The notes under the pieces are model-generated. The model had not been told where the DNA came from. It saw nothing but the letters and a program-made list of their open reading frames with translations, and did no database searches. A stretch of DNA of 64,000 bases, taken from contig JAACZV010000005.1 of assembly GCA_009996515.1 (NCBI GenBank), forward strand, positions 1-64,000, given 5' to 3'. This document shows positions 1-64,000 of the stretch, piece by piece; the first letter of the stretch is position 1, and each line of letters begins with the position of its first letter. Position numbers and translations under genes: made by a program. This DNA comes from Comamonadaceae bacterium. Its GTDB lineage: Bacteria > Pseudomonadota > Gammaproteobacteria > Burkholderiales > Burkholderiaceae_C.

Positions 1-210
1 TCTTCAGCCCGCCCAGGCTTTTCAGCCTGCCCGCCTCGCACTTGCCGCACAACCCGCCTTCCGGCTCGTCGCGCTGACTTGTGATCAGCGAAGCCCGCAA
101 CTGTAGCACAGGATCTACGGGCCTGGCAATGGTCCGCGCCGCCATGCCAAAAGCAGCGACTTGCGCGCCGCCTTCGTGCCACGGGTACGTCTATCCAGCA
201 CCGCCCGCCC
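1..210. other. window edge with no supported gene; possible partial minus-strand frame
   Basis: This is the stretch downstream of ptsI. On the minus strand a frame opens with ATG at 145 and stays open to the window edge (about 48 codons). It contains a Cys-Gly-Lys-Cys pair that could be half of a zinc ribbon. It resembles nothing I recognise, has no clear ribosome binding site and may be chance in GC-rich DNA. I see no terminator for ptsI here. Confidence 0.2.
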
Positions 211-1986
211 TCAATGAACGATGGCGGCCCCACTCCTGGTTGCGGGCAGCGCCTTATAGGCCGCTTGCGGGTCGTCGCTGGCCAGGATGCGGGGCAGCGC
301 AGCGGCCAGGCGCTGACTGTCGGCCCGCAAGAGGCGCTGCTTCACCGCCGGGATCTGCGACGGGTGCATGGAGAAGCTGCGCAGCCCCATGGCCAGCAGC
401 AGCTCGGTGAAATCCGGGTCGCCGGCCATCTCGCCGCAGACGCTGACGCTCTTGCCGGCGGCCCGCGCTTGCGCAATGGCCTGGCTGATCAACTGCAGCA
501 CGGCCGGATGCCATGGGTCGTAGAGGTGTGCCACCGCTTCGTCGGCCCGATCTATGGCCAGCGTGTACTGGATGAGATCGTTGGTGCCTATGGACACGAA
601 GTCCACATGGGGCAGCAGCAGCGGCAGCATGACGGCCGCCGCAGGTATCTCGATCATGACGCCCAGCTCCACCCGCGTGTAGGCATGGCCGGCATCGGTG
701 AGCTGCTGCTGAACCTTGCGCAAGCTGTCATGGATCTGCCGCACCTCCGACAGATGCGCCACCATGGGAATCAGCAGCCTGACCTTGCCGAAGGCACTGG
801 CGCGGTAGATCGCGCGCAACTGCTGGCGGAACATGCTGGGCTCGGCCAGGCTCCAGCGGATGGCGCGCAGGCCCATCGCCGGGTTGAGCACATGCTCGTG
901 GCGCAGTTCGTTGATGCTCAGACGGTCCAGCGGCTTGTCGGCGCCGACGTCGACCGTGCGTATCGTGACCGGCATGCCTTTCATCGCGACGACTGCGGCC
1001 TTGTAGGCGGCGAACTGCTCCTCCTCGCTCGGCAGCTCGCCGTCGCGGTTCATGAACAGGAACTCGCTGCGGAACAGCCCCACGCCAGTGGCGCCAGAGT
1101 CGACCGCCGCCTCCGCGTCCGCCGGCATCTCGATGTTGGCGTGCAACTCGACATGCTCGCCGTCCAGCGTGACGGCCGGCGTGTGGCGCAGGCGGCCCAG
1201 CCGGGCGCGCTCCAGCTCGCTCTGGCGCTGCCGGAAGCGGTACTCCTCCAGCACGATGGGGGAGGGATTGACGATGACGGTGCCCGCGTCGCCGTCGATG
1301 ATGACCCAATCGTCCTGCATGATGAGGCGCGAGGCCTCGCGCGTGCCGACGACGGCCGGGATGTCCATGCTGCGCGCAACGATGGCGGTGTGCGAAGTCT
1401 TGCCGCCGATGTCGGTGATGAAGCCGCGGAAGACGCTGCGCTTGAACTGGATCATGTCGGCCGGCGCGATATCCGCCGCGACCAGCAGCAGCGGATCCTC
1501 GCCAGCGAAGTCGCGCGGCGTCACGGGCGCGGGCGCATCCCCCTGCGCCTGGGCCAGCGCGGCCAGCACGCGCTCGACAAGCTGCTCCAGGTCCGCCTTG
1601 CGTTCGCGCAGATAGTCATCCTCCATCTCGTCGAACTGACGCGCCAGCACCTCAAGCTGAGCGGACAGCGCCCATTCCGCGTTGTAGTGGCGCTCGACGA
1701 TCCAGTGGTTGGCCCCACCGGTGAAGGCCTCGTCATTCAGCAGCATCAGGTGCACGTCGAGCAAGGCGGCCAGCTCGTGCGGCGCATCCTCGGGCAGATC
1801 TTCCTTCAGCGTCACCAGTTCCTGCACGACCGCGTCGCGCGCCCGCGCCAGGCGCTCGATCTCGGCCTCGATCTCTCCGGGTGCAACGAAGTAGTGCGCC
1901 ACGTCCACCCGGCTGGAGGCCACCAGCACGGCGCGCCCTATGGCCACGCCGCGCGAGACGGCAATGCCAAACACCTGAAAACTCAT
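211..1986 (-). CDS. ptsI: phosphoenolpyruvate-protein phosphotransferase (PTS enzyme I)
   Basis: Cytoplasmic enzyme I takes phosphate from phosphoenolpyruvate and passes it to HPr. The 591-residue length fits full-length EI. Visible features are the N-terminal HPr-interacting/phosphohistidine region with GGKTSHTAIVAR (active His near residue 199), a PEP-binding TIM barrel with GLFRSEFLF and the C-terminal CGEMAGD signature holding the catalytic Cys. The ATG follows GGGGAG. HPr and EIIA lie upstream on the same strand, but an oppositely oriented acyltransferase gene separates them from ptsI, so ptsI probably has its own promoter. No EIIB/EIIC permease is present in the window, which suggests a regulatory PTS rather than sugar uptake. 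Identity is very secure; the regulatory role is inference. Confidence 0.97.
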   Translation of the reverse strand: MSFQVFGIAVSRGVAIGRAVLVASSRVDVAHYFVAPGEIEAEIERLARARDAVVQELVTLKEDLPEDAPHELAALLDVHLMLLNDEAFTGGANHWIVERHYNAEWALSAQLEVLARQFDEMEDDYLRERKADLEQLVERVLAALAQAQGDAPAPVTPRDFAGEDPLLLVAADIAPADMIQFKRSVFRGFITDIGGKTSHTAIVARSMDIPAVVGTREASRLIMQDDWVIIDGDAGTVIVNPSPIVLEEYRFRQRQSELERARLGRLRHTPAVTLDGEHVELHANIEMPADAEAAVDSGATGVGLFRSEFLFMNRDGELPSEEEQFAAYKAAVVAMKGMPVTIRTVDVGADKPLDRLSINELRHEHVLNPAMGLRAIRWSLAEPSMFRQQLRAIYRASAFGKVRLLIPMVAHLSEVRQIHDSLRKVQQQLTDAGHAYTRVELGVMIEIPAAAVMLPLLLPHVDFVSIGTNDLIQYTLAIDRADEAVAHLYDPWHPAVLQLISQAIAQARAAGKSVSVCGEMAGDPDFTELLLAMGLRSFSMHPSQIPAVKQRLLRADSQRLAAALPRILASDDPQAAYKALPATRSGAAIVH

Positions 1987-2101
1987 CAGCGCTCCCCGCA
2001 GATCGAGGGGCCAATGTAGCGCGTTGCGAAGGCTTGGTTCGTCATGGTTTTTTCATGAACTATTCACCGCCGCGTCAAAGCCGCCGCCCAGCATGGCGGC
2101 C

Positions 2102-2905
2102 ATGAACCGCAGCCAAATCGTCACGCATGCGCTGTCGCATGCCCCCGCCCTGCAAGCACCGCAGCGTGCAGCCTCCACCCGTCTCGGCGTCAGCTGGGCC
2201 CGCAGCGAGTCCGAGGTGCGTGAAGCCCAGGCGCTGCGCTACCAGGTCTTCGCCGTGGAAATGGGGGCGAGGCTGGCGCCGCCCAAAGGCGTGCCGGCCG
2301 GTCTGGACGTGGATCTCTTCGACGCCTACTGCGAGCATCTGCTGGTGCGCACCCTCGACGAGGACGGCGAGCCGGGGCCGGTGGTGGGCACCTACCGCGT
2401 GCTGACCCCGGCCGCCGCCAAGCGGGCCGGCGGCCTCTACAGCGACACCGAGTTCGACCTGACCCGGTTGCGCGGCCTGCGCAGCCGGGTCGCCGAGATC
2501 GGCCGCTCCTGCGTGCATCCCGATCACCGCAGCGGCGGCGCCATCCTGGCCCTGTGGGGCGCGCTGGCCGAGTTCATGGCGCGCAACGGGCTGGACACCG
2601 TCATCGGCTGCGCCAGCGTCAGCATGCGCGATGGCGGCCACTTCGCGGCCAGCCTGTGGAAGCAGATCGCCGCCGAGCACCTCGCACCCATAGACTGCCG
2701 GGTGCGCCCACGCCTGCCGCTGCCCATCGAGCACCTGCGCCAGGACCTGGCGGTGGAACCGCCGGCGCTGATCCGCGGCTATCTGCGCTGCGGCGCCAAG
2801 CTGATGGGCGAGCCCGCCTGGGACCCCGACTTCAACACCGCCGACCTGCCGCTGCTGCTGCGCACGGCGGACTTGCCGGCGCGCTTTCGCCGCCTGGTCG
2901 GCTGA
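2102..2905 (+). CDS. GNAT-type N-acyltransferase, OlsB-like (ornithine lipid / hemolysin-like family)
   Basis: A 267-residue protein of the GNAT-fold family that includes ornithine N-alpha-acyltransferase OlsB and autoinducer-synthase-like proteins. These move an acyl chain from acyl-ACP to an amino group. Family marks are EAQALRYQVFAVEMGA near the N-terminus, DAYCEHLLVR, VVGTYRVLTP, the core VAEIGRSCVHPDHR, and a late MRDGGHFAA stretch. The start chosen is the second of two in-frame ATGs (2093, 2102); an upstream CAGCAT hexamer ends 7 nt before 2102 and there is no Shine-Dalgarno. It faces HPr convergently. No olsA partner is adjacent, so the lipid product is inferred from family only. Confidence 0.75.
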   Translation: MNRSQIVTHALSHAPALQAPQRAASTRLGVSWARSESEVREAQALRYQVFAVEMGARLAPPKGVPAGLDVDLFDAYCEHLLVRTLDEDGEPGPVVGTYRVLTPAAAKRAGGLYSDTEFDLTRLRGLRSRVAEIGRSCVHPDHRSGGAILALWGALAEFMARNGLDTVIGCASVSMRDGGHFAASLWKQIAAEHLAPIDCRVRPRLPLPIEHLRQDLAVEPPALIRGYLRCGAKLMGEPAWDPDFNTADLPLLLRTADLPARFRRLVG

Positions 2906-2968
2906 ACCTCTCGCCCGCCGCCACCCTCGGGCGGGCAGGTCTGCGTCAGGCGCCGGGCCGGCCTCGAC

Positions 2969-3238
2969 TCACTGGCCTTCGCCGAACTTGTCGTTGACCA
3001 GGGCCGTGATCGCGTCCTGGGCCGCCTGCTCGTCCTCGCCGTCCGTCTCCAGCTCGACCTGCGCGCCGATGCCGGCGGCCAGCATCATGACGCCCATGAT
3101 GCTCTTGGCGTTCACGCGCCGGCCGTTGCGGCTCATGAAGATCTCGCATTTGAAGCCGCCGGCCAGTTTGGTCAGCTTGGCCGAGGCGCGCGCGTGAAGA
3201 CCCAGTTTGTTGCTGATGGTGAGGGTGGACTTGATCAT
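2969..3238 (-). CDS. ptsH: phosphocarrier protein HPr
   Basis: HPr relays phosphate from enzyme I to EIIA. The 89-residue product carries the phosphorylatable histidine at position 15 in LGLHARA and the regulatory serine at position 46 in AKSIMGVMML, the site used by HPr kinase/phosphorylase where that enzyme exists. The ATG overlaps the stop of the upstream EIIA gene (ATGA), so the two are translationally coupled. With EIIA and the nearby ptsI it makes a complete phosphorelay lacking a membrane permease, as in many betaproteobacteria. Confidence 0.96.
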   Translation of the reverse strand: MIKSTLTISNKLGLHARASAKLTKLAGGFKCEIFMSRNGRRVNAKSIMGVMMLAAGIGAQVELETDGEDEQAAQDAITALVNDKFGEGQ

Positions 3239-3633
3239 GCGTCGGGAGGCAAGGGGGGCATGGCGACGATGCCTGTGACCGCGCCCTGCAGGGCGTGCCG
3301 GGCCAGTTCGGTCAAGGGCTTCTGGCTGGCATAGCACAGCGTGCGCCACAGCATGGGCACGCTGACGCCGCTGAGCACCTGCACCCGCGCTCCCGCCAGG
3401 CGCTGGGCGCCGTTGCACGGCGTGGCGCCGAAGACATCCGTCAGCACCAGCCACTCGGACTGGCCGGCGGCGGTCATCAGCGCTCGGGCTGAAGTCTCGA
3501 CATCCTCCGCGCACATGCCGGGGTGGACGTCCAGCACCGCCAGCGTCGGCGCGCAGTCGGGAAAGGTGTGCTCGGCCACCTGCCGCAGCGCGGAGGCCAG
3601 CGGCGCGTGGGCGATCACGAGCAGGTTGGGCAT
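3235..3633 (-). CDS. PTS mannose-type EIIA component
   Basis: A 132-residue cytoplasmic EIIA of the mannose/fructose (Man) family. The conserved histidine near residue 9 lies in LVIAHAPLA and accepts phosphate from HPr. A second family mark is VLTDVFGATPCN. The start at 3633 (MPNLLVIAH) gives the usual family length; a longer upstream extension of the frame is not homologous. It sits 11 nt after the lipoprotein gene and overlaps ptsH by 4 nt, forming a lipoprotein-EIIA-HPr transcription unit. With no EIIB/EIIC nearby, it is probably a regulatory acceptor. Confidence 0.92.
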   Translation of the reverse strand: MPNLLVIAHAPLASALRQVAEHTFPDCAPTLAVLDVHPGMCAEDVETSARALMTAAGQSEWLVLTDVFGATPCNGAQRLAGARVQVLSGVSVPMLWRTLCYASQKPLTELARHALQGAVTGIVAMPPLPPDA

Positions 3634-3644
3634 GGGGCAGGATG

Positions 3645-4136
3645 TTAGCGGGCGGTCTCGATCGCCAGGCCGGACAGGAAGCTCTCCCAGGCCGCGGGCT
3701 CGCTGCGCTCCGCCGTCATCAGCGCCTGGTAGACCCGCCCGCCGTGGGCGAACACGGCCAGTTGGGTGACGCCGCCAGCGCCCGCCAGGCGGTATTGGGC
3801 GGCCTCGGGCAACGGCGTCATGCCGGGCACCTGAAGGGCCGCGCCCGGCGGCAGCGCCTGGCCCAGCTTGCCGGCCAGCGCCTGCGGCATGGCGCTCAAA
3901 GCCTGGCCCACTCGCGAGGGGTCGGGCACGTCGGCCCAGGACAGCGCGAAGCGCCGGCCGGCCGTCTCGCATTGCGCCAGCCCCATGCCCTGGCGCTGCT
4001 CGATCTCGGGCTTGCAGGGAAACAGCGCCACGGCGCCCGCGCCCGCCGGCCGCACCTCGCGCCAGTTCAACGCCGGCTGACAGGCGGCCAACAGGCTCAG
4101 CATTAGGGCAAATCCGGCAGTCGTCCTCGGGTGCAT
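3645..4136 (-). CDS. small predicted lipoprotein of unknown function
   Basis: 163 residues with a lipoprotein signal: Met-His-Pro-Arg, a hydrophobic stretch and the lipobox LLAAC. After lipidation it would sit in the inner or outer membrane. The mature part has three further Cys/Trp-containing segments but no motif I can name. It is the first gene of the EIIA-HPr unit. The start at 4136 is supported by the lipobox position and by GATAAT ending 6 nt before the ATG with no Shine-Dalgarno, so the message may be leaderless. It diverges from the CoA-transferase gene 37 nt away. Function unknown. Confidence 0.75.
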   Translation of the reverse strand: MHPRTTAGFALMLSLLAACQPALNWREVRPAGAGAVALFPCKPEIEQRQGMGLAQCETAGRRFALSWADVPDPSRVGQALSAMPQALAGKLGQALPPGAALQVPGMTPLPEAAQYRLAGAGGVTQLAVFAHGGRVYQALMTAERSEPAAWESFLSGLAIETAR

Positions 4137-4142
4137 GGCCGA

Positions 4143-4167
4143 ATTATCGACAGCCGGCCGCGACAAT
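4143..4167. promoter_or_regulatory. divergent -10 elements for the lipoprotein and CoA-transferase genes
   Basis: GATAAT reads on the minus strand at 4148-4143 and GACAAT on the plus strand at 4162-4167. Each ends exactly 6 nt before the ATG it faces (4136 and 4174). Transcription starting 7 nt after each hexamer would begin at the start codon. No convincing -35 boxes or Shine-Dalgarno sequences are visible. Confidence 0.5.
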
Positions 4168-4173
4168 TCCGCG

Positions 4174-5412
4174 ATGCAAGCAAAGCCTCTTCCCCAAGCC
4201 TTGGCAGGCGTGCGCGTGCTGGACCTGTCGCGGGTGCTGGCCGGCCCCTGGTGCACCCAGAACCTGGCCGACCTGGGCGCCGACGTCATCAAGATCGAGC
4301 GTCCCGGCAGCGGCGACGACACGCGGGCCTGGGGCCCGCCCTATCTGAAGGATGCCGACGGCCACGACACCTCCGAAGCCGCCTACTTCCTGGGCGCCAA
4401 CCGCAACAAGCGCTCGCTGGCCGTGGACCTGTCCAGGCCCGAGGGCCAGGCCATCGTGCGCAAGCTGGCGGGCCAAGTGGACGTGCTGGTCGAGAACTTC
4501 AAGGTCGGCGACCTGGCGCGCTACGGGCTGGACGCACAAAGCCTGCTGGCCCAGCACCCCGGACTCGTCATCTGCTCCATCACCGGCTTCGGCCAGACCG
4601 GCCCCTATGCCGAGCGCGCCGGCTACGACTACGCCGTGCAAGGCATGGGCGGGCTGATGAGCGTGACCGGCGAGCGCGACGACCTGCCCGGCGGCGGCCC
4701 GCAGAAGGTGGGCGTGGCGGTGGCCGACCTGTTCACCGGCATGTATGCCACCGTGGCCATCCTGGCCGCGCTGCGCCATCGCGACGCCACCGGCCAGGGC
4801 CAGGTCATCGACATGGCGCTGCTGGACACCCAGCTCGCCATGCTGGCCAACCTGGGCAGCAACTACCTGTGCAGCGGCAAGGCCCCCGGCCGCATGGGCA
4901 ATGCCCACGCCAACATCGTGCCCTACCAGGTGTTCGAAGCCAGCGACGGCCACCTGATCCTGGCCGTCGGCAACGACCGCCAGTTCGCCAAGTTCTGCGA
5001 CATCGCCGGCCGACCGGACTGGGCCGCCGACCCGCGCTTCGCGACCAATGCCGAGCGCGTGCGCCACCGCGCCATCCTCGTGCCGCAGCTGGAAGAAGCC
5101 ATCCGCCAGCGCCCGCGGGCCGACTGGCTGGCGGCGCTGGAGGCGGCCAAGGTGCCCTGCGGCTCCATCAACTCGATTGGGGAGGCGCTCGCCGACCCGC
5201 AGGCGCAAGCTCGCGGCGCCGTGGTCGCCCTGCCCCACCCCCTCTCGCCCGATCTGCGCCTCATCGCCAGCCCCATGAAGCTGTCCGCCACGCCCGTGGC
5301 CTACCGCCACGCACCGCCGCTGTTGGGGCAGCACAGCGACGAGTTGCTGCGCGAAGCCGGCTGTAGCGTGGAGGAAATCACGAATTTGCGCGCAGCAGGC
5401 GTCATTGCGTGA
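4174..5412 (+). CDS. CaiB/BaiF-family (class III) CoA transferase
   Basis: 412 residues, the usual length of class III CoA transferases, which move CoA between carboxylic acids through an aspartyl-CoA intermediate. Family marks include GVRVLDLSRVLAGPWCTQ, LADLGADVIKIERP, a GDDTRAWGPP stretch, NRNKRSLAVDL and VENFKVG, with the region GYDYAVQGMGGLMSVTG. The likely catalytic Asp is in VADLFTGMYA. An upstream ATG at 4135 is in frame, but the protein family starts near MQAKPLP and a -10-like GACAAT stands 6 nt before 4174. Substrate cannot be read from sequence; a short-chain or dicarboxylic acyl-CoA is likely from the family. Confidence 0.92.
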   Translation: MQAKPLPQALAGVRVLDLSRVLAGPWCTQNLADLGADVIKIERPGSGDDTRAWGPPYLKDADGHDTSEAAYFLGANRNKRSLAVDLSRPEGQAIVRKLAGQVDVLVENFKVGDLARYGLDAQSLLAQHPGLVICSITGFGQTGPYAERAGYDYAVQGMGGLMSVTGERDDLPGGGPQKVGVAVADLFTGMYATVAILAALRHRDATGQGQVIDMALLDTQLAMLANLGSNYLCSGKAPGRMGNAHANIVPYQVFEASDGHLILAVGNDRQFAKFCDIAGRPDWAADPRFATNAERVRHRAILVPQLEEAIRQRPRADWLAALEAAKVPCGSINSIGEALADPQAQARGAVVALPHPLSPDLRLIASPMKLSATPVAYRHAPPLLGQHSDELLREAGCSVEEITNLRAAGVIA

Positions 5413-5552
5413 GGACTTACCCACCCCTGAACCAAGGGTTTCCCCCTGGCTGGGGGATGGAGGCAACGGTCGCCTATCCGCAGCATGCGCTCACGCACCG
5501 AGGTGGGCCAACCACCTAGAACCATCCGCCTCGGGTCCGCCACTACCGGGTC

Positions 5553-6701
5553 ATGTCCACGCCGCCCTCTTCAGCGCCAGCCAATGCCGCCAACGATGTC
5601 ACGCCTGAGCCGACGCCGGTCCAGTGGGCGGACATCGTCCAGCAGTTGGGCGCTGAGATCGCCGGGCCGCTGAGCGCAGCGCTGGAGCAGATCCAGAACC
5701 TCGCCACCACGGGCCAGATCGACCGCCGCGGCCTGCGCCTGCTGCGCCGCAGCGTGGACGACGCCCGCACCGCCGGCATGCTGGGTCAGCAACTGGCTCG
5801 CCTGGCCTCAGGCCGCCTGCACCTGCATCGCGAGCGCCAGCACCTGACGCAGATGCTGCGCAGCGTGCTGGCCCAGCGCAGCCGCGAGACCCAGGCGCGC
5901 GGCGTGCAGGTGCGCCAGTCCCTGAAGCCCGTCGAGATCTGGGCCGATGGTGCGCTGCTGTTCGCGCTGCTGAACGCGCTGATGGACTGGGCGCTGGCCA
6001 ACACCCACTCTTCCGTCGACCTGCGCCTGGACCTGACGCCCTGGCCGGTCAAGGCGCGCCTGAGCTGCCGCTTCGCCCATCGCTCGCTGGAGCTGCTGGG
6101 CGGCGACGCCGACCCTCAAGCGCCGACGCCGGGGCTGGATTCGCTGGCCTGGCGTCTGCTGGAGCAGACGGCCATCACGCTGGGCGTGCTGCCGCTGCGC
6201 GAGCAGGAATCGGGCATCACGCTGCTGACGCTGGAGTTCAACCAGCTCGCGCCGGACGAGGCGCCGTCGCCGGACAGCACCCACGCGCGGCTGGAGGCCG
6301 AGGCCGAGCGCATGGGCGGCAACTCGCGCCCGCTGGCCGGCTGCCAGCTGCTCATCCTGTCGGCCAACCGCGAGCTGCGTGCCGAGGCCCAGGCCGCGGT
6401 GCGGCAGATGGGCATGCTGGTGGACGTGGTGGGCAATGTGGCCGAGGCCGATCAGTTCTGCCGCGAAGGCCTGCCCCATGTGCTGCTGTTCGACGCGGCA
6501 CTGACGAGCACACCGCTGCTGCAGCTGATCGCCGGCATACGGCGCGACGCCCCGGATTTCAGCTTCGTCGAGATGTTCGACGGCGAGCACCGCACCCAGC
6601 TGTCCACCGCCACCAGCGATGGCGTGGCCCGCATCTCGCGTCGCCACCTGCCGGACGCCCTGCCCTCGCTGCTGATGTTCGAGCTGGGCCGCGGGGCCTG
6701 A
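5553..6701 (+). CDS. degenerate histidine-kinase-like / pseudo-receiver protein
   Basis: 382 residues, not matched to a named family. Residues about 20-110 look like a helical dimerisation segment (WADIVQQLGAEIAGPLSAAL) where a kinase would have its phospho-acceptor His, but no H-box is present. Residues about 120-240 resemble a HATPase fold (WADGALLFALLNALMDWAL in place of an N-box) without G1/G2 glycine motifs. Residues about 260-380 resemble a response-regulator receiver (LLILSANRELRAEA, then VLLFDAAL with one Asp). It appears to be a two-component hybrid that has lost catalysis, perhaps a scaffold or allosteric regulator. A terminator follows directly, so it is transcribed alone. Assignment by pattern only. 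Confidence 0.5.
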   Translation: MSTPPSSAPANAANDVTPEPTPVQWADIVQQLGAEIAGPLSAALEQIQNLATTGQIDRRGLRLLRRSVDDARTAGMLGQQLARLASGRLHLHRERQHLTQMLRSVLAQRSRETQARGVQVRQSLKPVEIWADGALLFALLNALMDWALANTHSSVDLRLDLTPWPVKARLSCRFAHRSLELLGGDADPQAPTPGLDSLAWRLLEQTAITLGVLPLREQESGITLLTLEFNQLAPDEAPSPDSTHARLEAEAERMGGNSRPLAGCQLLILSANRELRAEAQAAVRQMGMLVDVVGNVAEADQFCREGLPHVLLFDAALTSTPLLQLIAGIRRDAPDFSFVEMFDGEHRTQLSTATSDGVARISRRHLPDALPSLLMFELGRGA

Positions 6702-6710
6702 GGCCCCAGT

Positions 6711-6734
6711 GCCGGGAGGCCATCCCGGCTTTTT
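6711..6734 (+). terminator. Rho-independent terminator
   Basis: A 7-bp GC stem (GCCGGGA / TCCCGGC, loop GGCCA) followed by five T. It lies 10 nt after the kinase-like gene and immediately before the TAGAAT hexamer of the next gene. Confidence 0.75.
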
Positions 6735-6735
6735 C

Positions 6736-6741
6736 TAGAAT
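6736..6741 (+). promoter_or_regulatory. -10 element TAGAAT for the TlpA-like gene
   Basis: TAGAAT ends 7 nt before the ATG at 6749 and follows the upstream terminator by 1 nt. It overlaps an alternative in-frame ATG at 6740, which would be upstream of the transcript. No Shine-Dalgarno follows, so a leaderless message is likely. Confidence 0.5.
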
Positions 6742-6748
6742 GCGCTAC

Positions 6749-7240
6749 ATGCTGTCCCGCCGCACCCTCGCCTCCGCCCTCGCCCTGGTCTGCGCCACCG
6801 CGCTGTCGGGCTGCGCCCGCGAGCAGGCGCCGGCCGTGGACTATGTGCTGCTGGACGGGCAGAAGGCCAGCTCGCAGCAATGGGCCGGCAAGGTCATGCT
6901 GGTGAACTTCTGGGCCACCAGCTGCGCGACCTGCGTGAAGGAAATGCCGCAGATCGTCGCCACCCACGACAAGTTCAAGGCCCGTGGCCTGGACACGCTG
7001 GCCGTGGCCATGAGCTACGACCCGCCGGCCTTCGTCGCCAAGTTCGCCGAAACGCGCAAGCTGCCCTTCGGCGTGGCCATAGACAACACCGGCGCCGTGG
7101 CGAATGCCTTCGGCCCGGTGCAGATGACGCCGACCACCTTCCTCATCAACAAGCGCGGCGAGATCGTCAAGCGCTACGTCGGCGAGCCCGACTTCGACGC
7201 GCTGCACGGTCTCATCGAGAAGCTGCTGGCCGAGGCCTGA
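6749..7240 (+). CDS. TlpA-like thioredoxin-fold lipoprotein (thiol-disulfide oxidoreductase)
   Basis: 163 residues. The N-terminus is a lipoprotein signal (hydrophobic core, lipobox ALSGC), placing the protein on the periplasmic side of a membrane. The mature part is a TlpA/ResA-type thioredoxin fold with the redox motif CATC in FWATSCATCVKEMP and the cis-proline loop MTPTTFLIN. Such proteins reduce disulfides in apocytochrome c or other periplasmic partners. Start 6749 is chosen over 6740 because the -10-like TAGAAT overlaps 6740. It is followed by a DUF1460-type lipoprotein gene. Redox partner not evident from context. Confidence 0.88.
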   Translation: MLSRRTLASALALVCATALSGCAREQAPAVDYVLLDGQKASSQQWAGKVMLVNFWATSCATCVKEMPQIVATHDKFKARGLDTLAVAMSYDPPAFVAKFAETRKLPFGVAIDNTGAVANAFGPVQMTPTTFLINKRGEIVKRYVGEPDFDALHGLIEKLLAEA

Positions 7241-7325
7241 ATCCGCATGCCCGGCGCCGGTCGGGCACTGCCGGACGTTATGGGAGCAGAACAAGCTCTC
7301 ATGCCAGCGCGGGTGCCGCACGGCC

Positions 7326-7331
7326 GACACT
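7326..7331 (+). promoter_or_regulatory. possible -10 element GACACT, 6 nt before the ATG
   Basis: GACACT matches the -10 consensus at positions 2, 4 and 6 only. Its spacing to the ATG at 7338 is identical to the better hexamers elsewhere in this window, and there is no Shine-Dalgarno. Confidence 0.35.
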
Positions 7332-7337
7332 CGCGCG

Positions 7338-8345
7338 ATGCGACTCCAGACCCTGACCTCCCTGGCCGCCGCCACGCTGCTGGCCGCCTGCGCCCACCGC
7401 CCCCTGCCGCCTGAAGCCTCCCAGGCGCCGCGCGTCGAGCCGACCGCCGCGCAGCTGAGCACCGCCGCGCGCGTGGGCCTGCCCGCCACTGAGCTGGCCG
7501 ATCTGCTGAACAAGCCGCTGTACAAGATGCAGCCCGCCGAGGTGGGCCGCTTCCTGGCCTGGCAGCAGCTGGACGAGCCGGACCTGCGCCGCCGCATCGC
7601 CAAGCTCGCGCGCAAGAACATCGGCCAGCCCTACGAGCTCTACCTGCTGGGCGAGTTCCCCTACGAGACCCATGACCCCCAGCCGATGTTCCGCCTGGAC
7701 AAGAGCGACTGCGTCGTGTTCGCGGAGCACACCTACGCGATGGCGCTGTCGGCCTCGTGGGAGGAGTTCTTCTGGGTGCTGCAGCGCATCCGCTACAACG
7801 AGGGCGTCATCGGCGCCGCCACGCGCAATCACTACACGGAAGCCGACTGGAACATCGCCAACCGCTGGCTGGTGACGGACGTGACGCGCACGCTGGGTGC
7901 GCCGGTGCAGGCCTACAAGCAGCGCATCGACCGCCGCGCCTTCCTGAACAAGCAGTTCAAGATCGAGCGCGACATTCCCGTGCAGGAATGGGACGACGCC
8001 TACATCGCCAAGCAGGACGTGGCCGCCATCGAGGCCCAGCTGCAGGACGGCGACTTCGTCAACGTGATCTCCAGGCGCGGCAACGATGCCTGGGCCTCGC
8101 ATGTGGGCCTGATCGTCACCGGCGAGGACGGCTCGCGCCGCATCCTGCACTCGGCCGAGCCGGTCGTGCGCGAGGAGACCGTGCAGGGCTTCATCGCCCG
8201 CATGGCCGAGCGCGACGCGCGCCAGGCCGGTCAGAACAAGGCCCAGTTCGCCGGCCTGAAGTTCCTGCGCCTGAACGATGCGCCTCAGGTGCCGCCGATG
8301 GCGCCCCAGCCGCGCCCCGCGCGGCCGGCGGCCCTCGCGGGTTAA
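7338..8345 (+). CDS. DUF1460-type lipoprotein (N-acetylmuramoyl-L-alanine amidase-like, NlpC/P60-related)
   Basis: 335 residues with a lipoprotein signal ending LLAAC. The body resembles the DUF1460 group, cysteine hydrolases of the NlpC/P60 superfamily thought to act on peptidoglycan fragments. The likely nucleophile Cys is in [12 protein letters not shown], with the catalytic His in WASHVGLI about 140 residues later. [18 protein letters not shown]-like sequence precedes the Cys. The C-terminal tail (about residues 315-335) is Pro/Ala/Arg-rich and probably disordered. It converges on lipA with a 4-nt overlap of the coding ends. Peptidoglycan activity is inferred from the fold. Confidence 0.75.
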
Positions 8346-9304
8346 GCGGTCGGATTCAGCGCCGCGTGGGCCTGCTGGTCCGCGTGGTAGCTGGAGCGCA
8401 CCATCGCGCCCACGGCCGCGTGCGTGAAGCCCAGCTCGTAGGCTTCCTTCTCGAACTGCTTGAAGGCGTCCGGCGTCACATAGCGGCGCACCGGCAGATG
8501 GTGGCCGGACGGGGCCAGGTATTGGCCGATCGTGATCATGTCGATGTCGTGCGCGCGCATGTCGCGCATGACCTGGCGGATCTCGTCGTCGGTCTCGCCC
8601 AGGCCCACCATGATGCCGCTCTTGGTCGGCACGCCCGGCACTTCCTGTTTGAAGCGCTTCAGCAGGTCCAGGCTGAACTGGTAGTCCGAGCCCGGGCGCG
8701 CTTCCTTGTACAGGCGCGGCGCGGTCTCGAGGTTGTGGTTCATCACGTCCGGCGGCGCGGCCTTCAGGATGTTCAGCGCGCGGTCCGCGCGGCCGCGGAA
8801 GTCGGGCACCAGCACCTCGATCTGCGTCGTCGGGCTCAGCTCGCGGACCTTGGTGATGCACTCGGCGAAGTGGCCGGCGCCGCCGTCCTTCAGGTCGTCG
8901 CGGTCCACGCTGGTGATGACCACGTACTTGAGCTTGAGGGCCGCGATGGTCTTGGCCAGGTTCAGCGGCTCGTTGACGTCCAGCGGGTCCGGGCGGCCAT
9001 GGCCCACGTCGCAGAACGGGCAGCGGCGCGTGCACTTGTCACCCATGATCATGAAGGTGGCCGTGCCCTTGCCGAAGCATTCGCCGATGTTGGGGCAGCT
9101 GGCCTCCTCGCAGACCGTGTGCAGCTTGTGCTCGCGCAGGATCTGCTTGATCTCGTAGAAGCGCGTGCTCGGCGAGCCGGCCTTCACGCGGATCCAGTCG
9201 GGCTTCTTCAGCACCTCGGCCGGCACGATCTTGATCGGGATGCGGGAGGTCTTGGCCTCGGCCTTTTGCTTGATCGTCGGGTCGTAGGTGGTCGTATCGG
9301 ACAT
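8342..9304 (-). CDS. lipA: lipoyl synthase
   Basis: A radical-SAM enzyme that inserts two sulfurs into protein-bound octanoyl groups to make lipoamide. The 320-residue product has both required iron-sulfur cysteine sets: the auxiliary cluster [12 protein letters not shown] and the radical-SAM cluster CTRRCPFC. The C-terminal serine that ligates the auxiliary cluster is in MVRSSYHA. It follows lipB by 10 nt on the same strand, giving the classical lipB-lipA order. Confidence 0.98.
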
Positions 9305-9314
9305 GGTCAGGCCG

Positions 9315-9983
9315 TCAAGGCTGAAATTGGGCCGAGAGTCGCTCGGCGAGCCGCCCGGCCGCGGTCGACCAGTCGGTGAAAACCCCGATTTTATCGAGGG
9401 ACGTGGTCTCCAGGCCCTGGTAGCCGCAAGGGTTGATACGGAGGAAGGGCTCGAGGTCCATCGCCACGTTCAGTGCCAGGCCGTGATAGGTGCAGTGGCG
9501 GCTGACCTTGATGCCCAGCGCAGCGATCTTGGCCAGCCCTGCGAAGGCATACGCCGGATCGGCCGGTCCGGCCGGGGCGGCATGGCCGCCCGGGTCCGCC
9601 GGGCGCACATAGATGCCCGGAGCGCCGGCCACGCGCAGGCCGGTCACGCCATAGCTGTCCAGCGTCTGGATGATCGCGGTTTCCAGCCGGAACACGTATT
9701 CCTTGACGAAGATGCCCAGCCGCCGCAGGTCCACCAGCGGATAGGCCGTGACCTGGCCAGGGCCGTGGTAGGTGACCTGCCCGCCACGCTCGGTCGCGAC
9801 GACCGGAATGTCGCCCGGCAGCAGCAGGTGCTCGGGTTTGCCGGCCAGGCCTTGCGTGAAGGTGGGCGGGTGCTCGCACAGCCACAACTCGTCGGGCGTG
9901 CCGGCGTCGCGCACGGCGGTGAAGGCGCGCATGGCCTCCAGCGTGGGCAGGTATTCGACCCGCCCCAGAGTCTTGACGATCAT
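9315..9983 (-). CDS. lipB: octanoyl-[ACP]:protein N-octanoyltransferase
   Basis: LipB moves octanoate from acyl carrier protein to lipoyl domains, the step before LipA. The 222-residue protein shows [18 protein letters not shown], the lysine and cysteine of the acyl-enzyme site in [16 protein letters not shown], and NPCGY. The insertion [16 protein letters not shown] (about residues 130-150) is longer than in most homologues. Start 9983 is chosen over upstream in-frame starts because homology begins at MIVKTLGR and TATGAT ends 6 nt before it. Confidence 0.96.
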
Positions 9984-9989
9984 GCGGGC

Positions 9990-9995
9990 ATCATA
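9990..9995 (-). promoter_or_regulatory. -10 element TATGAT for lipB
   Basis: TATGAT (5 of 6 to consensus) ends exactly 6 nt before the lipB ATG, with GCCCGC between. No Shine-Dalgarno is present, so a leaderless lipB-lipA message is predicted. Confidence 0.55.
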
Positions 9996-10036
9996 GGCAG
10001 CCATCCAAGCCCTCACCCGCCCGGGAGGAAACGCCG

Positions 10037-10666
10037 ATGAAGACGCCCCTGATCGCCACCCTGCTGCTGGCCACCGCACTGGCGCAGGCCGCACCACTGC
10101 CCGACGCGCTGGCCGCCTACGACGCGGGCGACCTGGCGGCGGCAGCCCGGGGCTTCGCCGCCTCGACCCGGCGCGGCGAGGCGCTGGGCCAGTTCAACCT
10201 CGCCATGATGCATCTGCGCCGGGAACTGCCCGGCGCCAGCGATGCCGCGGCCTGGCGGCTGCTGCGTCGCGCGGCAGCCCAGCAGCTGGCGCTGGCCGAG
10301 AACGCACTGGGCGAGATGATCGAGCAGGGGCGCCACGGCAGGACCGATCCCAGGGCTGCCTGCGGCTGGTTCGAGCAGGCCGCCGCCCATGGCAGCAGCG
10401 ACGGCGCACTGGCCGCCGCCACCTGCTACTACCTGGGCCGCGGCCGCGCTCAGAACATGGCGCTGGCCCAGCGCTGGTATCTGGAGGCCGCCAAGGCCGG
10501 CGACGTCGGCGCCCAGTACCTGGTGGCGTCGATGTTCGAGACGGGCTTGGGCGTGACGGCGGACGAGCGGCTGGCGCGCTACTGGTACGACGTCGCCGCG
10601 AAGAACGGCGACGTCGCGGCCAGGGCCAAGCTCAAGGCCATGCAGGCCGCCGATGCGGCGAGCTGA
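10037..10666 (+). CDS. secreted Sel1-like repeat protein
   Basis: 209 residues with a cleavable signal peptide ([17 protein letters not shown]). The rest consists of about four Sel1/TPR-like helical repeats. The last two are well formed: [20 protein letters not shown] then [20 protein letters not shown]. Sel1 proteins are periplasmic adaptors for protein complexes. The gene has a clear GGAGG ribosome site and stands alone between lipB (divergent) and the DUF493 gene (abutting, convergent). Binding partner unknown. Confidence 0.82.
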
Positions 10667-10951
10667 TCAGAGCACCACCTTGACCATGGGGTGGGTGGTC
10701 AGCGTGCGGTAGAGCTCATCCAGCTGCTCGCGGCTGGTGGCCGTGACGGTGACGGTCAGGCCCAGGTAGTTGCCGCCCTTGCTGGGGCGGTGCTCGATGG
10801 TGCTGGCATCGAAGCCGGGGTCGAACTGGAGCACGACCGAGGTGATCGCCTCCACGAAGCCCTCCACATGCGCCCCCATCACCTTGATGGGGAACTGCGA
10901 CGGGTATTCGATGAGCGACTGCTCGGGCGGGATGTCGGGCGGCAGGTTCAT
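10667..10951 (-). CDS. DUF493 (YbeD-like) protein
   Basis: 94 residues, the typical size of the YbeD/DUF493 family, a small ACT-like alpha/beta fold of unclear role usually encoded between dacA and lipB. Family marks are PSQFPIKVMG near residue 20 and the final HPMVKVVL. Here it keeps that place: it follows the D,D-carboxypeptidase gene by 10 nt, with only the Sel1 gene between it and lipB. The start follows GAGGT. Confidence 0.9.
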   Translation of the reverse strand: MNLPPDIPPEQSLIEYPSQFPIKVMGAHVEGFVEAITSVVLQFDPGFDASTIEHRPSKGGNYLGLTVTVTATSREQLDELYRTLTTHPMVKVVL

Positions 10952-10961
10952 GGCACTGACC

Positions 10962-12107
10962 TCACTTGATCCACAGGCGGATGGCGTCGAAGGCGCGGCC
11001 GAAGATGCCGGCCACCGGCACGGCCTCCTGCACCAGCAGCGGCACCTCGGCCACCGGCGCGCCCGCCGTCGTCGTGACGCGCAGCGTGCCGACGCGCTGG
11101 CCCTTGTTCAGCGGCGCCACCAGCGGATCGGTGCGCTCGACCTGGGTCTGCAGCTTGCCCGCGTCGCCATGCGGCACGGCGACGTAGACCGCGTCGGCGG
11201 CGCCCAGCTTGGCCTCCTTGGCCTGGCCCTTCCAGACCGGCACGGTGGTGATGGCCTTGCCGGCGTCGAAGATCTTGACCGCGTCGTAGGCCGTGTAGCC
11301 CCAGTTCAGCAGCTTCTGGCTCTCGCTGGCGCGCGCCTCCTTGGAGGCCGTGCCCATGACGACGGAGAGCAGGCGGCGCTTGCCGTTGGGGAACTCGCGG
11401 TTGGCGCTGGCCACCAGGCAGTAGCCGGCGGACTCGGTGTAGCCGGTCTTCATGCCGTCCACCGTCGGGTCGCGGCGCAGCAGCAGGTTGCGGTTGTCCT
11501 GGCGGATCTTGTTGAAGGTGTAGTCGCGCTGCGCGTAGTAGGCGTAGTACTCGGGGAAGTCCGTGATGATGTGGGCGGCGATGGTGGCGATGTCGCGGGC
11601 ACTGGCCTTGTGGCCGGGCTCCGTCATGCCGGTCACGTTCTTGAACTCGGTGTTCTTCAGGCCCCAGGCCTGGGCCTGGCGGTTCATCAGCTGCACGAAG
11701 TTCTCCACCGTGCCGCCCACGCCCTCGGCCAGCGCCACGGCGGCATCGTTGCCGCTCTGGATGATGAGGCCGCGCAGCAGCTCGTCGACCTTGGGCGTCA
11801 TCGTCGTGTCGATGAACATCAGCGAGGGGTCGCCCTTGCGCTCGTCCCAGGCGCGCTTGGAGACCGTGAGCGGCTGATCCAGCGTCAGCTTCTTGTCGCG
11901 CAGCGCGCCGAACACGACGTAGGCCGTCATCAGCTTGGTGAGCGACGCCGGGTCCTGCGGCGTATCGGCGTCGCGCTCGGCCAGCGTCTTGTGCGCGGTC
12001 AGATCGATCAGCACATAGTTGCGCGCGGCGATCTCGGGCGCCAGCGGGGACTGGGCCTGGGCGGTCAGTGCCAGGGCGGTGAGGAGGGAGGCAAGCAGTC
12101 GTTTCAT
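10962..12107 (-). CDS. dacA: D-alanyl-D-alanine carboxypeptidase (penicillin-binding protein 5/6 family)
   Basis: A periplasmic, membrane-anchored serine carboxypeptidase that trims the terminal D-Ala of peptidoglycan pentapeptides. 381 residues with a signal peptide, then the penicillin-binding motifs in order: SLTKLM (SxxK), SGNDAAVALAEG (SxN) and KTGYTESAGYC (KTG). The C-terminal domain and final amphipathic segment (FGRAFDAIRLWIK) match the PBP5 membrane anchor. It leads a unit with the DUF493 gene. Whether it is dacA or dacC cannot be told from sequence. Confidence 0.95.
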   Translation of the reverse strand: MKRLLASLLTALALTAQAQSPLAPEIAARNYVLIDLTAHKTLAERDADTPQDPASLTKLMTAYVVFGALRDKKLTLDQPLTVSKRAWDERKGDPSLMFIDTTMTPKVDELLRGLIIQSGNDAAVALAEGVGGTVENFVQLMNRQAQAWGLKNTEFKNVTGMTEPGHKASARDIATIAAHIITDFPEYYAYYAQRDYTFNKIRQDNRNLLLRRDPTVDGMKTGYTESAGYCLVASANREFPNGKRRLLSVVMGTASKEARASESQKLLNWGYTAYDAVKIFDAGKAITTVPVWKGQAKEAKLGAADAVYVAVPHGDAGKLQTQVERTDPLVAPLNKGQRVGTLRVTTTAGAPVAEVPLLVQEAVPVAGIFGRAFDAIRLWIK

Positions 12108-12128
12108 CGGATGGCAGCGGATGCGCGG

Positions 12129-12755
12129 CTAGATCTTCGTGGGATCGAACGCGCGCACCACCAGGGACTTGAGCAGGGGCAGCTGTCCATGGAAAAAGTG
12201 GCCCACGCCGGGTACGACGGTGACCGGCAGGCTCTGCGGCCTTGCCCAGTCGAGCACGGCGGACAGCGGCACCACGTCGTCGACCTCGCCGTGGATGACC
12301 ACGGTGTCGGCCGGCACGGGGGCAGTGTCGAAGCGGCTCGTCGCGGGGCCCACGAGAACCAGGCGCTGCGCCGGCTCGGCGCCCAGGCGCTGGGCGGCGC
12401 GCGACGCGACATAGCCGCCGAAGGAGAAGCCCGACAGGATCAGCGCCTCGCCGGGCGCACGCACGGCGGCCAGCACGGCCAGCGCGTCATCGACCTCGCC
12501 GCGGCCTTCGTCCCAGCCGCCGCTCGATTGCCCGATGCCGCGGAAGTTGAAGCGCACGGCGCGCCAGCCCAGCTGGATGAAGGCCCGCGCCAGCGTCTGC
12601 ACGACCTTGTTGTCCATCGTGCCGCCCTGGGTCGGGTTCGGGTGGCAGATCAGCGCCGTGCCCAGCGGCACAGCGCCGCCCTGCGGCAGGTCGATCGCGA
12701 CCTCGAGCTGCCCGGCCGGGCCGGGGACGAGGCGCTTCTCGGTCTGGGCGTTCAT
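12129..12755 (-). CDS. alpha/beta hydrolase
   Basis: 208 residues of the compact alpha/beta hydrolase type seen in many betaproteobacteria. The nucleophile elbow is GFSFGGYVA, an HPNPTQGGTMDNK segment gives the oxyanion side, and the catalytic Asp and His lie in IHGEVDDVVP and VPGVGHFFHGQ. No signal peptide. The ATG overlaps the stop of the upstream ferredoxin-like gene (ATGA). Substrate unknown; esterase or thioesterase activity is likely from the fold. Confidence 0.85.
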   Translation of the reverse strand: MNAQTEKRLVPGPAGQLEVAIDLPQGGAVPLGTALICHPNPTQGGTMDNKVVQTLARAFIQLGWRAVRFNFRGIGQSSGGWDEGRGEVDDALAVLAAVRAPGEALILSGFSFGGYVASRAAQRLGAEPAQRLVLVGPATSRFDTAPVPADTVVIHGEVDDVVPLSAVLDWARPQSLPVTVVPGVGHFFHGQLPLLKSLVVRAFDPTKI

Positions 12756-13078
12756 CGGCCGACGGACTCCGGCAGCACCAGGCGCTCGACGACGCGGCCG
12801 TCGCGCAGATGGCTTTCGACGATCTCGTCGATGTCGCTCTGGTCCACCCAGGAGTACCAGACAGCCTCTGGGTAGACCACCGCGACGGGCCCGCCGGCGC
12901 AGCGGTCCAGGCAGCCGGCCTTGTTGACGCGCACGCCGTCCTTGCCGGCCAGGCCCAGCTGCTTCACGCGGGCCTTGCAGTGGTCGAACGCGCCCTGGGC
13001 GTCATGGTCGCCGCAGCTGGCTTCGCCATTGCTGCGCTGGTTCAGACAGAAGAAAACGTGGCGCTGGTAGTAACTCAT
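12752..13078 (-). CDS. thioredoxin-like [2Fe-2S] ferredoxin
   Basis: 108 residues of the thioredoxin-fold 2Fe-2S ferredoxin family. Four cysteines in the expected order ligate the cluster: HVFFCLNQR, ASCGDHDAQGAF, NKAGCLDRCAGGP. Such proteins are small electron carriers. It lies between the VanZ-like gene (14 nt) and the hydrolase gene (4-nt overlap). A GACAAT hexamer ends 8 nt before the ATG. Confidence 0.88.
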   Translation of the reverse strand: MSYYQRHVFFCLNQRSNGEASCGDHDAQGAFDHCKARVKQLGLAGKDGVRVNKAGCLDRCAGGPVAVVYPEAVWYSWVDQSDIDEIVESHLRDGRVVERLVLPESVGR

Positions 13079-13092
13079 CGCGCGTCATTGTC

Positions 13093-14193
13093 TCACTCGG
13101 GTTTCTGCACCAGGCGCGCGGCCAGCCAGACCAGTGCCACGAAAGGCCAGGTCCAGGCCAGCCAGCGCGTCAGCCCGTAGAGGTTGACGAAGCGGCCATG
13201 CTCCCAGGCCTGCATGTTCAGCGTCAGATAGGGGTCGCCGGGCGCGACGCTCATGAGGCCGATCAGCGCGCACAGCACGAACAGCCCCAGCGCCGCGGCA
13301 ACGCGCGAGGGCAGCAGGCAGGCCAGCAGCGCCAGCACCATGCCCAGGCCCACGCCCGGCCGCGTGGCCTCGCTCAGCCAGGCCCAGGCATGATCGGAGC
13401 CGAAACTCAGGGCGGTCGCGCTGGCCGTGGCCAGCAGGCCCAGCAGCACCGCGCCGGCGGCCAGCGCCAGGCGGCGCAGCCCCGGCCGCGCGACGGTGAT
13501 CATCAGCAGCACCGGCGCCAGCAGCCCCAGCGCGATGGCCAGGGCCCCCAGGCCCGGTGGCAGGTCATGCTCGACAACGACGGCATCGCCCCAGGACAGG
13601 GCCCAGGGCGTGCCTGCCAGCGCGTCCACCAGCGACGCGCGCCACCAGGGCAGCCACTGCCCCAGGCCGAAGGGCAGCGGCGTGGGATACAGCAGCGCCA
13701 GCGGCCACAGCGCCAGCAAGGCCAGGGCCGGCGCACTGCTGCTGCCGAACCAATGGTCGCGCAAGTCCTCCCAGCGCTGCAGGCCGCCCAGCGCATGCAG
13801 CAGCAGGCCCAGCAAGGCGCCCAGCGTGCTGCCCGCGGAGTTCAGCGCCCAGTCCGACAACGAGGGCACGCGGCCGGGCACGAAGAACTGCAAGGTCTCC
13901 ATCGCGAACGACAGCAGCGGCCCGGGCAGCAGGCCCAGCAGCAGGGCTGCCCCCAGCCCCCAGCCCGAGCGTATGGCCGCCGCCACGCCCAGCAGGCCCA
14001 GCGGGATGTAGCCCACCAGATTGGCCTCGACATCGAAGGCCCAGAAGCGCCGCGGCCAGGACAGGTCGAACAGCCAGGGCAGGCCCATGCCCGGCGGCCA
14101 GCGCCAGGGCCAGAAGGGGTAGAGGCTGGCGTACAGGATCAGGCCTACATGGGCCAGCAACAGCCAAGTCGCGGAGCTTTGCCGACGGCGCAT
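13093..14193 (-). CDS. VanZ-family multi-pass membrane protein
   Basis: 366 residues with about 9-10 hydrophobic segments throughout. The N-terminal half carries the VanZ-like pattern: GLILYASLYPF, a DLSWPRRF loop, the NLVGYIPLG segment, FAMETLQFFVPGRVPSLSDWALN and STLGALLG. VanZ-like proteins are poorly characterised; the eponym affects teicoplanin resistance. The start follows AAGGGGG. It sits 12 nt after hemJ and may be co-transcribed with it. The C-terminal half has no assigned function. Confidence 0.8.
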   Translation of the reverse strand: MRRRQSSATWLLLAHVGLILYASLYPFWPWRWPPGMGLPWLFDLSWPRRFWAFDVEANLVGYIPLGLLGVAAAIRSGWGLGAALLLGLLPGPLLSFAMETLQFFVPGRVPSLSDWALNSAGSTLGALLGLLLHALGGLQRWEDLRDHWFGSSSAPALALLALWPLALLYPTPLPFGLGQWLPWWRASLVDALAGTPWALSWGDAVVVEHDLPPGLGALAIALGLLAPVLLMITVARPGLRRLALAAGAVLLGLLATASATALSFGSDHAWAWLSEATRPGVGLGMVLALLACLLPSRVAAALGLFVLCALIGLMSVAPGDPYLTLNMQAWEHGRFVNLYGLTRWLAWTWPFVALVWLAARLVQKPE

Positions 14194-14205
14194 CGCGGCG
14201 CCCCC

Positions 14206-14634
14206 TTAGAAGGGCTTGACCGTCACCAGCACGACGATGGCGGCAAACAGCAGCACGGCCGTCTCGTTGTAGACGCGGAACCAGCGGTGGCTGTGGCGGT
14301 TGGACAGTTCCTCGAAGCCACGCAGCAGGCGGCGGTTCATGTGGTGGTAGCCCACGACGCCGACGACCAGCAGCAGCTTGGCATGCAGCCAGTAGCTGCC
14401 GGCGAAGCGCCCCGCGCCAAAACCCAGCCAGACCCACAGGCCCAGCAGCAGGGCCACGCCCATCAGGATGCTGCTGAAGCGGTGCAGCTTGTGCGCCATC
14501 AGCAGCAGGCGCTCGCGTTCGGCATGGCTGTCGGCCGGCACCATGGCCAGGTTCACGAAGATGCGCGGCAGGTAGAACAGGCCCGCGAACCAGGCGGCGA
14601 CGAAGACGATGTGGAAGGCTTTGACCCAGAGCAT
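14206..14634 (-). CDS. hemJ: HemJ-type protoporphyrinogen IX oxidase (CopD-like membrane protein)
   Basis: 142 residues with four membrane helices, the usual HemJ size. HemJ oxidises protoporphyrinogen IX in bacteria without HemG or HemY. Diagnostic segments are WVKAFHIVFVAAWFAGLFYL, MAHKLHRFSSILMG and HAKLLLVVGVVGYHH, with the conserved histidines that bind haem. Start 14634 is chosen over a longer frame because homology begins at MLWVKAFH and CATAAT ends 6 nt before it. Proximity to hemB on the other strand supports a haem role; no other protoporphyrinogen oxidase is seen in the window. Confidence 0.85.
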   Translation of the reverse strand: MLWVKAFHIVFVAAWFAGLFYLPRIFVNLAMVPADSHAERERLLLMAHKLHRFSSILMGVALLLGLWVWLGFGAGRFAGSYWLHAKLLLVVGVVGYHHMNRRLLRGFEELSNRHSHRWFRVYNETAVLLFAAIVVLVTVKPF

Positions 14635-14640
14635 GCCGGC

Positions 14641-14646
14641 ATTATG
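14641..14646 (-). promoter_or_regulatory. -10 element CATAAT for hemJ
   Basis: CATAAT ends exactly 6 nt before the hemJ ATG (spacer GCCGGC). No Shine-Dalgarno is visible, which predicts a leaderless transcript. Confidence 0.5.
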
Positions 14647-14705
14647 GGCAGCGGCCGCCGGCACCCCGTGTTATCCGAATGCAGCCGCCGGCCCGCGTAC
14701 GGACG

Positions 14706-14733
14706 AAAAAAAGCCCCGGTTCAAGACCGGGGC
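14706..14733 (-). terminator. Rho-independent terminator of the candidate small RNA
   Basis: A perfect 8-bp stem (GCCCCGGT / ACCGGGGC, 5-nt loop), followed on the minus strand by seven T (14712-14706). The plus strand has no T-run after the stem, so it terminates leftward transcription only. Confidence 0.85.
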
Positions 14734-14817
14734 CGAGAAAGCCTTATCGCTGTCATCACGCTAAGGCTCCTGCTCAGGGAGGAAAAGCAGGGAACGACCA
14801 CCTTGCGGCTATCATTC
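14706..14817 (-). ncRNA. candidate structured small RNA with an anti-Shine-Dalgarno loop
   Basis: On the minus strand, between hemJ and hemB, three hairpins follow one another. The first has a CCTGC/GCAGG stem (14787-14791 with 14769-14773) and a 13-nt loop containing TTTTCCTCCCTGA. The second pairs GCCTTA with TAAGGC (14767-14762 with 14746-14741). The third is a strong terminator. A sigma-70-like promoter lies upstream at a fitting distance, giving an RNA of about 112 nt with no convincing ORF. The CCUCC loop is complementary to ribosome binding sites, as in several trans-acting small RNAs. It matches no RNA family I can recall. Confidence 0.5.
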
Positions 14818-14824
14818 GTCGACA

Positions 14825-15953
<1,129 letters not shown>

Positions 15954-15957
15954 CCCC

Positions 15958-17061
15958 GTGCGGGCCTTCCACATCGAGCCCGACCGCTTCAGCGAGCTCG
16001 CGGCCCTGCCCGAGACCTTGCCCGAGCGCGGCTTCCTGTGGCTGGGCTATGGCCGGCGCGAGTTCGAGGTGGGCGAGGCCGCGGCGCAGCAGGCGCTGGC
16101 GCGCTGGGGCTGCGGCAGCCTCGTCGACCTGCATGTGTCGGACCTGATCAACAACCAGCTGCCCTCGCACTTCGACTCCACCTCCTGGTACGACATGCTG
16201 GTGTTCCGCCGCCTGGCCGCGGCGCCGGGCAGCCAGGACCTGTTCGTCGACGACGAGCATGGCACGCTGGCCTCGGCCCAGCGCGCGCTGCGCGCCATCG
16301 ACACCAGCCCGGTGGGCTTTGCCGTCTTCGACCGCGTGCTGGTCACGGTGCACCCGACGGACTGCCAGGTGCGCGAGTTCTTCGCCCACAAGCTGGACCG
16401 GCTGACCGAGGGCCGCGACAAAGCGCCTGCGCGGGGCAGCGCCCGGCTGCCCACCAGCCCGGCCGACCTGATGCTGCGCATGGTCAACCACATGGTGGAC
16501 AGCTATCTGGAGCTGCGCCGGCTACTGACGCGCCAGCTCGGCACGCTGCAGCGCGTGCTGCTGGACCAGAACAGCGAGTTCAACGACTGGCCGCTGCTGC
16601 TGGAAAGCCGCGATGCCCTGCACAGGCTGGAAGACACCTGCGAGGACCAGCGCGCCGCCGTCCAGGAATGGATAGACGCGCTGGACGAGTGGCCCGCCGA
16701 CAACGACCCGCTGATGACGCGCGAGCGCGAGCTGCTGCGCGTGCGCTCGCGCGACGTGCTGGAGCATGTGGAGCGGGTGCTGACCCATGTGCGGCGGCTG
16801 GAGTCCTCGGCCGAGTCGGCCGTGCAGATGCACTTCAGCGCGCTGGGCCACCGCACCAACAGCATCATGCGCACGCTGACGGTGCTGACCGCCATCTTCC
16901 TGCCGCTGAACCTGATCACCGGCATCTTCGGCATGAACTTCGAATGGATGCCGTTGATCAAGAACGCCAACGGCTTCTGGGATGCGGCATTGCTGATGGG
17001 GGTGGTCGCCTTCGGGCTGTGGTTTCTGTTCCGCCGCAAGCGCTACCTGAGCAGCCGCTAG
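15958..17061 (+). CDS. CorA-family divalent cation transporter
   Basis: 367 residues of the CorA/ZntB superfamily, pentameric channels for Mg2+, Co2+ or Zn2+. A large N-terminal cytoplasmic domain is followed by a long helical segment and two C-terminal membrane helices. The selectivity signature GMN stands at the end of the first helix (TGIFGMNFEWMPLI). The start is GTG, 4 nt after the hemB stop, so the two are probably co-transcribed. This is notable because HemB here looks Mg-dependent. Its stop abuts the ybeY stop without a gap. Confidence 0.93.
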   Translation: MRAFHIEPDRFSELAALPETLPERGFLWLGYGRREFEVGEAAAQQALARWGCGSLVDLHVSDLINNQLPSHFDSTSWYDMLVFRRLAAAPGSQDLFVDDEHGTLASAQRALRAIDTSPVGFAVFDRVLVTVHPTDCQVREFFAHKLDRLTEGRDKAPARGSARLPTSPADLMLRMVNHMVDSYLELRRLLTRQLGTLQRVLLDQNSEFNDWPLLLESRDALHRLEDTCEDQRAAVQEWIDALDEWPADNDPLMTRERELLRVRSRDVLEHVERVLTHVRRLESSAESAVQMHFSALGHRTNSIMRTLTVLTAIFLPLNLITGIFGMNFEWMPLIKNANGFWDAALLMGVVAFGLWFLFRRKRYLSSR

Positions 17062-17508
17062 CTAGCGCGCGTAGGGGTCGGCAACGCCCAGGCCGGCCAG
17101 GATCTCGGTCTCGCGCGCCTCCATGCAGGCGGCCTCGTCGTCTTCCTCGTGGTCATAGCCCTGCGCATGCAGCGTGCCGTGCACCAGCATGTGGGCGTAA
17201 TGGTCCAGCAGCGGGATGCCCATTTCGGCGGCCTCGCGCTCGACGACCTCGGCGCAGATGACCAGGTCGGCGCCGACGACGGGCTCGTGCGCATAGTCGA
17301 AGGTCAGCACATTGGTCGCGTAATCCTTGCCGCGGTACTCGCGGTTCAGCGCGCGCCCCTCCTCGGCGTCGACGATGCGCACCGCGATCTCGCCGGGCAG
17401 CTCCAGCGCCGCGCGGATGAAGCGCAGCACCTTGTGGCGCGGCAGCAGCGCGCGGTGGCGCGGGTCGGCGAATTGCAGGGACAGGCTCAGTTCTGGCTTC
17501 ATGCTCAT
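17062..17508 (-). CDS. ybeY: endoribonuclease YbeY (16S rRNA maturation)
   Basis: A single-strand-specific metallo-endoribonuclease needed for 16S rRNA 3'-end processing and ribosome quality control. 148 residues; the zinc motif [17 protein letters not shown] (three histidines) near residues 114-130 is intact, preceded by the family segment [15 protein letters not shown]. Its ATG overlaps the stop of phoH (ATGA), the conserved phoH-ybeY pairing. Confidence 0.96.
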
Positions 17509-18470
17509 GCTTCTCTTGCCTCGCGCTTGGCGCGTGCTTCGTAGGCCTCGACGATGCGGGCCACCAGCGGGTGGCGCACGACGTCGGCGCTCGTGAAGCG
17601 CGTCATCGCGATGCCCTTGACCTTGGCCAGCACGCGCTCGGCGTCGATGAGGCCGGATTGCACGCCGCGCGGCAGGTCGATCTGGCTGGTGTCGCCGGTG
17701 ACGACGCAGCGGCTGCCGAAGCCGATGCGGGTCAGGAACATCTTCATCTGTTCGGGCGTGGTGTTCTGCGCCTCGTCGAGGATGACGAAAGCGTGGTTGA
17801 GCGTGCGGCCGCGCATGAAGGCCAGCGGCGCGACCTCCAGCTGGCCCTTCTCGAAGGCCTTGGTGACGCGGTCGAAACCCAGCAGGTCGTAGAGCGCGTC
17901 GTACAGCGGGCGCAGATAGGGGTCGACCTTCTGCGTCAGGTCGCCGGGCAGGAACCCGAGGCGCTCGCCGGCCTCGACGGCCGGGCGGGTCAGGATGATG
18001 CGCTGCACGCTGGAGCGCTCCAGCGCGTCGACGGCGCAGGCCACGGCCAGGAAGGTCTTGCCGGTGCCGGCCGGCCCCAGGCCGAAGGTGATGTCATGCG
18101 ACAGGATCTGCTGCAGGTACTGGTGCTGGCGCGGCGTGCGGGCCGACAGGTCGGCGCGGCGCGTGCGCAGCACCAGCGGGCCCTCCTCGCCGGCCGGGGC
18201 CACGCCACCGTCCGGCCCGCTGGCTTCCACCAGCGCGAGTTGCAGGGTCTCTGCCGGCAGGGGCCGGCGCGCGCGCTCGTACAGGGCCTGGAGCAGGCTG
18301 CGGGCGCGCTCGGCGGCGGGCTTGGGGCCGTCGACGCGGAACTCCGCATCGCGCCGGCTCAGCTTGACGCCCAGCGCGGCCTCGATCTCGCGCAAATGGA
18401 CGTCCAGGCTGCCGCAGACGCGGGCCAGGCGGGTGTTGTCGGCGGGTTCCAGGGCAAAGCGCAGGATCAC
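17505..18470 (-). CDS. PhoH-like ATPase (PhoL)
   Basis: About 321 residues from a GTG start at 18470. A KH-like N-terminal domain is followed by a P-loop ATPase: Walker A in [33 protein letters not shown], Walker B in [23 protein letters not shown], and [16 protein letters not shown]. PhoH-like proteins are linked to RNA metabolism and to YbeY, encoded next here with a 4-nt overlap. The start is uncertain: upstream in-frame codons exist, but homology begins at VILRFAL. No Shine-Dalgarno is seen. Confidence 0.93.
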
Positions 18471-18571
18471 GATGGGCGGAAAAATGAGTGGACAGGGATT
18501 GTCGCCGCGTGCGCATCGCTGGTGCATTCCCCGGCGCGCGAGGCCCGGGCGCTCCCGCACAATGCCGCCCC

Positions 18572-19975
18572 ATGACGCCTCCGATCGTGCCCAGGGCCTG
18601 CGTGGCCAGGCGCCCGCCTCCTGCCCTGCTGCTCAGCCTGGCCCTGCTCTGCCCCGCCGCCGCCCAGGCCCAGACCGCGACGGCCAGCCTGTACTGGGCC
18701 GGGACGCTGCACGCCTGGCTGGCCGTCATGCTGGCGCTGATGGCCACCATCGTGGGCCTGGTCTCGGGACCGTATCCGCGCGAGCGGCCGGCCAGCTTCC
18801 TCGTCGGCATGATGCTGAGCTGGGTGGTGTTGCGCGCCGCCGCCGCGCCCGGCGCTGCCGGGCTGAGGCCGCTGCTGATGACGCTGCTGGTGCTGTGCGG
18901 GGTGCAGTTCCTGCTGCGCCAGATGGACTGGAAGCGCAGCTGGATTGACCATGCACTGCTGATCCAGTGCCTGGTGGTGCCCGCCAGCCTGCTGCTGACG
19001 GGCGGCCAGGTCGGCCTGCTGGGCAAGGCCTGGCATGCCGTGCTGAGCCTGGAGCTGGTGGCGGCCATGGGCTGGGCGCTGTGGCTGCGCCGCCCGCGCG
19101 CCGACGAGGGCGCGGGACGCGATTTCGGCCTGATGGCGGTGCTGCTGCTGCCGACCATGGCGGCCCTGCTCGCCGAGCTGCTGCTGGCAGCCATCAACGA
19201 GGCGCTGTGGTGGGAAGCCCAGCCCTGGCTGAGCCTGATGCTGCCGCTGCTGATGCTGGCGCTGGGCCTGCAGCTGGTGCACGGCGTCGCCCATGCCCGC
19301 GCCGAGGCCGAGAGGCGCATCGCCACCGTCGAGCAGCGCATGGCCGAGCGCATCGCCGAGGTGGAGCGCGGCCACAGCCAGCTGGTCGAGCAGAAGCTGG
19401 AGCAGGTCACCGAGCGCGAGCGCAAGCGCATCGCCGCCGACCTGCACGACGACCTGGGCGCCAAGCTGCTGACCATCGTGCACACCAGCGAGTCCGACCG
19501 CATCTCCACGCTGGCGCGCGAGGCGCTGGAGGAGATGCGGCTGTCGGTGCGCGGCCTGACCGGCAAGCCGGTGCACCTGATCGACGCGCTGGGCGACTGG
19601 CGCGCCGAAGTGGTGTCGCGGCTGGGCCAGGCTAACATCCTGGCCGAGTGGAAGTCGCCGGCCGAGGACGTCGAGCACACCTTGCAGGCGCGCTCCTATG
19701 TGCAGACGACGCGCATCCTGCGCGAGTCGGTGTCCAACATCATCAAGCACAGCGGCGCGACGCACGCCACCATTTCCAGCACCGTGCAGGCGGGCGATTT
19801 CATCCTGACCATCCAGGACAACGGGCAAGGCATCCCGTCCGAACTGGACGGCCGCCTGGACAGAGGCCACGGCATGGCGAGCATGAAGTCACGCGCCAAG
19901 CAGATGCATGGCCAATGCCTGGTTGAATCCGGCCCCGGCTGGGGTACTGTGATCCGCCTGACGATTCCGCTCTAA
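18572..19975 (+). CDS. NarX/DegS-type membrane sensor histidine kinase
   Basis: 467 residues. A signal-like N-terminus and about six hydrophobic segments (to about residue 235) form a membrane sensor without a periplasmic domain. A coiled coil (ERRIATVEQRMAERIAEVE) leads into the HisKA_3 dimerisation domain, with the phospho-acceptor His in RIAADLHDDLGAKLL. The HATPase domain shows the N-box SVSNIIKHSGATHA and the G-box DNGQGIP. The response-regulator gene follows 18 nt later. Start 18572 lacks a Shine-Dalgarno; CACAAT ends 8 nt before it. The stimulus is unknown. Confidence 0.92.
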   Translation: MTPPIVPRACVARRPPPALLLSLALLCPAAAQAQTATASLYWAGTLHAWLAVMLALMATIVGLVSGPYPRERPASFLVGMMLSWVVLRAAAAPGAAGLRPLLMTLLVLCGVQFLLRQMDWKRSWIDHALLIQCLVVPASLLLTGGQVGLLGKAWHAVLSLELVAAMGWALWLRRPRADEGAGRDFGLMAVLLLPTMAALLAELLLAAINEALWWEAQPWLSLMLPLLMLALGLQLVHGVAHARAEAERRIATVEQRMAERIAEVERGHSQLVEQKLEQVTERERKRIAADLHDDLGAKLLTIVHTSESDRISTLAREALEEMRLSVRGLTGKPVHLIDALGDWRAEVVSRLGQANILAEWKSPAEDVEHTLQARSYVQTTRILRESVSNIIKHSGATHATISSTVQAGDFILTIQDNGQGIPSELDGRLDRGHGMASMKSRAKQMHGQCLVESGPGWGTVIRLTIPL

Positions 19976-19993
19976 GTTTTCCGAGGCCACGCC

Positions 19994-20647
19994 ATGAACC
20001 ACATCCTGCTGCTCGAAGACATCCCGGAGATCCGCGCCTGGCTCAAGGCCCTGGTCAAGCAGGTGTTCGCCAACGCCCAGATCACGGAATGTTCGCGGGT
20101 GCAGGACGCGCTGGCCCTGGTCGGCTCGCAGCGCTTCACGCTGGCCCTGCTGGACCTGGGCCTGCCGGACGGCTCCGGCGTGGAGGTCATCGCGGCGCTG
20201 CGCGAGAAACAGCCCGAGGTGCAGTCGGTCATCGTCACCATCCACGACGACGACGAGCACCTGTTCCCGGCGCTGCAGGCCGGCGCCTTCGGCTATCTGC
20301 TCAAGGAGCAGTCGCGCGAGCTGCTCGTGGAGCAGTTGCAGCGCATGAGCCAGGGCGAGCCGCCGCTGTCGCCCTCCATCGCGCGCAAGGTCATCGCCTA
20401 CTTCGCTGCCCAGGTGAAGAAGCCGGCCTCGACCTTGCTGCACGAGGTGTCGCTGACCGACCGCGAGACCGAAGTGCTGCTGCGCGTGGCCAAGGGCTTC
20501 ACGCTGCCCGAGATCGGCGTGCAGCTGGGCCTCTCCCGCCACACCATCGCCGACTACGTGAAGCAGATCTACCGCAAGCTCAACGTGAGTTCGCGCGCCG
20601 AGGCCGCGCTGGAAGCGCAGCGCCTGGGTTTGTTCGGTCGCAACTGA
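19994..20647 (+). CDS. NarL/FixJ-type response regulator
   Basis: 217 residues. Receiver domain (residues 1-120) with the acidic pair in LLLEDIPEIR, the phospho-acceptor Asp in LALLDLGLPDGSG and Lys in GYLLKEQ. A LuxR-type helix-turn-helix (residues 150-217) reads LTDRETEVLLRVAKGFTLPE then LSRHTIADYVKQIYRKL. It is the partner of the kinase just upstream. Targets are unknown; ruvA downstream has its own -10-like element. Confidence 0.95.
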   Translation: MNHILLLEDIPEIRAWLKALVKQVFANAQITECSRVQDALALVGSQRFTLALLDLGLPDGSGVEVIAALREKQPEVQSVIVTIHDDDEHLFPALQAGAFGYLLKEQSRELLVEQLQRMSQGEPPLSPSIARKVIAYFAAQVKKPASTLLHEVSLTDRETEVLLRVAKGFTLPEIGVQLGLSRHTIADYVKQIYRKLNVSSRAEAALEAQRLGLFGRN

Positions 20648-20662
20648 GACCGGGCCGGCCCG

Positions 20663-20668
20663 GATAAT
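20663..20668 (+). promoter_or_regulatory. -10 element GATAAT for ruvA
   Basis: GATAAT (5 of 6 to consensus) ends exactly 6 nt before the ruvA ATG (spacer GGGCCG). No ribosome site or LexA box is visible in the gap. Confidence 0.5.
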
Positions 20669-20674
20669 GGGCCG

Positions 20675-21244
20675 ATGATTGGAAGACTCAGCGGCGTCAT
20701 CGCCGAAAAGACACCGCCCCAGGTGCTGATCGACGTGGCCGGCGTCGGCTACGAGGTGGACGTGCCCATGAGCACGTTCTTCAACCTGGGCCAGCTCGGC
20801 GAGCGCGCCGTGCTGCTGACCCATCTGACCGTGCGCGAGGATGCGCACCAGCTGTTCGGCTTCCTCACCCACGAGGAGCGCGCCACCTTCCGCCAGCTCA
20901 TCAGGATCAGCGGCGTGGGCCCCAAGATGGCGCTGGGCCTGCTGTCGGGCCTGTCCGTCGCCGAGCTGGCGCAGGCCGTGTCGCGCCAGGAAGCCGGCCG
21001 GCTCACCAAGGTGCCCGGCATCGGCAAGAAGACGGCCGAGCGGCTGCTGCTGGAATTGAAGGGCAAGCTGGGTGCCGACCTCGCGCTGCCGGCCGCCGTC
21101 GTCAACGACGCGCAGGCCGACATCCTGCAGGCCCTGGTCGCGCTGGGCTACAGCGAGAAGGATGCCGCCGCCGCGCTGAAGGCCCTGCCGGCCGACGTGG
21201 GCGTCAGCGAAGGCATCAAGCTGGCGCTGAAGAAGCTGTCATGA
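20675..21244 (+). CDS. ruvA: Holliday junction DNA helicase subunit RuvA
   Basis: RuvA binds four-way junctions and loads the RuvB motor during recombinational repair. 189 residues with the three expected domains: an N-terminal OB-fold ([12 protein letters not shown]), helix-hairpin-helix pairs ([15 protein letters not shown] and [16 protein letters not shown]) and the C-terminal RuvB-binding domain ([20 protein letters not shown]). ruvB follows after 85 nt containing strong inverted repeats. ruvC is not in the window. Confidence 0.97.
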
Positions 21245-21275
21245 CGTTTTTCGCACCCACGCCCACTTCGCTCGC

Positions 21276-21327
21276 GCCCCCCCGGGGGGGCTCCGACCTT
21301 TCTTGGGGCGGCCCGGCGAAAGGTCGG
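21276..21327. repeat. double inverted-repeat element between ruvA and ruvB
   Basis: Two palindromes stand side by side. The first is a 7-C/7-G perfect inverted repeat (21277-21290). The second has perfect 10-bp arms CCGACCTTTC (21293-21302) and GAAAGGTCGG (21318-21327) around a 15-nt loop. The right arm ends 2 nt before the ruvB start codon and includes the only purine-rich stretch that could serve as its ribosome site. The form suggests a dispersed REP-like element; no second copy is in this window. Confidence 0.6.
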
Positions 21328-21329
21328 CC

Positions 21330-22388
<1,059 letters not shown>

Positions 22389-22419
22389 GCCGGGCGTTCT
22401 TGAACAGGACGCCGCCATG

Positions 22420-22442
22420 AAAAAAGCGCCCCGCGGGGCGCT
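22420..22442 (-). terminator. Rho-independent terminator of the porin gene
   Basis: A self-complementary GC stem (AGCGCCCC / GGGGCGCT), followed on the minus strand by six T (22425-22420). The plus strand after the stem is only moderately T-rich, so it serves the porin mainly and may also stop ruvB readthrough. Confidence 0.85.
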
Positions 22443-22464
22443 TTCTCGTTTCCGATCGCGGGGA

Positions 22465-23418
22465 TCAGAAGTTGTGGCGGATGCCGGCGGCCAGCGACGA
22501 GAAGTCGGCCACGCCCACGCCGTTGTAGTCGGTACGGGTGTAGAAGCCGTAGACCTTGGTGCGCTTGCTCAGGTTGTAGTTGTAGCCCAGCGTCATCTGC
22601 TTGGCGCCGCCGGTGCGGAACTCGGCATCGCTGCCGGCCTTGGTGCCGCCCACGTTGATGTGGAACTCCGACTGGCCCAGCGTGTACATGGCCGACACAC
22701 GGCCGATGTCACGCGACTTGAAGCCGTCGACTTCTTCGCGCTGGTAGTAGCCGGTCACCAGGAAGGGACCGAAGCCGTAGTCGGCTTCCAGGCCGTAGGC
22801 CTTGCGCTTGGCGCTGGTGCCGAACTGGTTGTTCTGCGCGAAGGTGCCGGCGACGTGCAGGCCACCGACTTCGTAGTTGACCGCCAGGTCAAAGGCGCGC
22901 GGGCCCGTGCCTTCACCGGCACGCACGGAGGCGATGACGTTGAAGCCGTTCACCGTCGGCGAGAAATAACCGACCTTGTTGGTGCGGGCGCCGAAGCCGA
23001 AGCTCGAGAACAGGTTGTCGGACGACGTGCCGGTGTCGTGGTTGTGATTGCTCGTGCGGTCGACGCTGGAGAAATACGAATCGGGGAACCAGCTGCCCAG
23101 GCGGACCGTACCGAACGAACCCGTCAGCTCAACGCTGGCCTGACGGTTCCAGAACGTGGTGCCACCGGTGGCGACGCCCGTGTCGGACTCCAGGCCATGC
23201 TCCAGATTGAAGCCAGCCTTCAGGCCGCCGCCGAGGTCTTCGGTGCCCTTGAAACCCAGGCGCGAACCGTTGTTCTGCACGGCCAGCTTGCGGTCGGCCG
23301 AGCCGACCTTCTGGCTTTCGACGGTGGTGTTCAGGCGGCCCCACAGGGTGACGCTTTGAGCGAAGGCCGGAGCGGCGCTGACAGCAGCCAGGGCGGCGAC
23401 GAGTGCAATCTTTTTCAT
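22465..23418 (-). CDS. Gram-negative trimeric porin (betaproteobacterial OmpC/Omp32-like)
   Basis: 317 residues with a signal peptide (MKKIALVAALAAVSAAPAFA, mature end QSVTLWGRLN). The mature chain has alternating beta-strand character and typical porin marks: SRLGFKGTEDLGGGLKAGFNLE near the start, GFGARTNKVGYFSP, MTLGYNYNLSKRTKVYGFYT, and a final strand ending AAGIRHNF with C-terminal phenylalanine for BAM recognition. It forms an outer-membrane diffusion channel. It has its own promoter and terminator. Confidence 0.95.
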   Translation of the reverse strand: MKKIALVAALAAVSAAPAFAQSVTLWGRLNTTVESQKVGSADRKLAVQNNGSRLGFKGTEDLGGGLKAGFNLEHGLESDTGVATGGTTFWNRQASVELTGSFGTVRLGSWFPDSYFSSVDRTSNHNHDTGTSSDNLFSSFGFGARTNKVGYFSPTVNGFNVIASVRAGEGTGPRAFDLAVNYEVGGLHVAGTFAQNNQFGTSAKRKAYGLEADYGFGPFLVTGYYQREEVDGFKSRDIGRVSAMYTLGQSEFHINVGGTKAGSDAEFRTGGAKQMTLGYNYNLSKRTKVYGFYTRTDYNGVGVADFSSLAAGIRHNF

Positions 23419-23484
23419 CGTTTTGCCTTTACAAATGGGTTGCGGCGGGGTTGATAGCCCTACCGTGAAGGACAAGTGACGGCC

Positions 23485-23490
23485 AGTATA
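23485..23490 (-). promoter_or_regulatory. -10 element TATACT of the porin promoter
   Basis: TATACT (5 of 6 to consensus) on the minus strand, about 67 nt upstream of the porin ATG, gives a leader of roughly 60 nt. A matching -35 is not obvious. Unlike the short-spaced hexamers elsewhere, this gene has a normal untranslated leader. Confidence 0.5.
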
Positions 23491-23571
23491 GAAGCGGGTT
23501 TCCTCTAACCCCCGCCGAGCGACGCGTGGATGCAACAGTGGCTTTAGGGGCCTTGCCAAAGCCCCGTCGCC

Positions 23572-24216
23572 TCAAGCGGCGACGTCATCCGCAGTCAATC
23601 CATCCAGATGCCGGTCATCGTTCCAGCCGATCAGCGTGAACCCGTCGGACGTCGCCAGCAGGCGATTGATCGTGGCATTGCCCAGCTGCCAGCTGCGCGG
23701 CGCATCCAGCGCCACCCGCGTCGCGGCGCGATAGAGGCAGTCCAGCACACCGCCATGGGCCACCAGCGCGATGCTGCGGCCCGGATGGGCCGCAGCCACA
23801 CGGCGCGCGACCGCCAGGCAACGGGCGCTGAAGGCGTTCAGGCTCTCGCCGCCGCCCACCGGGAAGTCGGGTTCGCGACGGCGCCAACGCGCCGCATCCT
23901 CGGGGTAACCCTGGTCTATTTCCTGCCAGCTCAGCCCTTCGAAGCGCCCGAAAGCGCGCTCGCGCAGGCCGGCATCGACATGGACGGACAGGCCACGGGC
24001 GTCGGCCAGGGCCTGCGCGGTCTGACGGGCGCGGCTGAGATCGCTGGAATAGATGGCTGCCAGCGGCTCGTCGGCCAGCGCCTGGGCCAGCCTGGCGGCC
24101 TGGGCCAGGCCCAGCGGGCTGAGCGGGATATCCGTGTGCCCCTGGATGCGCGTCGCGCGGTTCCAGGCGGTCTCGCCATGGCGGACCAGGATGAGACGGG
24201 TCGCCTGGTCCAACAC
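23572..24216 (-). CDS. histidine phosphatase (phosphoglycerate-mutase-like, GpmB/CobC type)
   Basis: About 214 residues of the histidine-phosphatase superfamily. Catalytic RHGET is in LILVRHGETAWN, the second His in ALVAHGGVLDCL, plus LSPLGLAQAARL and GLRERAFGRFEGLSWQE. It could act on phosphoglycerate, sugar phosphates or alpha-ribazole phosphate; no cobalamin genes are nearby. Two GTG starts fit. The one at 24216 shares a base with the stop codon of the DUF1840 gene (TAGTG) and has GGGG upstream; 24228 would add four residues. The genes are surely co-translated. Confidence 0.88.
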   Translation of the reverse strand: MLDQATRLILVRHGETAWNRATRIQGHTDIPLSPLGLAQAARLAQALADEPLAAIYSSDLSRARQTAQALADARGLSVHVDAGLRERAFGRFEGLSWQEIDQGYPEDAARWRRREPDFPVGGGESLNAFSARCLAVARRVAAAHPGRSIALVAHGGVLDCLYRAATRVALDAPRSWQLGNATINRLLATSDGFTLIGWNDDRHLDGLTADDVAA

Positions 24217-24539
24217 TAGACGCCCCACACGATGTCGGCGTTCTCCTTGGCGCTGCGCTGCATCAGCTCGTGCAGCGGCCAGGCGCGCTGGCGCAGCGAC
24301 ACGCCCTGGCGGCGCGGCGGCGCCTCGCCCGCGGCCTTGGCCGCGTCGACGGCGGCCTGGAACTGCGCCTCATCGGCGGCCACACCGGCCTCCAGCGCCT
24401 GCATCAGCCCGGGCAGGGCCGCGGCCTCGAAGATGCCCCGGGGCGCGGGCTCGCGGCCCATCAGGCGCAGCAGGGCGTCGCCCGAGTCGGACATCATGAG
24501 GACGTCGGCGCCGGCCTTGGATTTGAAGCAATAGAGCAT
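24216..24539 (-). CDS. DUF1840-type protein
   Basis: 107 residues of a small family found in betaproteobacteria, function unknown. It begins MLYCFKSKAGADVLMM with a DALLRLMGREPAPRGIFE segment and has an alanine-rich middle that is probably helical. Start 24539 gives the family N-terminus, and CACAAT ends 6 nt before it. Its stop overlaps the start of the phosphatase gene by one base. Confidence 0.82.
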   Translation of the reverse strand: MLYCFKSKAGADVLMMSDSGDALLRLMGREPAPRGIFEAAALPGLMQALEAGVAADEAQFQAAVDAAKAAGEAPPRRQGVSLRQRAWPLHELMQRSAKENADIVWGV

Positions 24540-24545
24540 GGCCGC

Positions 24546-24551
24546 ATTGTG
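24546..24551 (-). promoter_or_regulatory. -10-like element CACAAT before the DUF1840 gene
   Basis: CACAAT ends exactly 6 nt before the ATG at 24539 (spacer GCGGCC), with no Shine-Dalgarno. It lies in the gap after the stop of the upstream GGDEF-EAL gene on the same strand. Confidence 0.45.
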
Positions 24552-24565
24552 CGCGCCGCGCGACT

Positions 24566-26701
24566 TCAACCGTTGACCAGGCCCAGCCAGCCGGACGCCG
24601 GCGCATCGACGACATGGCGGCGCGGGCGCACGCGCTGCTCGAATTCGTCCGGCCGCAACGGCTTGGCGAACAGGAAGCCCTGGAATTCATGACAGCCGGC
24701 CTGGGCCAGGAAGTCGCGCTGGGCCTCGGTCTCGACGCCCTCGGCGATGACCTGCAGGCCCAGGGCCCGGCCCATCTGCACGATGGCGTTGGCGATGCCC
24801 ACGTCGCTGGCGTCGCCCGGCAGGCCCTGCACGAAGCTGCGGTCTATCTTGAGGCGCTGGATGGGGAAGCGCTTCAGGTAGGCCAGCGACGAATAGCCGG
24901 TGCCGAAGTCGTCGATGGACAGCGTGACGCCCAGCGACGCGAGCGAACGCATGCGACGCAGCGCCTCTTCGGCGTCGCCCAGCAGCACGCCTTCGGTCAG
25001 CTCCAGCTCCAGCAGGCTGGCCGGCAGCATGGATTCACGCAGCGCCTCGGCGACGGTCTCGACGAAATGCGCCTGCTGGAACTGCAGCGCCGACACGTTG
25101 ACGGCCACCGGCATGCGCAGGCCGCGGCTGAGCCAGTGGGCGGCCTGGGCCACCGCCTCGCGCAACACCCAGTCGCCGATGGCGACGACGAAGCCGCTCT
25201 CCTCGGCCAGCGGGATGAACTCGGCCGGCGAGATCTCGCCGCGCTGCGGGTCGCGCCAGCGGATCAGCGCCTCGGCACCGATGACACGGTCGCTGCCCAG
25301 CTCGACCTGCGGCTGGTAATGCAACCGGAAGCGCCCTTCGGTCAGGGCCTGGCGCATGGCGTGGTCCAGCCGCATGCGCGACAGCAAATCCACCTCCTTG
25401 CGCGGCACATGGAAGCGGAAGCCCGCACGGCCGCTTTCCTTGACCCAGTGCATGGCGCGCTCGGCGCTGGCCATCAGCTCGTCGGGCGTGCCGCCGTCAC
25501 CGGGGTACAGCGCGACGCCGCAGCTGGCGGTGACGGTGAAGCTCAAGGTGTCGAAGCAGAAGGGCTCGGCCAGCAGCTGCTGCACGCGGCGGGCCGTGGC
25601 CTCGGCCTCGAACATCTGGGCGTTGTCGATGAGCAGCGCGAATTCGTCGCCGCCCAGCCGGGCCAGCGTGTCGTTCTCGCCGACGGCGCCGCGCAGCCGC
25701 TCGACGACCTCGCGCAGCACGCGGTCGCCGTAGCTGTGGCCCAAGGTGTCGTTGATCTGCTTGAAGCGGTCCAGGTCCAGGTGCAGCAACGCGAACACCG
25801 GCGACGGCTCGCCGGTGTCGGGCGTGGCGATCTGTTGCACGATGCGGTCGGCCAGCGCGCGGCGGTTGGGGGCGCCGGTCAGCGCATCGGAGCGCCCCAG
25901 CTCCTCGATGCGCTGGTGGGCGGCCAGCTTCTCGCTGAGGTCGCGAAAGGAGAACACCCGGCCTATGGGCTCGCCGCGGCTCATCTGCGGCAGCGAGACC
26001 TGCTCCAGCACGCGGCCGTCGGCTAAGCGCAGCATGTCGCTGGAGCGCATCAGCGGCGCGTCCAGCAAGGCCTCGATGCGCAGCCGGTACTGTTCGCCAT
26101 CGCGCATGACGCGCTGCAGGCTCAGCCACAGGCCGGCGTCGCCCGGTTCGTGCAGCAGCCCGCCGGGCAGGCCCCAGAGCTTGGCGAAGCGGCGGTTGAA
26201 GCTGCGCACGCGGCCGGCCAGGTCGACGACCAGGATGCCGTCGGCGGTGGATTCCAGCGTCGCCCGCAGCTCGGCCAGCAGCGTCTCGCGCTCGGCCTCG
26301 GCGCGGCGGCGGCGCGTCTGGTCGTGCAGCAGCACCAGCCAGTAGCGGTCGCCGTCAGGCAGGTGGATGGGGCTGATGCTGCGGCTGACCCAGCGCGGCT
26401 GGCCATCGCTGTGCGTCAGGATGGTGTCGGAGCGTATGCGCGCGAAGGGGTCGCGGGCGGCGCCCTGCCAGAAGGCCTCGTCCTCCAGCGAGCCGCACAG
26501 CAGCGACGGCGGCTGGCCCAGCGCACGCTCGGGCTTGAGGCCCAGCAGGCGCAGCGCGGCGCGGTTGACGGCGCTGACCGTGAGGCTTTCGCCATCCACC
26601 AGCCAGGCCGGCTCGGGCAGTCCCTCCAGCACGGCGCCGATCACGGACGGCGCCTCAAAGAGGCGGTGCAAGGCGGCATTCGCCTCGCGGCCGGCGTTCA
26701 C
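24566..26701 (-). CDS. PAS-GGDEF-EAL cyclic-di-GMP enzyme
   Basis: 711 residues, no membrane segment. Two PAS-like sensor domains (about 15-130 and 140-255) precede a GGDEF diguanylate cyclase domain with intact ARLGGDEFALLI, and an EAL phosphodiesterase domain with GAEALIRW, LELTEGVLLGD, DDFGTGYSSLAY, KIDRSFV and AEGVETEAQ all present. Both activities may therefore be functional. Its start overlaps the stop of the upstream HD-GYP gene by 4 nt, so two c-di-GMP enzymes are made together. PAS ligands unknown. Confidence 0.95.
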   Translation of the reverse strand: MNAGREANAALHRLFEAPSVIGAVLEGLPEPAWLVDGESLTVSAVNRAALRLLGLKPERALGQPPSLLCGSLEDEAFWQGAARDPFARIRSDTILTHSDGQPRWVSRSISPIHLPDGDRYWLVLLHDQTRRRRAEAERETLLAELRATLESTADGILVVDLAGRVRSFNRRFAKLWGLPGGLLHEPGDAGLWLSLQRVMRDGEQYRLRIEALLDAPLMRSSDMLRLADGRVLEQVSLPQMSRGEPIGRVFSFRDLSEKLAAHQRIEELGRSDALTGAPNRRALADRIVQQIATPDTGEPSPVFALLHLDLDRFKQINDTLGHSYGDRVLREVVERLRGAVGENDTLARLGGDEFALLIDNAQMFEAEATARRVQQLLAEPFCFDTLSFTVTASCGVALYPGDGGTPDELMASAERAMHWVKESGRAGFRFHVPRKEVDLLSRMRLDHAMRQALTEGRFRLHYQPQVELGSDRVIGAEALIRWRDPQRGEISPAEFIPLAEESGFVVAIGDWVLREAVAQAAHWLSRGLRMPVAVNVSALQFQQAHFVETVAEALRESMLPASLLELELTEGVLLGDAEEALRRMRSLASLGVTLSIDDFGTGYSSLAYLKRFPIQRLKIDRSFVQGLPGDASDVGIANAIVQMGRALGLQVIAEGVETEAQRDFLAQAGCHEFQGFLFAKPLRPDEFEQRVRPRRHVVDAPASGWLGLVNG

Positions 26702-27990
26702 GCCGCCAACTCCCCTGGCCCGGTGACCGCGGCGTCGAAGAAATAGGCGATGCGCGCCCTCGGGCTGAGGTAGTCCAGGGAATGGCGCGGCAGGAACTGC
26801 GGCTTGAGACTGCGCCGTATGCCCAGGTCGGGCGTCTCCTCGAGATTGAGGATGAGGGCCTCTTCCTTGGGCACCTTGACGTCATGGACCATGACGCGGG
26901 GCTTGAGCGGCCGCGCCGAGTTGACCGACACGACCAGCGCGTAGCGATCGTCGGTCAGCTGCACGGTGGAGCCCGGCGGGTAGACGCCCATCATGCGGAT
27001 GAAGGCGTTCAGCATGGTGGCGTCGAAGCGGTTGCGCCCCTGGGCGAACATCAGCGACAAGGCCTCGTGCGGCGTCATCGCCTTGGAGCTGATGAGGGGG
27101 TTGCACAGGCCGTCGAAACGGTTGACCAGCGCCACGATGCGGGCGCCGGTGCTCATGCGGTCCATGTTGATGCGCTGCGGGAAGCCGCTGCCGTCCGCAT
27201 GCTCATGGTGCTGCGCGATGATGAGCAGCGGCCCCGGCGCCAGGCCCATGGTCTGGGCAATGGCCACGCCCTTGGCGACATGCTGCTGGTAGGCCTGGGC
27301 TTCCGCGCTGGTGAAGCTCTCGTCACGGTGACGCAGGCGGGCGGCGATCTCCAGCTTGCCGACGTCATGCAGCAGGGAACCGACGCCCAGGTCCATCATC
27401 TCGTCGCGCCCCAGGCCGAAGGCCCGGCCCAGCAGCAGCGCGATGATGCAGACATTGAGCGCATGCGCGGTGGAGCGGTCGCCTGCGGACTCGTTCAGCA
27501 GCCGCATATTGAGATCGCCCTCGACCAGCATCTTGTCCAGCAGCGCGGCCGTCAGGCTCTCGGCCTGTGCACGCGCCTGCTGGGGATCGGCCTGGACCTT
27601 GTCCATGACGCCGCGAAAACCCTCGGCAGCCTCGCTGTACTGGGCCTCGCACAGGCGCAAGGCCTCGCGCTGCGCGGCCAGGGCGCGGCGATGGGCTTCA
27701 CGCGCCAGTTCCTCGGGCGTGGGCTGATCGGCCGTGACGACGTCGGCAGCGACGGCCGGCGCCTTGGCGGCGACTGCGACGGGGGCCTGCAGCGCCAGAT
27801 CGCTCTTGGCGGGGCTCCAGCGCACCTGGGTCAGGCCCAGGCGGCGCAGGATCAACAGTTGATCGCTGGACGCGATCTTGAAGCTGGACAGCGGAAATGG
27901 GTGCGACATCCAGCCCAGGTCCAGATGAATGAACATCCCGACGGCCAACTGGCTGACATCGATGAGCGGATCGTTTGTTCTATCCTGCAT
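26698..27990 (-). CDS. HD-GYP cyclic-di-GMP phosphodiesterase with DUF3391 N-terminus
   Basis: 430 residues from ATG 27990. The N-terminal part (VSQLAVGMFIHLDLGWMSHP) is the DUF3391 type often fused to HD-GYP domains. The catalytic HD is in GSLLHDVGKLEIAA; the HHEHADGSGFP segment keeps the metal histidines, while the signature GYP appears to be replaced by later sequence. HD-GYP proteins hydrolyse c-di-GMP to GMP. The longer upstream frame is not homologous. It is the first gene of a two-gene unit with the PAS-GGDEF-EAL gene. Confidence 0.92.
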   Translation of the reverse strand: MQDRTNDPLIDVSQLAVGMFIHLDLGWMSHPFPLSSFKIASSDQLLILRRLGLTQVRWSPAKSDLALQAPVAVAAKAPAVAADVVTADQPTPEELAREAHRRALAAQREALRLCEAQYSEAAEGFRGVMDKVQADPQQARAQAESLTAALLDKMLVEGDLNMRLLNESAGDRSTAHALNVCIIALLLGRAFGLGRDEMMDLGVGSLLHDVGKLEIAARLRHRDESFTSAEAQAYQQHVAKGVAIAQTMGLAPGPLLIIAQHHEHADGSGFPQRINMDRMSTGARIVALVNRFDGLCNPLISSKAMTPHEALSLMFAQGRNRFDATMLNAFIRMMGVYPPGSTVQLTDDRYALVVSVNSARPLKPRVMVHDVKVPKEEALILNLEETPDLGIRRSLKPQFLPRHSLDYLSPRARIAYFFDAAVTGPGELAA

Positions 27991-28292
27991 TCGTTCCACA
28001 CCCGTACACCCGGGCACCCCTAGACCCGCTCCGGCCTCGGCAGCTTGCCGAAATCCATGAGCAGGCCTCCTGCTATACGTCAAATCGGCCTGATGCGCCC
28101 GCAGCGGACTGGGAAAAATCCCTGGTGCGGCGCAGCGTGGAGCTTAGCGCCTGATCGTGACCGAATTCTCGTGGCTTTGTCGGGGCAAACGCGAAGGAAT
28201 GCATGACCGGACGCTTGCACGACGCAAGGCCGTGCACCTGAAGCCACAACTGGGGGTCTGGGCGCCCAGGTCGGCGGGCTTCAGGCAGCGCG
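27991..28292. other. gap without a supported gene
   Basis: About 300 nt between the HD-GYP and GH1 genes. It must hold the HD-GYP promoter. The only structure I see is a small inverted repeat AGCAGG-CCT-CCTGCT near 28060. A short plus-strand frame at 28157-28351 overlaps the GH1 end and lacks coding character. Confidence 0.5.
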
Positions 28293-29651
28293 TCAGCGCC
28301 TGGCGTGGTGGCGGGTCACGAGGTCCCGGTACCAATGTGCGCTGTCCTTGAGCAGGCGCTGCTGGGTCGCATAGTCGACATGGACCAGGCCAAAGCGCTT
28401 GTCGTAGCCGGAGTTCCACTCGAAGTTGTCGAGCAGACTCCAGTAGAAGTAGCCCCGCACGTCGGCACCCAGGCTCATGGCCATGGCCAGCGCCTGCAGA
28501 TGGCCGGACAGGTAGGCGATGCGCTCGGTATCCGGCACGCGGCCGTCGACGACGCGGTCGGCGTTGGCCATGCCGTTCTCGGTGATGAACATGGGCGGCG
28601 GGTTGTACTCGCGGGCCAGGCGCACCAGGTGCTGGGCGAAGACCTCGGGCACGATCTCCCAGCCCATGTCGGTGAAGCCGCGCTTGCCCGGCCCTCTGAC
28701 GGTGTTGCCGTCGGCGTCGAAGAGGCTGCGCGTATAGAAGTTGATGCCCAGGAAGTCCAGCGGCTGGCGGATGCGCTCCAGGTCGCCATCCTCAACCCTT
28801 GGCCCATCGGCGCCGACGAACTCGAGGGCATCGGCCGGATAGGCGCCCCGGAAGATGGGATCCATGTACCAGCGCACGTTCAGGCCGTCGTCGATGCGGG
28901 CCGCGCGGCGCTCGGCCTCGGCCGGCGTGGCCGGGAAGGACGGTGTGTGGTTGAGGACGATGCCGAGCTTGGTCTTGGTCAGGGCGCGCATCGCGGCGAT
29001 GGCCTCGCCGTGCGACAGCAGCAGGTGGTGGGCCACCTGCAGGCTCTCGGCCCGGCTGGCGCGGCCGGGTGCGAACTGGGCGGTTTCATAGCCCAACGTG
29101 GCCGTGCACCAGGGCTCGTTGTGGGTCGCGATGCTGGCCAGGCGGTCGCCGAAGCGGCGGGCGATCTCGGCGGCGTAGTCGGCGAAGCGGGCCACGCAGT
29201 CGCGCGACAGCCAGCCGCCCATGCTCTCGTCAAGCGCCTGCGGCAGGTCCCAGTGGTAGAGCGTCGCATGCGGTTGCAGGCCGGCCTGCAGCAATGCGTC
29301 GATGAGGCGGTCATAGAAGGCGAAGCCGGCCTCGTTCCAGGCCCCCTGCCCCAGCGGCTGCACGCGCGGCCAGGCAAAGCTGAAGCGGTAGCAGTCCAGG
29401 CCCAGGCCCTGCATCAGCGCGACGTCCTCGCGGAAGCGGTGGTAGTGGTCGCAGGCGACGTCGATGTTGGAGCCGTCCTTGATGCGGCCGGGCTGGCGGC
29501 AGAAATGGTCCCAGATCGAGGCGCCCTTGCCGCCCTCGAACGCGGCACCCTCGATCTGGGCCGCGCTGGTGGCGACGCCCCAGAGGAAGTCGGGCGGGAA
29601 GGACTGGGCGAGGACGGCGGGGTCTAGGCGAGCGGGATCGAGCAGGTTCAT
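28293..29651 (-). CDS. GH1 beta-glucosidase
   Basis: 452 residues, full-length glycoside hydrolase family 1, a cytoplasmic retaining beta-glycosidase. N-terminal signature FLWGVATSAAQIEG; acid/base Glu in ATHNEPWCT; nucleophile Glu in MFITENGMAN; aglycone region YFYWSLLDNFEWNSGYDKRFGLVHVDY. The last is typical of beta-glucosidases acting on cellobiose-like substrates. No signal peptide, so the disaccharide must be imported by a transporter not in this window. A LacI-type regulator and tandem operators lie directly upstream. Confidence 0.96.
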   Translation of the reverse strand: MNLLDPARLDPAVLAQSFPPDFLWGVATSAAQIEGAAFEGGKGASIWDHFCRQPGRIKDGSNIDVACDHYHRFREDVALMQGLGLDCYRFSFAWPRVQPLGQGAWNEAGFAFYDRLIDALLQAGLQPHATLYHWDLPQALDESMGGWLSRDCVARFADYAAEIARRFGDRLASIATHNEPWCTATLGYETAQFAPGRASRAESLQVAHHLLLSHGEAIAAMRALTKTKLGIVLNHTPSFPATPAEAERRAARIDDGLNVRWYMDPIFRGAYPADALEFVGADGPRVEDGDLERIRQPLDFLGINFYTRSLFDADGNTVRGPGKRGFTDMGWEIVPEVFAQHLVRLAREYNPPPMFITENGMANADRVVDGRVPDTERIAYLSGHLQALAMAMSLGADVRGYFYWSLLDNFEWNSGYDKRFGLVHVDYATQQRLLKDSAHWYRDLVTRHHARR

Positions 29652-29814
29652 GGCGGGCGGGAAGACCGTGCGGTGCGGCCACGGGAAGCAAGGGGCGCCG
29701 CAGACCGGGGCAAACCACCCCCTGCCTGCCGCGAAGCGTGCGGAGTCAGCCGGCGCCTCAGCGGCGCCAGCGGCACTGGATCTTTGGACCCAGTGGTTTC
29801 ATCTTGCCCGACAA

Positions 29815-29842
29815 TTGACAACGCTGTCAACAAGCGTTTTCA
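29815..29842. promoter_or_regulatory. tandem LacI-family operators upstream of the GH1 gene
   Basis: TTGACAACGCTGTCAA (29815-29830) is a near-perfect palindrome centred on CG. The overlapping TGAAAACGCTTGTT (minus strand, 29842-29829) is a second half-conserved copy. Both fit the T-G-N-A-A-N-CG-N-T-N-N-C-A pattern of LacI/CcpA-type operators. TTGACA within the first copy may also be a -35 for leftward transcription. This predicts repression of GH1 by the adjacent LacI protein. Confidence 0.6.
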
Positions 29843-29913
29843 AAGCTTGAGCCCGGGCCAGGCCGGTGCGTGGAAACGATGAGGGGCGGCGCGCGCGACC
29901 GCGCAGGGGATGC

Positions 29914-30957
29914 CTAGCGGGCCCGCGTGGAATCGCGCACGACGAGCTCGTGCGGCAGCACCTTGTGCAGTTCGGCCTCATCGGCCGCCGCGGCCATGTC
30001 GGGCCGCTGGGCGGCGACCAGCATCTCGACGGCGGCACGGGCCATCTCGGCAACCGGCTGACGCACGGTGGTCAGCGGCGGCCAGACCAGAGCCGCGGTG
30101 GGTGAATCATCGAAGCCCGCGACGGACAGCTCGCCCGGCACGGCCAGGCCCAGACGCTGCGCGGCGGCCAGCACGCCCAGCGCCATGTCGTCGTTGCTGG
30201 CGAACACGGCGGTGGGCCGTTGGCGGCGGCTCAGCAGCTGGTGGGCCGCGTCGCGACCACTGGCGAACGTGAAGGCGCCCGGCTGGACGAGTTCGGGATC
30301 GGGCTGAAGGCCGTGCGCGCGCAGCGCGTTGACGAAGCCCTGGTAGCGCAGCCCGCTGGCCGACTGGTCCGGCGGGCCCTTGATGAAGGCGATGCGCTGG
30401 TGGCCCAGGCTGAGCAGCAGGTTGGTGATCTCCTCGGCCGCATGCACGTCGTCCATGCGCACGGAGGGCACGCCGCTCAGGTCGTGTTCGGGCGACATCA
30501 GCACGCAGGGCGTGCCGCTCTCGCGCAGCGCGGCCAGCACCTCGGGGTTGTCGCACAGCGGCGGCGTCAGGATCATGCCGTCGGGCCGCAGCGCCAGCAC
30601 CATGCGGTCGATCTGCTGGCGCAGATCCGGTGCGTCGTTGTGCAGCGACTCCACCACGAGGTGGTAGCCCAGCTCACGGCAGCGCAGCGTGGCCCCTTGC
30701 TGCACGCTGCCGACGAAGCTCGCGCTGGGGTCGTAATAGAGCAGGCCGATCAGGAAGGAGCGGCCGCCGGCGAGGCTGCGCGCCGACTGCTTGGGCCGGT
30801 AGCGCAGCGCCTCCACCACCTTGAGCACTTGATCCCGGGTGCTTTCATGGACACCGGGCTCATGGTTGAGCACGCGCGACACCGTCTTGATCGATACGCC
30901 CGCCTCGCGGGCCACATCGACGATGGTGGGGCTGGCGCCGCGCGAACTCATCGTCAC
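29914..30957 (-). CDS. LacI-family transcriptional repressor
   Basis: 347 residues. The N-terminal helix-turn-helix is PTIVDVAREAGVSIKTVSRVLNHEPGVHESTRD with the hinge helix LRYRPKQSARSLAGG. The C-terminal part is a periplasmic-binding-protein-like sugar-binding domain (LIGLLYYDPSAS, VFASNDDMALGVLAA, VAGFDDSPTAALVWPPLTTVRQP). Encoded just upstream of the GH1 gene, with operators in between, so it probably senses a beta-glucoside. It follows the HU gene by 6 nt and may be co-transcribed with it. Confidence 0.95.
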   Translation of the reverse strand: MTMSSRGASPTIVDVAREAGVSIKTVSRVLNHEPGVHESTRDQVLKVVEALRYRPKQSARSLAGGRSFLIGLLYYDPSASFVGSVQQGATLRCRELGYHLVVESLHNDAPDLRQQIDRMVLALRPDGMILTPPLCDNPEVLAALRESGTPCVLMSPEHDLSGVPSVRMDDVHAAEEITNLLLSLGHQRIAFIKGPPDQSASGLRYQGFVNALRAHGLQPDPELVQPGAFTFASGRDAAHQLLSRRQRPTAVFASNDDMALGVLAAAQRLGLAVPGELSVAGFDDSPTAALVWPPLTTVRQPVAEMARAAVEMLVAAQRPDMAAAADEAELHKVLPHELVVRDSTRAR

Positions 30958-30963
30958 GAAGAA

Positions 30964-31305
30964 TTACTTCTTCTTGGCCTTGACGGCAGGCTTGGCGGCG
31001 GGCTTGGCAGCGGCCTTCTTGGCGGCGGCCTTGGGATCCACGGCGGCCTTGAAGCCGGCGCCCGGGGTGAACTTGGGCAGCTTGGCAGCGGCGATCTTGA
31101 TCTTCGCGCCGGTGCTGGGGTTCACGCCGTTACGTGCAGCACGGGCGTGCTGCTTGAAGGAGCCGAAGCCCGGGATCGACACCGCACCACCCTTTTTGAC
31201 GGTGGTGACGATGGCGTCCAGCAGGGTTTCGAGGACGCGGCCGGCTTCGGCCTTGCTCAGCTCGTGCTTGGCGGCCAGGTGTTCGATCAGATCGGTCTTG
31301 TTCAT
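30964..31305 (-). CDS. HU-family DNA-binding protein with Lys/Ala-rich tail
   Basis: 113 residues. Residues 1-90 are a standard HU/IHF fold (MNKTDLIEHLAAKHELSKAE, VSIPGFGSFKQHARAARNG with the DNA-binding arm NPSTGAKI). The last 25 or so residues are a repeated Ala/Lys/Pro extension (KKAAAKPAAKPAVKAKKK) like histone H1 tails. It would add non-specific DNA compaction. An upstream ATG at 31323 is less likely. The LacI gene follows 6 nt downstream, an unusual pairing. Confidence 0.93.
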   Translation of the reverse strand: MNKTDLIEHLAAKHELSKAEAGRVLETLLDAIVTTVKKGGAVSIPGFGSFKQHARAARNGVNPSTGAKIKIAAAKLPKFTPGAGFKAAVDPKAAAKKAAAKPAAKPAVKAKKK

Positions 31306-31407
31306 GCGGGGGGTCTCGTTCAAAACGCGCCCGAACGGCTCGGGCGGCGCGATTGTGGCTTATCGCGGCCGGCATACAGTCCCGGCTAAGCCCTGTATCC
31401 ATCGCCG

Positions 31408-33474
31408 ATGCCGCAGCCCGTCCACTTTGCCTCGCTACTCGACGCCTTGCCCCAGCAGGTCTGGCAGGCCGACACCCAGGGCCACCTGCTGTGGATGAAC
31501 GCCCGTCTGGCCGAGGCCCTGGAGCACCCGGCGCTGCCGTCGCCGCTGGCCCGCTGGCTGCATGCGGACGACCGCACGACCTTCGAGGCGCGCTGGGCCC
31601 AGGCCCAGCAAGACGGCCGTTTCGAGATGGAATACCGGCTGGGCGAGCGCTGGGTGCTGGCCCAGGCCCAGCGCCTGCCGGACTCGGCGCTGTGGCTGGG
31701 CACGCACACCGACATCAGCGCCCATCGCGCGGCCGAGGAACGGCTGCGCGAGGCCGACGAGGTCTGGAAGCTGGCGCTGGAATGCAGCGGTGACGGCGTC
31801 TGGGACTGGCATGTGCAGGCCGGCGTGGAGTATTTCTCCGAGCGCTATCTGCGGCTGCACGGCTTCGAGCCCGGCGACGTCGACGCGACGCCGGAGGCCT
31901 TCGACGCGCGCACCCACCCGGACGACCTGGCCCAGATGGCGCATGACCGCGAGGCGCATTTCTCCGGCCGCACGCCGCTGTACCGCAACGAGCATCGCGT
32001 GCTGGCGCGTGACGGCAGCTGGAAATGGGTGCTCAGCCGCGGCATGGTCATCGCGCGCGACGCCGAGGGCCGGCCCTTGCGCATGGTGGGCACGCACACC
32101 GACATCACCGACCGCAAGCGCCAGGAGGCCCAGGTCTGGCGGCAGGCCCGCGTCGACACGCTGACCGGCCTGCCCAACCGCCGCTCGCTGCGCGAGCGCA
32201 TCGAGCGCGCGCTGTCGCTGCGGGCGATGCGTGGGGAGGAGCTGGCCATCATGTTCGTGGACCTCGACCATTTCAAGGAGGTCAACGACACGCTGGGCCA
32301 CGACGTCGGCGACGCGCTGCTGGTGCAGGTAGCCGCGCGCATGCAGGACTGCCTGCCGTCGGGCGGCATCGTCGCGCGCATGGGCGGCGACGAATTCACC
32401 GTGCTGCTGGCGGCGCGCGACGGGGCCGCGGCGGCCCAGCGCCTGGGGCAGGATCTGCTGGAGGCGCTGTCGGCCAGCTTCGACATCGGCGGCGAGCGCG
32501 TCTATGTGTCGGCCAGCATAGGCGTCAGCCTGGCGCCGCGCGACGGGCTGGAGATCGAGGACTTGTTCAAGCATGCCGACCAGGCGCTGTACGAGGCCAA
32601 GGGCGCCGGGCGCAACCGCATGCGCCTGTTCACGCCGGCGCTGCACGAGGCCGCACAGCGGCGCGCGCGGCTGGCGGCGGAGCTGCGGCAGGCCCTGCCG
32701 CTGGGGCAGTTCAGCCTGGTCTACCAGCCCATCCTGTCGCTGCGCGAACCGGGCACGCCGCCGCGCAAGGCCGAGGCCCTGCTGCGCTGGCATCACCCGC
32801 AGCTGGGCGACGTCAGCCCGGCGCAGTTCATCCCGGTCGCCGAGGCCAGCGGCCTCATCGTCGACATCGGCGACTGGGTCTTCCGCGCGGCCGCCGCACA
32901 GGCCCTGGCCTGGCGCGCGGCGGGGCATGTCGGCTTCCAGATCGGCATCAACAAGTCGCCGGTGCAGTTCCTCAGCGAACGCAGCCATCGCGTGCAGCCC
33001 GACTGGCCCACCCACCTGCGCGGCCTGGGGCTGCCGGGCGATGCGCTGGCCATCGAGATCACCGAGGGCCTGCTGCTGGAGCGCGACGAGGCGGTGGCCG
33101 AGCGGCTGCGGGCACTGCGGGCGGCGGGCCTGTCCATCTCGCTGGACGACTTCGGCACCGGCTACTCGTCGCTGAGCTATCTGCAGCATCACGAGATCGA
33201 CACGGTGAAGATAGACCGCAGCTTCGTCGCCGGGCTGGAAAGCGGCGGCAAGGCGCTGGCGCTGTGCCGGGCCATCGTCACGATGGCCCATGAGCTGGGC
33301 ATGGAGGTGGTGGCCGAGGGCGTGGAAACCGAGGCGCAGGTGCTGGCGCTGCGGGCCATGGGCTGCGACTGGGGGCAGGGATGGTGGTTTGGGAGGGGGG
33401 TGCCAGCGCAAGAGTTTGAGCAGCGGTGGTTTGGCGCCTCAACTGCGGGCTCGGTTTCCGCCACCACGCGCTGA
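31408..33474 (+). CDS. PAS-PAS-GGDEF-EAL cyclic-di-GMP enzyme
   Basis: 688 residues, soluble. Two PAS domains (about 10-110 and 115-235, the second PAS_3-like with FSERYLRLHGFEPGD and a DITDRKRQE exit) precede an intact GGDEF (ARMGGDEFTVLLA) and an EAL domain. The EAL domain keeps AEALLRW, ITEGLLLE, DDFGTGYSSLSY, KIDRSFV and AEGVETEAQ, but has INKSPVQF where many have VNLS. It stands alone, diverging from the HU gene. The sequence does not tell which activity dominates. Confidence 0.95.
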   Translation: MPQPVHFASLLDALPQQVWQADTQGHLLWMNARLAEALEHPALPSPLARWLHADDRTTFEARWAQAQQDGRFEMEYRLGERWVLAQAQRLPDSALWLGTHTDISAHRAAEERLREADEVWKLALECSGDGVWDWHVQAGVEYFSERYLRLHGFEPGDVDATPEAFDARTHPDDLAQMAHDREAHFSGRTPLYRNEHRVLARDGSWKWVLSRGMVIARDAEGRPLRMVGTHTDITDRKRQEAQVWRQARVDTLTGLPNRRSLRERIERALSLRAMRGEELAIMFVDLDHFKEVNDTLGHDVGDALLVQVAARMQDCLPSGGIVARMGGDEFTVLLAARDGAAAAQRLGQDLLEALSASFDIGGERVYVSASIGVSLAPRDGLEIEDLFKHADQALYEAKGAGRNRMRLFTPALHEAAQRRARLAAELRQALPLGQFSLVYQPILSLREPGTPPRKAEALLRWHHPQLGDVSPAQFIPVAEASGLIVDIGDWVFRAAAAQALAWRAAGHVGFQIGINKSPVQFLSERSHRVQPDWPTHLRGLGLPGDALAIEITEGLLLERDEAVAERLRALRAAGLSISLDDFGTGYSSLSYLQHHEIDTVKIDRSFVAGLESGGKALALCRAIVTMAHELGMEVVAEGVETEAQVLALRAMGCDWGQGWWFGRGVPAQEFEQRWFGASTAGSVSATTR

Positions 33475-33571
33475 AGCGCCCATCGAGGGCGCATCAGCGG
33501 GGACTCGGTCACCTCCGGCGACCCCGGCGGCCGGCAACGCGCCAGAGGCGCGAAGCCTTCACCGAGGCGTC

Positions 33572-33593
33572 GGACAAGCCGCAGGGCTTGTCC
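33572..33593. other. perfect 9-bp hairpin in the gap before tRNA-Leu
   Basis: GGACAAGCC and GGCTTGTCC flank a GCAG loop. It lies in a 166-nt non-coding stretch between the GGDEF-EAL stop and the tRNA terminator that also holds shorter inverted repeats (for example GCGCCC/GGGCGC at 33476-33492). No T-run follows, so it is not a classical terminator. Purpose unknown. Confidence 0.4.
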
Positions 33594-33642
33594 TCGGTCC
33601 CCGGTGACACGCCTTTCGAGCCCTCTCCTGGGCCCAAACGCA

Positions 33643-33670
33643 AAAGGCCAGCACTTGCGTGCTGGCCTTT
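33643..33670 (-). terminator. bidirectional terminator downstream of tRNA-Leu
   Basis: A 12-bp stem (AAAGGCCAGCAC / GTGCTGGCCTTT) with a 4-nt loop, followed by T-rich sequence on both strands. It starts 6 nt after the tRNA CCA end on the minus strand and can also stop rightward transcription. Confidence 0.85.
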
Positions 33671-33676
33671 CTTGTT

Positions 33677-33761
<85 letters not shown>

Positions 33762-33813
33762 TTTCAGGAGCCTCGCAGTATAGCCTGGTTTTTCGGCTCC
33801 TGGAAGAACTTCG

Positions 33814-35325
33814 TCAAATTTCGAACTTCACGCCCTGGGCCAACGGCAGCTCGCTGGAGTAGTTCACCGTGTTGGTGGTGCGGCGCATATAGGCCTTCCA
33901 CGCGTCCGAGCCGCTCTCGCGGCCGCCGCCGGTCTCCTTCTCGCCGCCGAAGGCGCCGCCGATCTCCGCACCGGACGTGCCGATGTTGACGTTGGCGATG
34001 CCGCAGTCGCTGCCCGCGGCGCTCATGAAGCGCTCGGCCTCGCGCAGGTCGGTCGTGAAGATCGCCGAGGACAGGCCTTGCGGCACGCCGTTCTGCAGCT
34101 CGATGGCCTCTTCCAGCGTCGAGTACTTCAGCGTGTACAGGATGGGCGCGAAGGTCTCGTGACAAACCACCTCGGTCTGCGCCGGCATGCGCACCAGCGC
34201 CGGCGCGGCGTAGAAGGCCTCGGGGAAGCGCTGCTCCAGCGCGCGCTCGCCGCCGCTGACCTGGCCGCCCTGCTCGCGCGCCGCCTTCAATGCCGACTGC
34301 ATCGCGTCGAAGGCCTGGGCGTCGATCAGCGGGCCGATCAGCGTGCCCTGCTCCAGCGGCGAGCCTATGGGCAGCTGGGCGCGGGCGCGCTCCAGGCGCT
34401 CGACCAGCGCGTCGTGGATGCTTTCATGCGCGATGACGCGGCGCGTCGTCGTGCAGCGCTGGCCGGCCGTGCCGTAGGCACCGAACAGGATGCCGCGCAC
34501 GGCCAGGTCCAGGTCGGCGCTGGGCGTCACGATGATGGCGTTGTTGCCGCCCAGCTCCAGCAGGCAGCGGCCGAAGCGCGCCGCGACGCGCGGGCCGACG
34601 GCGCGGCCCATGCGGGTGGAGCCGGTGGCGGAGACCAGCGCCACGCGGGCATCGTCCACCAGCGCCTCGCCCACGTCGGCCCGGCCGATGACCAGCTCCG
34701 ACAGGCCGTCCGGCGCGGCATGGCCGGCGGCGCGGTAGGCCTTCAGCGCACGCTCGAACAGCGCCTGCGTGGCCAGCGCCGTCAGCGGCGTCTTCTCGGA
34801 CGGCTTCCAGACGCAGGCATCGCCGGCCACCAGCGCCAGCGCCGAGTTCCAGGCCCACACGGCCACCGGGAAGTTGAAGGCCGAGATGATGCCCACGACG
34901 CCCAGCGGCAGCCACTGCTCCATCATGCGGTGGCCGGGGCGCTCGCTGGCGATGGTCAAGCCGTGCAGCTGGCGGGACAGACCGACGGCGAACTCGCAGA
35001 TGTCGATCATTTCCTGGACTTCGCCCAGGCCTTCGCTGGTGACCTTGCCCGCCTCGATGGAGACGAGTTGCGCCAGCTGCGCCTTGTGGGCGCGCAGCTC
35101 TTCGCCGAACAGGCGCACCAGTTCGCCGCGCTTGGGAGCGGGCACCACGCGCCAGGCCTTGAAGGCCTCATGCGCACGGCCCACGGCGGCCTTCATGTCG
35201 GCGGCACTGGCGGTGGGCAGCTGGGCCAGCACGCCGCCATCTATGGGCGAGCGCACGGTCAGGTCGCCGCCGGCCGGCAGCTGCACGCCCAGGGCGTCGA
35301 GAACGGAGAGGGTTTGTTGCTTCAT
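33814..35325 (-). CDS. aldehyde dehydrogenase, probable 2-aminoadipate-6-semialdehyde dehydrogenase (ALDH7-like)
   Basis: About 503 residues of the ALDH superfamily. The catalytic Cys is in GTAGQRCTTTRR, the general base Glu in LLELGGNNAII, the cofactor loop in ATGSTRMG, and the C-terminal GGREXGSDAWKAYMRR pattern is typical of ALDH7 (antiquitin/AmaB). The gene follows the saccharopine-dehydrogenase-like gene by 12 nt, so together they would take lysine-derived semialdehyde to 2-aminoadipate. Start 35325 is preferred (weak AAAGA, 9 nt upstream); 35334 is an alternative. The lysine role is inferred from subfamily and context. Confidence 0.88.
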   Translation of the reverse strand: MKQQTLSVLDALGVQLPAGGDLTVRSPIDGGVLAQLPTASAADMKAAVGRAHEAFKAWRVVPAPKRGELVRLFGEELRAHKAQLAQLVSIEAGKVTSEGLGEVQEMIDICEFAVGLSRQLHGLTIASERPGHRMMEQWLPLGVVGIISAFNFPVAVWAWNSALALVAGDACVWKPSEKTPLTALATQALFERALKAYRAAGHAAPDGLSELVIGRADVGEALVDDARVALVSATGSTRMGRAVGPRVAARFGRCLLELGGNNAIIVTPSADLDLAVRGILFGAYGTAGQRCTTTRRVIAHESIHDALVERLERARAQLPIGSPLEQGTLIGPLIDAQAFDAMQSALKAAREQGGQVSGGERALEQRFPEAFYAAPALVRMPAQTEVVCHETFAPILYTLKYSTLEEAIELQNGVPQGLSSAIFTTDLREAERFMSAAGSDCGIANVNIGTSGAEIGGAFGGEKETGGGRESGSDAWKAYMRRTTNTVNYSSELPLAQGVKFEI

Positions 35326-35337
35326 GGCGGGCATTCT

Positions 35338-36432
35338 TTACGAGATGGATTCCACCTGGCGGCTTTGCTGGTAAGCCGAGCCGAAGCGGTTGGCGAGGAA
35401 GTCGGGCAGCGCGACCTCTTCCTGGCGGATGAATCCGCGCTGCGGCAGCTTGCCCTCGCGGAACAGGTCCACGGCGGCGCAGATGCCGGCGGCCGTCGTG
35501 ATCTGGATGGCCGACAGCGGCTGGGCACCGTCGCGCGTCGCGAAGATCTTGCGTGCGAACACCTCCTGCAGCAGCACGCCGTTCTTCCTGCCGGACACGG
35601 TCACGAACACCAGCACCACGTCCTGCATGGTGGCCGGCATGCTCTTGCGCATGATGTCCTTGAGCTTCTCCTGGTCGCCGGCCAGCGCCAGGTCTTCCAG
35701 CAGGAACTTCATCAGGTCGCGGTGGCCGGGGTAGCGCACGGTCTTGTAGTCCAGGTTCTTGACCTTGCCGGCCCAGGTCTCGCACAGCGTGCCCAGACCA
35801 CCCGAGGTGTTGAAGGCCTCGTACTCGACGCCGTCCAGCGAGAAATGCTCCAGGCCTTCCAGCGGAAGGGCCGAGATGAACTCGCCGCCATGGATGGCCT
35901 CGCAGGGGTGGCAGTACTCGTTGATCAGGCCGTCCACCGACCAGGTCAGGTTGTATTTCAGCTTGTTGGTCGGGAAGGCCGGCAGCGCGCCCACGCGCAT
36001 CTGCACGTCGCGCACCTCGTCGAACTGCTTGGCCAGGTGGTGGGCGACGATGCCGATGAAGCCCGGCGCCAGGCCGCACTGCGGCATGAAGGCGGTCTTG
36101 GCGTCCTTGGCCATGGCCTTGATGGCCTTGGTCGCGGCCACGTCCTCGGTCAGGTCGAAGTAGTGACAGCCGCATTCCAGCGCCAGCTCGGCCGCCGTGA
36201 TGGCCAGGTGGTAGGGCAGCGCGTTGACGACGGCGTCCTTGCCGCGCAGCTGGGCGGCCAGAGCGGCGCGATTGTTCGTGTCGACCTCGGCCGTCGCGAT
36301 GCCTTCGTCGGCCAGCACCTTCAGGTAGCCGGCGCTCTTGTCCAGCACCGTGACCTGGTAGTCGCCGGTGGCGTGCAGCAGGCGGGCGATGGTCTGGCCG
36401 ATGTGGCCGGCGCCGAGCAGGGCGATCTTCAT
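35338..36432 (-). CDS. saccharopine dehydrogenase family protein (lysine catabolism)
   Basis: 364 residues. A Rossmann nucleotide-binding start (MKIALLGAGHIGQTIARLL) is followed by the family segments VVNALPYHLAITAAELALE, CGLAPGFIGIVAHHL, KYNLTWSVDGLINEY and AFNTSGGLGTLCETW. This resembles the single-domain saccharopine/lysine-6-dehydrogenase group. It precedes the ALDH7-like gene and is divergent from an Lrp/AsnC regulator, a classic arrangement for an amino-acid catabolic operon. The start has a GGAG site. It could produce 2-aminoadipate semialdehyde either from saccharopine or from lysine directly. Confidence 0.9.
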   Translation of the reverse strand: MKIALLGAGHIGQTIARLLHATGDYQVTVLDKSAGYLKVLADEGIATAEVDTNNRAALAAQLRGKDAVVNALPYHLAITAAELALECGCHYFDLTEDVAATKAIKAMAKDAKTAFMPQCGLAPGFIGIVAHHLAKQFDEVRDVQMRVGALPAFPTNKLKYNLTWSVDGLINEYCHPCEAIHGGEFISALPLEGLEHFSLDGVEYEAFNTSGGLGTLCETWAGKVKNLDYKTVRYPGHRDLMKFLLEDLALAGDQEKLKDIMRKSMPATMQDVVLVFVTVSGRKNGVLLQEVFARKIFATRDGAQPLSAIQITTAAGICAAVDLFREGKLPQRGFIRQEEVALPDFLANRFGSAYQQSRQVESIS

Positions 36433-36552
36433 GGGGTACTCCAGGCAGGGTTTCAGTTGGGCCGCACTCTAGGCAGGGTCGATGACGAAAAAAAGCAATA
36501 CTCCGACGAAATCAATTGCTGAATCGACGAATCGTCGCGATGATTTGCCACT

Positions 36553-37017
36553 ATGGATGATTCACGGGTAAACCCGCCCCTGGTGGCGGACGATCTCGAC
36601 CGCCGTCTGATCCTGCTGCTGCAGGCCAATGCGCGCGAGAGCACCGCGCTGCTGGCGCGCAAGCTGGGCGTGGCGCGCACCACGGTCGTCGCGCGACTGG
36701 CAAGGCTGGAGGCCAGCGGCCGCATCGTGGGCTACACGGCGCGGCTGGGCGGCGATGCGGCCGGGCGCAGCGTCCAGGCCTTCGTGGGCATCAGCGTCAG
36801 CCCCAAGGCCGGCCGCGAGGTGGTCAAGCGCCTGGCCGAGCTGCCCGAGCTGCGCCAGCTGGCGTCGGTCAGCGGCGAATTCGACTACATGGCGCTGCTG
36901 CGGGCCGACACTACGGCCCGGCTCGACGCGCTGCTCGACGAGATCCGCGAGATCGACGGCGTGCTGCGCACCAACAGCTCGGTCGTGCTCGCGCTGCGCG
37001 TCGACCGCCAGACCTGA
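36553..37017 (+). CDS. Lrp/AsnC-family transcriptional regulator
   Basis: 154 residues. Helix-turn-helix at the N-terminus (LDRRLILLLQANARESTALLARKLGVARTTVVARL) followed by an amino-acid-binding RAM domain (AFVGISVSPKAGREVVKRLAELPELRQLASVSGEFDYMALL). Divergent from the lysine-degradation pair; the 120-nt gap is AT-rich for this genome and likely holds its binding sites. Lysine is the probable effector by context. GATGAT ends 8 nt before the start and there is no Shine-Dalgarno. Confidence 0.93.
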   Translation: MDDSRVNPPLVADDLDRRLILLLQANARESTALLARKLGVARTTVVARLARLEASGRIVGYTARLGGDAAGRSVQAFVGISVSPKAGREVVKRLAELPELRQLASVSGEFDYMALLRADTTARLDALLDEIREIDGVLRTNSSVVLALRVDRQT

Positions 37018-37035
37018 CCCTCACGGAGATTCACG

Positions 37036-37608
37036 ATGACCTGGTTGGCCCTCGGCCTTGCCCTCTTTCTCGGCATCCACATGACCCGCGCCATCGCGCC
37101 CGCCTGGCGCGACGCGCAGCGGGCCCGTCTCGGCGAGAAGGGCTGGAAGGCCTTCTACACCGTCGTGTCCCTGATCGGCTTCGCGCTGATCCTGTGGGGC
37201 TACTCGGCGGCACGCCAGCAGCCCGTCGTGCTGTGGGCGCCCATACGCGGCATGAACCACGCGGCGGCGGCGCTGATGCTGGTCGCGATGGTGCTGCTGG
37301 CGGCGGCCTACGTGCCGCGCAACCATCTCAAGGCCAAGCTGCAGCATCCGATGACGCTGTCGGTCAAGGTCTGGGCCTTCGCCCATCTGCTCGCCAACAA
37401 CACGCTGGCCGACGTGATGCTGTTCGGCAGCTTCCTGGTCTGGTCCGTCCTGGTCTTCCGCGCCGCGCGCCGCCGGCCCGTGCCCGCGGGCGCTGCGCCG
37501 ACGCCCCTGGGCACCGCGGCCACCGTGGTGGTTGGCATCGCGCTGTGGGCCTTCTTCGCCTTCTGGGCCCATGCGGCCTGGCTGGGCATCGCACCACTGG
37601 GCCGATAG
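37036..37608 (+). CDS. NnrU-family membrane protein
   Basis: 190 residues with five or six hydrophobic helices, matching the NnrU family, named from denitrifiers and related to isoprenylcysteine methyltransferase-like membrane proteins. Marks are LALFLGIHMTRAI, a WKAFYTVVSLIGFALI segment, RNHLKAKLQHPMTLSVKVWAFAHLLANNTLADVMLFG. Function unclear; no denitrification genes occur here. It follows the Lrp gene by 18 nt with a good GGAG site. Confidence 0.88.
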   Translation: MTWLALGLALFLGIHMTRAIAPAWRDAQRARLGEKGWKAFYTVVSLIGFALILWGYSAARQQPVVLWAPIRGMNHAAAALMLVAMVLLAAAYVPRNHLKAKLQHPMTLSVKVWAFAHLLANNTLADVMLFGSFLVWSVLVFRAARRRPVPAGAAPTPLGTAATVVVGIALWAFFAFWAHAAWLGIAPLGR

Positions 37609-37735
37609 GCCTCGCCCGTCGGGGCGGTGCTGGGCCACTGCCTCCTTCGCGTTGGGGACGGCTGCGCCGTGGCCGCCTTGCGACAGCGCAGCGGCGGCGA
37701 AATGATGGGTCGTCACCCATCACGACGGAGCCGCC

Positions 37736-39967
37736 ATGGCCACCAAGCCCCTGAAGACCGCAGCCCGCAAGGCCGCCGCCAACGCCGTCCCCACCCCCAC
37801 GCTGGACGCCCGCCCCGACCGCCTGGACCTGCGCGACCTGGTCTACCGCGCGCCGCTGCGCTCGCTGCCCGCCCGCTGGCCGCTGGACGCCGACCTCAAG
37901 CGCCTGCTGCCCGCCTATGTGAAGGCCGGCCGCATCCTCAACCAGGGCAACGAGGGCGCCTGCACCGGCTTCGGCCTGGCCTGCGTGACCAACTACCTCT
38001 ACTGGCTGCGCCACCTGGCCGCGCCGCACGGCCGGACGCTGCCCGAGATGGTCAGCCCGCGCATGTTCTACGAGCTGGCCAAGCTCTACGACGAATGGCC
38101 GGGCCAGGACTACGAGGGCTCGTCCTGCCGCGGCGCGCTCAAGGGCTGGCACAAGCACGGCATCTGCTCGTCGCGGCTCTGGCCCTACCCGCTCGACAAG
38201 GCCGGCAACGGCGTCTTCGCCCGCCCCGCCGCCGGCTGGGACGACGACGCCACCACGCGGGCGCTGGGCGTGTACTACCGCGTCGACAAGAAGAGCGTCG
38301 TCGACATGCAGGCCGCCATCTACGAGATCGGCGCCATCTATGTGTCGGGCGACGTGCACGACGGCTGGGGCCTGGACGAGAGCCCCATGCCGGCCAGCCA
38401 CGACAAGCTGCCGCGCATCGCCCGCATGGCCAAGAAGACCGGCGGCCATGCCTTCGCACTGGTGGGCTACAACGAGCGCGGCTTCGTCGTGCAGAACAGC
38501 TGGGGCACGGGCTGGGGCGCCAGCGGCTTCGCCATCCTGGGCTACGAGGACTGGGTCACCAACGGCACCGACGCCTGGGCCGTGGCGCTGGGCGTGCCGC
38601 AGGACCTGTCCGACCTCAAGAGCCGCCAGCCACCCGCGGCCCGGGGCGGCAAGGCCGCCAAGACGGCCGCGCGTGCGGCCGGCGGCTTCCGCGTCATGGC
38701 CGGCCGCGGCCTGTCGGACGTGGGCGCCACGCTGCGCGTCGGCGACAACCCGCGCGACGACCCCTGGCCGGTCAACCATGTCTTCGCCTATCCGCCCTAC
38801 CAGCCGCTGCGCACCGACGAGGCCTACACCCACACGCTGGTCTCGGGCAATGACGGCCAGCTGATGGCCACCGACTTCACCCGGGCCCGCGACGACCGCG
38901 AAGGCCTGGCCCGCGAAATCGTCGTCGAGCGCCCCGCGGCCTGGTTCAAGGCCGGCCGGGACAAGACCGTCAAGCTGGCCCTCTACGCCCATGGCGGGCT
39001 CAACAGCGAGGGCGAGTCCGTCCAGCGCATCCGCGTGCTGGCGCCCTACTTCCTGGCCAACGGCATCTACCCGCTGTTCTTCACCTGGAAGACCGGCCCC
39101 GGCGAGACGCTGATGGACATGCTCGACGACCTCAAGCACCGCGTCGTCGACTCGGCCGACCGCAGCGCCGGCTGGCTGGACCGGCTGCGCGAGGTCGCCG
39201 CCGAAGCCAAGGACCGGGCCATCGAGGCCGTGGGCCGCCAGTTCGCGCGCGGCATCTGGAGCGAGATGCGCGAGAACGCCGAGGGCGGCGCCACGCCGGA
39301 CCATGTGCTGGACCTGGCGGCCCGCATGCTGCGCGAGCTGCGCCAGGAACTGGCCGCCAGCGGCAAGACGCTGGAGATCCACCTCGTCGGCCATTCGGCC
39401 GGCTCCATCCTGCTGGGCCACCTGCTCGGGCGGCTGGGCGCCGCCGACGCCCTGCCCGTCGCCAGCTGCGAGCTCTACGCCGCCGCCTGCTCCAGCGGTT
39501 TCGCCGTGCAGCACTACGGCGCGGCGGCCCAGGCCGGCGTGCTGCCGCTGGAGGCGCTGCGCCTGCATGTGCTCAGCGATGCCAACGAGCGCGCCGACGG
39601 CCTGCCCAGCGCCGAGCGCGACATCTACGGCAAGTCGCTGCTCTACCTCGTCTCGCGCGCGCTGGACGATGTGCGCAAGCAGCCGCTGCTGGGCATGGAG
39701 CGCGCGCTGGTCAAGCCCGACCCGACCTGGGTGGCCGATCAGTGGGTCGGCCCACCCAATGCCGACGTCGCCGCCTGGCTCAAGCTCTGGCCGGCCGGCG
39801 CACTGCTGAACCGCGTCGATTCGCCCAAGGTGCGCACCACCAAGACCGGCGACCAGATCGATGCCAGCCACGGCAGCTTCGACAACAACATCGACATCCT
39901 GACCGGCACGCTGGAGCGCATCCGCGGCGCGGCGCTGGTGGCGCCCATGGAGTGGCTGGACTACTGA
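37736..39967 (+). CDS. C1-family (papain-like) cysteine peptidase fused to an alpha/beta hydrolase
   Basis: 743 residues, no signal peptide. Residues about 60-290 form a papain-fold peptidase: oxyanion Gln70 and nucleophile Cys76 in ILNQGNEGACTGFG, His238 in TGGHAFALVGYN, Asn254 in FVVQNSWGTGWG. Residues about 410-740 resemble an alpha/beta hydrolase with LALYAHGGLNSEGES (an HGG oxyanion hole) and the nucleophile elbow HLVGHSAGS (Ser554). Its terminal segment SHGSFDNNIDIL may supply a catalytic His. The linker is Ala/Lys/Arg-rich. All catalytic residues of both halves appear present. Preceded by a CGGAG site; a small exported protein gene follows. Target unknown. Confidence 0.8.
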   Translation: MATKPLKTAARKAAANAVPTPTLDARPDRLDLRDLVYRAPLRSLPARWPLDADLKRLLPAYVKAGRILNQGNEGACTGFGLACVTNYLYWLRHLAAPHGRTLPEMVSPRMFYELAKLYDEWPGQDYEGSSCRGALKGWHKHGICSSRLWPYPLDKAGNGVFARPAAGWDDDATTRALGVYYRVDKKSVVDMQAAIYEIGAIYVSGDVHDGWGLDESPMPASHDKLPRIARMAKKTGGHAFALVGYNERGFVVQNSWGTGWGASGFAILGYEDWVTNGTDAWAVALGVPQDLSDLKSRQPPAARGGKAAKTAARAAGGFRVMAGRGLSDVGATLRVGDNPRDDPWPVNHVFAYPPYQPLRTDEAYTHTLVSGNDGQLMATDFTRARDDREGLAREIVVERPAAWFKAGRDKTVKLALYAHGGLNSEGESVQRIRVLAPYFLANGIYPLFFTWKTGPGETLMDMLDDLKHRVVDSADRSAGWLDRLREVAAEAKDRAIEAVGRQFARGIWSEMRENAEGGATPDHVLDLAARMLRELRQELAASGKTLEIHLVGHSAGSILLGHLLGRLGAADALPVASCELYAAACSSGFAVQHYGAAAQAGVLPLEALRLHVLSDANERADGLPSAERDIYGKSLLYLVSRALDDVRKQPLLGMERALVKPDPTWVADQWVGPPNADVAAWLKLWPAGALLNRVDSPKVRTTKTGDQIDASHGSFDNNIDILTGTLERIRGAALVAPMEWLDY

Positions 39968-39990
39968 CGGCTGCGCCATACTGCGCCGCC

Positions 39991-40422
39991 ATGCACCTGC
40001 CCACCTCGCCCATTTCAACCACCGGGTGGTACGCCGGCCTGGCCGCCGCGCTGCTGCTGGCCGCTGGCGCCATCGCCGCCAGCGGCGCACAGGCTCAGGA
40101 CGCGCAGCCGGCCACCCTCGCCGCGCCCGACCCGGCCATGCGCGAGCGCATCGCCGCCTTCGAGGCCGGTCTCGGCCGGGAGCGCAGCGCGATGCTGGCG
40201 TTCAAGCGCGCGGACGGCCAGGTGTTCTACCTGGTCAACGCGCCCTGCTGCGACCATTTCAACCCCCTCTACGACGCCGAGGGCAGACGCATCTGCGCGC
40301 CGACGGGAGGCTTTGGCGGCGCTGGCGACGGCCGCTGCCCCGCCTGGGTGGGGCAGCTGTGGCGGGGTCCGTCGCGGAACACGCCGGCCCAGGACAGGCC
40401 GCTGAGCGCACAGGGCTATTGA
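39991..40422 (+). CDS. small exported protein with conserved cysteines, unknown function
   Basis: 143 residues. An N-terminal hydrophobic segment ([21 protein letters not shown]) is a signal peptide or anchor. The mature part has a distinctive pattern: [20 protein letters not shown], then [17 protein letters not shown], with four cysteines suited to two disulfides. Start 39991 has CATACT ending 8 nt upstream and no ribosome site. It begins 23 nt after the C1-peptidase fusion and may share its message. Not recognised as any characterised family. Confidence 0.65.
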
Positions 40423-40431
40423 GCACGCCGC

Positions 40432-40437
40432 GACAAT
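40432..40437 (+). promoter_or_regulatory. -10-like element GACAAT for gloA
   Basis: GACAAT ends 7 nt before the gloA ATG at 40445 (spacer GGCGGCC). No Shine-Dalgarno is present. Confidence 0.4.
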
Positions 40438-40444
40438 GGCGGCC

Positions 40445-40879
40445 ATGAAATACCTGCACACCATGGTCCGCGTCCACGACCTGGACGCCTCGCTGAAGTT
40501 CTACCGTGACGCCCTCGGGCTGGTCGAGGTCAAGCGCTCGGAGCACGAGGCCGGCCGCTTCACGCTGGTCTACCTGGCCGCCCCCGGCGACGAGGACGCC
40601 CAGGTCGAGCTGACCTACAACTGGCCCGATGCCGACGGCAAGGTCGAGACCTACACGGGCGGGCGCAACTTCGGCCATCTGGCCTATGCCGTGCCCGACA
40701 TCTACGCCGCCTGCCAGAAGCTGATGGACCACGGCGTGACCATCAACCGCCCGCCGCGCGACGGCCGCATGGCCTTCGTGCGCTCGCCGGACGGCATCTC
40801 CATCGAGCTGCTGCAGGCCGGCCCCGCGCTGGCGCCGGCCGAGCCCTGGGCCTCCATGCCCAACACCGGCGCCTGGTGA
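40445..40879 (+). CDS. gloA: lactoylglutathione lyase (glyoxalase I)
   Basis: Converts the methylglyoxal-glutathione adduct to lactoylglutathione. 144 residues of the VOC fold with metal ligands in the expected places: His in [12 protein letters not shown], Glu in QVELTYNW, His in NFGHLAYAV and Glu in [21 protein letters not shown] is the family signature. Start 40445 rather than 40436 fits family length. It converges on fccB. Confidence 0.94.
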
Positions 40880-40888
40880 CGCGCTGAT

Positions 40889-42136
40889 TCAAAGCGCCAG
40901 CGTGTCGGCCCAGATGTTCTCGGCCCAGCCGCGGGCATAGGCCGCTTCCTGCACGCTGGCCGCCGGCGACACGCCGCCGGCGCCGGGCACAGGCAGCATC
41001 GTCTTCCCGGCCGCGTCGTACTGGTGCACCGACGCCACATGCGCGGCCTGGTCCGGCGTGACGAAGCTGTAGCAGGTGTTCATCACCACCGGCGCCGGCT
41101 CCACCGCCTCGCCCTTCAGCAGCTGCAGCACGGCCGCCGCCGCGAGCTTGGCCTGCTGGTTGGCCAGGTGGGCCGACTTGGGCATGCCCGCGGCCGAGAA
41201 GATCGCGTCGCCCACCACATGCACGTTCGCCGCGGCCTGGGCCTGCATGGTCAGCCAGTCTATGCCCACCCAGCGGCGGTTCACGTTGGCGAAGTCGCGC
41301 GCCAGGTCGCCGGCGCGCTGTGGCGGAATCAGGTTGAGCACGTCGGCCTTGACGTCCTCGAACTCGAAACGCGCCGTGCCGTCGGCCAGCACTTCCTGCA
41401 GCTCGGCATTGGGCCGGTACTCCAGCAGGCCCGCGTAATGCTGCGCAAAGGCGCGCTCGAACAGCGTCTTCTTGCTCTGGATCTCCGGGTTGGCATCCAG
41501 CACCAGCAGCTTGGCGCGCGGCCGGGCCCGCTTCAGCCAGGACGCGATCAGGCAGGCCCGCTCGTAGGGCCCGGGCGGGCAGCGGTAGGGTGCCTTGGGG
41601 ATGCTGATCAGCACCACGCCGCCGTCCGGCAGGGCCTGCAGCTGCCGGTGCAGTGCCAGCGTCTGCGCGCCGGCCTTCCAGGCGTGCACGGCGCGGCCGC
41701 TGTCGAGGGCGGCACGCAGGCCGGGCACCTCGTCGAGGCTGAAGTCGATGCCGGGCGCCAGGATGAGGCGGTCCCAGCCTATCGTGCTGCGATCGGCCAG
41801 GCTCAGGGTTCTCGCGCCGGGATGGATGGCGATGACCTCGCCGCGCACCCGCTTCACGCCCAGGGCCTGCAGGCCGCGGTAGCCCTGGCTGATGCTGGCC
41901 GCATCGCGCTCGCCGGCGATGACGAGGTTGGACATGGGGCAGGACAGGAAGCCCGCGTTGCGCTCCACCAGCATCACGTCGATGGCCGCGCCGCCCCACA
42001 GCTTCAGGTAGTGCGCCGCCGTGGCACCGCCGAAACCGCCGCCCACGACGACGACGCGGCCGACCGATGCCGTCGGGCTGGCGCAGCCGGCCAGCGCGAG
42101 CCCGCCCGCCGCGATCAGCTGCCGCCGCGCGATCAT
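40889..42136 (-). CDS. fccB: flavocytochrome c sulfide dehydrogenase, flavoprotein subunit
   Basis: 415 residues. The N-terminus carries a twin-arginine-like signal (MIARRQLIAAGGLALAGCA). Then an FAD Rossmann motif (VGRVVVVGGGFGGATAAHYLKLW), the redox Cys region SCPMSNLVIAG and the second Cys in PYRCPPGPYERA, as in FccB/Sqr-like enzymes, and the C-terminal FCSD domain (TCYSFVTPDQAAHVASVHQYD). It oxidises sulfide in the periplasm, passing electrons to its cytochrome partner encoded immediately upstream with a 4-nt overlap. It suggests sulfide detoxification or lithotrophic potential. Confidence 0.92.
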   Translation of the reverse strand: MIARRQLIAAGGLALAGCASPTASVGRVVVVGGGFGGATAAHYLKLWGGAAIDVMLVERNAGFLSCPMSNLVIAGERDAASISQGYRGLQALGVKRVRGEVIAIHPGARTLSLADRSTIGWDRLILAPGIDFSLDEVPGLRAALDSGRAVHAWKAGAQTLALHRQLQALPDGGVVLISIPKAPYRCPPGPYERACLIASWLKRARPRAKLLVLDANPEIQSKKTLFERAFAQHYAGLLEYRPNAELQEVLADGTARFEFEDVKADVLNLIPPQRAGDLARDFANVNRRWVGIDWLTMQAQAAANVHVVGDAIFSAAGMPKSAHLANQQAKLAAAAVLQLLKGEAVEPAPVVMNTCYSFVTPDQAAHVASVHQYDAAGKTMLPVPGAGGVSPAASVQEAAYARGWAENIWADTLAL

Positions 42137-42423
42137 GGCCGGGCCCGGGCCGCGAAGTAGGCCGCGACCAGGCGCAGCTGCTCTTCGGTATAGCCCTTGA
42201 CGATCTGCGGCATGACCGTGCCGGCCTGCCGGCCGCTGCGGTAGTCGGCCAGCAGCGCCAGCATGCGCTCGGCCGGCAGGCCGGCCAGCGGCGGCATCGC
42301 AGCGCCCCTGGCCCTGCCGTCGGTGCCGTGGCAGTTCGCACAGGTGGCCGCCAGGCTGCGTCCGGCGTTGGGATCCTGCGCCAGCGCCGGGGCGCACAGC
42401 AGCAACAAGAACCAGGCTTTCAT
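42133..42423 (-). CDS. fccA: monohaem cytochrome c subunit of flavocytochrome c sulfide dehydrogenase
   Basis: 96 residues. Signal peptide (MKAWFLLLLCAPALA) followed by one class I haem site CANCHGTDG and an axial Met likely in GTVMPQIVKGY. This is the electron acceptor of FccB. The start is ATG 42423 with AAGGAG just upstream. The subunit is monohaem, whereas the classical purple-sulfur-bacterial FccA is dihaem. Confidence 0.88.
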   Translation of the reverse strand: MKAWFLLLLCAPALAQDPNAGRSLAATCANCHGTDGRARGAAMPPLAGLPAERMLALLADYRSGRQAGTVMPQIVKGYTEEQLRLVAAYFAARARP

Positions 42424-42470
42424 CACCACTCCTTGTCAGCCCTGACAGACGCGCCGCCGGCCAGCGGCGC

Positions 42471-43550
42471 CTACAGCTTGTGCGACCGGTCGCCGCGCTC
42501 GAACCCCAGCGCGTCGAAGGGCGCCTGCTGCGGCGCGAAGCCGATCACCTTGAACAGCTCGCCCATCTCATGCTCGGCCAGCAGCCGGTGCGCCATCGCC
42601 CGCTCGGCCAGCGACGCGTCGGCCAGCAGCTCGGCGATGCCGCAGTTGAGCAGGAAGTTGGCCTGGCTGGTGTAGCCCAGCACGACGAGGCCGGCGTCCT
42701 GACCGGCCAGCGCAATGCCGGTGAAGTTGACATGGGCCGTGATGTCCTTGTCGCCCACGGCGACGAGCGGATCGGCGTCGGCCTGGTGGGCCTGGTGGCA
42801 CATCAGCGTGCCGCCGCGGCGCTGCGGGTGGTAGTACTCGGCCTCGGGGAAGCCGTAGTCGATGAAGAAGGCCGCGCCGCGCCTGAGCGTGCGCGCCAGC
42901 GTCGCGATGAAGGCCTCGCCCTGGGCATGGATCTCGGTGACGGTGCCGGGCACGAAGCCCGTCTCGACGGGCGGCCGCAGCGCGCTGTCGCGGTCCTCGA
43001 AGGCGAACCCCTCGCCCGCGCTGACCACGCCGCGCTCGCGCCAGGCCCGGCCGTCGAAGGCCAGCAGCTGCACGGGCATCGCATCCAGCACCTCGTTGCC
43101 GATGACGACGGCCTCCAGCTCGGCCGGCAACTCGTCCAGCCAGTCGACGCGCCCTTCCCACGCGGCCAGCCGCTCGCGCTGGCGCTGGCGCAGCTCGGCC
43201 GACAGCTCGACGATGCGGTAGCGCGCCGGGCCGGCGCCCAGGGCATCCAGCTCGGCGATGAGCTGGGCCGCCAGCGCGCCCGAGCCGGCGCCGAACTCGA
43301 CGATGTCGCGGCAGCCGCTGGCATCCATGGCCTGGGCCAGCTGGCGCGCCAGCGCACGGCCGAACAGCGGCGACATCTCGGGCGCCGTGACGAAGTCCGA
43401 GCCCTGGTCGGGCATCTGGCCGAACTTGCGCCGGCCGCCGGCGTAATAGCCCAGGCCCGGCGCGTACAGCGCCAGGCTCATGAAGCGGTCGAACGGCAGC
43501 CAGCCGCCGGCCGCGGCGATCTCGGCATGGATCTTCTGCAGCAGGTTCAT
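42471..43550 (-). CDS. SAM-dependent methyltransferase, MidA/NDUFAF7 family (DUF185)
   Basis: 359 residues. Family segments are ALYAPGLGYYAGGRRKFG near the N-terminus, GSDFVTAPEMSPLFGRALARQL, the SAM site DIVEFGAGSGALAAQL, VIGNEVLDAMPVQLL and FFIDYGFPEAEYY. Mitochondrial relatives methylate an arginine of complex I subunit NDUFS2; the bacterial role is less clear. It sits 7 nt after the GGDEF-EAL gene in a tightly packed minus-strand run. Confidence 0.92.
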   Translation of the reverse strand: MNLLQKIHAEIAAAGGWLPFDRFMSLALYAPGLGYYAGGRRKFGQMPDQGSDFVTAPEMSPLFGRALARQLAQAMDASGCRDIVEFGAGSGALAAQLIAELDALGAGPARYRIVELSAELRQRQRERLAAWEGRVDWLDELPAELEAVVIGNEVLDAMPVQLLAFDGRAWRERGVVSAGEGFAFEDRDSALRPPVETGFVPGTVTEIHAQGEAFIATLARTLRRGAAFFIDYGFPEAEYYHPQRRGGTLMCHQAHQADADPLVAVGDKDITAHVNFTGIALAGQDAGLVVLGYTSQANFLLNCGIAELLADASLAERAMAHRLLAEHEMGELFKVIGFAPQQAPFDALGFERGDRSHKL

Positions 43551-43557
43551 CAGTCTT

Positions 43558-45633
43558 TCATCTGGCCTTGACCCAGGCCTCGAACGCGGCGGCCGGCATG
43601 GGCGGGCCGATGAGCTCGCCCTGGAACTGCTGGCAGCCCCAGCCGGCCAGCAGCTGCCATTGCGCCGTGCTGCGCACGCCCTCGGCTGTGACGCTGAGCC
43701 CCAGGCCCACGGCCATCTGCACGATGGCCCGCGTGATGGCCTGGGCGCCGACATCGTCGGGCAGGCGGGCCACGAAGCTCTGGTCGATCTTCAGTTTGTC
43801 CAGCGGCAGCTCGGTCAGGTGGGCCAGCGAGGTGTAGCCGGTGCCGAAGTCGTCCACCGACACGGTCAGGCCCAGCGCCCGCAGCTGGGCCAGCGTGGCC
43901 GGCGCATGCTCGATGTCGTCGATCAGCATGCGCTCCGTCAGCTCCAGCTCCAGCCACTGGCCGCTGGCGCCGCTCTGCGCCAGCAGCCGCTCCACCGTGT
44001 CGGCGAAGCCCTCGAGGTGGAACTGCATGCGCGACAGGTTGACGGCGATGCGCATGGGCCCATGGAGCCCGGTCAGCCCCTGCTCACGCCAGCGCCGCGC
44101 CGTCGCCGCCGCCTCGCGCAACACCCATTCGCCCAGCGACAGCATCAGCCGGTGGCGCTCGGCCACGAAGATGAAGCTGTCCGGGCTCAGCAGCCCGCGC
44201 CGCGGGTGGCGCCAGCGCAGCAGCGCCTCGGCGCCATGCAGGCGGCCCGTGGCCGCATCGACCTGGGGCTGGAAGAACAGTTCGAACTCGTTGCGCGTCA
44301 GCCCCTGCGCCAGCTCGGCCTCCAGCACCAGGTCGGCGTAGGCCGTCTCGGCCAGCGCCGGCTCGAAGAACTGGTAGGTCGCGCGGCCACGCGCCTTGGC
44401 GCGGTACATGGCGGTGTCGGCGTGCTGGATCAGCTCGTCGGCCTGCCGGCCATCGTCCGGGTAGACGGCCACGCCGATGGACGGCGAGACGGACAGCGCG
44501 CGGCCATCGGCCCGCACCGGCACCTCGACGACCGACAGCAACGCCTCCAGCACGACGACGATGTCGTCACGGCTGGCCAGGTCGGTCAGCAGCACGACGA
44601 ACTCGTCGCCGCCGAAGCGGCCCACCAGGTCGTTGCCGCGCAGCGCGCCGACGATGCGCTCGGACACCGTCGTCAGCACCTGGTCGCCTTCGAGATGCCC
44701 CAGGGAATCGTTGACGCGCTTGAAGTTGTCCAGGTCGATGAACAGCAGCGCCAGCATCTCGCCCTTGCGCTCGGCGCGGCGCATCAGCAGCGTCATGCGC
44801 TCCATGAAGGCGGCGCGGTTGAGCAGGCCGGTCAGCCCGTCATGATGGGCCAGATGCTGGATACGGGCCTCGCTGGCGAGGCGGTCGCGGATGTCGCGCA
44901 CCACCGCCATGCGCTGCGTCTGCCCGTCCATCTCCATGCTGCGCATGATGAGCTCGACGGGGATGCGCGAGCCGTCGCGGTGCTTGATGACGGTCTCGTA
45001 GCGCAGCTCCTGGCCCTGCTGCATGACCTCGCGCACCTTGGGCAGCTCGTCATCGGCCACGAAGGACAGCACATGCTGGCCAATCAGCTCCTCGGCCGAC
45101 CAGCCCGTCAGCGCGCACAGCGGCGGATTGACGTCGGTCATGCGGCCGTCGCGGTGGAACAGGATGCCCTCCACCGTCGCCTGCATGAACTTGTCCAGCC
45201 GCGCCTCGGACTCGCGCAGCCGCCGCTCGGCCTGGCGGTGGCGCGTGATGTCGTAGACCAGCACCCAGCTGCCCAGCAGCTCGCCGGCCTCATCGAACTG
45301 CGGCACCAGATGGATCTCCAGGCAGGACAGGCCGCCGTCGGGGCGCTGCAGCTCGCGCTCGTAGACCACCGGCCGGCGCTCGCGCACCAGATCGTCGACC
45401 GACACGCGCACCTGCTCGTAGGCGGCAGCGCCGACGATCTCGCTGAAATGCTTGCCGACGATGGACTCCTGCGTGAGGCCGAAGGCCTCGGCATAGCCGC
45501 GGTTGGCGAACAGGCAGCGGTGATCGGCCGCGCCATACAGCGCGATCCACGCCGGCACATGGTCGGCCAGCATGCGAAAGCGCGCCGCGTCCAGCGCCTG
45601 GCGTTCGAATTCAAGAGGGGTGAGCGCGTTCAC
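43558..45633 (-). CDS. PAS-PAS-GGDEF-EAL cyclic-di-GMP enzyme (GTG start)
   Basis: 691 residues from GTG at 45633, which overlaps the stop codon of the upstream glycosylase gene (GTGA). Two PAS domains (about 15-130, with YGAADHRCLFANRGYAEAFG; 140-255, with LCALTGWSAEELIGQH) precede an intact GGDEF (GRFGGDEFVVLLT) and an EAL domain with GAEALLRWRHP, LTERMLIDD, DDFGTGYTSLAH, KIDQSFV; VTAEGVRSTAQ replaces the usual AEGVET. It is embedded in the tsaB-rimI run, an unusual place for a signalling enzyme. Confidence 0.93.
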   Translation of the reverse strand: MNALTPLEFERQALDAARFRMLADHVPAWIALYGAADHRCLFANRGYAEAFGLTQESIVGKHFSEIVGAAAYEQVRVSVDDLVRERRPVVYERELQRPDGGLSCLEIHLVPQFDEAGELLGSWVLVYDITRHRQAERRLRESEARLDKFMQATVEGILFHRDGRMTDVNPPLCALTGWSAEELIGQHVLSFVADDELPKVREVMQQGQELRYETVIKHRDGSRIPVELIMRSMEMDGQTQRMAVVRDIRDRLASEARIQHLAHHDGLTGLLNRAAFMERMTLLMRRAERKGEMLALLFIDLDNFKRVNDSLGHLEGDQVLTTVSERIVGALRGNDLVGRFGGDEFVVLLTDLASRDDIVVVLEALLSVVEVPVRADGRALSVSPSIGVAVYPDDGRQADELIQHADTAMYRAKARGRATYQFFEPALAETAYADLVLEAELAQGLTRNEFELFFQPQVDAATGRLHGAEALLRWRHPRRGLLSPDSFIFVAERHRLMLSLGEWVLREAAATARRWREQGLTGLHGPMRIAVNLSRMQFHLEGFADTVERLLAQSGASGQWLELELTERMLIDDIEHAPATLAQLRALGLTVSVDDFGTGYTSLAHLTELPLDKLKIDQSFVARLPDDVGAQAITRAIVQMAVGLGLSVTAEGVRSTAQWQLLAGWGCQQFQGELIGPPMPAAAFEAWVKAR

Positions 45634-46415
45634 GAGGCTTGCAGCGTCCGGCGGGCCAGGCACAGGTCGTCCCAGGCACCGGCCTTGTCGGCCGGCGAAC
45701 GCAAAAGATACGCCGGATGGAAGGAGACCACCACGGGCAGGTCGCGCCAGCGGTGCACGCGGCCGCGCAGCCGGCCCAGCGGCTCCGTCAGGCCGGTCAG
45801 CCGGCGCGCCGCCTGCAGGCCCAGGGCCAGCACCAGGCGGGGCTGCAGCAGCTCGACCTGGGCCGCCAGCACGGCCTCGCAGGCCTGCAGCTCGGCCGGC
45901 TGCGGTGCACGGCCGCGCGGCGGGCGGCATTTGACGATGGGCGTCACGAAGGCGCTGGCGGCGTCGCCGCCGCGGCGCTGGCCGGCGGCCAGCAGCATGC
46001 GGTCCAGCAGCCGGCCGGCATCCCCCGACGGCTGGCCGCCCAGGGCCTGGCCGCTGGCATCGTCGGCCTCGTCCGGCGGGTCGGTCACGACCAGCCATTG
46101 CACCTGCTGCAGTGCGCCGTTGCCGAAGACCGCGTGGCGCCGCTGCTCGCACAACCCGCAGCCTCGGCAGGCGGACACGGCCTCGCGCAGCGCCGGCAGG
46201 TCCAGGCCCGCGAAGCCGGACGGCGCGGCGGGCGCGGCAAGCATCACGGGCGCCGCCACGCGCACGATGGCCGGCGGCGGCACCACGGCGACGGGCGCTT
46301 GAGGCTCGGGCTCCGCGAGCTCGACGACCTCGGCCTCGGCCGCAACCGCTGCGGCGGCCGGCAGCCTGAACCCCATCTCGGCCAGCATGGCCCGTTGACG
46401 CGCATCCCAGCTCAT
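45630..46415 (-). CDS. uracil-DNA glycosylase family 4/5-like protein with altered motif 1
   Basis: 261 residues. An Ala/Pro/Val-rich N-terminal region (residues 15-70) is probably disordered. The core resembles iron-sulfur uracil-DNA glycosylases: CRGCGLCEQRRHAVFG and VKCRPPRGRAPQ supply cluster cysteines, and SFHPAYLLRSPADK is the motif 3 loop. Motif 1, normally G-E-x-P-G, reads VVTDPPDEAD, so the usual catalytic acid is displaced. It overlaps rimI by 4 nt and the GGDEF-EAL gene by 3 nt. Activity is uncertain. Confidence 0.8.
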   Translation of the reverse strand: MSWDARQRAMLAEMGFRLPAAAAVAAEAEVVELAEPEPQAPVAVVPPPAIVRVAAPVMLAAPAAPSGFAGLDLPALREAVSACRGCGLCEQRRHAVFGNGALQQVQWLVVTDPPDEADDASGQALGGQPSGDAGRLLDRMLLAAGQRRGGDAASAFVTPIVKCRPPRGRAPQPAELQACEAVLAAQVELLQPRLVLALGLQAARRLTGLTEPLGRLRGRVHRWRDLPVVVSFHPAYLLRSPADKAGAWDDLCLARRTLQAS

Positions 46416-46894
46416 GACGCCACCGACAGGCTCATCAGGATGGCGTCCTCGCGCGGCCCCTGCAGTACCGGGTAATAGGCGCGGCGCCGGCCCACCTCGG
46501 CAAAACCGTAGCGCCGGTAGACCTCGCGGGCGCGGGCATTGCCGATGCGCACCTCCAGCCACAGCTGCGGCAGGCCGCGGCGCCCGCATTCGGCCACCAG
46601 CCGGTCCAGCATGGCCACGGCCAAGCCGCGCCCCTGCCAGGCCGGCACCACGGTGATGTTGAGCAGGTGCATCTCGTCCACGCCGGGCATGGCCAGCCAA
46701 TAGCCCAGCAGCTCGGCCCGCGGCCCGCGCAACACCTCGGCCGGGTAGCCGGCCGCCAGCGAATCGACGAAATTGCCATGCGTCCACGGCACGGCATAGA
46801 CCTGATGCTCGACCGCGATGATCTCGGTCAGGTCGGGCACGCGCATGGCCGCCGCCTCGAAGGGCGGCGCGCCGGGCTGCAGCACGGCGTTCAT
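46412..46894 (-). CDS. rimI: ribosomal-protein-alanine N-acetyltransferase
   Basis: 160 residues, GNAT fold. The acetyl-CoA loop is VVPAWQGRGLAVAMLDRL with LEVRIGNARAREVYRRYGF, the hallmark of RimI, which acetylates the N-terminal Ala of S18. It overlaps tsaB upstream and the glycosylase downstream by 4 nt each, in the common tsaB-rimI order. Confidence 0.95.
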   Translation of the reverse strand: MNAVLQPGAPPFEAAAMRVPDLTEIIAVEHQVYAVPWTHGNFVDSLAAGYPAEVLRGPRAELLGYWLAMPGVDEMHLLNITVVPAWQGRGLAVAMLDRLVAECGRRGLPQLWLEVRIGNARAREVYRRYGFAEVGRRRAYYPVLQGPREDAILMSLSVAS

Positions 46895-47577
46895 GCCTTG
46901 GCGGCCTCGCGCTCGGCCGTCGTCAGCGCCACCTTGTCACGCACATAGACGGGCAGCGCCTCGGCCGCGTCGCGCAGCTCGCCGCGCTGCCAGGCGGCCA
47001 GCGCCAGCGCGCCCAGGGCGGCGGCGCGCGAACGGGCCTGGGGCCAGGCTCGCGGCAGAGCGCCCAGCGCCTCGGCATACTCGACCAGCGCCGTGCCGGC
47101 CACTGCCTCCGGCTCGCCCCAATGGGCGGCCAGGGCCTCGGGACGGTAGAGGGCCGGCGCCTCGGCGACCGTCCAGGCCCCGTCGACCCAGCGGTAGCGG
47201 GCCGCGTAGATTTCGCCGATGCGTGCATCCATGGCCACCCAGACATCGTCGCCGGCGCCCTGGGCACGCGCATCCTCGGCCACCAGCATCAGGCTGTCGA
47301 CGGCCAGCACCGGCTTGCCCAGGCCGAAGGCCAGTCCCTGGGCGACGGCGCAGGCGGTGCGCAGGCCGGTGAAGGCGCCGGGGCCCTGGCCGAAGGCGAT
47401 GGCGTCCAGGTCGGCCAGCGCCAGGCCGGCGTCGGCCAGCAAGGCCTGGACTTCGGGCAGCAGGCGCGCCGAGGCCTGGGCGCCGCCCGCGGCCTCGCAG
47501 ACCCGGGTCTGCCCCGGCGTCACCAGGGCCAGGGCCATCGCGTCGGTGGAGCTGTCTAGGGCCAGGAGAGAAGGCAT
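46891..47577 (-). CDS. tsaB: tRNA threonylcarbamoyladenosine biosynthesis protein TsaB
   Basis: 228 residues of the ASKHA fold. TsaB is the non-catalytic dimer partner of TsaD in t6A37 tRNA modification. Marks are LLALDSSTDAMALAL at the start, IAFGQGPGAFTGLRTACAVAQGLAFG and VAMDARIGEIYAARY. Start ATG 47577 is chosen over the adjacent TTG because TACACT ends exactly 6 nt before it. It heads a tightly packed minus-strand run with rimI, the glycosylase, a GGDEF-EAL protein and midA. Confidence 0.95.
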   Translation of the reverse strand: MPSLLALDSSTDAMALALVTPGQTRVCEAAGGAQASARLLPEVQALLADAGLALADLDAIAFGQGPGAFTGLRTACAVAQGLAFGLGKPVLAVDSLMLVAEDARAQGAGDDVWVAMDARIGEIYAARYRWVDGAWTVAEAPALYRPEALAAHWGEPEAVAGTALVEYAEALGALPRAWPQARSRAAALGALALAAWQRGELRDAAEALPVYVRDKVALTTAEREAAKA

Positions 47578-47583
47578 CAAGGC

Positions 47584-47589
47584 AGTGTA
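47584..47589 (-). promoter_or_regulatory. -10 element TACACT for tsaB
   Basis: TACACT ends exactly 6 nt before the tsaB ATG (spacer GCCTTG) and there is no Shine-Dalgarno. It lies between tsaB and the VOC remnant. Confidence 0.45.
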
Positions 47590-47609
47590 ACTTTCGGGTC
47601 GCCGACTAG

Positions 47610-47681
47610 AGGCAGCAAGGGGCGGCCTGGTTCAAGGACACGGAGGGCAACTTCCTCTGCCTGCACGAGGATCTCGCGTGA
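47610..47681 (+). pseudogene. 3' remnant of a VOC/glyoxalase-fold gene
   Basis: A plus-strand frame ending in TGA encodes 23 residues ending AAWFKDTEGNFLCLHEDLA. This is the typical C-terminus of small VOC-superfamily proteins, where WFKDxEGNxL leads to the last metal ligand. An in-frame TAG stands just upstream (47607-47609) and no start or body remains. It appears to be the surviving tail of a deleted gene in the tsaB-lepB gap. Recognition rests on one short motif. Confidence 0.5.
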
Positions 47682-47790
47682 GCGGCCTGGCGCCGCCATT
47701 CGCGCGCGCCCACCGCAGTTCGGCCACACCAGGCCGCCGCTCGCCCGGCCGGCGCCCCGCAGGCCGGGCGGACACCCCAGCATGGCGGCC

Positions 47791-48477
47791 ATGAACATCC
47801 GCTCCTTGCTCCGCGACAACCGCGGCTTCATCGTCTTCCTGCTCGGCTTCGCGCTGTTCCGCAGCGCGGTGGCCGACTGGAACCCCATCCCGTCGGGCTC
47901 GATGCGGCCCACGCTGCTGGAGGGCGACGTGGTGCTCGTCAACCGCCTGGCCTACGACCTCAAGCTGCCGCTGACCAACCTGGTGCTGCTGCCGCTGGGC
48001 GAGCCGCGGCGCGGCGACGTCGTCACGCTGAACTCGCCGGCCGGCGGCACCCGCCTGATCAAGCGCATCGTGGGCCTGCCAGGCGACCGCATCGCGATGC
48101 GCGACGACGTGCTGGTCCTCAACGGCCGGCCGCTGGCCTACCGCGACGGCCACACCCGGGGCGAGCGCGTCACGCCGGGCTGGGTGGTCGACGCATTGCG
48201 CGCCACCGAGCATCTCGATGGCCGGCCGCATGCGGTGCAGTTCCTGCCCGCGCTGCGGGCGCGGCGCGACTTCGCCGAGATCACCGTGCCGCCGGGCCAG
48301 GTTTTCCTGCTCGGCGACAACCGCGACAACAGCGCGGACTCACGCTTCATCGGCTGCGTGCCGCGCGAGCGGCTGATAGGCCGCGCCCACCATGTGCTGG
48401 TGTCGGCCGACTGGCTGGGCGAGGATGGCTGGCGCCTGGCGCCGCGCTGGGGCCGCTGGCTGACGGCGATACGCTGA
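47791..48477 (+). CDS. lepB: signal peptidase I
   Basis: 228 residues. The inner-membrane serine protease that removes signal peptides. One N-terminal hydrophobic anchor (FIVFLLGFALFRSAVADW), nucleophile Ser in PIPSGSMRPTLLEGD, catalytic Lys in GTRLIKRIVGLPGD, and the C-terminal GDNRDNSADSR box. Two in-frame ATGs (47782, 47791); the second fits the family and lies in the same CAGCATGGCGGCCATGAAC context as the OlsB-like gene. It is divergent from tsaB and may be a second or divergent LepB, since it is not next to lepA or rnc. Confidence 0.93.
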   Translation: MNIRSLLRDNRGFIVFLLGFALFRSAVADWNPIPSGSMRPTLLEGDVVLVNRLAYDLKLPLTNLVLLPLGEPRRGDVVTLNSPAGGTRLIKRIVGLPGDRIAMRDDVLVLNGRPLAYRDGHTRGERVTPGWVVDALRATEHLDGRPHAVQFLPALRARRDFAEITVPPGQVFLLGDNRDNSADSRFIGCVPRERLIGRAHHVLVSADWLGEDGWRLAPRWGRWLTAIR

Positions 48478-48479
48478 GG

Positions 48480-50438
48480 CTAGACGCCGCCGTCGCGCTC
48501 GGCCCAGCGGAAGTCGTAGACCGGGCGCACGACATCGTTGACCAGTTCCATCACGGCGCGGTGGCCCTGGGCGAAGGCGGCATTGGTCAGCGAGGTGGCC
48601 GCGGCGTCGGAGTTCGCGATCGCGATGCGGCCGAAGCGCTGGCGGCCCACCACCCAAGGCGCGTCCTGGGCGTCGTACAGCTCGTTGGCGCCGCCGGCAT
48701 AGCCATGGGCCCAGCGGCAGACGGTGATGCCGGCAATGTCGCGCGCCGCGTCGAAACCGCCCGGCCCCAGCATGCGGTTGAGCTGGGAACGGATGTCGCG
48801 CTCCAGCGTCTCGAAGCTCAGCGCCTGCAGCGCCGCGCGCGCCGCCTTCCAGCGCTCGCGCGGCGGCAGGCCGGTGTGGCGCTGCTCCAGCACATGGCGC
48901 GACAGGTTCATGAACAGCACGGCCGGCTCGTCCGGCGTGCGCGCGTTGGCGTAGGCGCCGCCCCACTCCGGCATGGCCCAGGGCGTCGTGAACGCAAACG
49001 GCATGCCGCGGCTGCCTATGCCGTAGACACCCAGCTGGTGGAAGGCGCGCCAGTCGCGGATCGCGACGAAGCTGCGCAGCTGCGCCTTGCGCACCGAGCG
49101 GTGCAACGCCGCCTTCTGCGCCTCGGGCAGCTCGGGCACCAGATAGGGAACCATGGCGTTGAAGCAGGCCATCACGGCGGCGTCGGCGCGCACGCGCTGC
49201 GCCCGACCGCCCCGCACATAGCTGATGTCCACCGCGCGGGCCGCGTCCGGGTCGCCGACATGGGCCGCCCGCACCACCATGCTGGAGAGCCGGATGCGCA
49301 CCTCGTTGCCCGGCTGGTCCAGCCGGTCGTAGCGCAGTGGCGCGCGTATCGAGTCCTCCGCGGTGCTGCCGGGCAGCGAGCCGGGCACCAGGTGGCGGAT
49401 CAGCAGGCGCGCGACGCCGGCATTGCCGTCCGGGAACTGGATCAGCTCGCCCACGTCGGCAACCACGTTGGAGAAGCGCTCCACCTTGGGCAGGCCCAGG
49501 CCGGCAAAGGGCTGGGGGTAGCTGCGCGACGCGGCCCAGGCGCTCAGCGTGTCGAAGCCGGCCGAGCTGTTGTCCATGTCGTTGCCCCAGCCGGCGGCGT
49601 GGTAGGCCACGGCCTCGGGCGGCAGCCTGGCGACGTTCAGCAGGTAGTCGCTGAACGACATCCGGCGCAGCCGGCGGATCTTCTCCTCGACGGCCAGCCC
49701 CGCCAGGTGGTCGGTGGTGTCGGTGAAGTAACGCACCATGCCCGCCTTGACGGCCTCGGGCAGCGGCGTGCCGTCGTAATGGGCACGCAGCTTCTCGGCC
49801 GTGATGCCTCGCATGGACGGGTTCAGCAGCAGCCGGTCGCTGCCGAAGTCCTCACGGTTGTAGAAGGTGCCGGGGCGCAAGCCCGCCGCGGCGAACGGAT
49901 CGCGGTCGGCCGCCGCATGGCGGCGGTAGCGCTCGCGGTCGATGCCGATGTCCGCCAGCATGCGCAGCGACTCGGGCGAGAAGGTGTTGAGGTTCCAGAG
50001 CTCCTGCGTGCCGCCGCAGACCAGCAGCTGCCGGCCGCCGACCTCGAACTCGACGCGGCGCGCATGGCCGCCGAAGTCGTCGCAGCCGTCCAGCAGCAGC
50101 ACCCTGGCGCCCGGCCGCTGCTGGCGGTAGAACCAGGCCGCCGCCAGCCCCGACATGCCGGCGCCGACGACCACCAGGTCATAGTGCTCGCCAGTGTCCG
50201 CCACGGCGCCCAGGCCCAGGCCGTCGCGCACCGCATGGCCGGCCGCCATCGCGGCGTTGTCGAAGCCGCGCAGGCCCTGCTGCCGCGACGGTGCGCCGGC
50301 GTCGGCCGTGGCCGCCCGCGCCACGCCGCCCACCGACAGCGCCGCCGCGCCGGCGGCCATGCCGTCGAGGAAGTCCCGGCGCGAGATCCTGCGGTCCAGC
50401 CCCAAGGCGCGATCGTCGGCGCTGCGCTGTGGTCCCAT
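48480..50438 (-). CDS. Tat-exported flavin amine-oxidase-like protein
   Basis: 652 residues. A twin-arginine signal (RRISRRDFLDGMAAGAAALS) targets it to the periplasm. The FAD-binding start is DLVVVGAGMSGLAAAWFYRQQRPGA with LLLDGCDDFGGHARR, as in the flavin monoamine oxidase/phytoene-desaturase superfamily. A central helical region (FSDYLLNVARLPPEAV) and the C-terminal WAHGYAGGANELYDA segment follow. Substrate is unknown. The ATG follows GGGAGGGA. It diverges from the lactate/malate dehydrogenase-like gene 128 nt away. Confidence 0.85.
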   Translation of the reverse strand: MGPQRSADDRALGLDRRISRRDFLDGMAAGAAALSVGGVARAATADAGAPSRQQGLRGFDNAAMAAGHAVRDGLGLGAVADTGEHYDLVVVGAGMSGLAAAWFYRQQRPGARVLLLDGCDDFGGHARRVEFEVGGRQLLVCGGTQELWNLNTFSPESLRMLADIGIDRERYRRHAAADRDPFAAAGLRPGTFYNREDFGSDRLLLNPSMRGITAEKLRAHYDGTPLPEAVKAGMVRYFTDTTDHLAGLAVEEKIRRLRRMSFSDYLLNVARLPPEAVAYHAAGWGNDMDNSSAGFDTLSAWAASRSYPQPFAGLGLPKVERFSNVVADVGELIQFPDGNAGVARLLIRHLVPGSLPGSTAEDSIRAPLRYDRLDQPGNEVRIRLSSMVVRAAHVGDPDAARAVDISYVRGGRAQRVRADAAVMACFNAMVPYLVPELPEAQKAALHRSVRKAQLRSFVAIRDWRAFHQLGVYGIGSRGMPFAFTTPWAMPEWGGAYANARTPDEPAVLFMNLSRHVLEQRHTGLPPRERWKAARAALQALSFETLERDIRSQLNRMLGPGGFDAARDIAGITVCRWAHGYAGGANELYDAQDAPWVVGRQRFGRIAIANSDAAATSLTNAAFAQGHRAVMELVNDVVRPVYDFRWAERDGGV

Positions 50439-50554
50439 GCGTCCCTCCCGGTGGTGGCGCCCGCAGTGTGCCGCCACGCACCCGTCCAGGCCCCCGCGGA
50501 AACGCCAGGTCGCCACGGCCGCGAACGCGGTACCGAGGCCCGGCATGACGGCGC

Positions 50555-50560
50555 CATACT
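50555..50560 (+). promoter_or_regulatory. -10 element CATACT for the lactate/malate dehydrogenase-like gene
   Basis: CATACT ends exactly 6 nt before the ATG at 50567 (spacer GACGGC), with no Shine-Dalgarno between. Confidence 0.45.
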
Positions 50561-50566
50561 GACGGC

Positions 50567-51484
50567 ATGAAAGCGCGCATCGGCATCATCGGCACCGGCT
50601 GGGTTGGCACCAGCGTGGCCTTCTCCACCCTGCTGGCCGGCCATGCCGGCGAGCTCTGGCTGCACGACCTGCGCGGCGACGTCGCCGAGGGCGAGGCCAT
50701 GGACCTGGCCGACGGCGCGGCCTTCTACCGGCGCTGCGCGGTGCATGCCGTGGCGCTGGAGCAGATGCGCGAGGCCGACATCGTCGTGCTGGCCGCCGGC
50801 CGCAACGGCCGCCCGGACGAGAGCCGGCTGGATCTGCTGCGCGACAACGCCCGCAGCGCCGCCGACATCGGCCGCGTGCTGGCCGGCTTCGGCGGCATCG
50901 TGCTGGTCGTGACCAATCCGGTCGACGTGCTGACCCGCGTCGTCGCCGAGGCCGGCGGCCTGGCGCCGGAACGCGTCATCGGCACCGGCACGCTGCTGGA
51001 CACGGCGCGGCTGCGCGAGCGCCTGGCCGGGCGGCTGGGGCTGTCCACGCAGTCCATCCATGCCCAGGTGGTCGGCGAGCATGGCGACTCGTCGGTGATG
51101 CTGTGGTCGGGCGCCCGCGTCAGCGGCCTGGCGCTGCGCGACTGGCCCGGCTGGCAGGCCGGCGAGGAGCCGGCCCTGGGCCAGCAGGTGCGGCGCGCGG
51201 CCTACGAGGTCATCCAGCGCAAGGGCGCCACCAACCACGCCATCGGCCTGGTGACGGCCGAGTTGATCGGCTGCATCGTCAACGACGAGCACCGGCTGCT
51301 GCCGGTCAGCCGCGTGCAGCAGGGTGCCTGCGGCATCCAGGGCGTGGCGCTGTCGCTGCCGGCCGTGGTGGGCCGGGGCGGTGCGGCCCGGGTCGTCGAG
51401 CCGGCCATGGACGAGGGCGAGCGCGAGGCGCTGATGGCGTCGGCCCGCCTGCTGGGCACCGCCTTCGATGCCTTGAGCGGCTGA
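50567..51484 (+). CDS. L-lactate/malate dehydrogenase family protein with unusual specificity residue
   Basis: 305 residues. NAD-binding start MKARIGIIGTGWVGTSVAFS, VVTNPVDVLT, substrate Arg in GTGTLLDTARLRE and the catalytic His in QVVGEHGDSSVMLWSG are all in place, as in bacterial L-lactate dehydrogenases. The substrate loop reads AAGRNGRPDESRLDLL. At the position that is Gln in lactate and Arg in malate dehydrogenases it has Gly, so it may prefer a bulkier 2-hydroxy acid. It diverges from the Tat flavin oxidase. Confidence 0.88.
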   Translation: MKARIGIIGTGWVGTSVAFSTLLAGHAGELWLHDLRGDVAEGEAMDLADGAAFYRRCAVHAVALEQMREADIVVLAAGRNGRPDESRLDLLRDNARSAADIGRVLAGFGGIVLVVTNPVDVLTRVVAEAGGLAPERVIGTGTLLDTARLRERLAGRLGLSTQSIHAQVVGEHGDSSVMLWSGARVSGLALRDWPGWQAGEEPALGQQVRRAAYEVIQRKGATNHAIGLVTAELIGCIVNDEHRLLPVSRVQQGACGIQGVALSLPAVVGRGGAARVVEPAMDEGEREALMASARLLGTAFDALSG

Positions 51485-51597
51485 TCCGGCCGCGTCCACA
51501 AGCTTGCGGATGGCCGCCCCGGCCAGGACAGCGTCGCGAAGGGGGACCCTTCTAAAAGCCGGAGGTCGAATTCCTCGACACGCCAAAGGAGCCCCTC

Positions 51598-52035
51598 ATG
51601 CAAAGACTGTCACCGACCCTGTTCGCATTGCTGCTGGCCGGCGCTTCGACCCTGGTCTGGGCCCAGGACGCCAAGCCCTACAAGGAAGGCCCCGTCACGG
51701 AGGTCTCCTACATCAAGATCAAGCCCGGCCGCTTCGACGACTACATGCAGTTCCTGGCCACCACCTACCGGGCCAACATGGACGCACAGAAGAAGGCCGG
51801 CCTGATCATGAGCTACAACATCTTCGGCAAGCAGGCCCGCACGCCGCAGGAGCCCGACCTGATCCTGACCGTCACCTACGCCAACATGGCCGCGCTGGAC
51901 CGCATCGACGAGGCCGAGGCGGTGTCGGCCAAGGTGCTGGGCAACAACGCGGCCCAGAACAAGGCCACCATCGAGCGCGGCCCCATGCGTGACGTGCTGG
52001 GCAGCGAGCTGATCCGCGAGCTGGTGCTGAAGTAG
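51598..52035 (+). CDS. secreted protein of unknown function (dimeric alpha/beta-barrel-like)
   Basis: 145 residues with a signal peptide (SPTLFALLLAGASTLVWAQ). The mature part TEVSYIKIKPGRFDDYMQFLATTYRANMDAQKKAG followed by LILTVTYANMAALDRIDEA resembles NIPSNAP/EthD-like dimeric alpha-beta barrels, small exported proteins of unknown role. Strong AAAGGAG ribosome site. Not co-oriented with the genes downstream. Fold assignment is tentative. Confidence 0.72.
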   Translation: MQRLSPTLFALLLAGASTLVWAQDAKPYKEGPVTEVSYIKIKPGRFDDYMQFLATTYRANMDAQKKAGLIMSYNIFGKQARTPQEPDLILTVTYANMAALDRIDEAEAVSAKVLGNNAAQNKATIERGPMRDVLGSELIRELVLK

Positions 52036-52058
52036 CGCGCGGCGGGCGCGCCCGGGCC

Positions 52059-53189
52059 TCAGGCCAGCGCGCGCCCGATCAGGATCTTCTGCACCTCGCT
52101 GGTGCCCTCGTAGATCTGCGTGACGCGCACGTCGCGATAGATGCGCTCCACGGGGAAGTCGCTGAGGTAGCCGTAGCCGCCGTGGATCTGTATGGCCTCG
52201 GAGCAGACGCGCTCGGCCATCTCGCTGGCGAACAGCTTGGCCATGGCGGCCTCCTTCAGGCAGGGCCGGCCGGCGTCCTTCAGGCTGGCGGCATGCCAGA
52301 TCAGCTGGCGCGCGGCCTCGATCTGCGTCGCCATGTCGGCCAGCTTGAACTGCACCGCCTGGTGGTTGAAGATGGGCTGGCCGAAGGTCGAGCGGTCACG
52401 GCTGTAGCGCAGCGCCGCCTCGAAGGCCGCACGCGCCATGCCCACGCTCTGCGACGCGATGCCGATGCGCCCGCCCTCCAGGCCCGACAGCGCGATCTTC
52501 AGGCCCTGGCCCTCCTCGCCCAGCCGGTTGGCGGCCGGCACGCGGCAGTTCTCGAACAGGATCTGGGCCGTGTCGCTGCTGTGCTGGCCCATCTTTTCCT
52601 CGACGCGGGCAACGGTGTAGCCGGGCGTGTCGGTGGGCACGACGAAGGCGCTGATGCCTTTCTTGCCGGCGGACTTGTCCGTCACGGCCATCACGATGGC
52701 GACGTCGCCATGCTTGCCGCTGGTGATGAACTGCTTGACGCCGTTGAGCACGTAGTGGTCGCCGTCGCGCACGGCGGTGGTCTTCAGGCCGCCGGCCTCC
52801 GAGCCGACATGCGGCTCGGTCAGGCAGAACGCGCCCAGCATGTCGCCGCGCGCCAGGGGCTTGAGGAAGCGCTGCTTCTGCTCGTCGTTGGCGAAGGCCA
52901 TCAGGATGGAGCAGACCGGGCAGTTGTTGACGCTGACCACCGTGCTGGTGCCGCCGTCGCCGGCGGCGATCTCCTCCAGGATGACCGACAGCGCCAGGTA
53001 GTCCAGGCCCGCGCCGTCCCATTCGGCGGGCACGGCCACGCCATAGCAGCCCAGCGCGGCCAGGCCCTTGAGCTGCGCGGCGGGGAAGTGATGGGTCTTG
53101 TCCCAGGCGGCGGCGTGGGGCGCGATCTCGGCCTGCACATAGGCGCGGATGGCGTCTTGCACGGCGAGGTGGTCGTCGCTCAAGAGCAT
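52059..53189 (-). CDS. acyl-CoA dehydrogenase (short/medium chain type)
   Basis: 376 residues. FAD enzyme that makes the alpha-beta double bond of acyl-CoA. Signatures are [20 protein letters not shown] and the C-terminal [20 protein letters not shown] with the catalytic Glu in [17 protein letters not shown], as in butyryl-CoA dehydrogenases. It follows the SDR gene on the same strand with an AAGGAGA site. With the acetyl-CoA C-acetyltransferase upstream it belongs to a beta-oxidation or short-chain-acid group. Confidence 0.95.
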
Positions 53190-53222
53190 GGAAATCTCCT
53201 TGTTGGTGCGCAGCCGCCGGCC

Positions 53223-53888
53223 CTACCAGGCCAGGCGCTGCCCGTCGTAGTTGAAGAAGCTGCCCGTGTCCGCCGGCTTCACGCTGGCCAGCACGGTGCG
53301 CATGCCGGCGATGCTGGTGGTCGCGTCGATGTCGGCGCCGGCGCCGCCCATGTCCGTGCGCACCCAGCCCGGGTGGAAGCTGACGACGATGGCCCGGCCG
53401 GCCAGGGCCAGCGCCGCGTCCTTCATCACCGAGTTCACGGCGGCCTTGGACGCGCGATACAGCCAGCCGCTGGCGCTGCCGCGCAGGCCCAGCGAACCCA
53501 TCTTGGACGAGATGATGGCCACGCGCGCGTCCGGCGCCAGCGCCTCGGCGATCTGCGGCAGCACGCGCATGGGACCCAGCACATTGGTGTGCATGACGGC
53601 GTCGAAGTCGGCCTCGGTCGGCGCCTCCAGGCCGGTGGTGCGGGGCCCGTACAGGCCGGCGTTGATGACGACCACGTCGAAGCGCTCGCCGTCGATCAGC
53701 CAGGCCAGGCCCGACACGCTGGCCGCGCTCGCCACGTCCAGCTTCAGCGCGCGGGCGCCATGGGCCTGCAGCCGCTCCAGCGCGGCCTCATCGCGCGCCG
53801 TGGCCGTGATGCGGGCGCCGGCGGCGCGGTACTGCCGGACGAACTCCAGGCCCAGGCCGCGCGAGGCGCCGATGATGAGGACATTCAT
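53223..53888 (-). CDS. short-chain dehydrogenase/reductase
   Basis: 221 residues of the classical SDR fold. NAD(P) motif MNVLIIGASRGLGLEF, NAG in VVVINAGLYGP, catalytic Ser in VAIISSKMGS, YRASK, and HPGWVRTDMGG. Some relatives are C-factor-like. It overlaps the LysE gene upstream by 4 nt (ATGA). Substrate unknown; context points to an acyl-CoA or carbonyl substrate. Confidence 0.92.
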   Translation of the reverse strand: MNVLIIGASRGLGLEFVRQYRAAGARITATARDEAALERLQAHGARALKLDVASAASVSGLAWLIDGERFDVVVINAGLYGPRTTGLEAPTEADFDAVMHTNVLGPMRVLPQIAEALAPDARVAIISSKMGSLGLRGSASGWLYRASKAAVNSVMKDAALALAGRAIVVSFHPGWVRTDMGGAGADIDATTSIAGMRTVLASVKPADTGSFFNYDGQRLAW

Positions 53889-54514
53889 GGTTGGGTGAAG
53901 GCGAGTTTGGCGGCCAGCACGGTGAACAGGCCGGCGCCGCCGAGGTTGAGGCCGCGCCCCAGCCAGGGCCGCGGCCGGCCGCGGCGCAGCGGCGCGACCA
54001 GGGCGATCAGCACCAGCAGGAACAGCAGCCCCTGCACGATGAACCAGGCACCGAGGAACAGAAAGGCCAGCGTCTTGTCGGGCGCCGCGGCGGCGATGAA
54101 CTGCGGTAGCAGCGCGAGGAAGAACAGCGCCACCTTGGGATTCAGCGCATTCGTGAAGAAGCCCTGGCGGGCCGTGCGCCACAGCGATTGCGGTGCCGTC
54201 ACCGCCACGTCGGCCGGGGCCGGGCGCAGGCCCGCCTTGGCCATGCCCCAGGCCACGTAGAGCAGATAGGCGGCGCCCACCAGCTTGACCACGGTGAAGG
54301 CCTGGGCCGACGCGGCCAGCAGCGCCGCCAGGCCGAAGGCCGCGGCCAGCGTGTGCAGCACGCAACCGGCCATGATGCCCAGCGCCGCCGCCACGCCCTG
54401 GCGCCAGCCGCCGCGCAGCGTGCTGGCGACGGTGTAGGCCATGTCCACGCCGGGCGTCGCGTTCAGCACGAAGACGGTGGCGGCGAACAGCGCCAGGTCG
54501 TGGACGCCCAGCAC
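53885..54514 (-). CDS. LysE/RhtB-family amino-acid exporter
   Basis: 209 residues, about six membrane helices. Family marks are the N-terminal LFAATVFVLNATPGVDMAYTVASTLRGGWRQGVAAALG and VVKLVGAAYLLYVAWGMAK. The start is GTG, 3 nt after the thiolase stop. It exports amino acids or related compounds; substrate unknown. Lies between thiolase and SDR in the same unit. Confidence 0.93.
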   Translation of the reverse strand: MLGVHDLALFAATVFVLNATPGVDMAYTVASTLRGGWRQGVAAALGIMAGCVLHTLAAAFGLAALLAASAQAFTVVKLVGAAYLLYVAWGMAKAGLRPAPADVAVTAPQSLWRTARQGFFTNALNPKVALFFLALLPQFIAAAAPDKTLAFLFLGAWFIVQGLLFLLVLIALVAPLRRGRPRPWLGRGLNLGGAGLFTVLAAKLAFTQP

Positions 54515-54517
54515 GGC

Positions 54518-55696
54518 TTAGAGCAGTTCGACGGCCATCGCCGTGGCCTCGCCGCCGCCGATGCACAGCGCGGCCATGCCCTTCTTCAGGCCGCGCTTCT
54601 TCAGCGCGCCCAGCAGCGTGACGACGATGCGCGCACCGCTGGCGCCGATGGGGTGGCCCAGCGCCACGGCGCCGCCGTGCACGTTGACGATGTCGTGCGG
54701 CAGCTTGAACTCGGCCATGGCCGCCATCGTGACGGCGGCAAAGGCCTCGTTGACCTCCCACAGGTCCACGTCGCCGGCCTGCCAGCCGGCCTTGGCCAGC
54801 GCCTTCTGGATGGCGCCCACCGGCGCGGTGGTGAACCAGTCGGGCGCCTGCGCATGCACCGCATGGCTGACGATGCGGGCGATGGGGGTCAGGCCGCGCG
54901 CCTTGGCCGTGCTCTCGCGCATCAGCACCAGCGCCGCGGCGCCGTCGGAGATGCTGGACGAGGTGGCGGCGGTGATGGCGCCGTCCTTCTTGAACGCGGG
55001 CTTGAGCGTCGGGATCTTGTCGAGCTTGGCCTTGAAGGGCTGCTCGTCGAACTTGATGACGGTGTCGCCCTTGGGGCTGGACAGCGTCACCGGGGCCATC
55101 TCCCAGTCGAAGCTGCCGTCTTCATTGGCGGCCTTGGCACGCTGGGTGGACGAGATCGCGTACTGGTCCATGGCCTCGCGGCTGAAGGCGTACTTGGACA
55201 CGCATTGCTCGGCGAACACGCCCATGGCCTTGCCGCGCTCGTAGGCATCCTCCAGGCCGTCCAGCGCCATGTGGTCGTAGACGGCGCTAGCGCCGTACTT
55301 GATGCCCTTGCGCGCGAACATCAGGTGCGGCGCATTGGTCATGCTCTCCATGCCGCCGGCCACCATGATCTCGGCCGAGCCGGCCGCCAGCATGTCGTGG
55401 GCAAACATCATGGTGCGCATGCCGGAGCCGCACATCTTGCTCAGCGTGACGGCGCCGGCCGAGTCGGGCAGGCCAGCCTTGCGCAGCGCCTGGCGCGCCG
55501 GGGCCTGGCCCTGGCCGGCCATCAGGCAGCAGCCCATCAGCACCTCGTCGATGGCGTCGCCCGGCACGCCGGCGCGCTCCACGGCGGCCTTGATGGCGAC
55601 CGCACCCAGCTCCCAGCCCGCGAGGCCGGCGAAATCACCCAGCAGGCCGCCTATGGGCGTGCGGGCGGCGGAAACGATGACGATGGCGTCGGACAT
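54518..55696 (-). CDS. acetyl-CoA C-acetyltransferase (thiolase)
   Basis: 392 residues. The acyl-accepting Cys is in LSKMCGSGMRTMMFAHD, with NVHGGAVALGHPIGASGAR and the C-terminal Cys in MAALCIGGGEATAMAVELL, as in biosynthetic or degradative acetoacetyl-CoA thiolases (AtoB/PhaA). Ribosome site CAGGAGAG. Followed by LysE, SDR and acyl-CoA dehydrogenase genes. Either ketone-body/short-chain acid degradation or polyhydroxybutyrate precursor supply is possible; no phaB or phaC is present here. Confidence 0.95.
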   Translation of the reverse strand: MSDAIVIVSAARTPIGGLLGDFAGLAGWELGAVAIKAAVERAGVPGDAIDEVLMGCCLMAGQGQAPARQALRKAGLPDSAGAVTLSKMCGSGMRTMMFAHDMLAAGSAEIMVAGGMESMTNAPHLMFARKGIKYGASAVYDHMALDGLEDAYERGKAMGVFAEQCVSKYAFSREAMDQYAISSTQRAKAANEDGSFDWEMAPVTLSSPKGDTVIKFDEQPFKAKLDKIPTLKPAFKKDGAITAATSSSISDGAAALVLMRESTAKARGLTPIARIVSHAVHAQAPDWFTTAPVGAIQKALAKAGWQAGDVDLWEVNEAFAAVTMAAMAEFKLPHDIVNVHGGAVALGHPIGASGARIVVTLLGALKKRGLKKGMAALCIGGGEATAMAVELL

Positions 55697-55759
55697 GGGG
55701 CTCTCCTGAAATGAAGCAACGGGATGCCGGCATTGTCGGTCTTTTGGTTGACGTTTACG

Positions 55760-56611
55760 TCAACCGCGCCAAAGCCGGTAGGCCCAGAAGGCCGGGTCCG
55801 TCGCGATGCGGCGGCGCAGCTCCTCGGGGCTGAAGCCGGTGAGCCGGCGCGTCTCGCGGCACAGGTGGCTCTGGTCGGCATAGTCGGTCTCGGCCGCGAT
55901 GTCGGCCCAGCTGAAGCCGGGCCGGCCCTCGGCGGCCGCCACCGCATAGAAGGCGGCCTCGGCGCGCGACACCGCGCGCAGCTCGCGCAGCGGCAGGCCG
56001 GCCCAGCGCTTGATGCGCCGCTCCAGCTGGCGCAGGCTGCGCCCGGCCGCGCTGGTGGCGGCGCGCACGGCCAGGGCCTCGCTCCAGTCGGCATAGCGGC
56101 CGCTGGGCCGCTGCGCACCCAGCGCCTGCCAGCGCGGCTGCAGAAAGGCCTGGACGGCGGCCAGCTGCGCCGCCTCGCCGTCCAGTTGCCGCACCGACTC
56201 GGCCCAGTCGCGCCAGTCGGCCGGCAGCACCGCGGCGGCGTCGCCCGCGCGGTTGCGCCAGGCCGCCGGGTCTATGCCGGTCAGCGCGCGCAGCGCGTCC
56301 GGCAGGAACAGCAGCACCAGGCCGCGCTCCTCGCCGCGGCTGCGCATATGGGTGGGCTGGGTGAAGGGCCCGGCCAGCAGCAGCGGCGCCGGCGCATAGC
56401 CGGGCGGCGGCACCGAGAACCCGGGCGTGGCCAGCCACTGCGCGTCGCTGCTGGCCAGCAGGTACAGCGACATCAGCGGCGTGGCCGGCAGGAAGCTGTC
56501 CAGCGCCGCGCCCTGCAGGCCCAGGCCGCGGGTGTCGCGCAGCAGCACGCCGCGCAGACAGCCGGCCAGCGACAGCGGCGGCAGCCAGAGGCGGGCGGAA
56601 GGCTCTTGCAT
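55760..56611 (-). CDS. AraC-type transcriptional regulator
   Basis: 283 residues. The N-terminal half is the DUF6597-like sensor seen in many AraC proteins. The C-terminal helix-turn-helix pair reads GFSWADIAAETDYADQSHLCRETRRLTGFSPEELRRRI. The start has GACACT ending 7 nt upstream. It is divergent from the cytochrome P450 gene 59 nt away, and the thiolase gene lies downstream, so it may control either one. Confidence 0.9.
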   Translation of the reverse strand: MQEPSARLWLPPLSLAGCLRGVLLRDTRGLGLQGAALDSFLPATPLMSLYLLASSDAQWLATPGFSVPPPGYAPAPLLLAGPFTQPTHMRSRGEERGLVLLFLPDALRALTGIDPAAWRNRAGDAAAVLPADWRDWAESVRQLDGEAAQLAAVQAFLQPRWQALGAQRPSGRYADWSEALAVRAATSAAGRSLRQLERRIKRWAGLPLRELRAVSRAEAAFYAVAAAEGRPGFSWADIAAETDYADQSHLCRETRRLTGFSPEELRRRIATDPAFWAYRLWRG

Positions 56612-56618
56612 GCGGATC

Positions 56619-56624
56619 AGTGTC
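56619..56624 (-). promoter_or_regulatory. -10-like element GACACT for the AraC-type gene
   Basis: GACACT ends 7 nt before the ATG at 56611 with no Shine-Dalgarno. It lies in the 59-nt gap shared with the cytochrome P450 gene. Confidence 0.35.
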
Positions 56625-56670
56625 GCATTCGTTCAAGACCGGCCGGGCCGCCGCCGCCACCATGCGGGCC

Positions 56671-58044
56671 ATGACGACCCTGACCTGGAACGACCTGCCC
56701 GGCCCGGCCACGCGCTGGCTGGGCCTGCCCGCGCTGCTCTCCCTGCGGCGCGACTACCTGGCCGGCATCGCCCGCCAGCAGACCCATGGCGACCTGGTGC
56801 GCCAGTACATCCTGGGCGAGCGCATCGTCGACCTGTTCGACCCCGAACTGGTGCGCGCGCTGATGGTGGAGCATGCCGACGCGCTGCGGCGCTGGGAGCG
56901 CGGGCCCGAGGTGTTTGCCGACCTGATGGGCCAGTCGGTGCTGGTCACCGAGGGCGCCACCTGGCAGCGCCAGCGCCGCATGCTGATGCAGGCCTTCACG
57001 CCCAAGCGCGTGGCCGGCTACGCGGCGCTGATGACCGAGGCCGCCATGGCCGGGCTGGAGCGCGTGGTGCCCGGCGAGGTCGCGCTGGACCGGCTCTACA
57101 GCCACCTGACCATGGACGTGATCTCGCGCACGCTGTTCAGCCTGCCCATAGGCGAGGACACCGGCGCGGCGGCGGACGCCGTGCAGGTGCTCAGCGAGAC
57201 GGCGCTGGCCGAGATGTTCTGGCCCGCGACGCTGCCGGACTGGCTGCCGCTGCCGGGCAAGGCCGCCAAGCGCCGCGCCCAGCGGCTGCTGCACGGGCTG
57301 CTGGGCGAGCGCATCCGGGAGCACCGGCCCGCGGCAGGCGCACACCCCGACCTGCTCAGCATGCTGAAGGCCTTGCGCGACGAGGCCACGGGCGAGCCGC
57401 TGTCGGCGCGGGAGATCTACGACCAGTGCATGGTCAGCTTCCAGGCCGGCCACGAGACCAGCGCGACGGCGCTGCTGTGGTGGAGCGCGCTGCTGGCCGC
57501 CCACCCCGAGGCGCAGGCCCGCGCGCGGGCCGAGGTGGACGGCTTGCTGGCCGGCCGCCCGCCCACGGCCGACGACGCGGCGGCGCTGCCTTTCCTGTCG
57601 GCCACGCTGAAGGAGGCGCTGCGGCTGTACCCGCCGGTGGCCGCGCTGATGACGCGGCGGCTGACGCGCGAGATCACGCTGGGCGGTGTGCGCCTGCCGG
57701 CGCGCACGCTGCTGCGCGTGACGCCCTGGCTGCTGCAGCGCGACCCGCGCTGGTGGCCGCAGCCGCTGGCCTTCCGGCCCGAGCGCTTCCTGCCCGGCTC
57801 ACCGGAGATCCCGCGCGGCGCCTACATCCCGTTCGGCCTGGGGCCGCGGGTCTGCCTGGGCCAGCATTTCGCGCAGCTGGAGATGACGCTGATCGCGGCG
57901 CTGCTGCTGCAGCGCTTCACGCTGGCCGGTGACGGCACCGAACTGCCGCGGCCGCGCATGGGCGTCACGCTCCGGCCGGCGGGCGGCCTGCGGCTGCGCC
58001 TGGCGGCGCGGCGCGAGCGGCCGGGCCGGCCGCCTCAGCGGTAG
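56671..58044 (+). CDS. cytochrome P450
   Basis: 457 residues. Haem-thiolate monooxygenase with all hallmarks: I-helix AGHETSATAL, ExxR in TLKEALRLYPP, and the haem loop IPFGLGPRVCLGQHF with the Cys ligand. The absence of a reductase domain implies separate redox partners, none in this window. Start 56671 is the last of several in-frame ATGs and best fits the family; CACCAT ends 7 nt before it. Divergent from the AraC-type gene. Length and pattern resemble CYP102/CYP4-like fatty-acid or alkane hydroxylases; substrate unknown. Confidence 0.95.
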   Translation: MTTLTWNDLPGPATRWLGLPALLSLRRDYLAGIARQQTHGDLVRQYILGERIVDLFDPELVRALMVEHADALRRWERGPEVFADLMGQSVLVTEGATWQRQRRMLMQAFTPKRVAGYAALMTEAAMAGLERVVPGEVALDRLYSHLTMDVISRTLFSLPIGEDTGAAADAVQVLSETALAEMFWPATLPDWLPLPGKAAKRRAQRLLHGLLGERIREHRPAAGAHPDLLSMLKALRDEATGEPLSAREIYDQCMVSFQAGHETSATALLWWSALLAAHPEAQARARAEVDGLLAGRPPTADDAAALPFLSATLKEALRLYPPVAALMTRRLTREITLGGVRLPARTLLRVTPWLLQRDPRWWPQPLAFRPERFLPGSPEIPRGAYIPFGLGPRVCLGQHFAQLEMTLIAALLLQRFTLAGDGTELPRPRMGVTLRPAGGLRLRLAARRERPGRPPQR

Positions 58045-58277
58045 AAGGCCTCGACGACGCCCTTGAGCTTGATGCACAGCGGCCGGCCCTTGCGGTCCAG
58101 CGTCTTGCCGGCCGGCACCTTGATCCAGCCTTCGCTGATGCAGTATTCCTCGACGTCGGAGCGCTCACGGCCGTTGAAGCGGATGCCGATGTCGTGCTCG
58201 AAGACGGCGGCGACATGGTGGGGGCTGCGCGGATCGACGCTGAGGTGGTCGGGGAGTTCGGGACGGGTCTCGGTCAT
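58035..58277 (-). CDS. DUF3297-type small protein
   Basis: 80 residues of a conserved proteobacterial family without known function: DHLSVDPRSPHHVAAVFEHDIGIRFNGRERSDVEEYCISEGW followed by KTLDRKGRPLCIKLKG. Its coding end overlaps the P450 gene end by 10 nt, tail to tail. No Shine-Dalgarno is evident. Confidence 0.88.
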   Translation of the reverse strand: MTETRPELPDHLSVDPRSPHHVAAVFEHDIGIRFNGRERSDVEEYCISEGWIKVPAGKTLDRKGRPLCIKLKGVVEAFYR

Positions 58278-58397
58278 GGGATCTGGCGAAGGTTTGCAGC
58301 CGCGATTGTCGTCGCCTGCCGGGTTATCCCGCCATGTCTAGCGGCACCCCCCGGCAGGAACCGCGACACTGCGCGGCGACCCCATTCAGGAGAACCC

Positions 58398-59825
58398 ATG
58401 CTGAAGACCACCCGCCGCGCGACGCTGGGCCTGCTGGCCGGCGCCAGCCTGGCACTCACCGCCGCCCTCGCGCATGCCGCCACCCCGGCCGCACCGTCGG
58501 CCGACCGCTGGCAGATTCCCGTCCACACGAAGCAACTGGCCAACGGCCTGACGGTCGTCATCTCGCCCGACGCCAGCAGCCCCACCGTGGGCATCAGCGT
58601 CGTCTACAAGGTGGGCATGCGGCTGGAGCCCCGCAACCGCACCGGCTTCGCCCACCTGTTCGAGCACCTGATGTTCCAGGGCACGCCCAAGGCGCCCAAG
58701 GGCGTGTTCGACAAGGTCATCACCTCCGGCGGCGGCAACAACAACGGCTCCACCCGGCCCGACTTCACCAACTACATCGAGACGGCGCCGTCGTCGGCGC
58801 TGGAGTCCATGCTGTGGCTGGAGGCCGACCGCATGACCACGCTGGACTTCAACCCCGCGACGCTGAAGAACCAGCAGGACGTCGTGAAGGAGGAGATCCG
58901 CGTCAACGTGCAGAACCAGCCCTATGGCGGCTTCATGTGGCTGGACATCTCGGGCCTGGCCTTCGACAAGTGGGAGAACGCCCACGACGGCTATGGCAGC
59001 TTCGTCGACCTGGAGAACGCCAACCTGGACGACGTGCGCGCCTTCCACCGCGACTTCTACGGCCCCAACAACGCGGTGCTGTCCATCGCCGGCGACGTGA
59101 CGCCGGCCCAGGGCTTCGCGCTGGCCGAGAAGTACTTCGGCAAGATCGCCGCGCGGCCCACGCCCAAGCCGTCCGATTTCACGGAAGGGCTGAACACCAA
59201 GGAACGCCGGCTGACGCAACCCGACAAGCTGGCCCAGGTGCCGGCCATTGCCGCCGCCTGGAAGCTGCCGGCCCGCGCCAGCAAGGACCAGGCCCCGTTC
59301 GCCGTGCTGGGCCAGCTGCTGGCCGGCGGCGACGCGTCGCGCCTGTACCAGGGCCTGGTCAAGGGCCGCGAGCTGGCGCTGAACCTGGACTCGCTCTACG
59401 GCCTGACCAGCATCTGGGAATACGACGGCCCCAGCCTCTTCACCGTGTTCGCGCTGTACAAGCCGACGACCAATGCCGACGCGCTGCTGGCCGCGATGGA
59501 CGAGGAGATCGCCCGCATCGTCAAGGACGGCGTCAGCGACACCGAGCTGAAGAACCTCAAGACCGCGCTGCTGGCCGACTGGTACAACGACCTGGAGATG
59601 TTCCTGCGCCGCGCCGACCGCCTGGCCAAGCTGCAGGCGCTGTGGGGCGACGCCAACGTCGTCAACCAGGTGCCGGGCTGGATAGAGGCCGTCACCTCGG
59701 CCGACGTGCAGCGCGTGGCCGCCACCTACCTGACCACCGCCAACCGCTCGGTCATCGACCGCAAGCCGGCCGCCATGCTGGCCGCGCCCGCCCAGCCGGC
59801 TTCGCAAGCCGCCTCCAAGCCCTGA
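58398..59825 (+). CDS. M16-family zinc metallopeptidase (active subunit)
   Basis: 475 residues with a signal peptide (residues 1-27), so periplasmic. The inverted zinc motif HLFEH is intact in FAHLFEHLMFQGTPKAP, with the distal Glu region in MLWLEADRMTTL and NQQDVVKEEIR. The C-terminal M16 domain lacks a metal site, as normal. It is followed by a second M16 gene without the motif, so the two probably form an active/inactive heterodimer like mitochondrial processing peptidase. Good GGAGA site. Confidence 0.93.
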   Translation: MLKTTRRATLGLLAGASLALTAALAHAATPAAPSADRWQIPVHTKQLANGLTVVISPDASSPTVGISVVYKVGMRLEPRNRTGFAHLFEHLMFQGTPKAPKGVFDKVITSGGGNNNGSTRPDFTNYIETAPSSALESMLWLEADRMTTLDFNPATLKNQQDVVKEEIRVNVQNQPYGGFMWLDISGLAFDKWENAHDGYGSFVDLENANLDDVRAFHRDFYGPNNAVLSIAGDVTPAQGFALAEKYFGKIAARPTPKPSDFTEGLNTKERRLTQPDKLAQVPAIAAAWKLPARASKDQAPFAVLGQLLAGGDASRLYQGLVKGRELALNLDSLYGLTSIWEYDGPSLFTVFALYKPTTNADALLAAMDEEIARIVKDGVSDTELKNLKTALLADWYNDLEMFLRRADRLAKLQALWGDANVVNQVPGWIEAVTSADVQRVAATYLTTANRSVIDRKPAAMLAAPAQPASQAASKP

Positions 59826-59844
59826 TGCCGAAGGATCGATGACG

Positions 59845-61269
59845 ATGACAACCGCAACTTCCGCCTTCCGCCTCGGCCTGATCGCCGTCGCCTGCCTGCT
59901 GGCCGGCACCGCCCGGGCCGCCGGCACCGCCCTGCCCGCCGAGCTGCCGCCCTTCGGCCAGGACAAGCCGCTGACCGTGCCCAAGATCAGCCAGCAGACC
60001 CTGCCAAACGGACTGCAGGTCTGGGTGGTGCCGCGCGACGGCATCCCGCGCGTGGACTTCGTGCTGGCCGTGCGCGGCGCCGGCTTCGGCGCCGACACGC
60101 CCGACGAGCCGGGCCGGGCCAAGCTGCTGGCCGGCCTGCTGACGGCCGGCACCGCCCAGCTCAGCTCCAAGCAGATCGCCGAGGCCGCCCAGGCCATGGG
60201 CGGCGGCGTGGGCGCCGGCGCCAGCAACGACGGCATCAGCGTGACGGCCTACGCGCTGGCCTCGCACGCCGGCGACATGGCCCGGCTGCTGGCCGACGTG
60301 GCCCGCAAGCCGGCCTTCCCCGACGGCGAGGTGCAACTGGCCAAGACCAATGCGCTGCAAGGCCTGAAGGCCGCCAGCACGCAGCCAGGCTTCCGCGCCG
60401 CCAAGGCGCTGGACGGCGCCATCTACGGCAGCCACGCCTACGGCCGCACGCAGGAGACCGAGGCGGCGATCAACAGCTTGAGCGCCGAGAGCCTGCGCGC
60501 CGAGCATGTGCGGCGCTTCCGGCCCGACCGCGCGCTGCTGGTCGTCACCGGCCGCATCACCACGGCCCAGGCCATGAAGCTGGCCCGCGAGGCCTTCGGC
60601 GACTGGAAGGCCAGCGGCGACGCCCCGGCCGAGCTGGCCGCGCCGCCGGCCCGCATGCCCGTGCAGCGCCTGCTGCTGGAGCGCCCCGGCAGCGTGCAGG
60701 CCACGCTGCGCCTGGGCCGGCCCGGCATGGCCGCCAGCGGCAGCGAGCAGGTGGCGCTGCGCCTGACCAGCACCATCCTGGGCACCGGCTTCTCCAGCCG
60801 CATCAACCAGAACCTGCGCGAGGAGAAGGGCTACACCTACGGCGCACGCGCCGGCGCGGTGTCGTCGCGCGTGGGCGGCGCCATCACCGGCGGGGCCGAC
60901 GTGCGCAACGAGGTGACGGGTGCGTCCATCACCGAGTACATCAACGAGTACCGCCGCATCGGCGCCGAGCCCGTGCCCGAGGCCGAACTGGCGATGAACA
61001 AGCGCTACATGGCCGGCAGCTACCTCGTCAGCACGCAGCTGCAGGGCTCGGTGGCGCGCCAGCTGGCGGGCAACTGGCTGGTGGGCCTGCCGGCGGACTT
61101 CCTCGGCAAGTTCGTGCCGGCGCTGCAGAAGGTCACGGCCGCCGAGGTGCAGGCCATGGGCAAGACCTACTTCAACCCCGACGAGCAGAGCTGGGTGGTG
61201 GTGGGCGACCCGGAGAAGATCGGCGAGCAGCTGAAGGCCTTCGGGGAGTTCAAGGTCTACAAGCCCTGA
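59845..61269 (+). CDS. M16-family peptidase homologue lacking the zinc motif (inactive partner)
   Basis: About 474 residues with a signal peptide. The fold is clearly M16 (LPNGLQVWVVPRDGIPRVDFVLAVRGAG, GTGFSSRINQNLREEKGYTYGARAG), but where HxxEH should be there is GRAKLLAGLLTAGT, so zinc cannot bind. It starts 13-19 nt after the active subunit, with AAGGA placed better for ATG 59845 than for 59839. It probably binds substrate or stabilises its neighbour. Confidence 0.92.
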   Translation: MTTATSAFRLGLIAVACLLAGTARAAGTALPAELPPFGQDKPLTVPKISQQTLPNGLQVWVVPRDGIPRVDFVLAVRGAGFGADTPDEPGRAKLLAGLLTAGTAQLSSKQIAEAAQAMGGGVGAGASNDGISVTAYALASHAGDMARLLADVARKPAFPDGEVQLAKTNALQGLKAASTQPGFRAAKALDGAIYGSHAYGRTQETEAAINSLSAESLRAEHVRRFRPDRALLVVTGRITTAQAMKLAREAFGDWKASGDAPAELAAPPARMPVQRLLLERPGSVQATLRLGRPGMAASGSEQVALRLTSTILGTGFSSRINQNLREEKGYTYGARAGAVSSRVGGAITGGADVRNEVTGASITEYINEYRRIGAEPVPEAELAMNKRYMAGSYLVSTQLQGSVARQLAGNWLVGLPADFLGKFVPALQKVTAAEVQAMGKTYFNPDEQSWVVVGDPEKIGEQLKAFGEFKVYKP

Positions 61270-61368
61270 GCGGCAGGCACGGCCGCCGGCTCCCCCGGCG
61301 GCCTGCGCCGCACCGTTACATTGCACGAGCCGGACGCAGATGCCGGCCTTGCACAGGGAGTTTTGCCA

Positions 61369-61737
61369 ATGAAACCCAGTCTCGCCGCCCTCGCGGCCTG
61401 GAGCTTGATGATGTCGTTCGGGCCCGCGCTGGCCCAGCCCGCGCCGGCCGCCGCCCCGGTCTGCCAGGTTGCGCCGCCCCAGGCGCCGCCCGTCGAGTGG
61501 CGCGGCATCGCAGCCTACCGGGCCAAGGCCAAGGTCCAGGGCGGCCGCGTCGTCTCGGTCGATGTCTCGCCGCTGAAGGGCGGCGTGGAGCGCCGCGCCC
61601 AGCGCGCGCTGGTCATGGCCATCGTGCAGGCGCTGCAGAACGCGCCGTGCCAGCCGGGCGAGCATGAGTTCCAGCAGGACTTCGCCTTCGACCTGACGCA
61701 GCCGGCCGCGCCGGCCTCCGGCGCCGCGCGAGGCTAG
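61369..61737 (+). CDS. secreted protein with TonB-C-like domain
   Basis: 122 residues, signal peptide (KPSLAALAAWSLMMSFGPALA). The domain WRGIAAYRAKAKVQGGRVVSVDVSPLKGG then ALVMAIVQALQNAPC resembles the TonB C-terminal fold (beta-alpha-beta with a DGRV turn). It is clearly paralogous to the last 75 residues of the MORN protein next door, with two cysteines in equivalent places. AGGGAG ribosome site. Role unknown. Confidence 0.72.
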   Translation: MKPSLAALAAWSLMMSFGPALAQPAPAAAPVCQVAPPQAPPVEWRGIAAYRAKAKVQGGRVVSVDVSPLKGGVERRAQRALVMAIVQALQNAPCQPGEHEFQQDFAFDLTQPAAPASGAARG

Positions 61738-61850
61738 AGACTGTTCATCCCCGGGCCATCGGCCGCCAAGGCCGCCGCCTGGGGCGAGCACCCGTCGCGG
61801 CGCCGTGAGCGTCGCCCGCTACCGTTCAAACAAGACACCAGGGAGGTGTG

Positions 61851-62825
61851 ATGAAACTTCGCTCGCCGACCGGCCGGCGCCTGGGCAGCGCCGTGCTCGC
61901 GCTGATGACCGCCCTGCCCAGCTGGGGGCAGGTGGAGCTGCCCGGGCCAGCTCTGCCACAGGCGCCGACGGCCGCGCAGCCGCCAGCGCCGGACTGGACG
62001 CCCGACGCGCAGGGCTGCCTGCTCTGGCGCCGCCCCTTGCCCGCCGCCGCCACCGTCACCTGGAGCGGTGCCTGCGTGGACGGCAAGGCGCAGGGCCGGG
62101 GCGTCGCGCAGTGGCAGCTCAACGGCAGCGTGTGGAGCCGCTACGAGGGTGAGATGAAGGCCGGGCGCCATGATGGCCAGGGCACGCTCATCTCCCGCTT
62201 CGGGGTCCGTTACGAGGGTGGATTTGCCGAGCACCGTTACGAGGGCCAGGGTCGCCTCAGCTACCCCAGCGGCGCCGCTTTCGCCGGGCGCTTCGCGGCC
62301 GGCCGGCTGGAAGGCCCCTGCACCTATGACGGACCGGAGGGCCAGCGCTATGAAGGCCAGTGCGCCGCCGGCCGCCCGGAGGGTCAGGGCGCGATCCGCT
62401 TCGCGAATGGCGACCGCTACGAGGGGGCCGTCAAGGGCGGCGGGCCGGCCGGGCCGGGTCGCTATGTCTGGGCCTCCGGCGAAACCTACGAGGGCGAGTT
62501 CGTGGCGGGCAAGCCGGCCACGGGAACCTGGGGCCCCACCCAGAGGCTGGACCACCACCGCCTGTATGCACCCGTGGGCATGGTCTGTACGGCGATGCCG
62601 CGCCCCCAGGTGCCGGCCGTGGCCTGGAAGGGCACGGCGATCTACAAGCTGGTGGCGGCCGTCCAGGATGGCCGCGTGGTGTCAGTGGAAGTGACGGCGC
62701 TCAACGCCGGCGTCGACCCTCTTGCGACAAAAGCCTTCGTCCGCAGCATCGAGACCGCCGTGCGCTCCTACGCCTGCCCCGGCGACCATGTGTTCGAGCA
62801 GGAGTTCATGTTCAAGACGGGCTGA
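61851..62825 (+). CDS. secreted MORN-repeat protein with TonB-C-like domain
   Basis: 324 residues: a signal-like N-terminus, a Pro-rich segment, five or six MORN repeats (YEGEMKAGRHDGQGTL, YEGGFAEHRYEGQGRL and so on, to about residue 225) and a C-terminal TonB-C-like domain (WKGTAIYKLVAAVQDGRVVSVEV) paralogous to the preceding gene. MORN repeats form extended beta-hairpin surfaces. GGGAGG ribosome site. The two genes may encode partners in the periplasm; function unknown. Confidence 0.8.
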   Translation: MKLRSPTGRRLGSAVLALMTALPSWGQVELPGPALPQAPTAAQPPAPDWTPDAQGCLLWRRPLPAAATVTWSGACVDGKAQGRGVAQWQLNGSVWSRYEGEMKAGRHDGQGTLISRFGVRYEGGFAEHRYEGQGRLSYPSGAAFAGRFAAGRLEGPCTYDGPEGQRYEGQCAAGRPEGQGAIRFANGDRYEGAVKGGGPAGPGRYVWASGETYEGEFVAGKPATGTWGPTQRLDHHRLYAPVGMVCTAMPRPQVPAVAWKGTAIYKLVAAVQDGRVVSVEVTALNAGVDPLATKAFVRSIETAVRSYACPGDHVFEQEFMFKTG

Positions 62826-62831
62826 TCGCGG

Positions 62832-64000
62832 TCAGGTGCTGACGAAGCGGCGCGCCGGGTCGTAGGGAAACACGTCGTGCACCTGGCCCGCGAGGATGCG
62901 GGCCTGCTGCTCGTTCCAGAAGTCGGGGTCCAGCAGGTCCGCGTGATGGCGCATAAAGACCTCGCGCACCCGCGGGTCGCCCAGCAGAAAGGGTGCGAAG
63001 GTCTCGGGGAACACGTCGCGCGGGCCGACCGGGTACCAGACCTCGGCCGACATCTCCTCCTCCGCGTTGCGCGGCGCCGGCACGCGGCGGAAGCGGCAGT
63101 CGCTCAGGTATTCGATCTCGTCGTAGTCGTAGAACACCACCTTGCCGTGGCGGGTCACGCCGAAGTTCTTCCACAGCATGTCGCCGGGGAAGATGTTGGC
63201 GGCGACCAGGTCCTTGATCGCGTTGCCGTACTCGATGACGGCATGCTCCAGCTGCGCCGGCGTGGCCTCCTGCAGATAGAGGTTGAGCGGCTGCATGCGG
63301 CGCTCGATGTAGAGGTGGCGGATGACGAGGTCGTCGCCGCTCTCCTCCAGCAGGCTGGGGCAGAAATGCCGCAGCTCGCGCAGCAGCTCGTCGCCGAAGC
63401 GCTGGCGCGGGAAGGCCACGCGGCTGTACTCCAGCGTGTCGGCCATGCGGCCCACGCGGTCGTGGGTCTTCACGAGCAGGTATTTGCGCTGGATGAGCTC
63501 GCGGCTGGTGTCCTTGGCCGGCGGGTAGAAGTCCTTGATGACCTTGAAGACGAAGGGCCAGCTGGGCAGGTCGAACACCAGCATCACCATGCCCTTGATG
63601 CCGGGCGCGATGCGGAACTTGTCCGACGAGTGGCGCAGGTGCGAGAGGAAGTCGCGGTAGAACAGGTTCTTGCCCTGTTTCTGCAGGCCCAGCGCCGCGT
63701 AGATCTCCGAGCGCGGCTTGCGCGGCATCAGTGAGCGCAGGAACTGCACGTAGGCGCTGGGCACCTCCATGTCGACGAGGAAATAAGCGCGCGCGAAGCT
63801 GAACAGCGCCAGCAGGTCGTCCTCGCCGAACAACGCCGCGTCGATGAAGAAGCGGCCGGCATCGTCGCGCAGGATGGGCAGCGCGAACGGCGTCTCACTG
63901 AAGCCGTTGATGAGCTTGCCGACGACGTAGGCGCCCTTGTTGCGGAAGAACAGGCTGGACAGCACCTGCAGCTGGAAGTTGGCGCGGCGGCGGAAGTCGC
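62832..64000 (-). CDS. aceK: isocitrate dehydrogenase kinase/phosphatase, C-terminal part (cut by window edge)
   Basis: AceK phosphorylates and dephosphorylates isocitrate dehydrogenase, switching flux to the glyoxylate shunt. The frame is open to the window edge; about 389 codons are visible, the C-terminal two thirds of a protein of about 580-600 residues. Family segments are [69 protein letters not shown] and [26 protein letters not shown]. The start and the regulatory N-terminus are outside the window. Confidence 0.95.

Follow-up and report, generated by a model that had tools for sequence, protein, structure and literature searches.

Leaderless mRNAs, transcribed from promoters whose -10 box lies next to the ATG start codon, very probably express a group of genes in the Roseateles-like genome studied here. 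We propose that the hexamers found a few nucleotides 5' of these codons would be -10 boxes of sigma-70-type promoters, and that their placement would lead RNA polymerase to initiate at, or about two bases from, the A of the ATG. With promoter activity and exact 5' ends as predicted, the resulting mRNA would carry neither a 5' leader nor a Shine-Dalgarno motif, and its presumptive mode of translation would be the leaderless route. In this route, the ribosome with its initiator tRNA binds a 5'-terminal AUG. A preliminary description of the DNA had already read the hexamers as signs of leaderless transcripts, and that reading gains support from four results: enrichment specific to the TATAAT base order, Shine-Dalgarno motifs at chance level, more divergent neighbours and hexamers that follow a displaced ATG.

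The window, by which we mean the whole 64-kb stretch that was analysed (GC 70.6%), opens one of the 48 contigs of a 4.58-Mb genome. The source genome is Roseateles-like, within the Burkholderiales; the nearest named relatives by RuvA are Pelomonas aquatica and Roseateles saccharophilus, at 95% identity each. Pfam agrees with the earlier gene names wherever a family exists (CoA-transferase III, AmiA-like, lipoyl ligase for lipB, UPF0093 for hemJ, RuvA, DUF1840, TsaD family for tsaB, lactate/malate dehydrogenase), and at 1e-5 it leaves the proteins encoded at 4136 and 13078 unmatched. Rfam at gathering thresholds returned two matches in the whole window, none at a hexamer.

Hexamers at sixteen start codons in the window

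All 16 ATG codons named in the preliminary description have their hexamer at the claimed spacing (nine at 6 nt, three at 7 nt, four at 8 nt), and AGGA, GGAG, GAGG or AAGG occurs between -18 and -4 at none of them (0/16), as had been said of Shine-Dalgarno sequences. Fractions in brackets below give the same-genus starts that keep the hexamer. At 6 nt lie GATAAT at 4143..4148 (-) before ATG 4136, named a lipoprotein earlier (16/16); GACAAT at 4162..4167 (+) before ATG 4174, CoA-transferase family III (15/16); a weak GACACT at 7326..7331 (+) before ATG 7338, AmiA-like and formerly called DUF1460 (4/4 at the low threshold, 0/4 at score 5); TATGAT at 9990..9995 (-) before ATG 9983, lipB (16/18); CATAAT at 14641..14646 (-) before ATG 14634, hemJ (5/5); GATAAT at 20663..20668 (+) before ATG 20675, ruvA (5/5); CACAAT at 24546..24551 (-) before ATG 24539, DUF1840 (5/5); TACACT at 47584..47589 (-) before ATG 47577, tsaB by its earlier name (17/17); and CATACT at 50555..50560 (+) before ATG 50567, lactate/malate dehydrogenase-like (3/3). 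The three at 7 nt are TAGAAT at 6736..6741 (+) before ATG 6749, redoxin-like (15/15); GACAAT at 40432..40437 (+) before ATG 40445, a glyoxalase (5/5); and a weak GACACT at 56619..56624 (-) before ATG 56611, an AraC-type regulator (4/4 at the low threshold, 0/4 at score 5). Those at 8 nt are GACAAT at 13087..13092 (-) before ATG 13078 (5/5); CACAAT at 18558..18563 (+) before ATG 18572, a histidine-kinase-like ATPase (5/5); a weak GATGAT at 36539..36544 (+) before ATG 36553, an Lrp/AsnC regulator (5/5 at the low threshold, 0/5 at score 5); and CATACT at 39977..39982 (+) before ATG 39991, DUF6970 (1/1, a single ortholog).

The hexamers at 7338, 36553 and 56611 score below 5 in every ortholog examined. 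The GATGAT before ATG 36553 lies within a longer conserved block and therefore ranks among the least certain sites, and same-genus relatives of the gene at 7338 have their ATG one codon later. Of the 16 hexamers, 11 were counted as having G or C in place of T at the first position, and 13 in a second count as lacking T there, so that this position is loose relative to TANNNT.

Could loose hexamers have been picked post hoc, with start codons fitted to them, so that the pattern reflects chance and choice? Within the window, several observations point that way. The mask N-A-N-N-N-T is loose: across 64 of the 65 called starts there are 5 occurrences at a spacing (d) of 6 nt, 6 at d=8 and again 6 at d=27, with a mean of 1.66 over d=10-44, and a tighter mask, [CGT]A[CT][AG][ACG]T, gives 5, 3 and 4 at the same three spacings. 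A gene caller guided by coding potential only places 8 of the 16 starts identically and the other 8 at positions 3 to 16 codons away. The loose mask in the 64-kb window by itself is thus weak evidence and not decisive; the strength of the case comes from outside the window. There, starts chosen blind to upstream sequence, a scrambled-motif control, a whole-genome pattern search with its own control and the orthologs all speak against chance and choice, which we consider barely credible as an account. Chance is contradicted for the set as a whole, while single weak sites could be due to it.

Enrichment in the rest of the genome

Evidence for enrichment comes from 800 kb of this genome beyond the window, a 464-kb sample that includes the window having been set aside. 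In the 800 kb, 722 genes were called with a caller seeded with GC by codon position, which picked starts solely from coding potential and the type of start codon; these starts are rough. After removal of starts with less than 60 nt upstream, 563 of 571 ATG starts were kept. A -10-like hexamer (score at least 5) precedes them 30, 19 and 12 times at d=6, 7 and 8, compared with a mean of 4.6 per spacing over d=10-44. The excess over background, about 47, amounts to 8% of the 563 ATG starts, and to 6.5% when set against all 722 genes. An annotation-free scan at score 7 found ATG after the hexamer 27, 17 and 11 times at d=6, 7 and 8, versus 4, 5 and 5 times for GTG, TTG and CTG at d=6. The association with ATG is not absolute, since 4 and 2 of 100 GTG starts likewise have a hexamer at d=6 and d=7, respectively.

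The signal depends on base order. When the columns of the motif were reordered, which keeps its A/T richness, and the same starts were scanned, none of 684 orders other than TATAAT reached the 61 sites seen at d=6-8; the best gave 38 and the median 16, where about 13 are expected from the flanks. Across the whole genome, TATAAT-N6-ATG with at most one mismatch occurs 46 times (4 in the window; 40 with an intact ATG), against 6 for the reversed pattern. The pattern likewise exceeded its reversed control in 9/9 rows from the window's family in an order-wide survey.

Genome-wide positional enrichment, proposed in the preliminary description as a check, is therefore present in a 17% sample and in a whole-genome pattern search, so that the leaderless reading is not refuted, and the statement that such hexamers are unlikely by chance is borne out by the sample, the scrambled motif, the pattern search and the orthologs. 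As to the suggestion that leaderless transcripts are widespread, the hexamers are indeed enriched genome-wide, but their extent is roughly 6.5-8% of genes. The description had also put the hexamers at exactly 6 nt: this is the mode, while the spacing is not fixed and ranges from 5 to 8 nt. Extrapolated from the sample, perhaps 250-300 genes may be concerned. Start-codon and promoter annotation could be improved for such genes in Roseateles and its kin, and a search relying on Shine-Dalgarno motifs only would miss them.

Shine-Dalgarno motifs and neighbouring genes

We compared Shine-Dalgarno motifs and gene neighbours in the 800-kb sample, dropping starts with less than 80 nt upstream. About 18 of the 61 hexamer genes in this comparison are expected by chance (four spacings at 4.6). 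Shine-Dalgarno 4-mers precede 6 of these 61 genes, which is chance level (6.55 in shuffled sequence), versus 250 of the 633 other genes (93.5 shuffled). Where the stretch includes an upstream neighbour, this neighbour is divergent for 36/58 hexamer genes and 160/613 others, and a same-strand gene lies no more than 30 nt upstream of 10/58 and 233/613, respectively. The neighbourhoods of hexamer genes are as expected for the first genes of transcripts.

These counts bear on a reading in which the mRNA leader contains the hexamer as an A/U-rich element, such as a site for ribosomal protein S1, that aids translation of transcripts begun further upstream. It would account for a hexamer adjoining the start and for hexamer genes without Shine-Dalgarno motifs. 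An element of this kind is nevertheless very unlikely, given that the TATAAT order is required, equally AT-rich orders staying near the flank expectation, and that hexamer genes more often face a divergent neighbour, an arrangement that calls for a promoter.

Conservation and displaced start codons

Comparison with related genomes, likewise suggested in the preliminary description, was carried out on same-genus matches that share 60% identity or more and start inside the first 14 residues. The ATG nearest the aligned start was taken, d=4-9 was scanned at a score of at least 2, and identical upstream stretches were counted once; up to 18 related genomes stand behind the resulting 129 starts, which are thus not independent. 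The ATG is at the aligned position in 116/129. A hexamer lies 5-8 nt 5' of the ATG in 126/129 starts of the 16 genes, 113 of them at a score of at least 5, versus 17, 6, 38 and 10 in equally wide bands placed farther 5' of the same starts (1, 1, 15 and 0 at score 5). Of the 38 matches in the third band, 31 arise because the divergent pair at 4136 and 4174 overlaps, each box lying inside the other's band.

For hemJ, the gene at 13078 and DUF1840 we extended the comparison to wider relatives, using matches that start within 12 residues and scanning d=3-11. The hexamer is 5-8 nt from the ATG in 27/27 wider relatives of hemJ. The start codon is displaced by 2-4 codons in the upstream direction in 12 of them, each time together with the hexamer (12/12). 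The gene at 13078 has it at 5-8 nt in 21/23, including 6/6 displaced starts. No single argument is stronger than this tracking of a displaced ATG by the hexamer, as an effect of base composition would not shift with the start codon.

A profile of relatives was taken with every ATG followed by ATC, ATT, ATA or CTC left out, as in ruvA- and hemJ-like starts, and with 45 hand-listed clade loci set against 35 others. The clade loci have 14, 41, 9 and 8 hexamer-ATG pairs at d=5-8, compared with mostly 2-7 elsewhere and up to 9 at single spacings. The 35 other loci, mostly outside the clade (four, L070, L075, L083 and L099, are inside), show no clear peak, with ATG 39, 36, 47 and 46 times at d=6-9 among values mostly of 25-40.

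The hexamers might be real promoters in genes expressed mainly from other, leadered start sites, the leaderless form being minor. The same-strand gene close upstream of 10/58 hexamer genes fits this, as do the several start sites per gene described for Cupriavidus in the portion of that study drawn on here (PMC7563307). Against it stand the absence of Shine-Dalgarno motifs above chance in hexamer genes and the spacing kept when the ATG moves, and we regard a minor role as unlikely.

Lineage differences in ruvA and DUF1840

Two genes differ between lineages. Among 81 rows for ruvA, 39 are leaderless-like. Of these, 35 belong to a 50-row clade (mostly Sphaerotilaceae), 3 to a 23-row fork (mostly Comamonadaceae; one edge case), and 1 falls elsewhere. 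Row L087 has the label only through the 9-nt edge, and L032, L051 and L056 fall just below the line, the score backgrounds varying slightly between analyses (CACAAT and GACAAT score 5.24 or 4.97). On the 81-row tree the label requires 14 changes versus 27.2 when shuffled, with 0/500 shuffles as low, and strongly supported branches force only 5. Several ruvA relatives from Ramlibacter, Comamonas and Rhodoferax have GATAAT 18-44 nt upstream instead, four rows also with a Shine-Dalgarno 4-mer. Of 27 wider relatives of DUF1840, 6 have CACAAT at 5-8 nt, and another 16 have it solely at greater distances, 9-79 nt upstream, 10 of these with a Shine-Dalgarno 4-mer; the reversed CACAAT used as a control occurs in 0/27.

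In ruvA and DUF1840, the box seems to be retained while its distance to the ATG changes. We lean slightly towards the view that single housekeeping genes switched more than once between a leaderless state and a leadered one with a Shine-Dalgarno motif, keeping the same promoter hexamer, the sole change being how far the box stands from the ATG; translation mode would then evolve jointly with promoter position. The hemJ, ruvA and DUF1840 families are natural series, ready to use in tests of how a gene passes from leaderless to leadered expression or back.

The -35 region and the initiator

A -35 box is not enriched in the hexamer candidates of this genome (800-kb sample). Sigma-70 promoters have such a TTGACA-like hexamer 16-18 nt 5' of the -10, except where an extended -10 stands in for it. 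In the own genome including the window, TTG lies 16, 17 and 18 nt away in 0, 1 and 0 of 39 candidates versus 10, 8 and 7 of 221 leadered hexamers, and the extended TG occurs in 0/39. With relatives added and the window again included, where 63 of 80 relative loci were kept (GC 62% or more, more than 4 kb) and the leaderless set is heavy in ruvA and hemJ orthologs, the counts are 1, 2 and 0 of 167 leaderless versus 12, 9 and 16 of 427 leadered, the latter being equally rich at 20 and 21 nt (12 and 12).

Across 150 family genomes, leaderless sites have TTGA 58 times on-spacing and 66 times off. At the same places TTGACA accounts for 12/58 on and 1/66 off, and TTGAC for 27 and 14 (letters read by hand from listings), with 0 in genomes G000 and G311. 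A subset of leaderless promoters in the family has a -35 box. The on:off ratio of 58:66 at leaderless sites does not differ significantly from 437:341 at leadered ones (Fisher p 0.053), nor does it once three AT-rich genomes are removed (51:46 versus 353:234, p 0.18). A "-10-only" promoter class as a rule for the family was dropped, since the TTGACA counts (12 versus 1) speak against it and the leaderless/leadered contrast is not significant.

Two other arguments were given up. An initiator-like C at -1 is about as common in hexamer genes (0.72) as in other ATG genes (0.66) and was dropped as a sign of the start site. To argue the promoter form from A and T at positions 2 and 6 is circular, the sets having been picked by that very score, and the scrambled-motif control takes its place.

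Comparison with known systems

To our knowledge, leaderless starts have not been reported for Roseateles; the literature was covered only in part, so such a report may exist. Leaderless starts with a -10 box are uncommon but already described; what this analysis adds are the conservation tests and the lineage-variable ruvA and DUF1840. The comparisons below draw on portions of the papers cited. In TA-led genes, a TANNNT-like signal about 12 bp 5' of the start was interpreted as the -10 box of leaderless genes, and for the beta-proteobacteria 9/71 genomes were given, with a mean of 6.8% of genes (2.8-10.6%) (Zheng et al. 2011, PMC3160421). The present genome also has a TATAAT-like hexamer clustered about 12 bp 5' of the start, the feature by which TA-led genes and a sigma-70 -10 box are recognised. 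It resembles that system in signal, in reading and in share (6.8% there, an estimated 6.5-8% here); the Roseateles work adds the ortholog and start-displacement tests, and many of its hexamers begin with G or C. Burkholderia cenocepacia J2315, of the same order, has primary start sites at the start codon for 72 genes and within 10 nt for 42 more, 24 of these transcripts being tRNAs, and a TA-rich promoter motif lies immediately upstream of its leaderless transcripts (Sass et al. 2015, PMC4603805). Its leaderless ends were measured by dRNA-seq, whereas ours are predicted from sequence. Leaderless mRNAs were likewise measured in Cupriavidus metallidurans CH34, where the leader is shorter than 5 nt at 4.67% of primary start sites (PMC7563307); that genus and gene set differ from those studied here, for which leaderless expression is predicted.

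Divergent starts and putative upstream sites

At 4136-4174, two starts of the leaderless type, belonging to a putative lipoprotein gene (4136, reverse strand) and a CoA-transferase family III gene (4174, forward strand), diverge from each other 37 bp apart. Among same-genus orthologs, the TATAAT-like hexamers of this pair are kept in 16 of 16 rows for 4136 and in 15 of 16 for 4174. The contig begins about 4.2-4.4 kb ahead of the CoA-transferase gene in nine other same-genus genomes as well. These contig starts, the window's included, are probably preceded immediately by a repeat, for example an rRNA operon.

Shortly upstream of the lipB -10 box, CTTAC was found in 15/18 of the same-genus rows listed (L186-L203); the window's own lipB (9983, reverse strand) has no CTTAC before its box. 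CTTAC might be a regulator site. Directly upstream of the Lrp/AsnC regulator gene (36553, forward strand), TCGTCGCGATGATT (36532-36545) is identical in all five relatives listed and is perhaps a separate binding site.

Features near ruvA and hemJ

At six ruvA loci of related genomes, from a Polaromonas MAG (L082), Rhodoferax (L087, L097, L103) and uncultured beta-proteobacteria (L084, L093), a five-codon reading frame starts 14 nt ahead of the ruvA start, and its TGA stop overlaps the ruvA ATG. The encoded peptide, MIGRK, MIGKK or MIGNK, is similar to the first residues of RuvA itself, and the arrangement may reflect duplication of the start together with translational coupling.

Rfam matches on the reverse strand comprise a tRNA gene (33680-33761, RF00005) and an anti-hemB RNA (14705-14793, RF02837). 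The latter lies upstream of the hemJ start (14634), on the same strand as hemJ, between this gene and hemB (14937, forward strand), whose product is ALAD according to Pfam.
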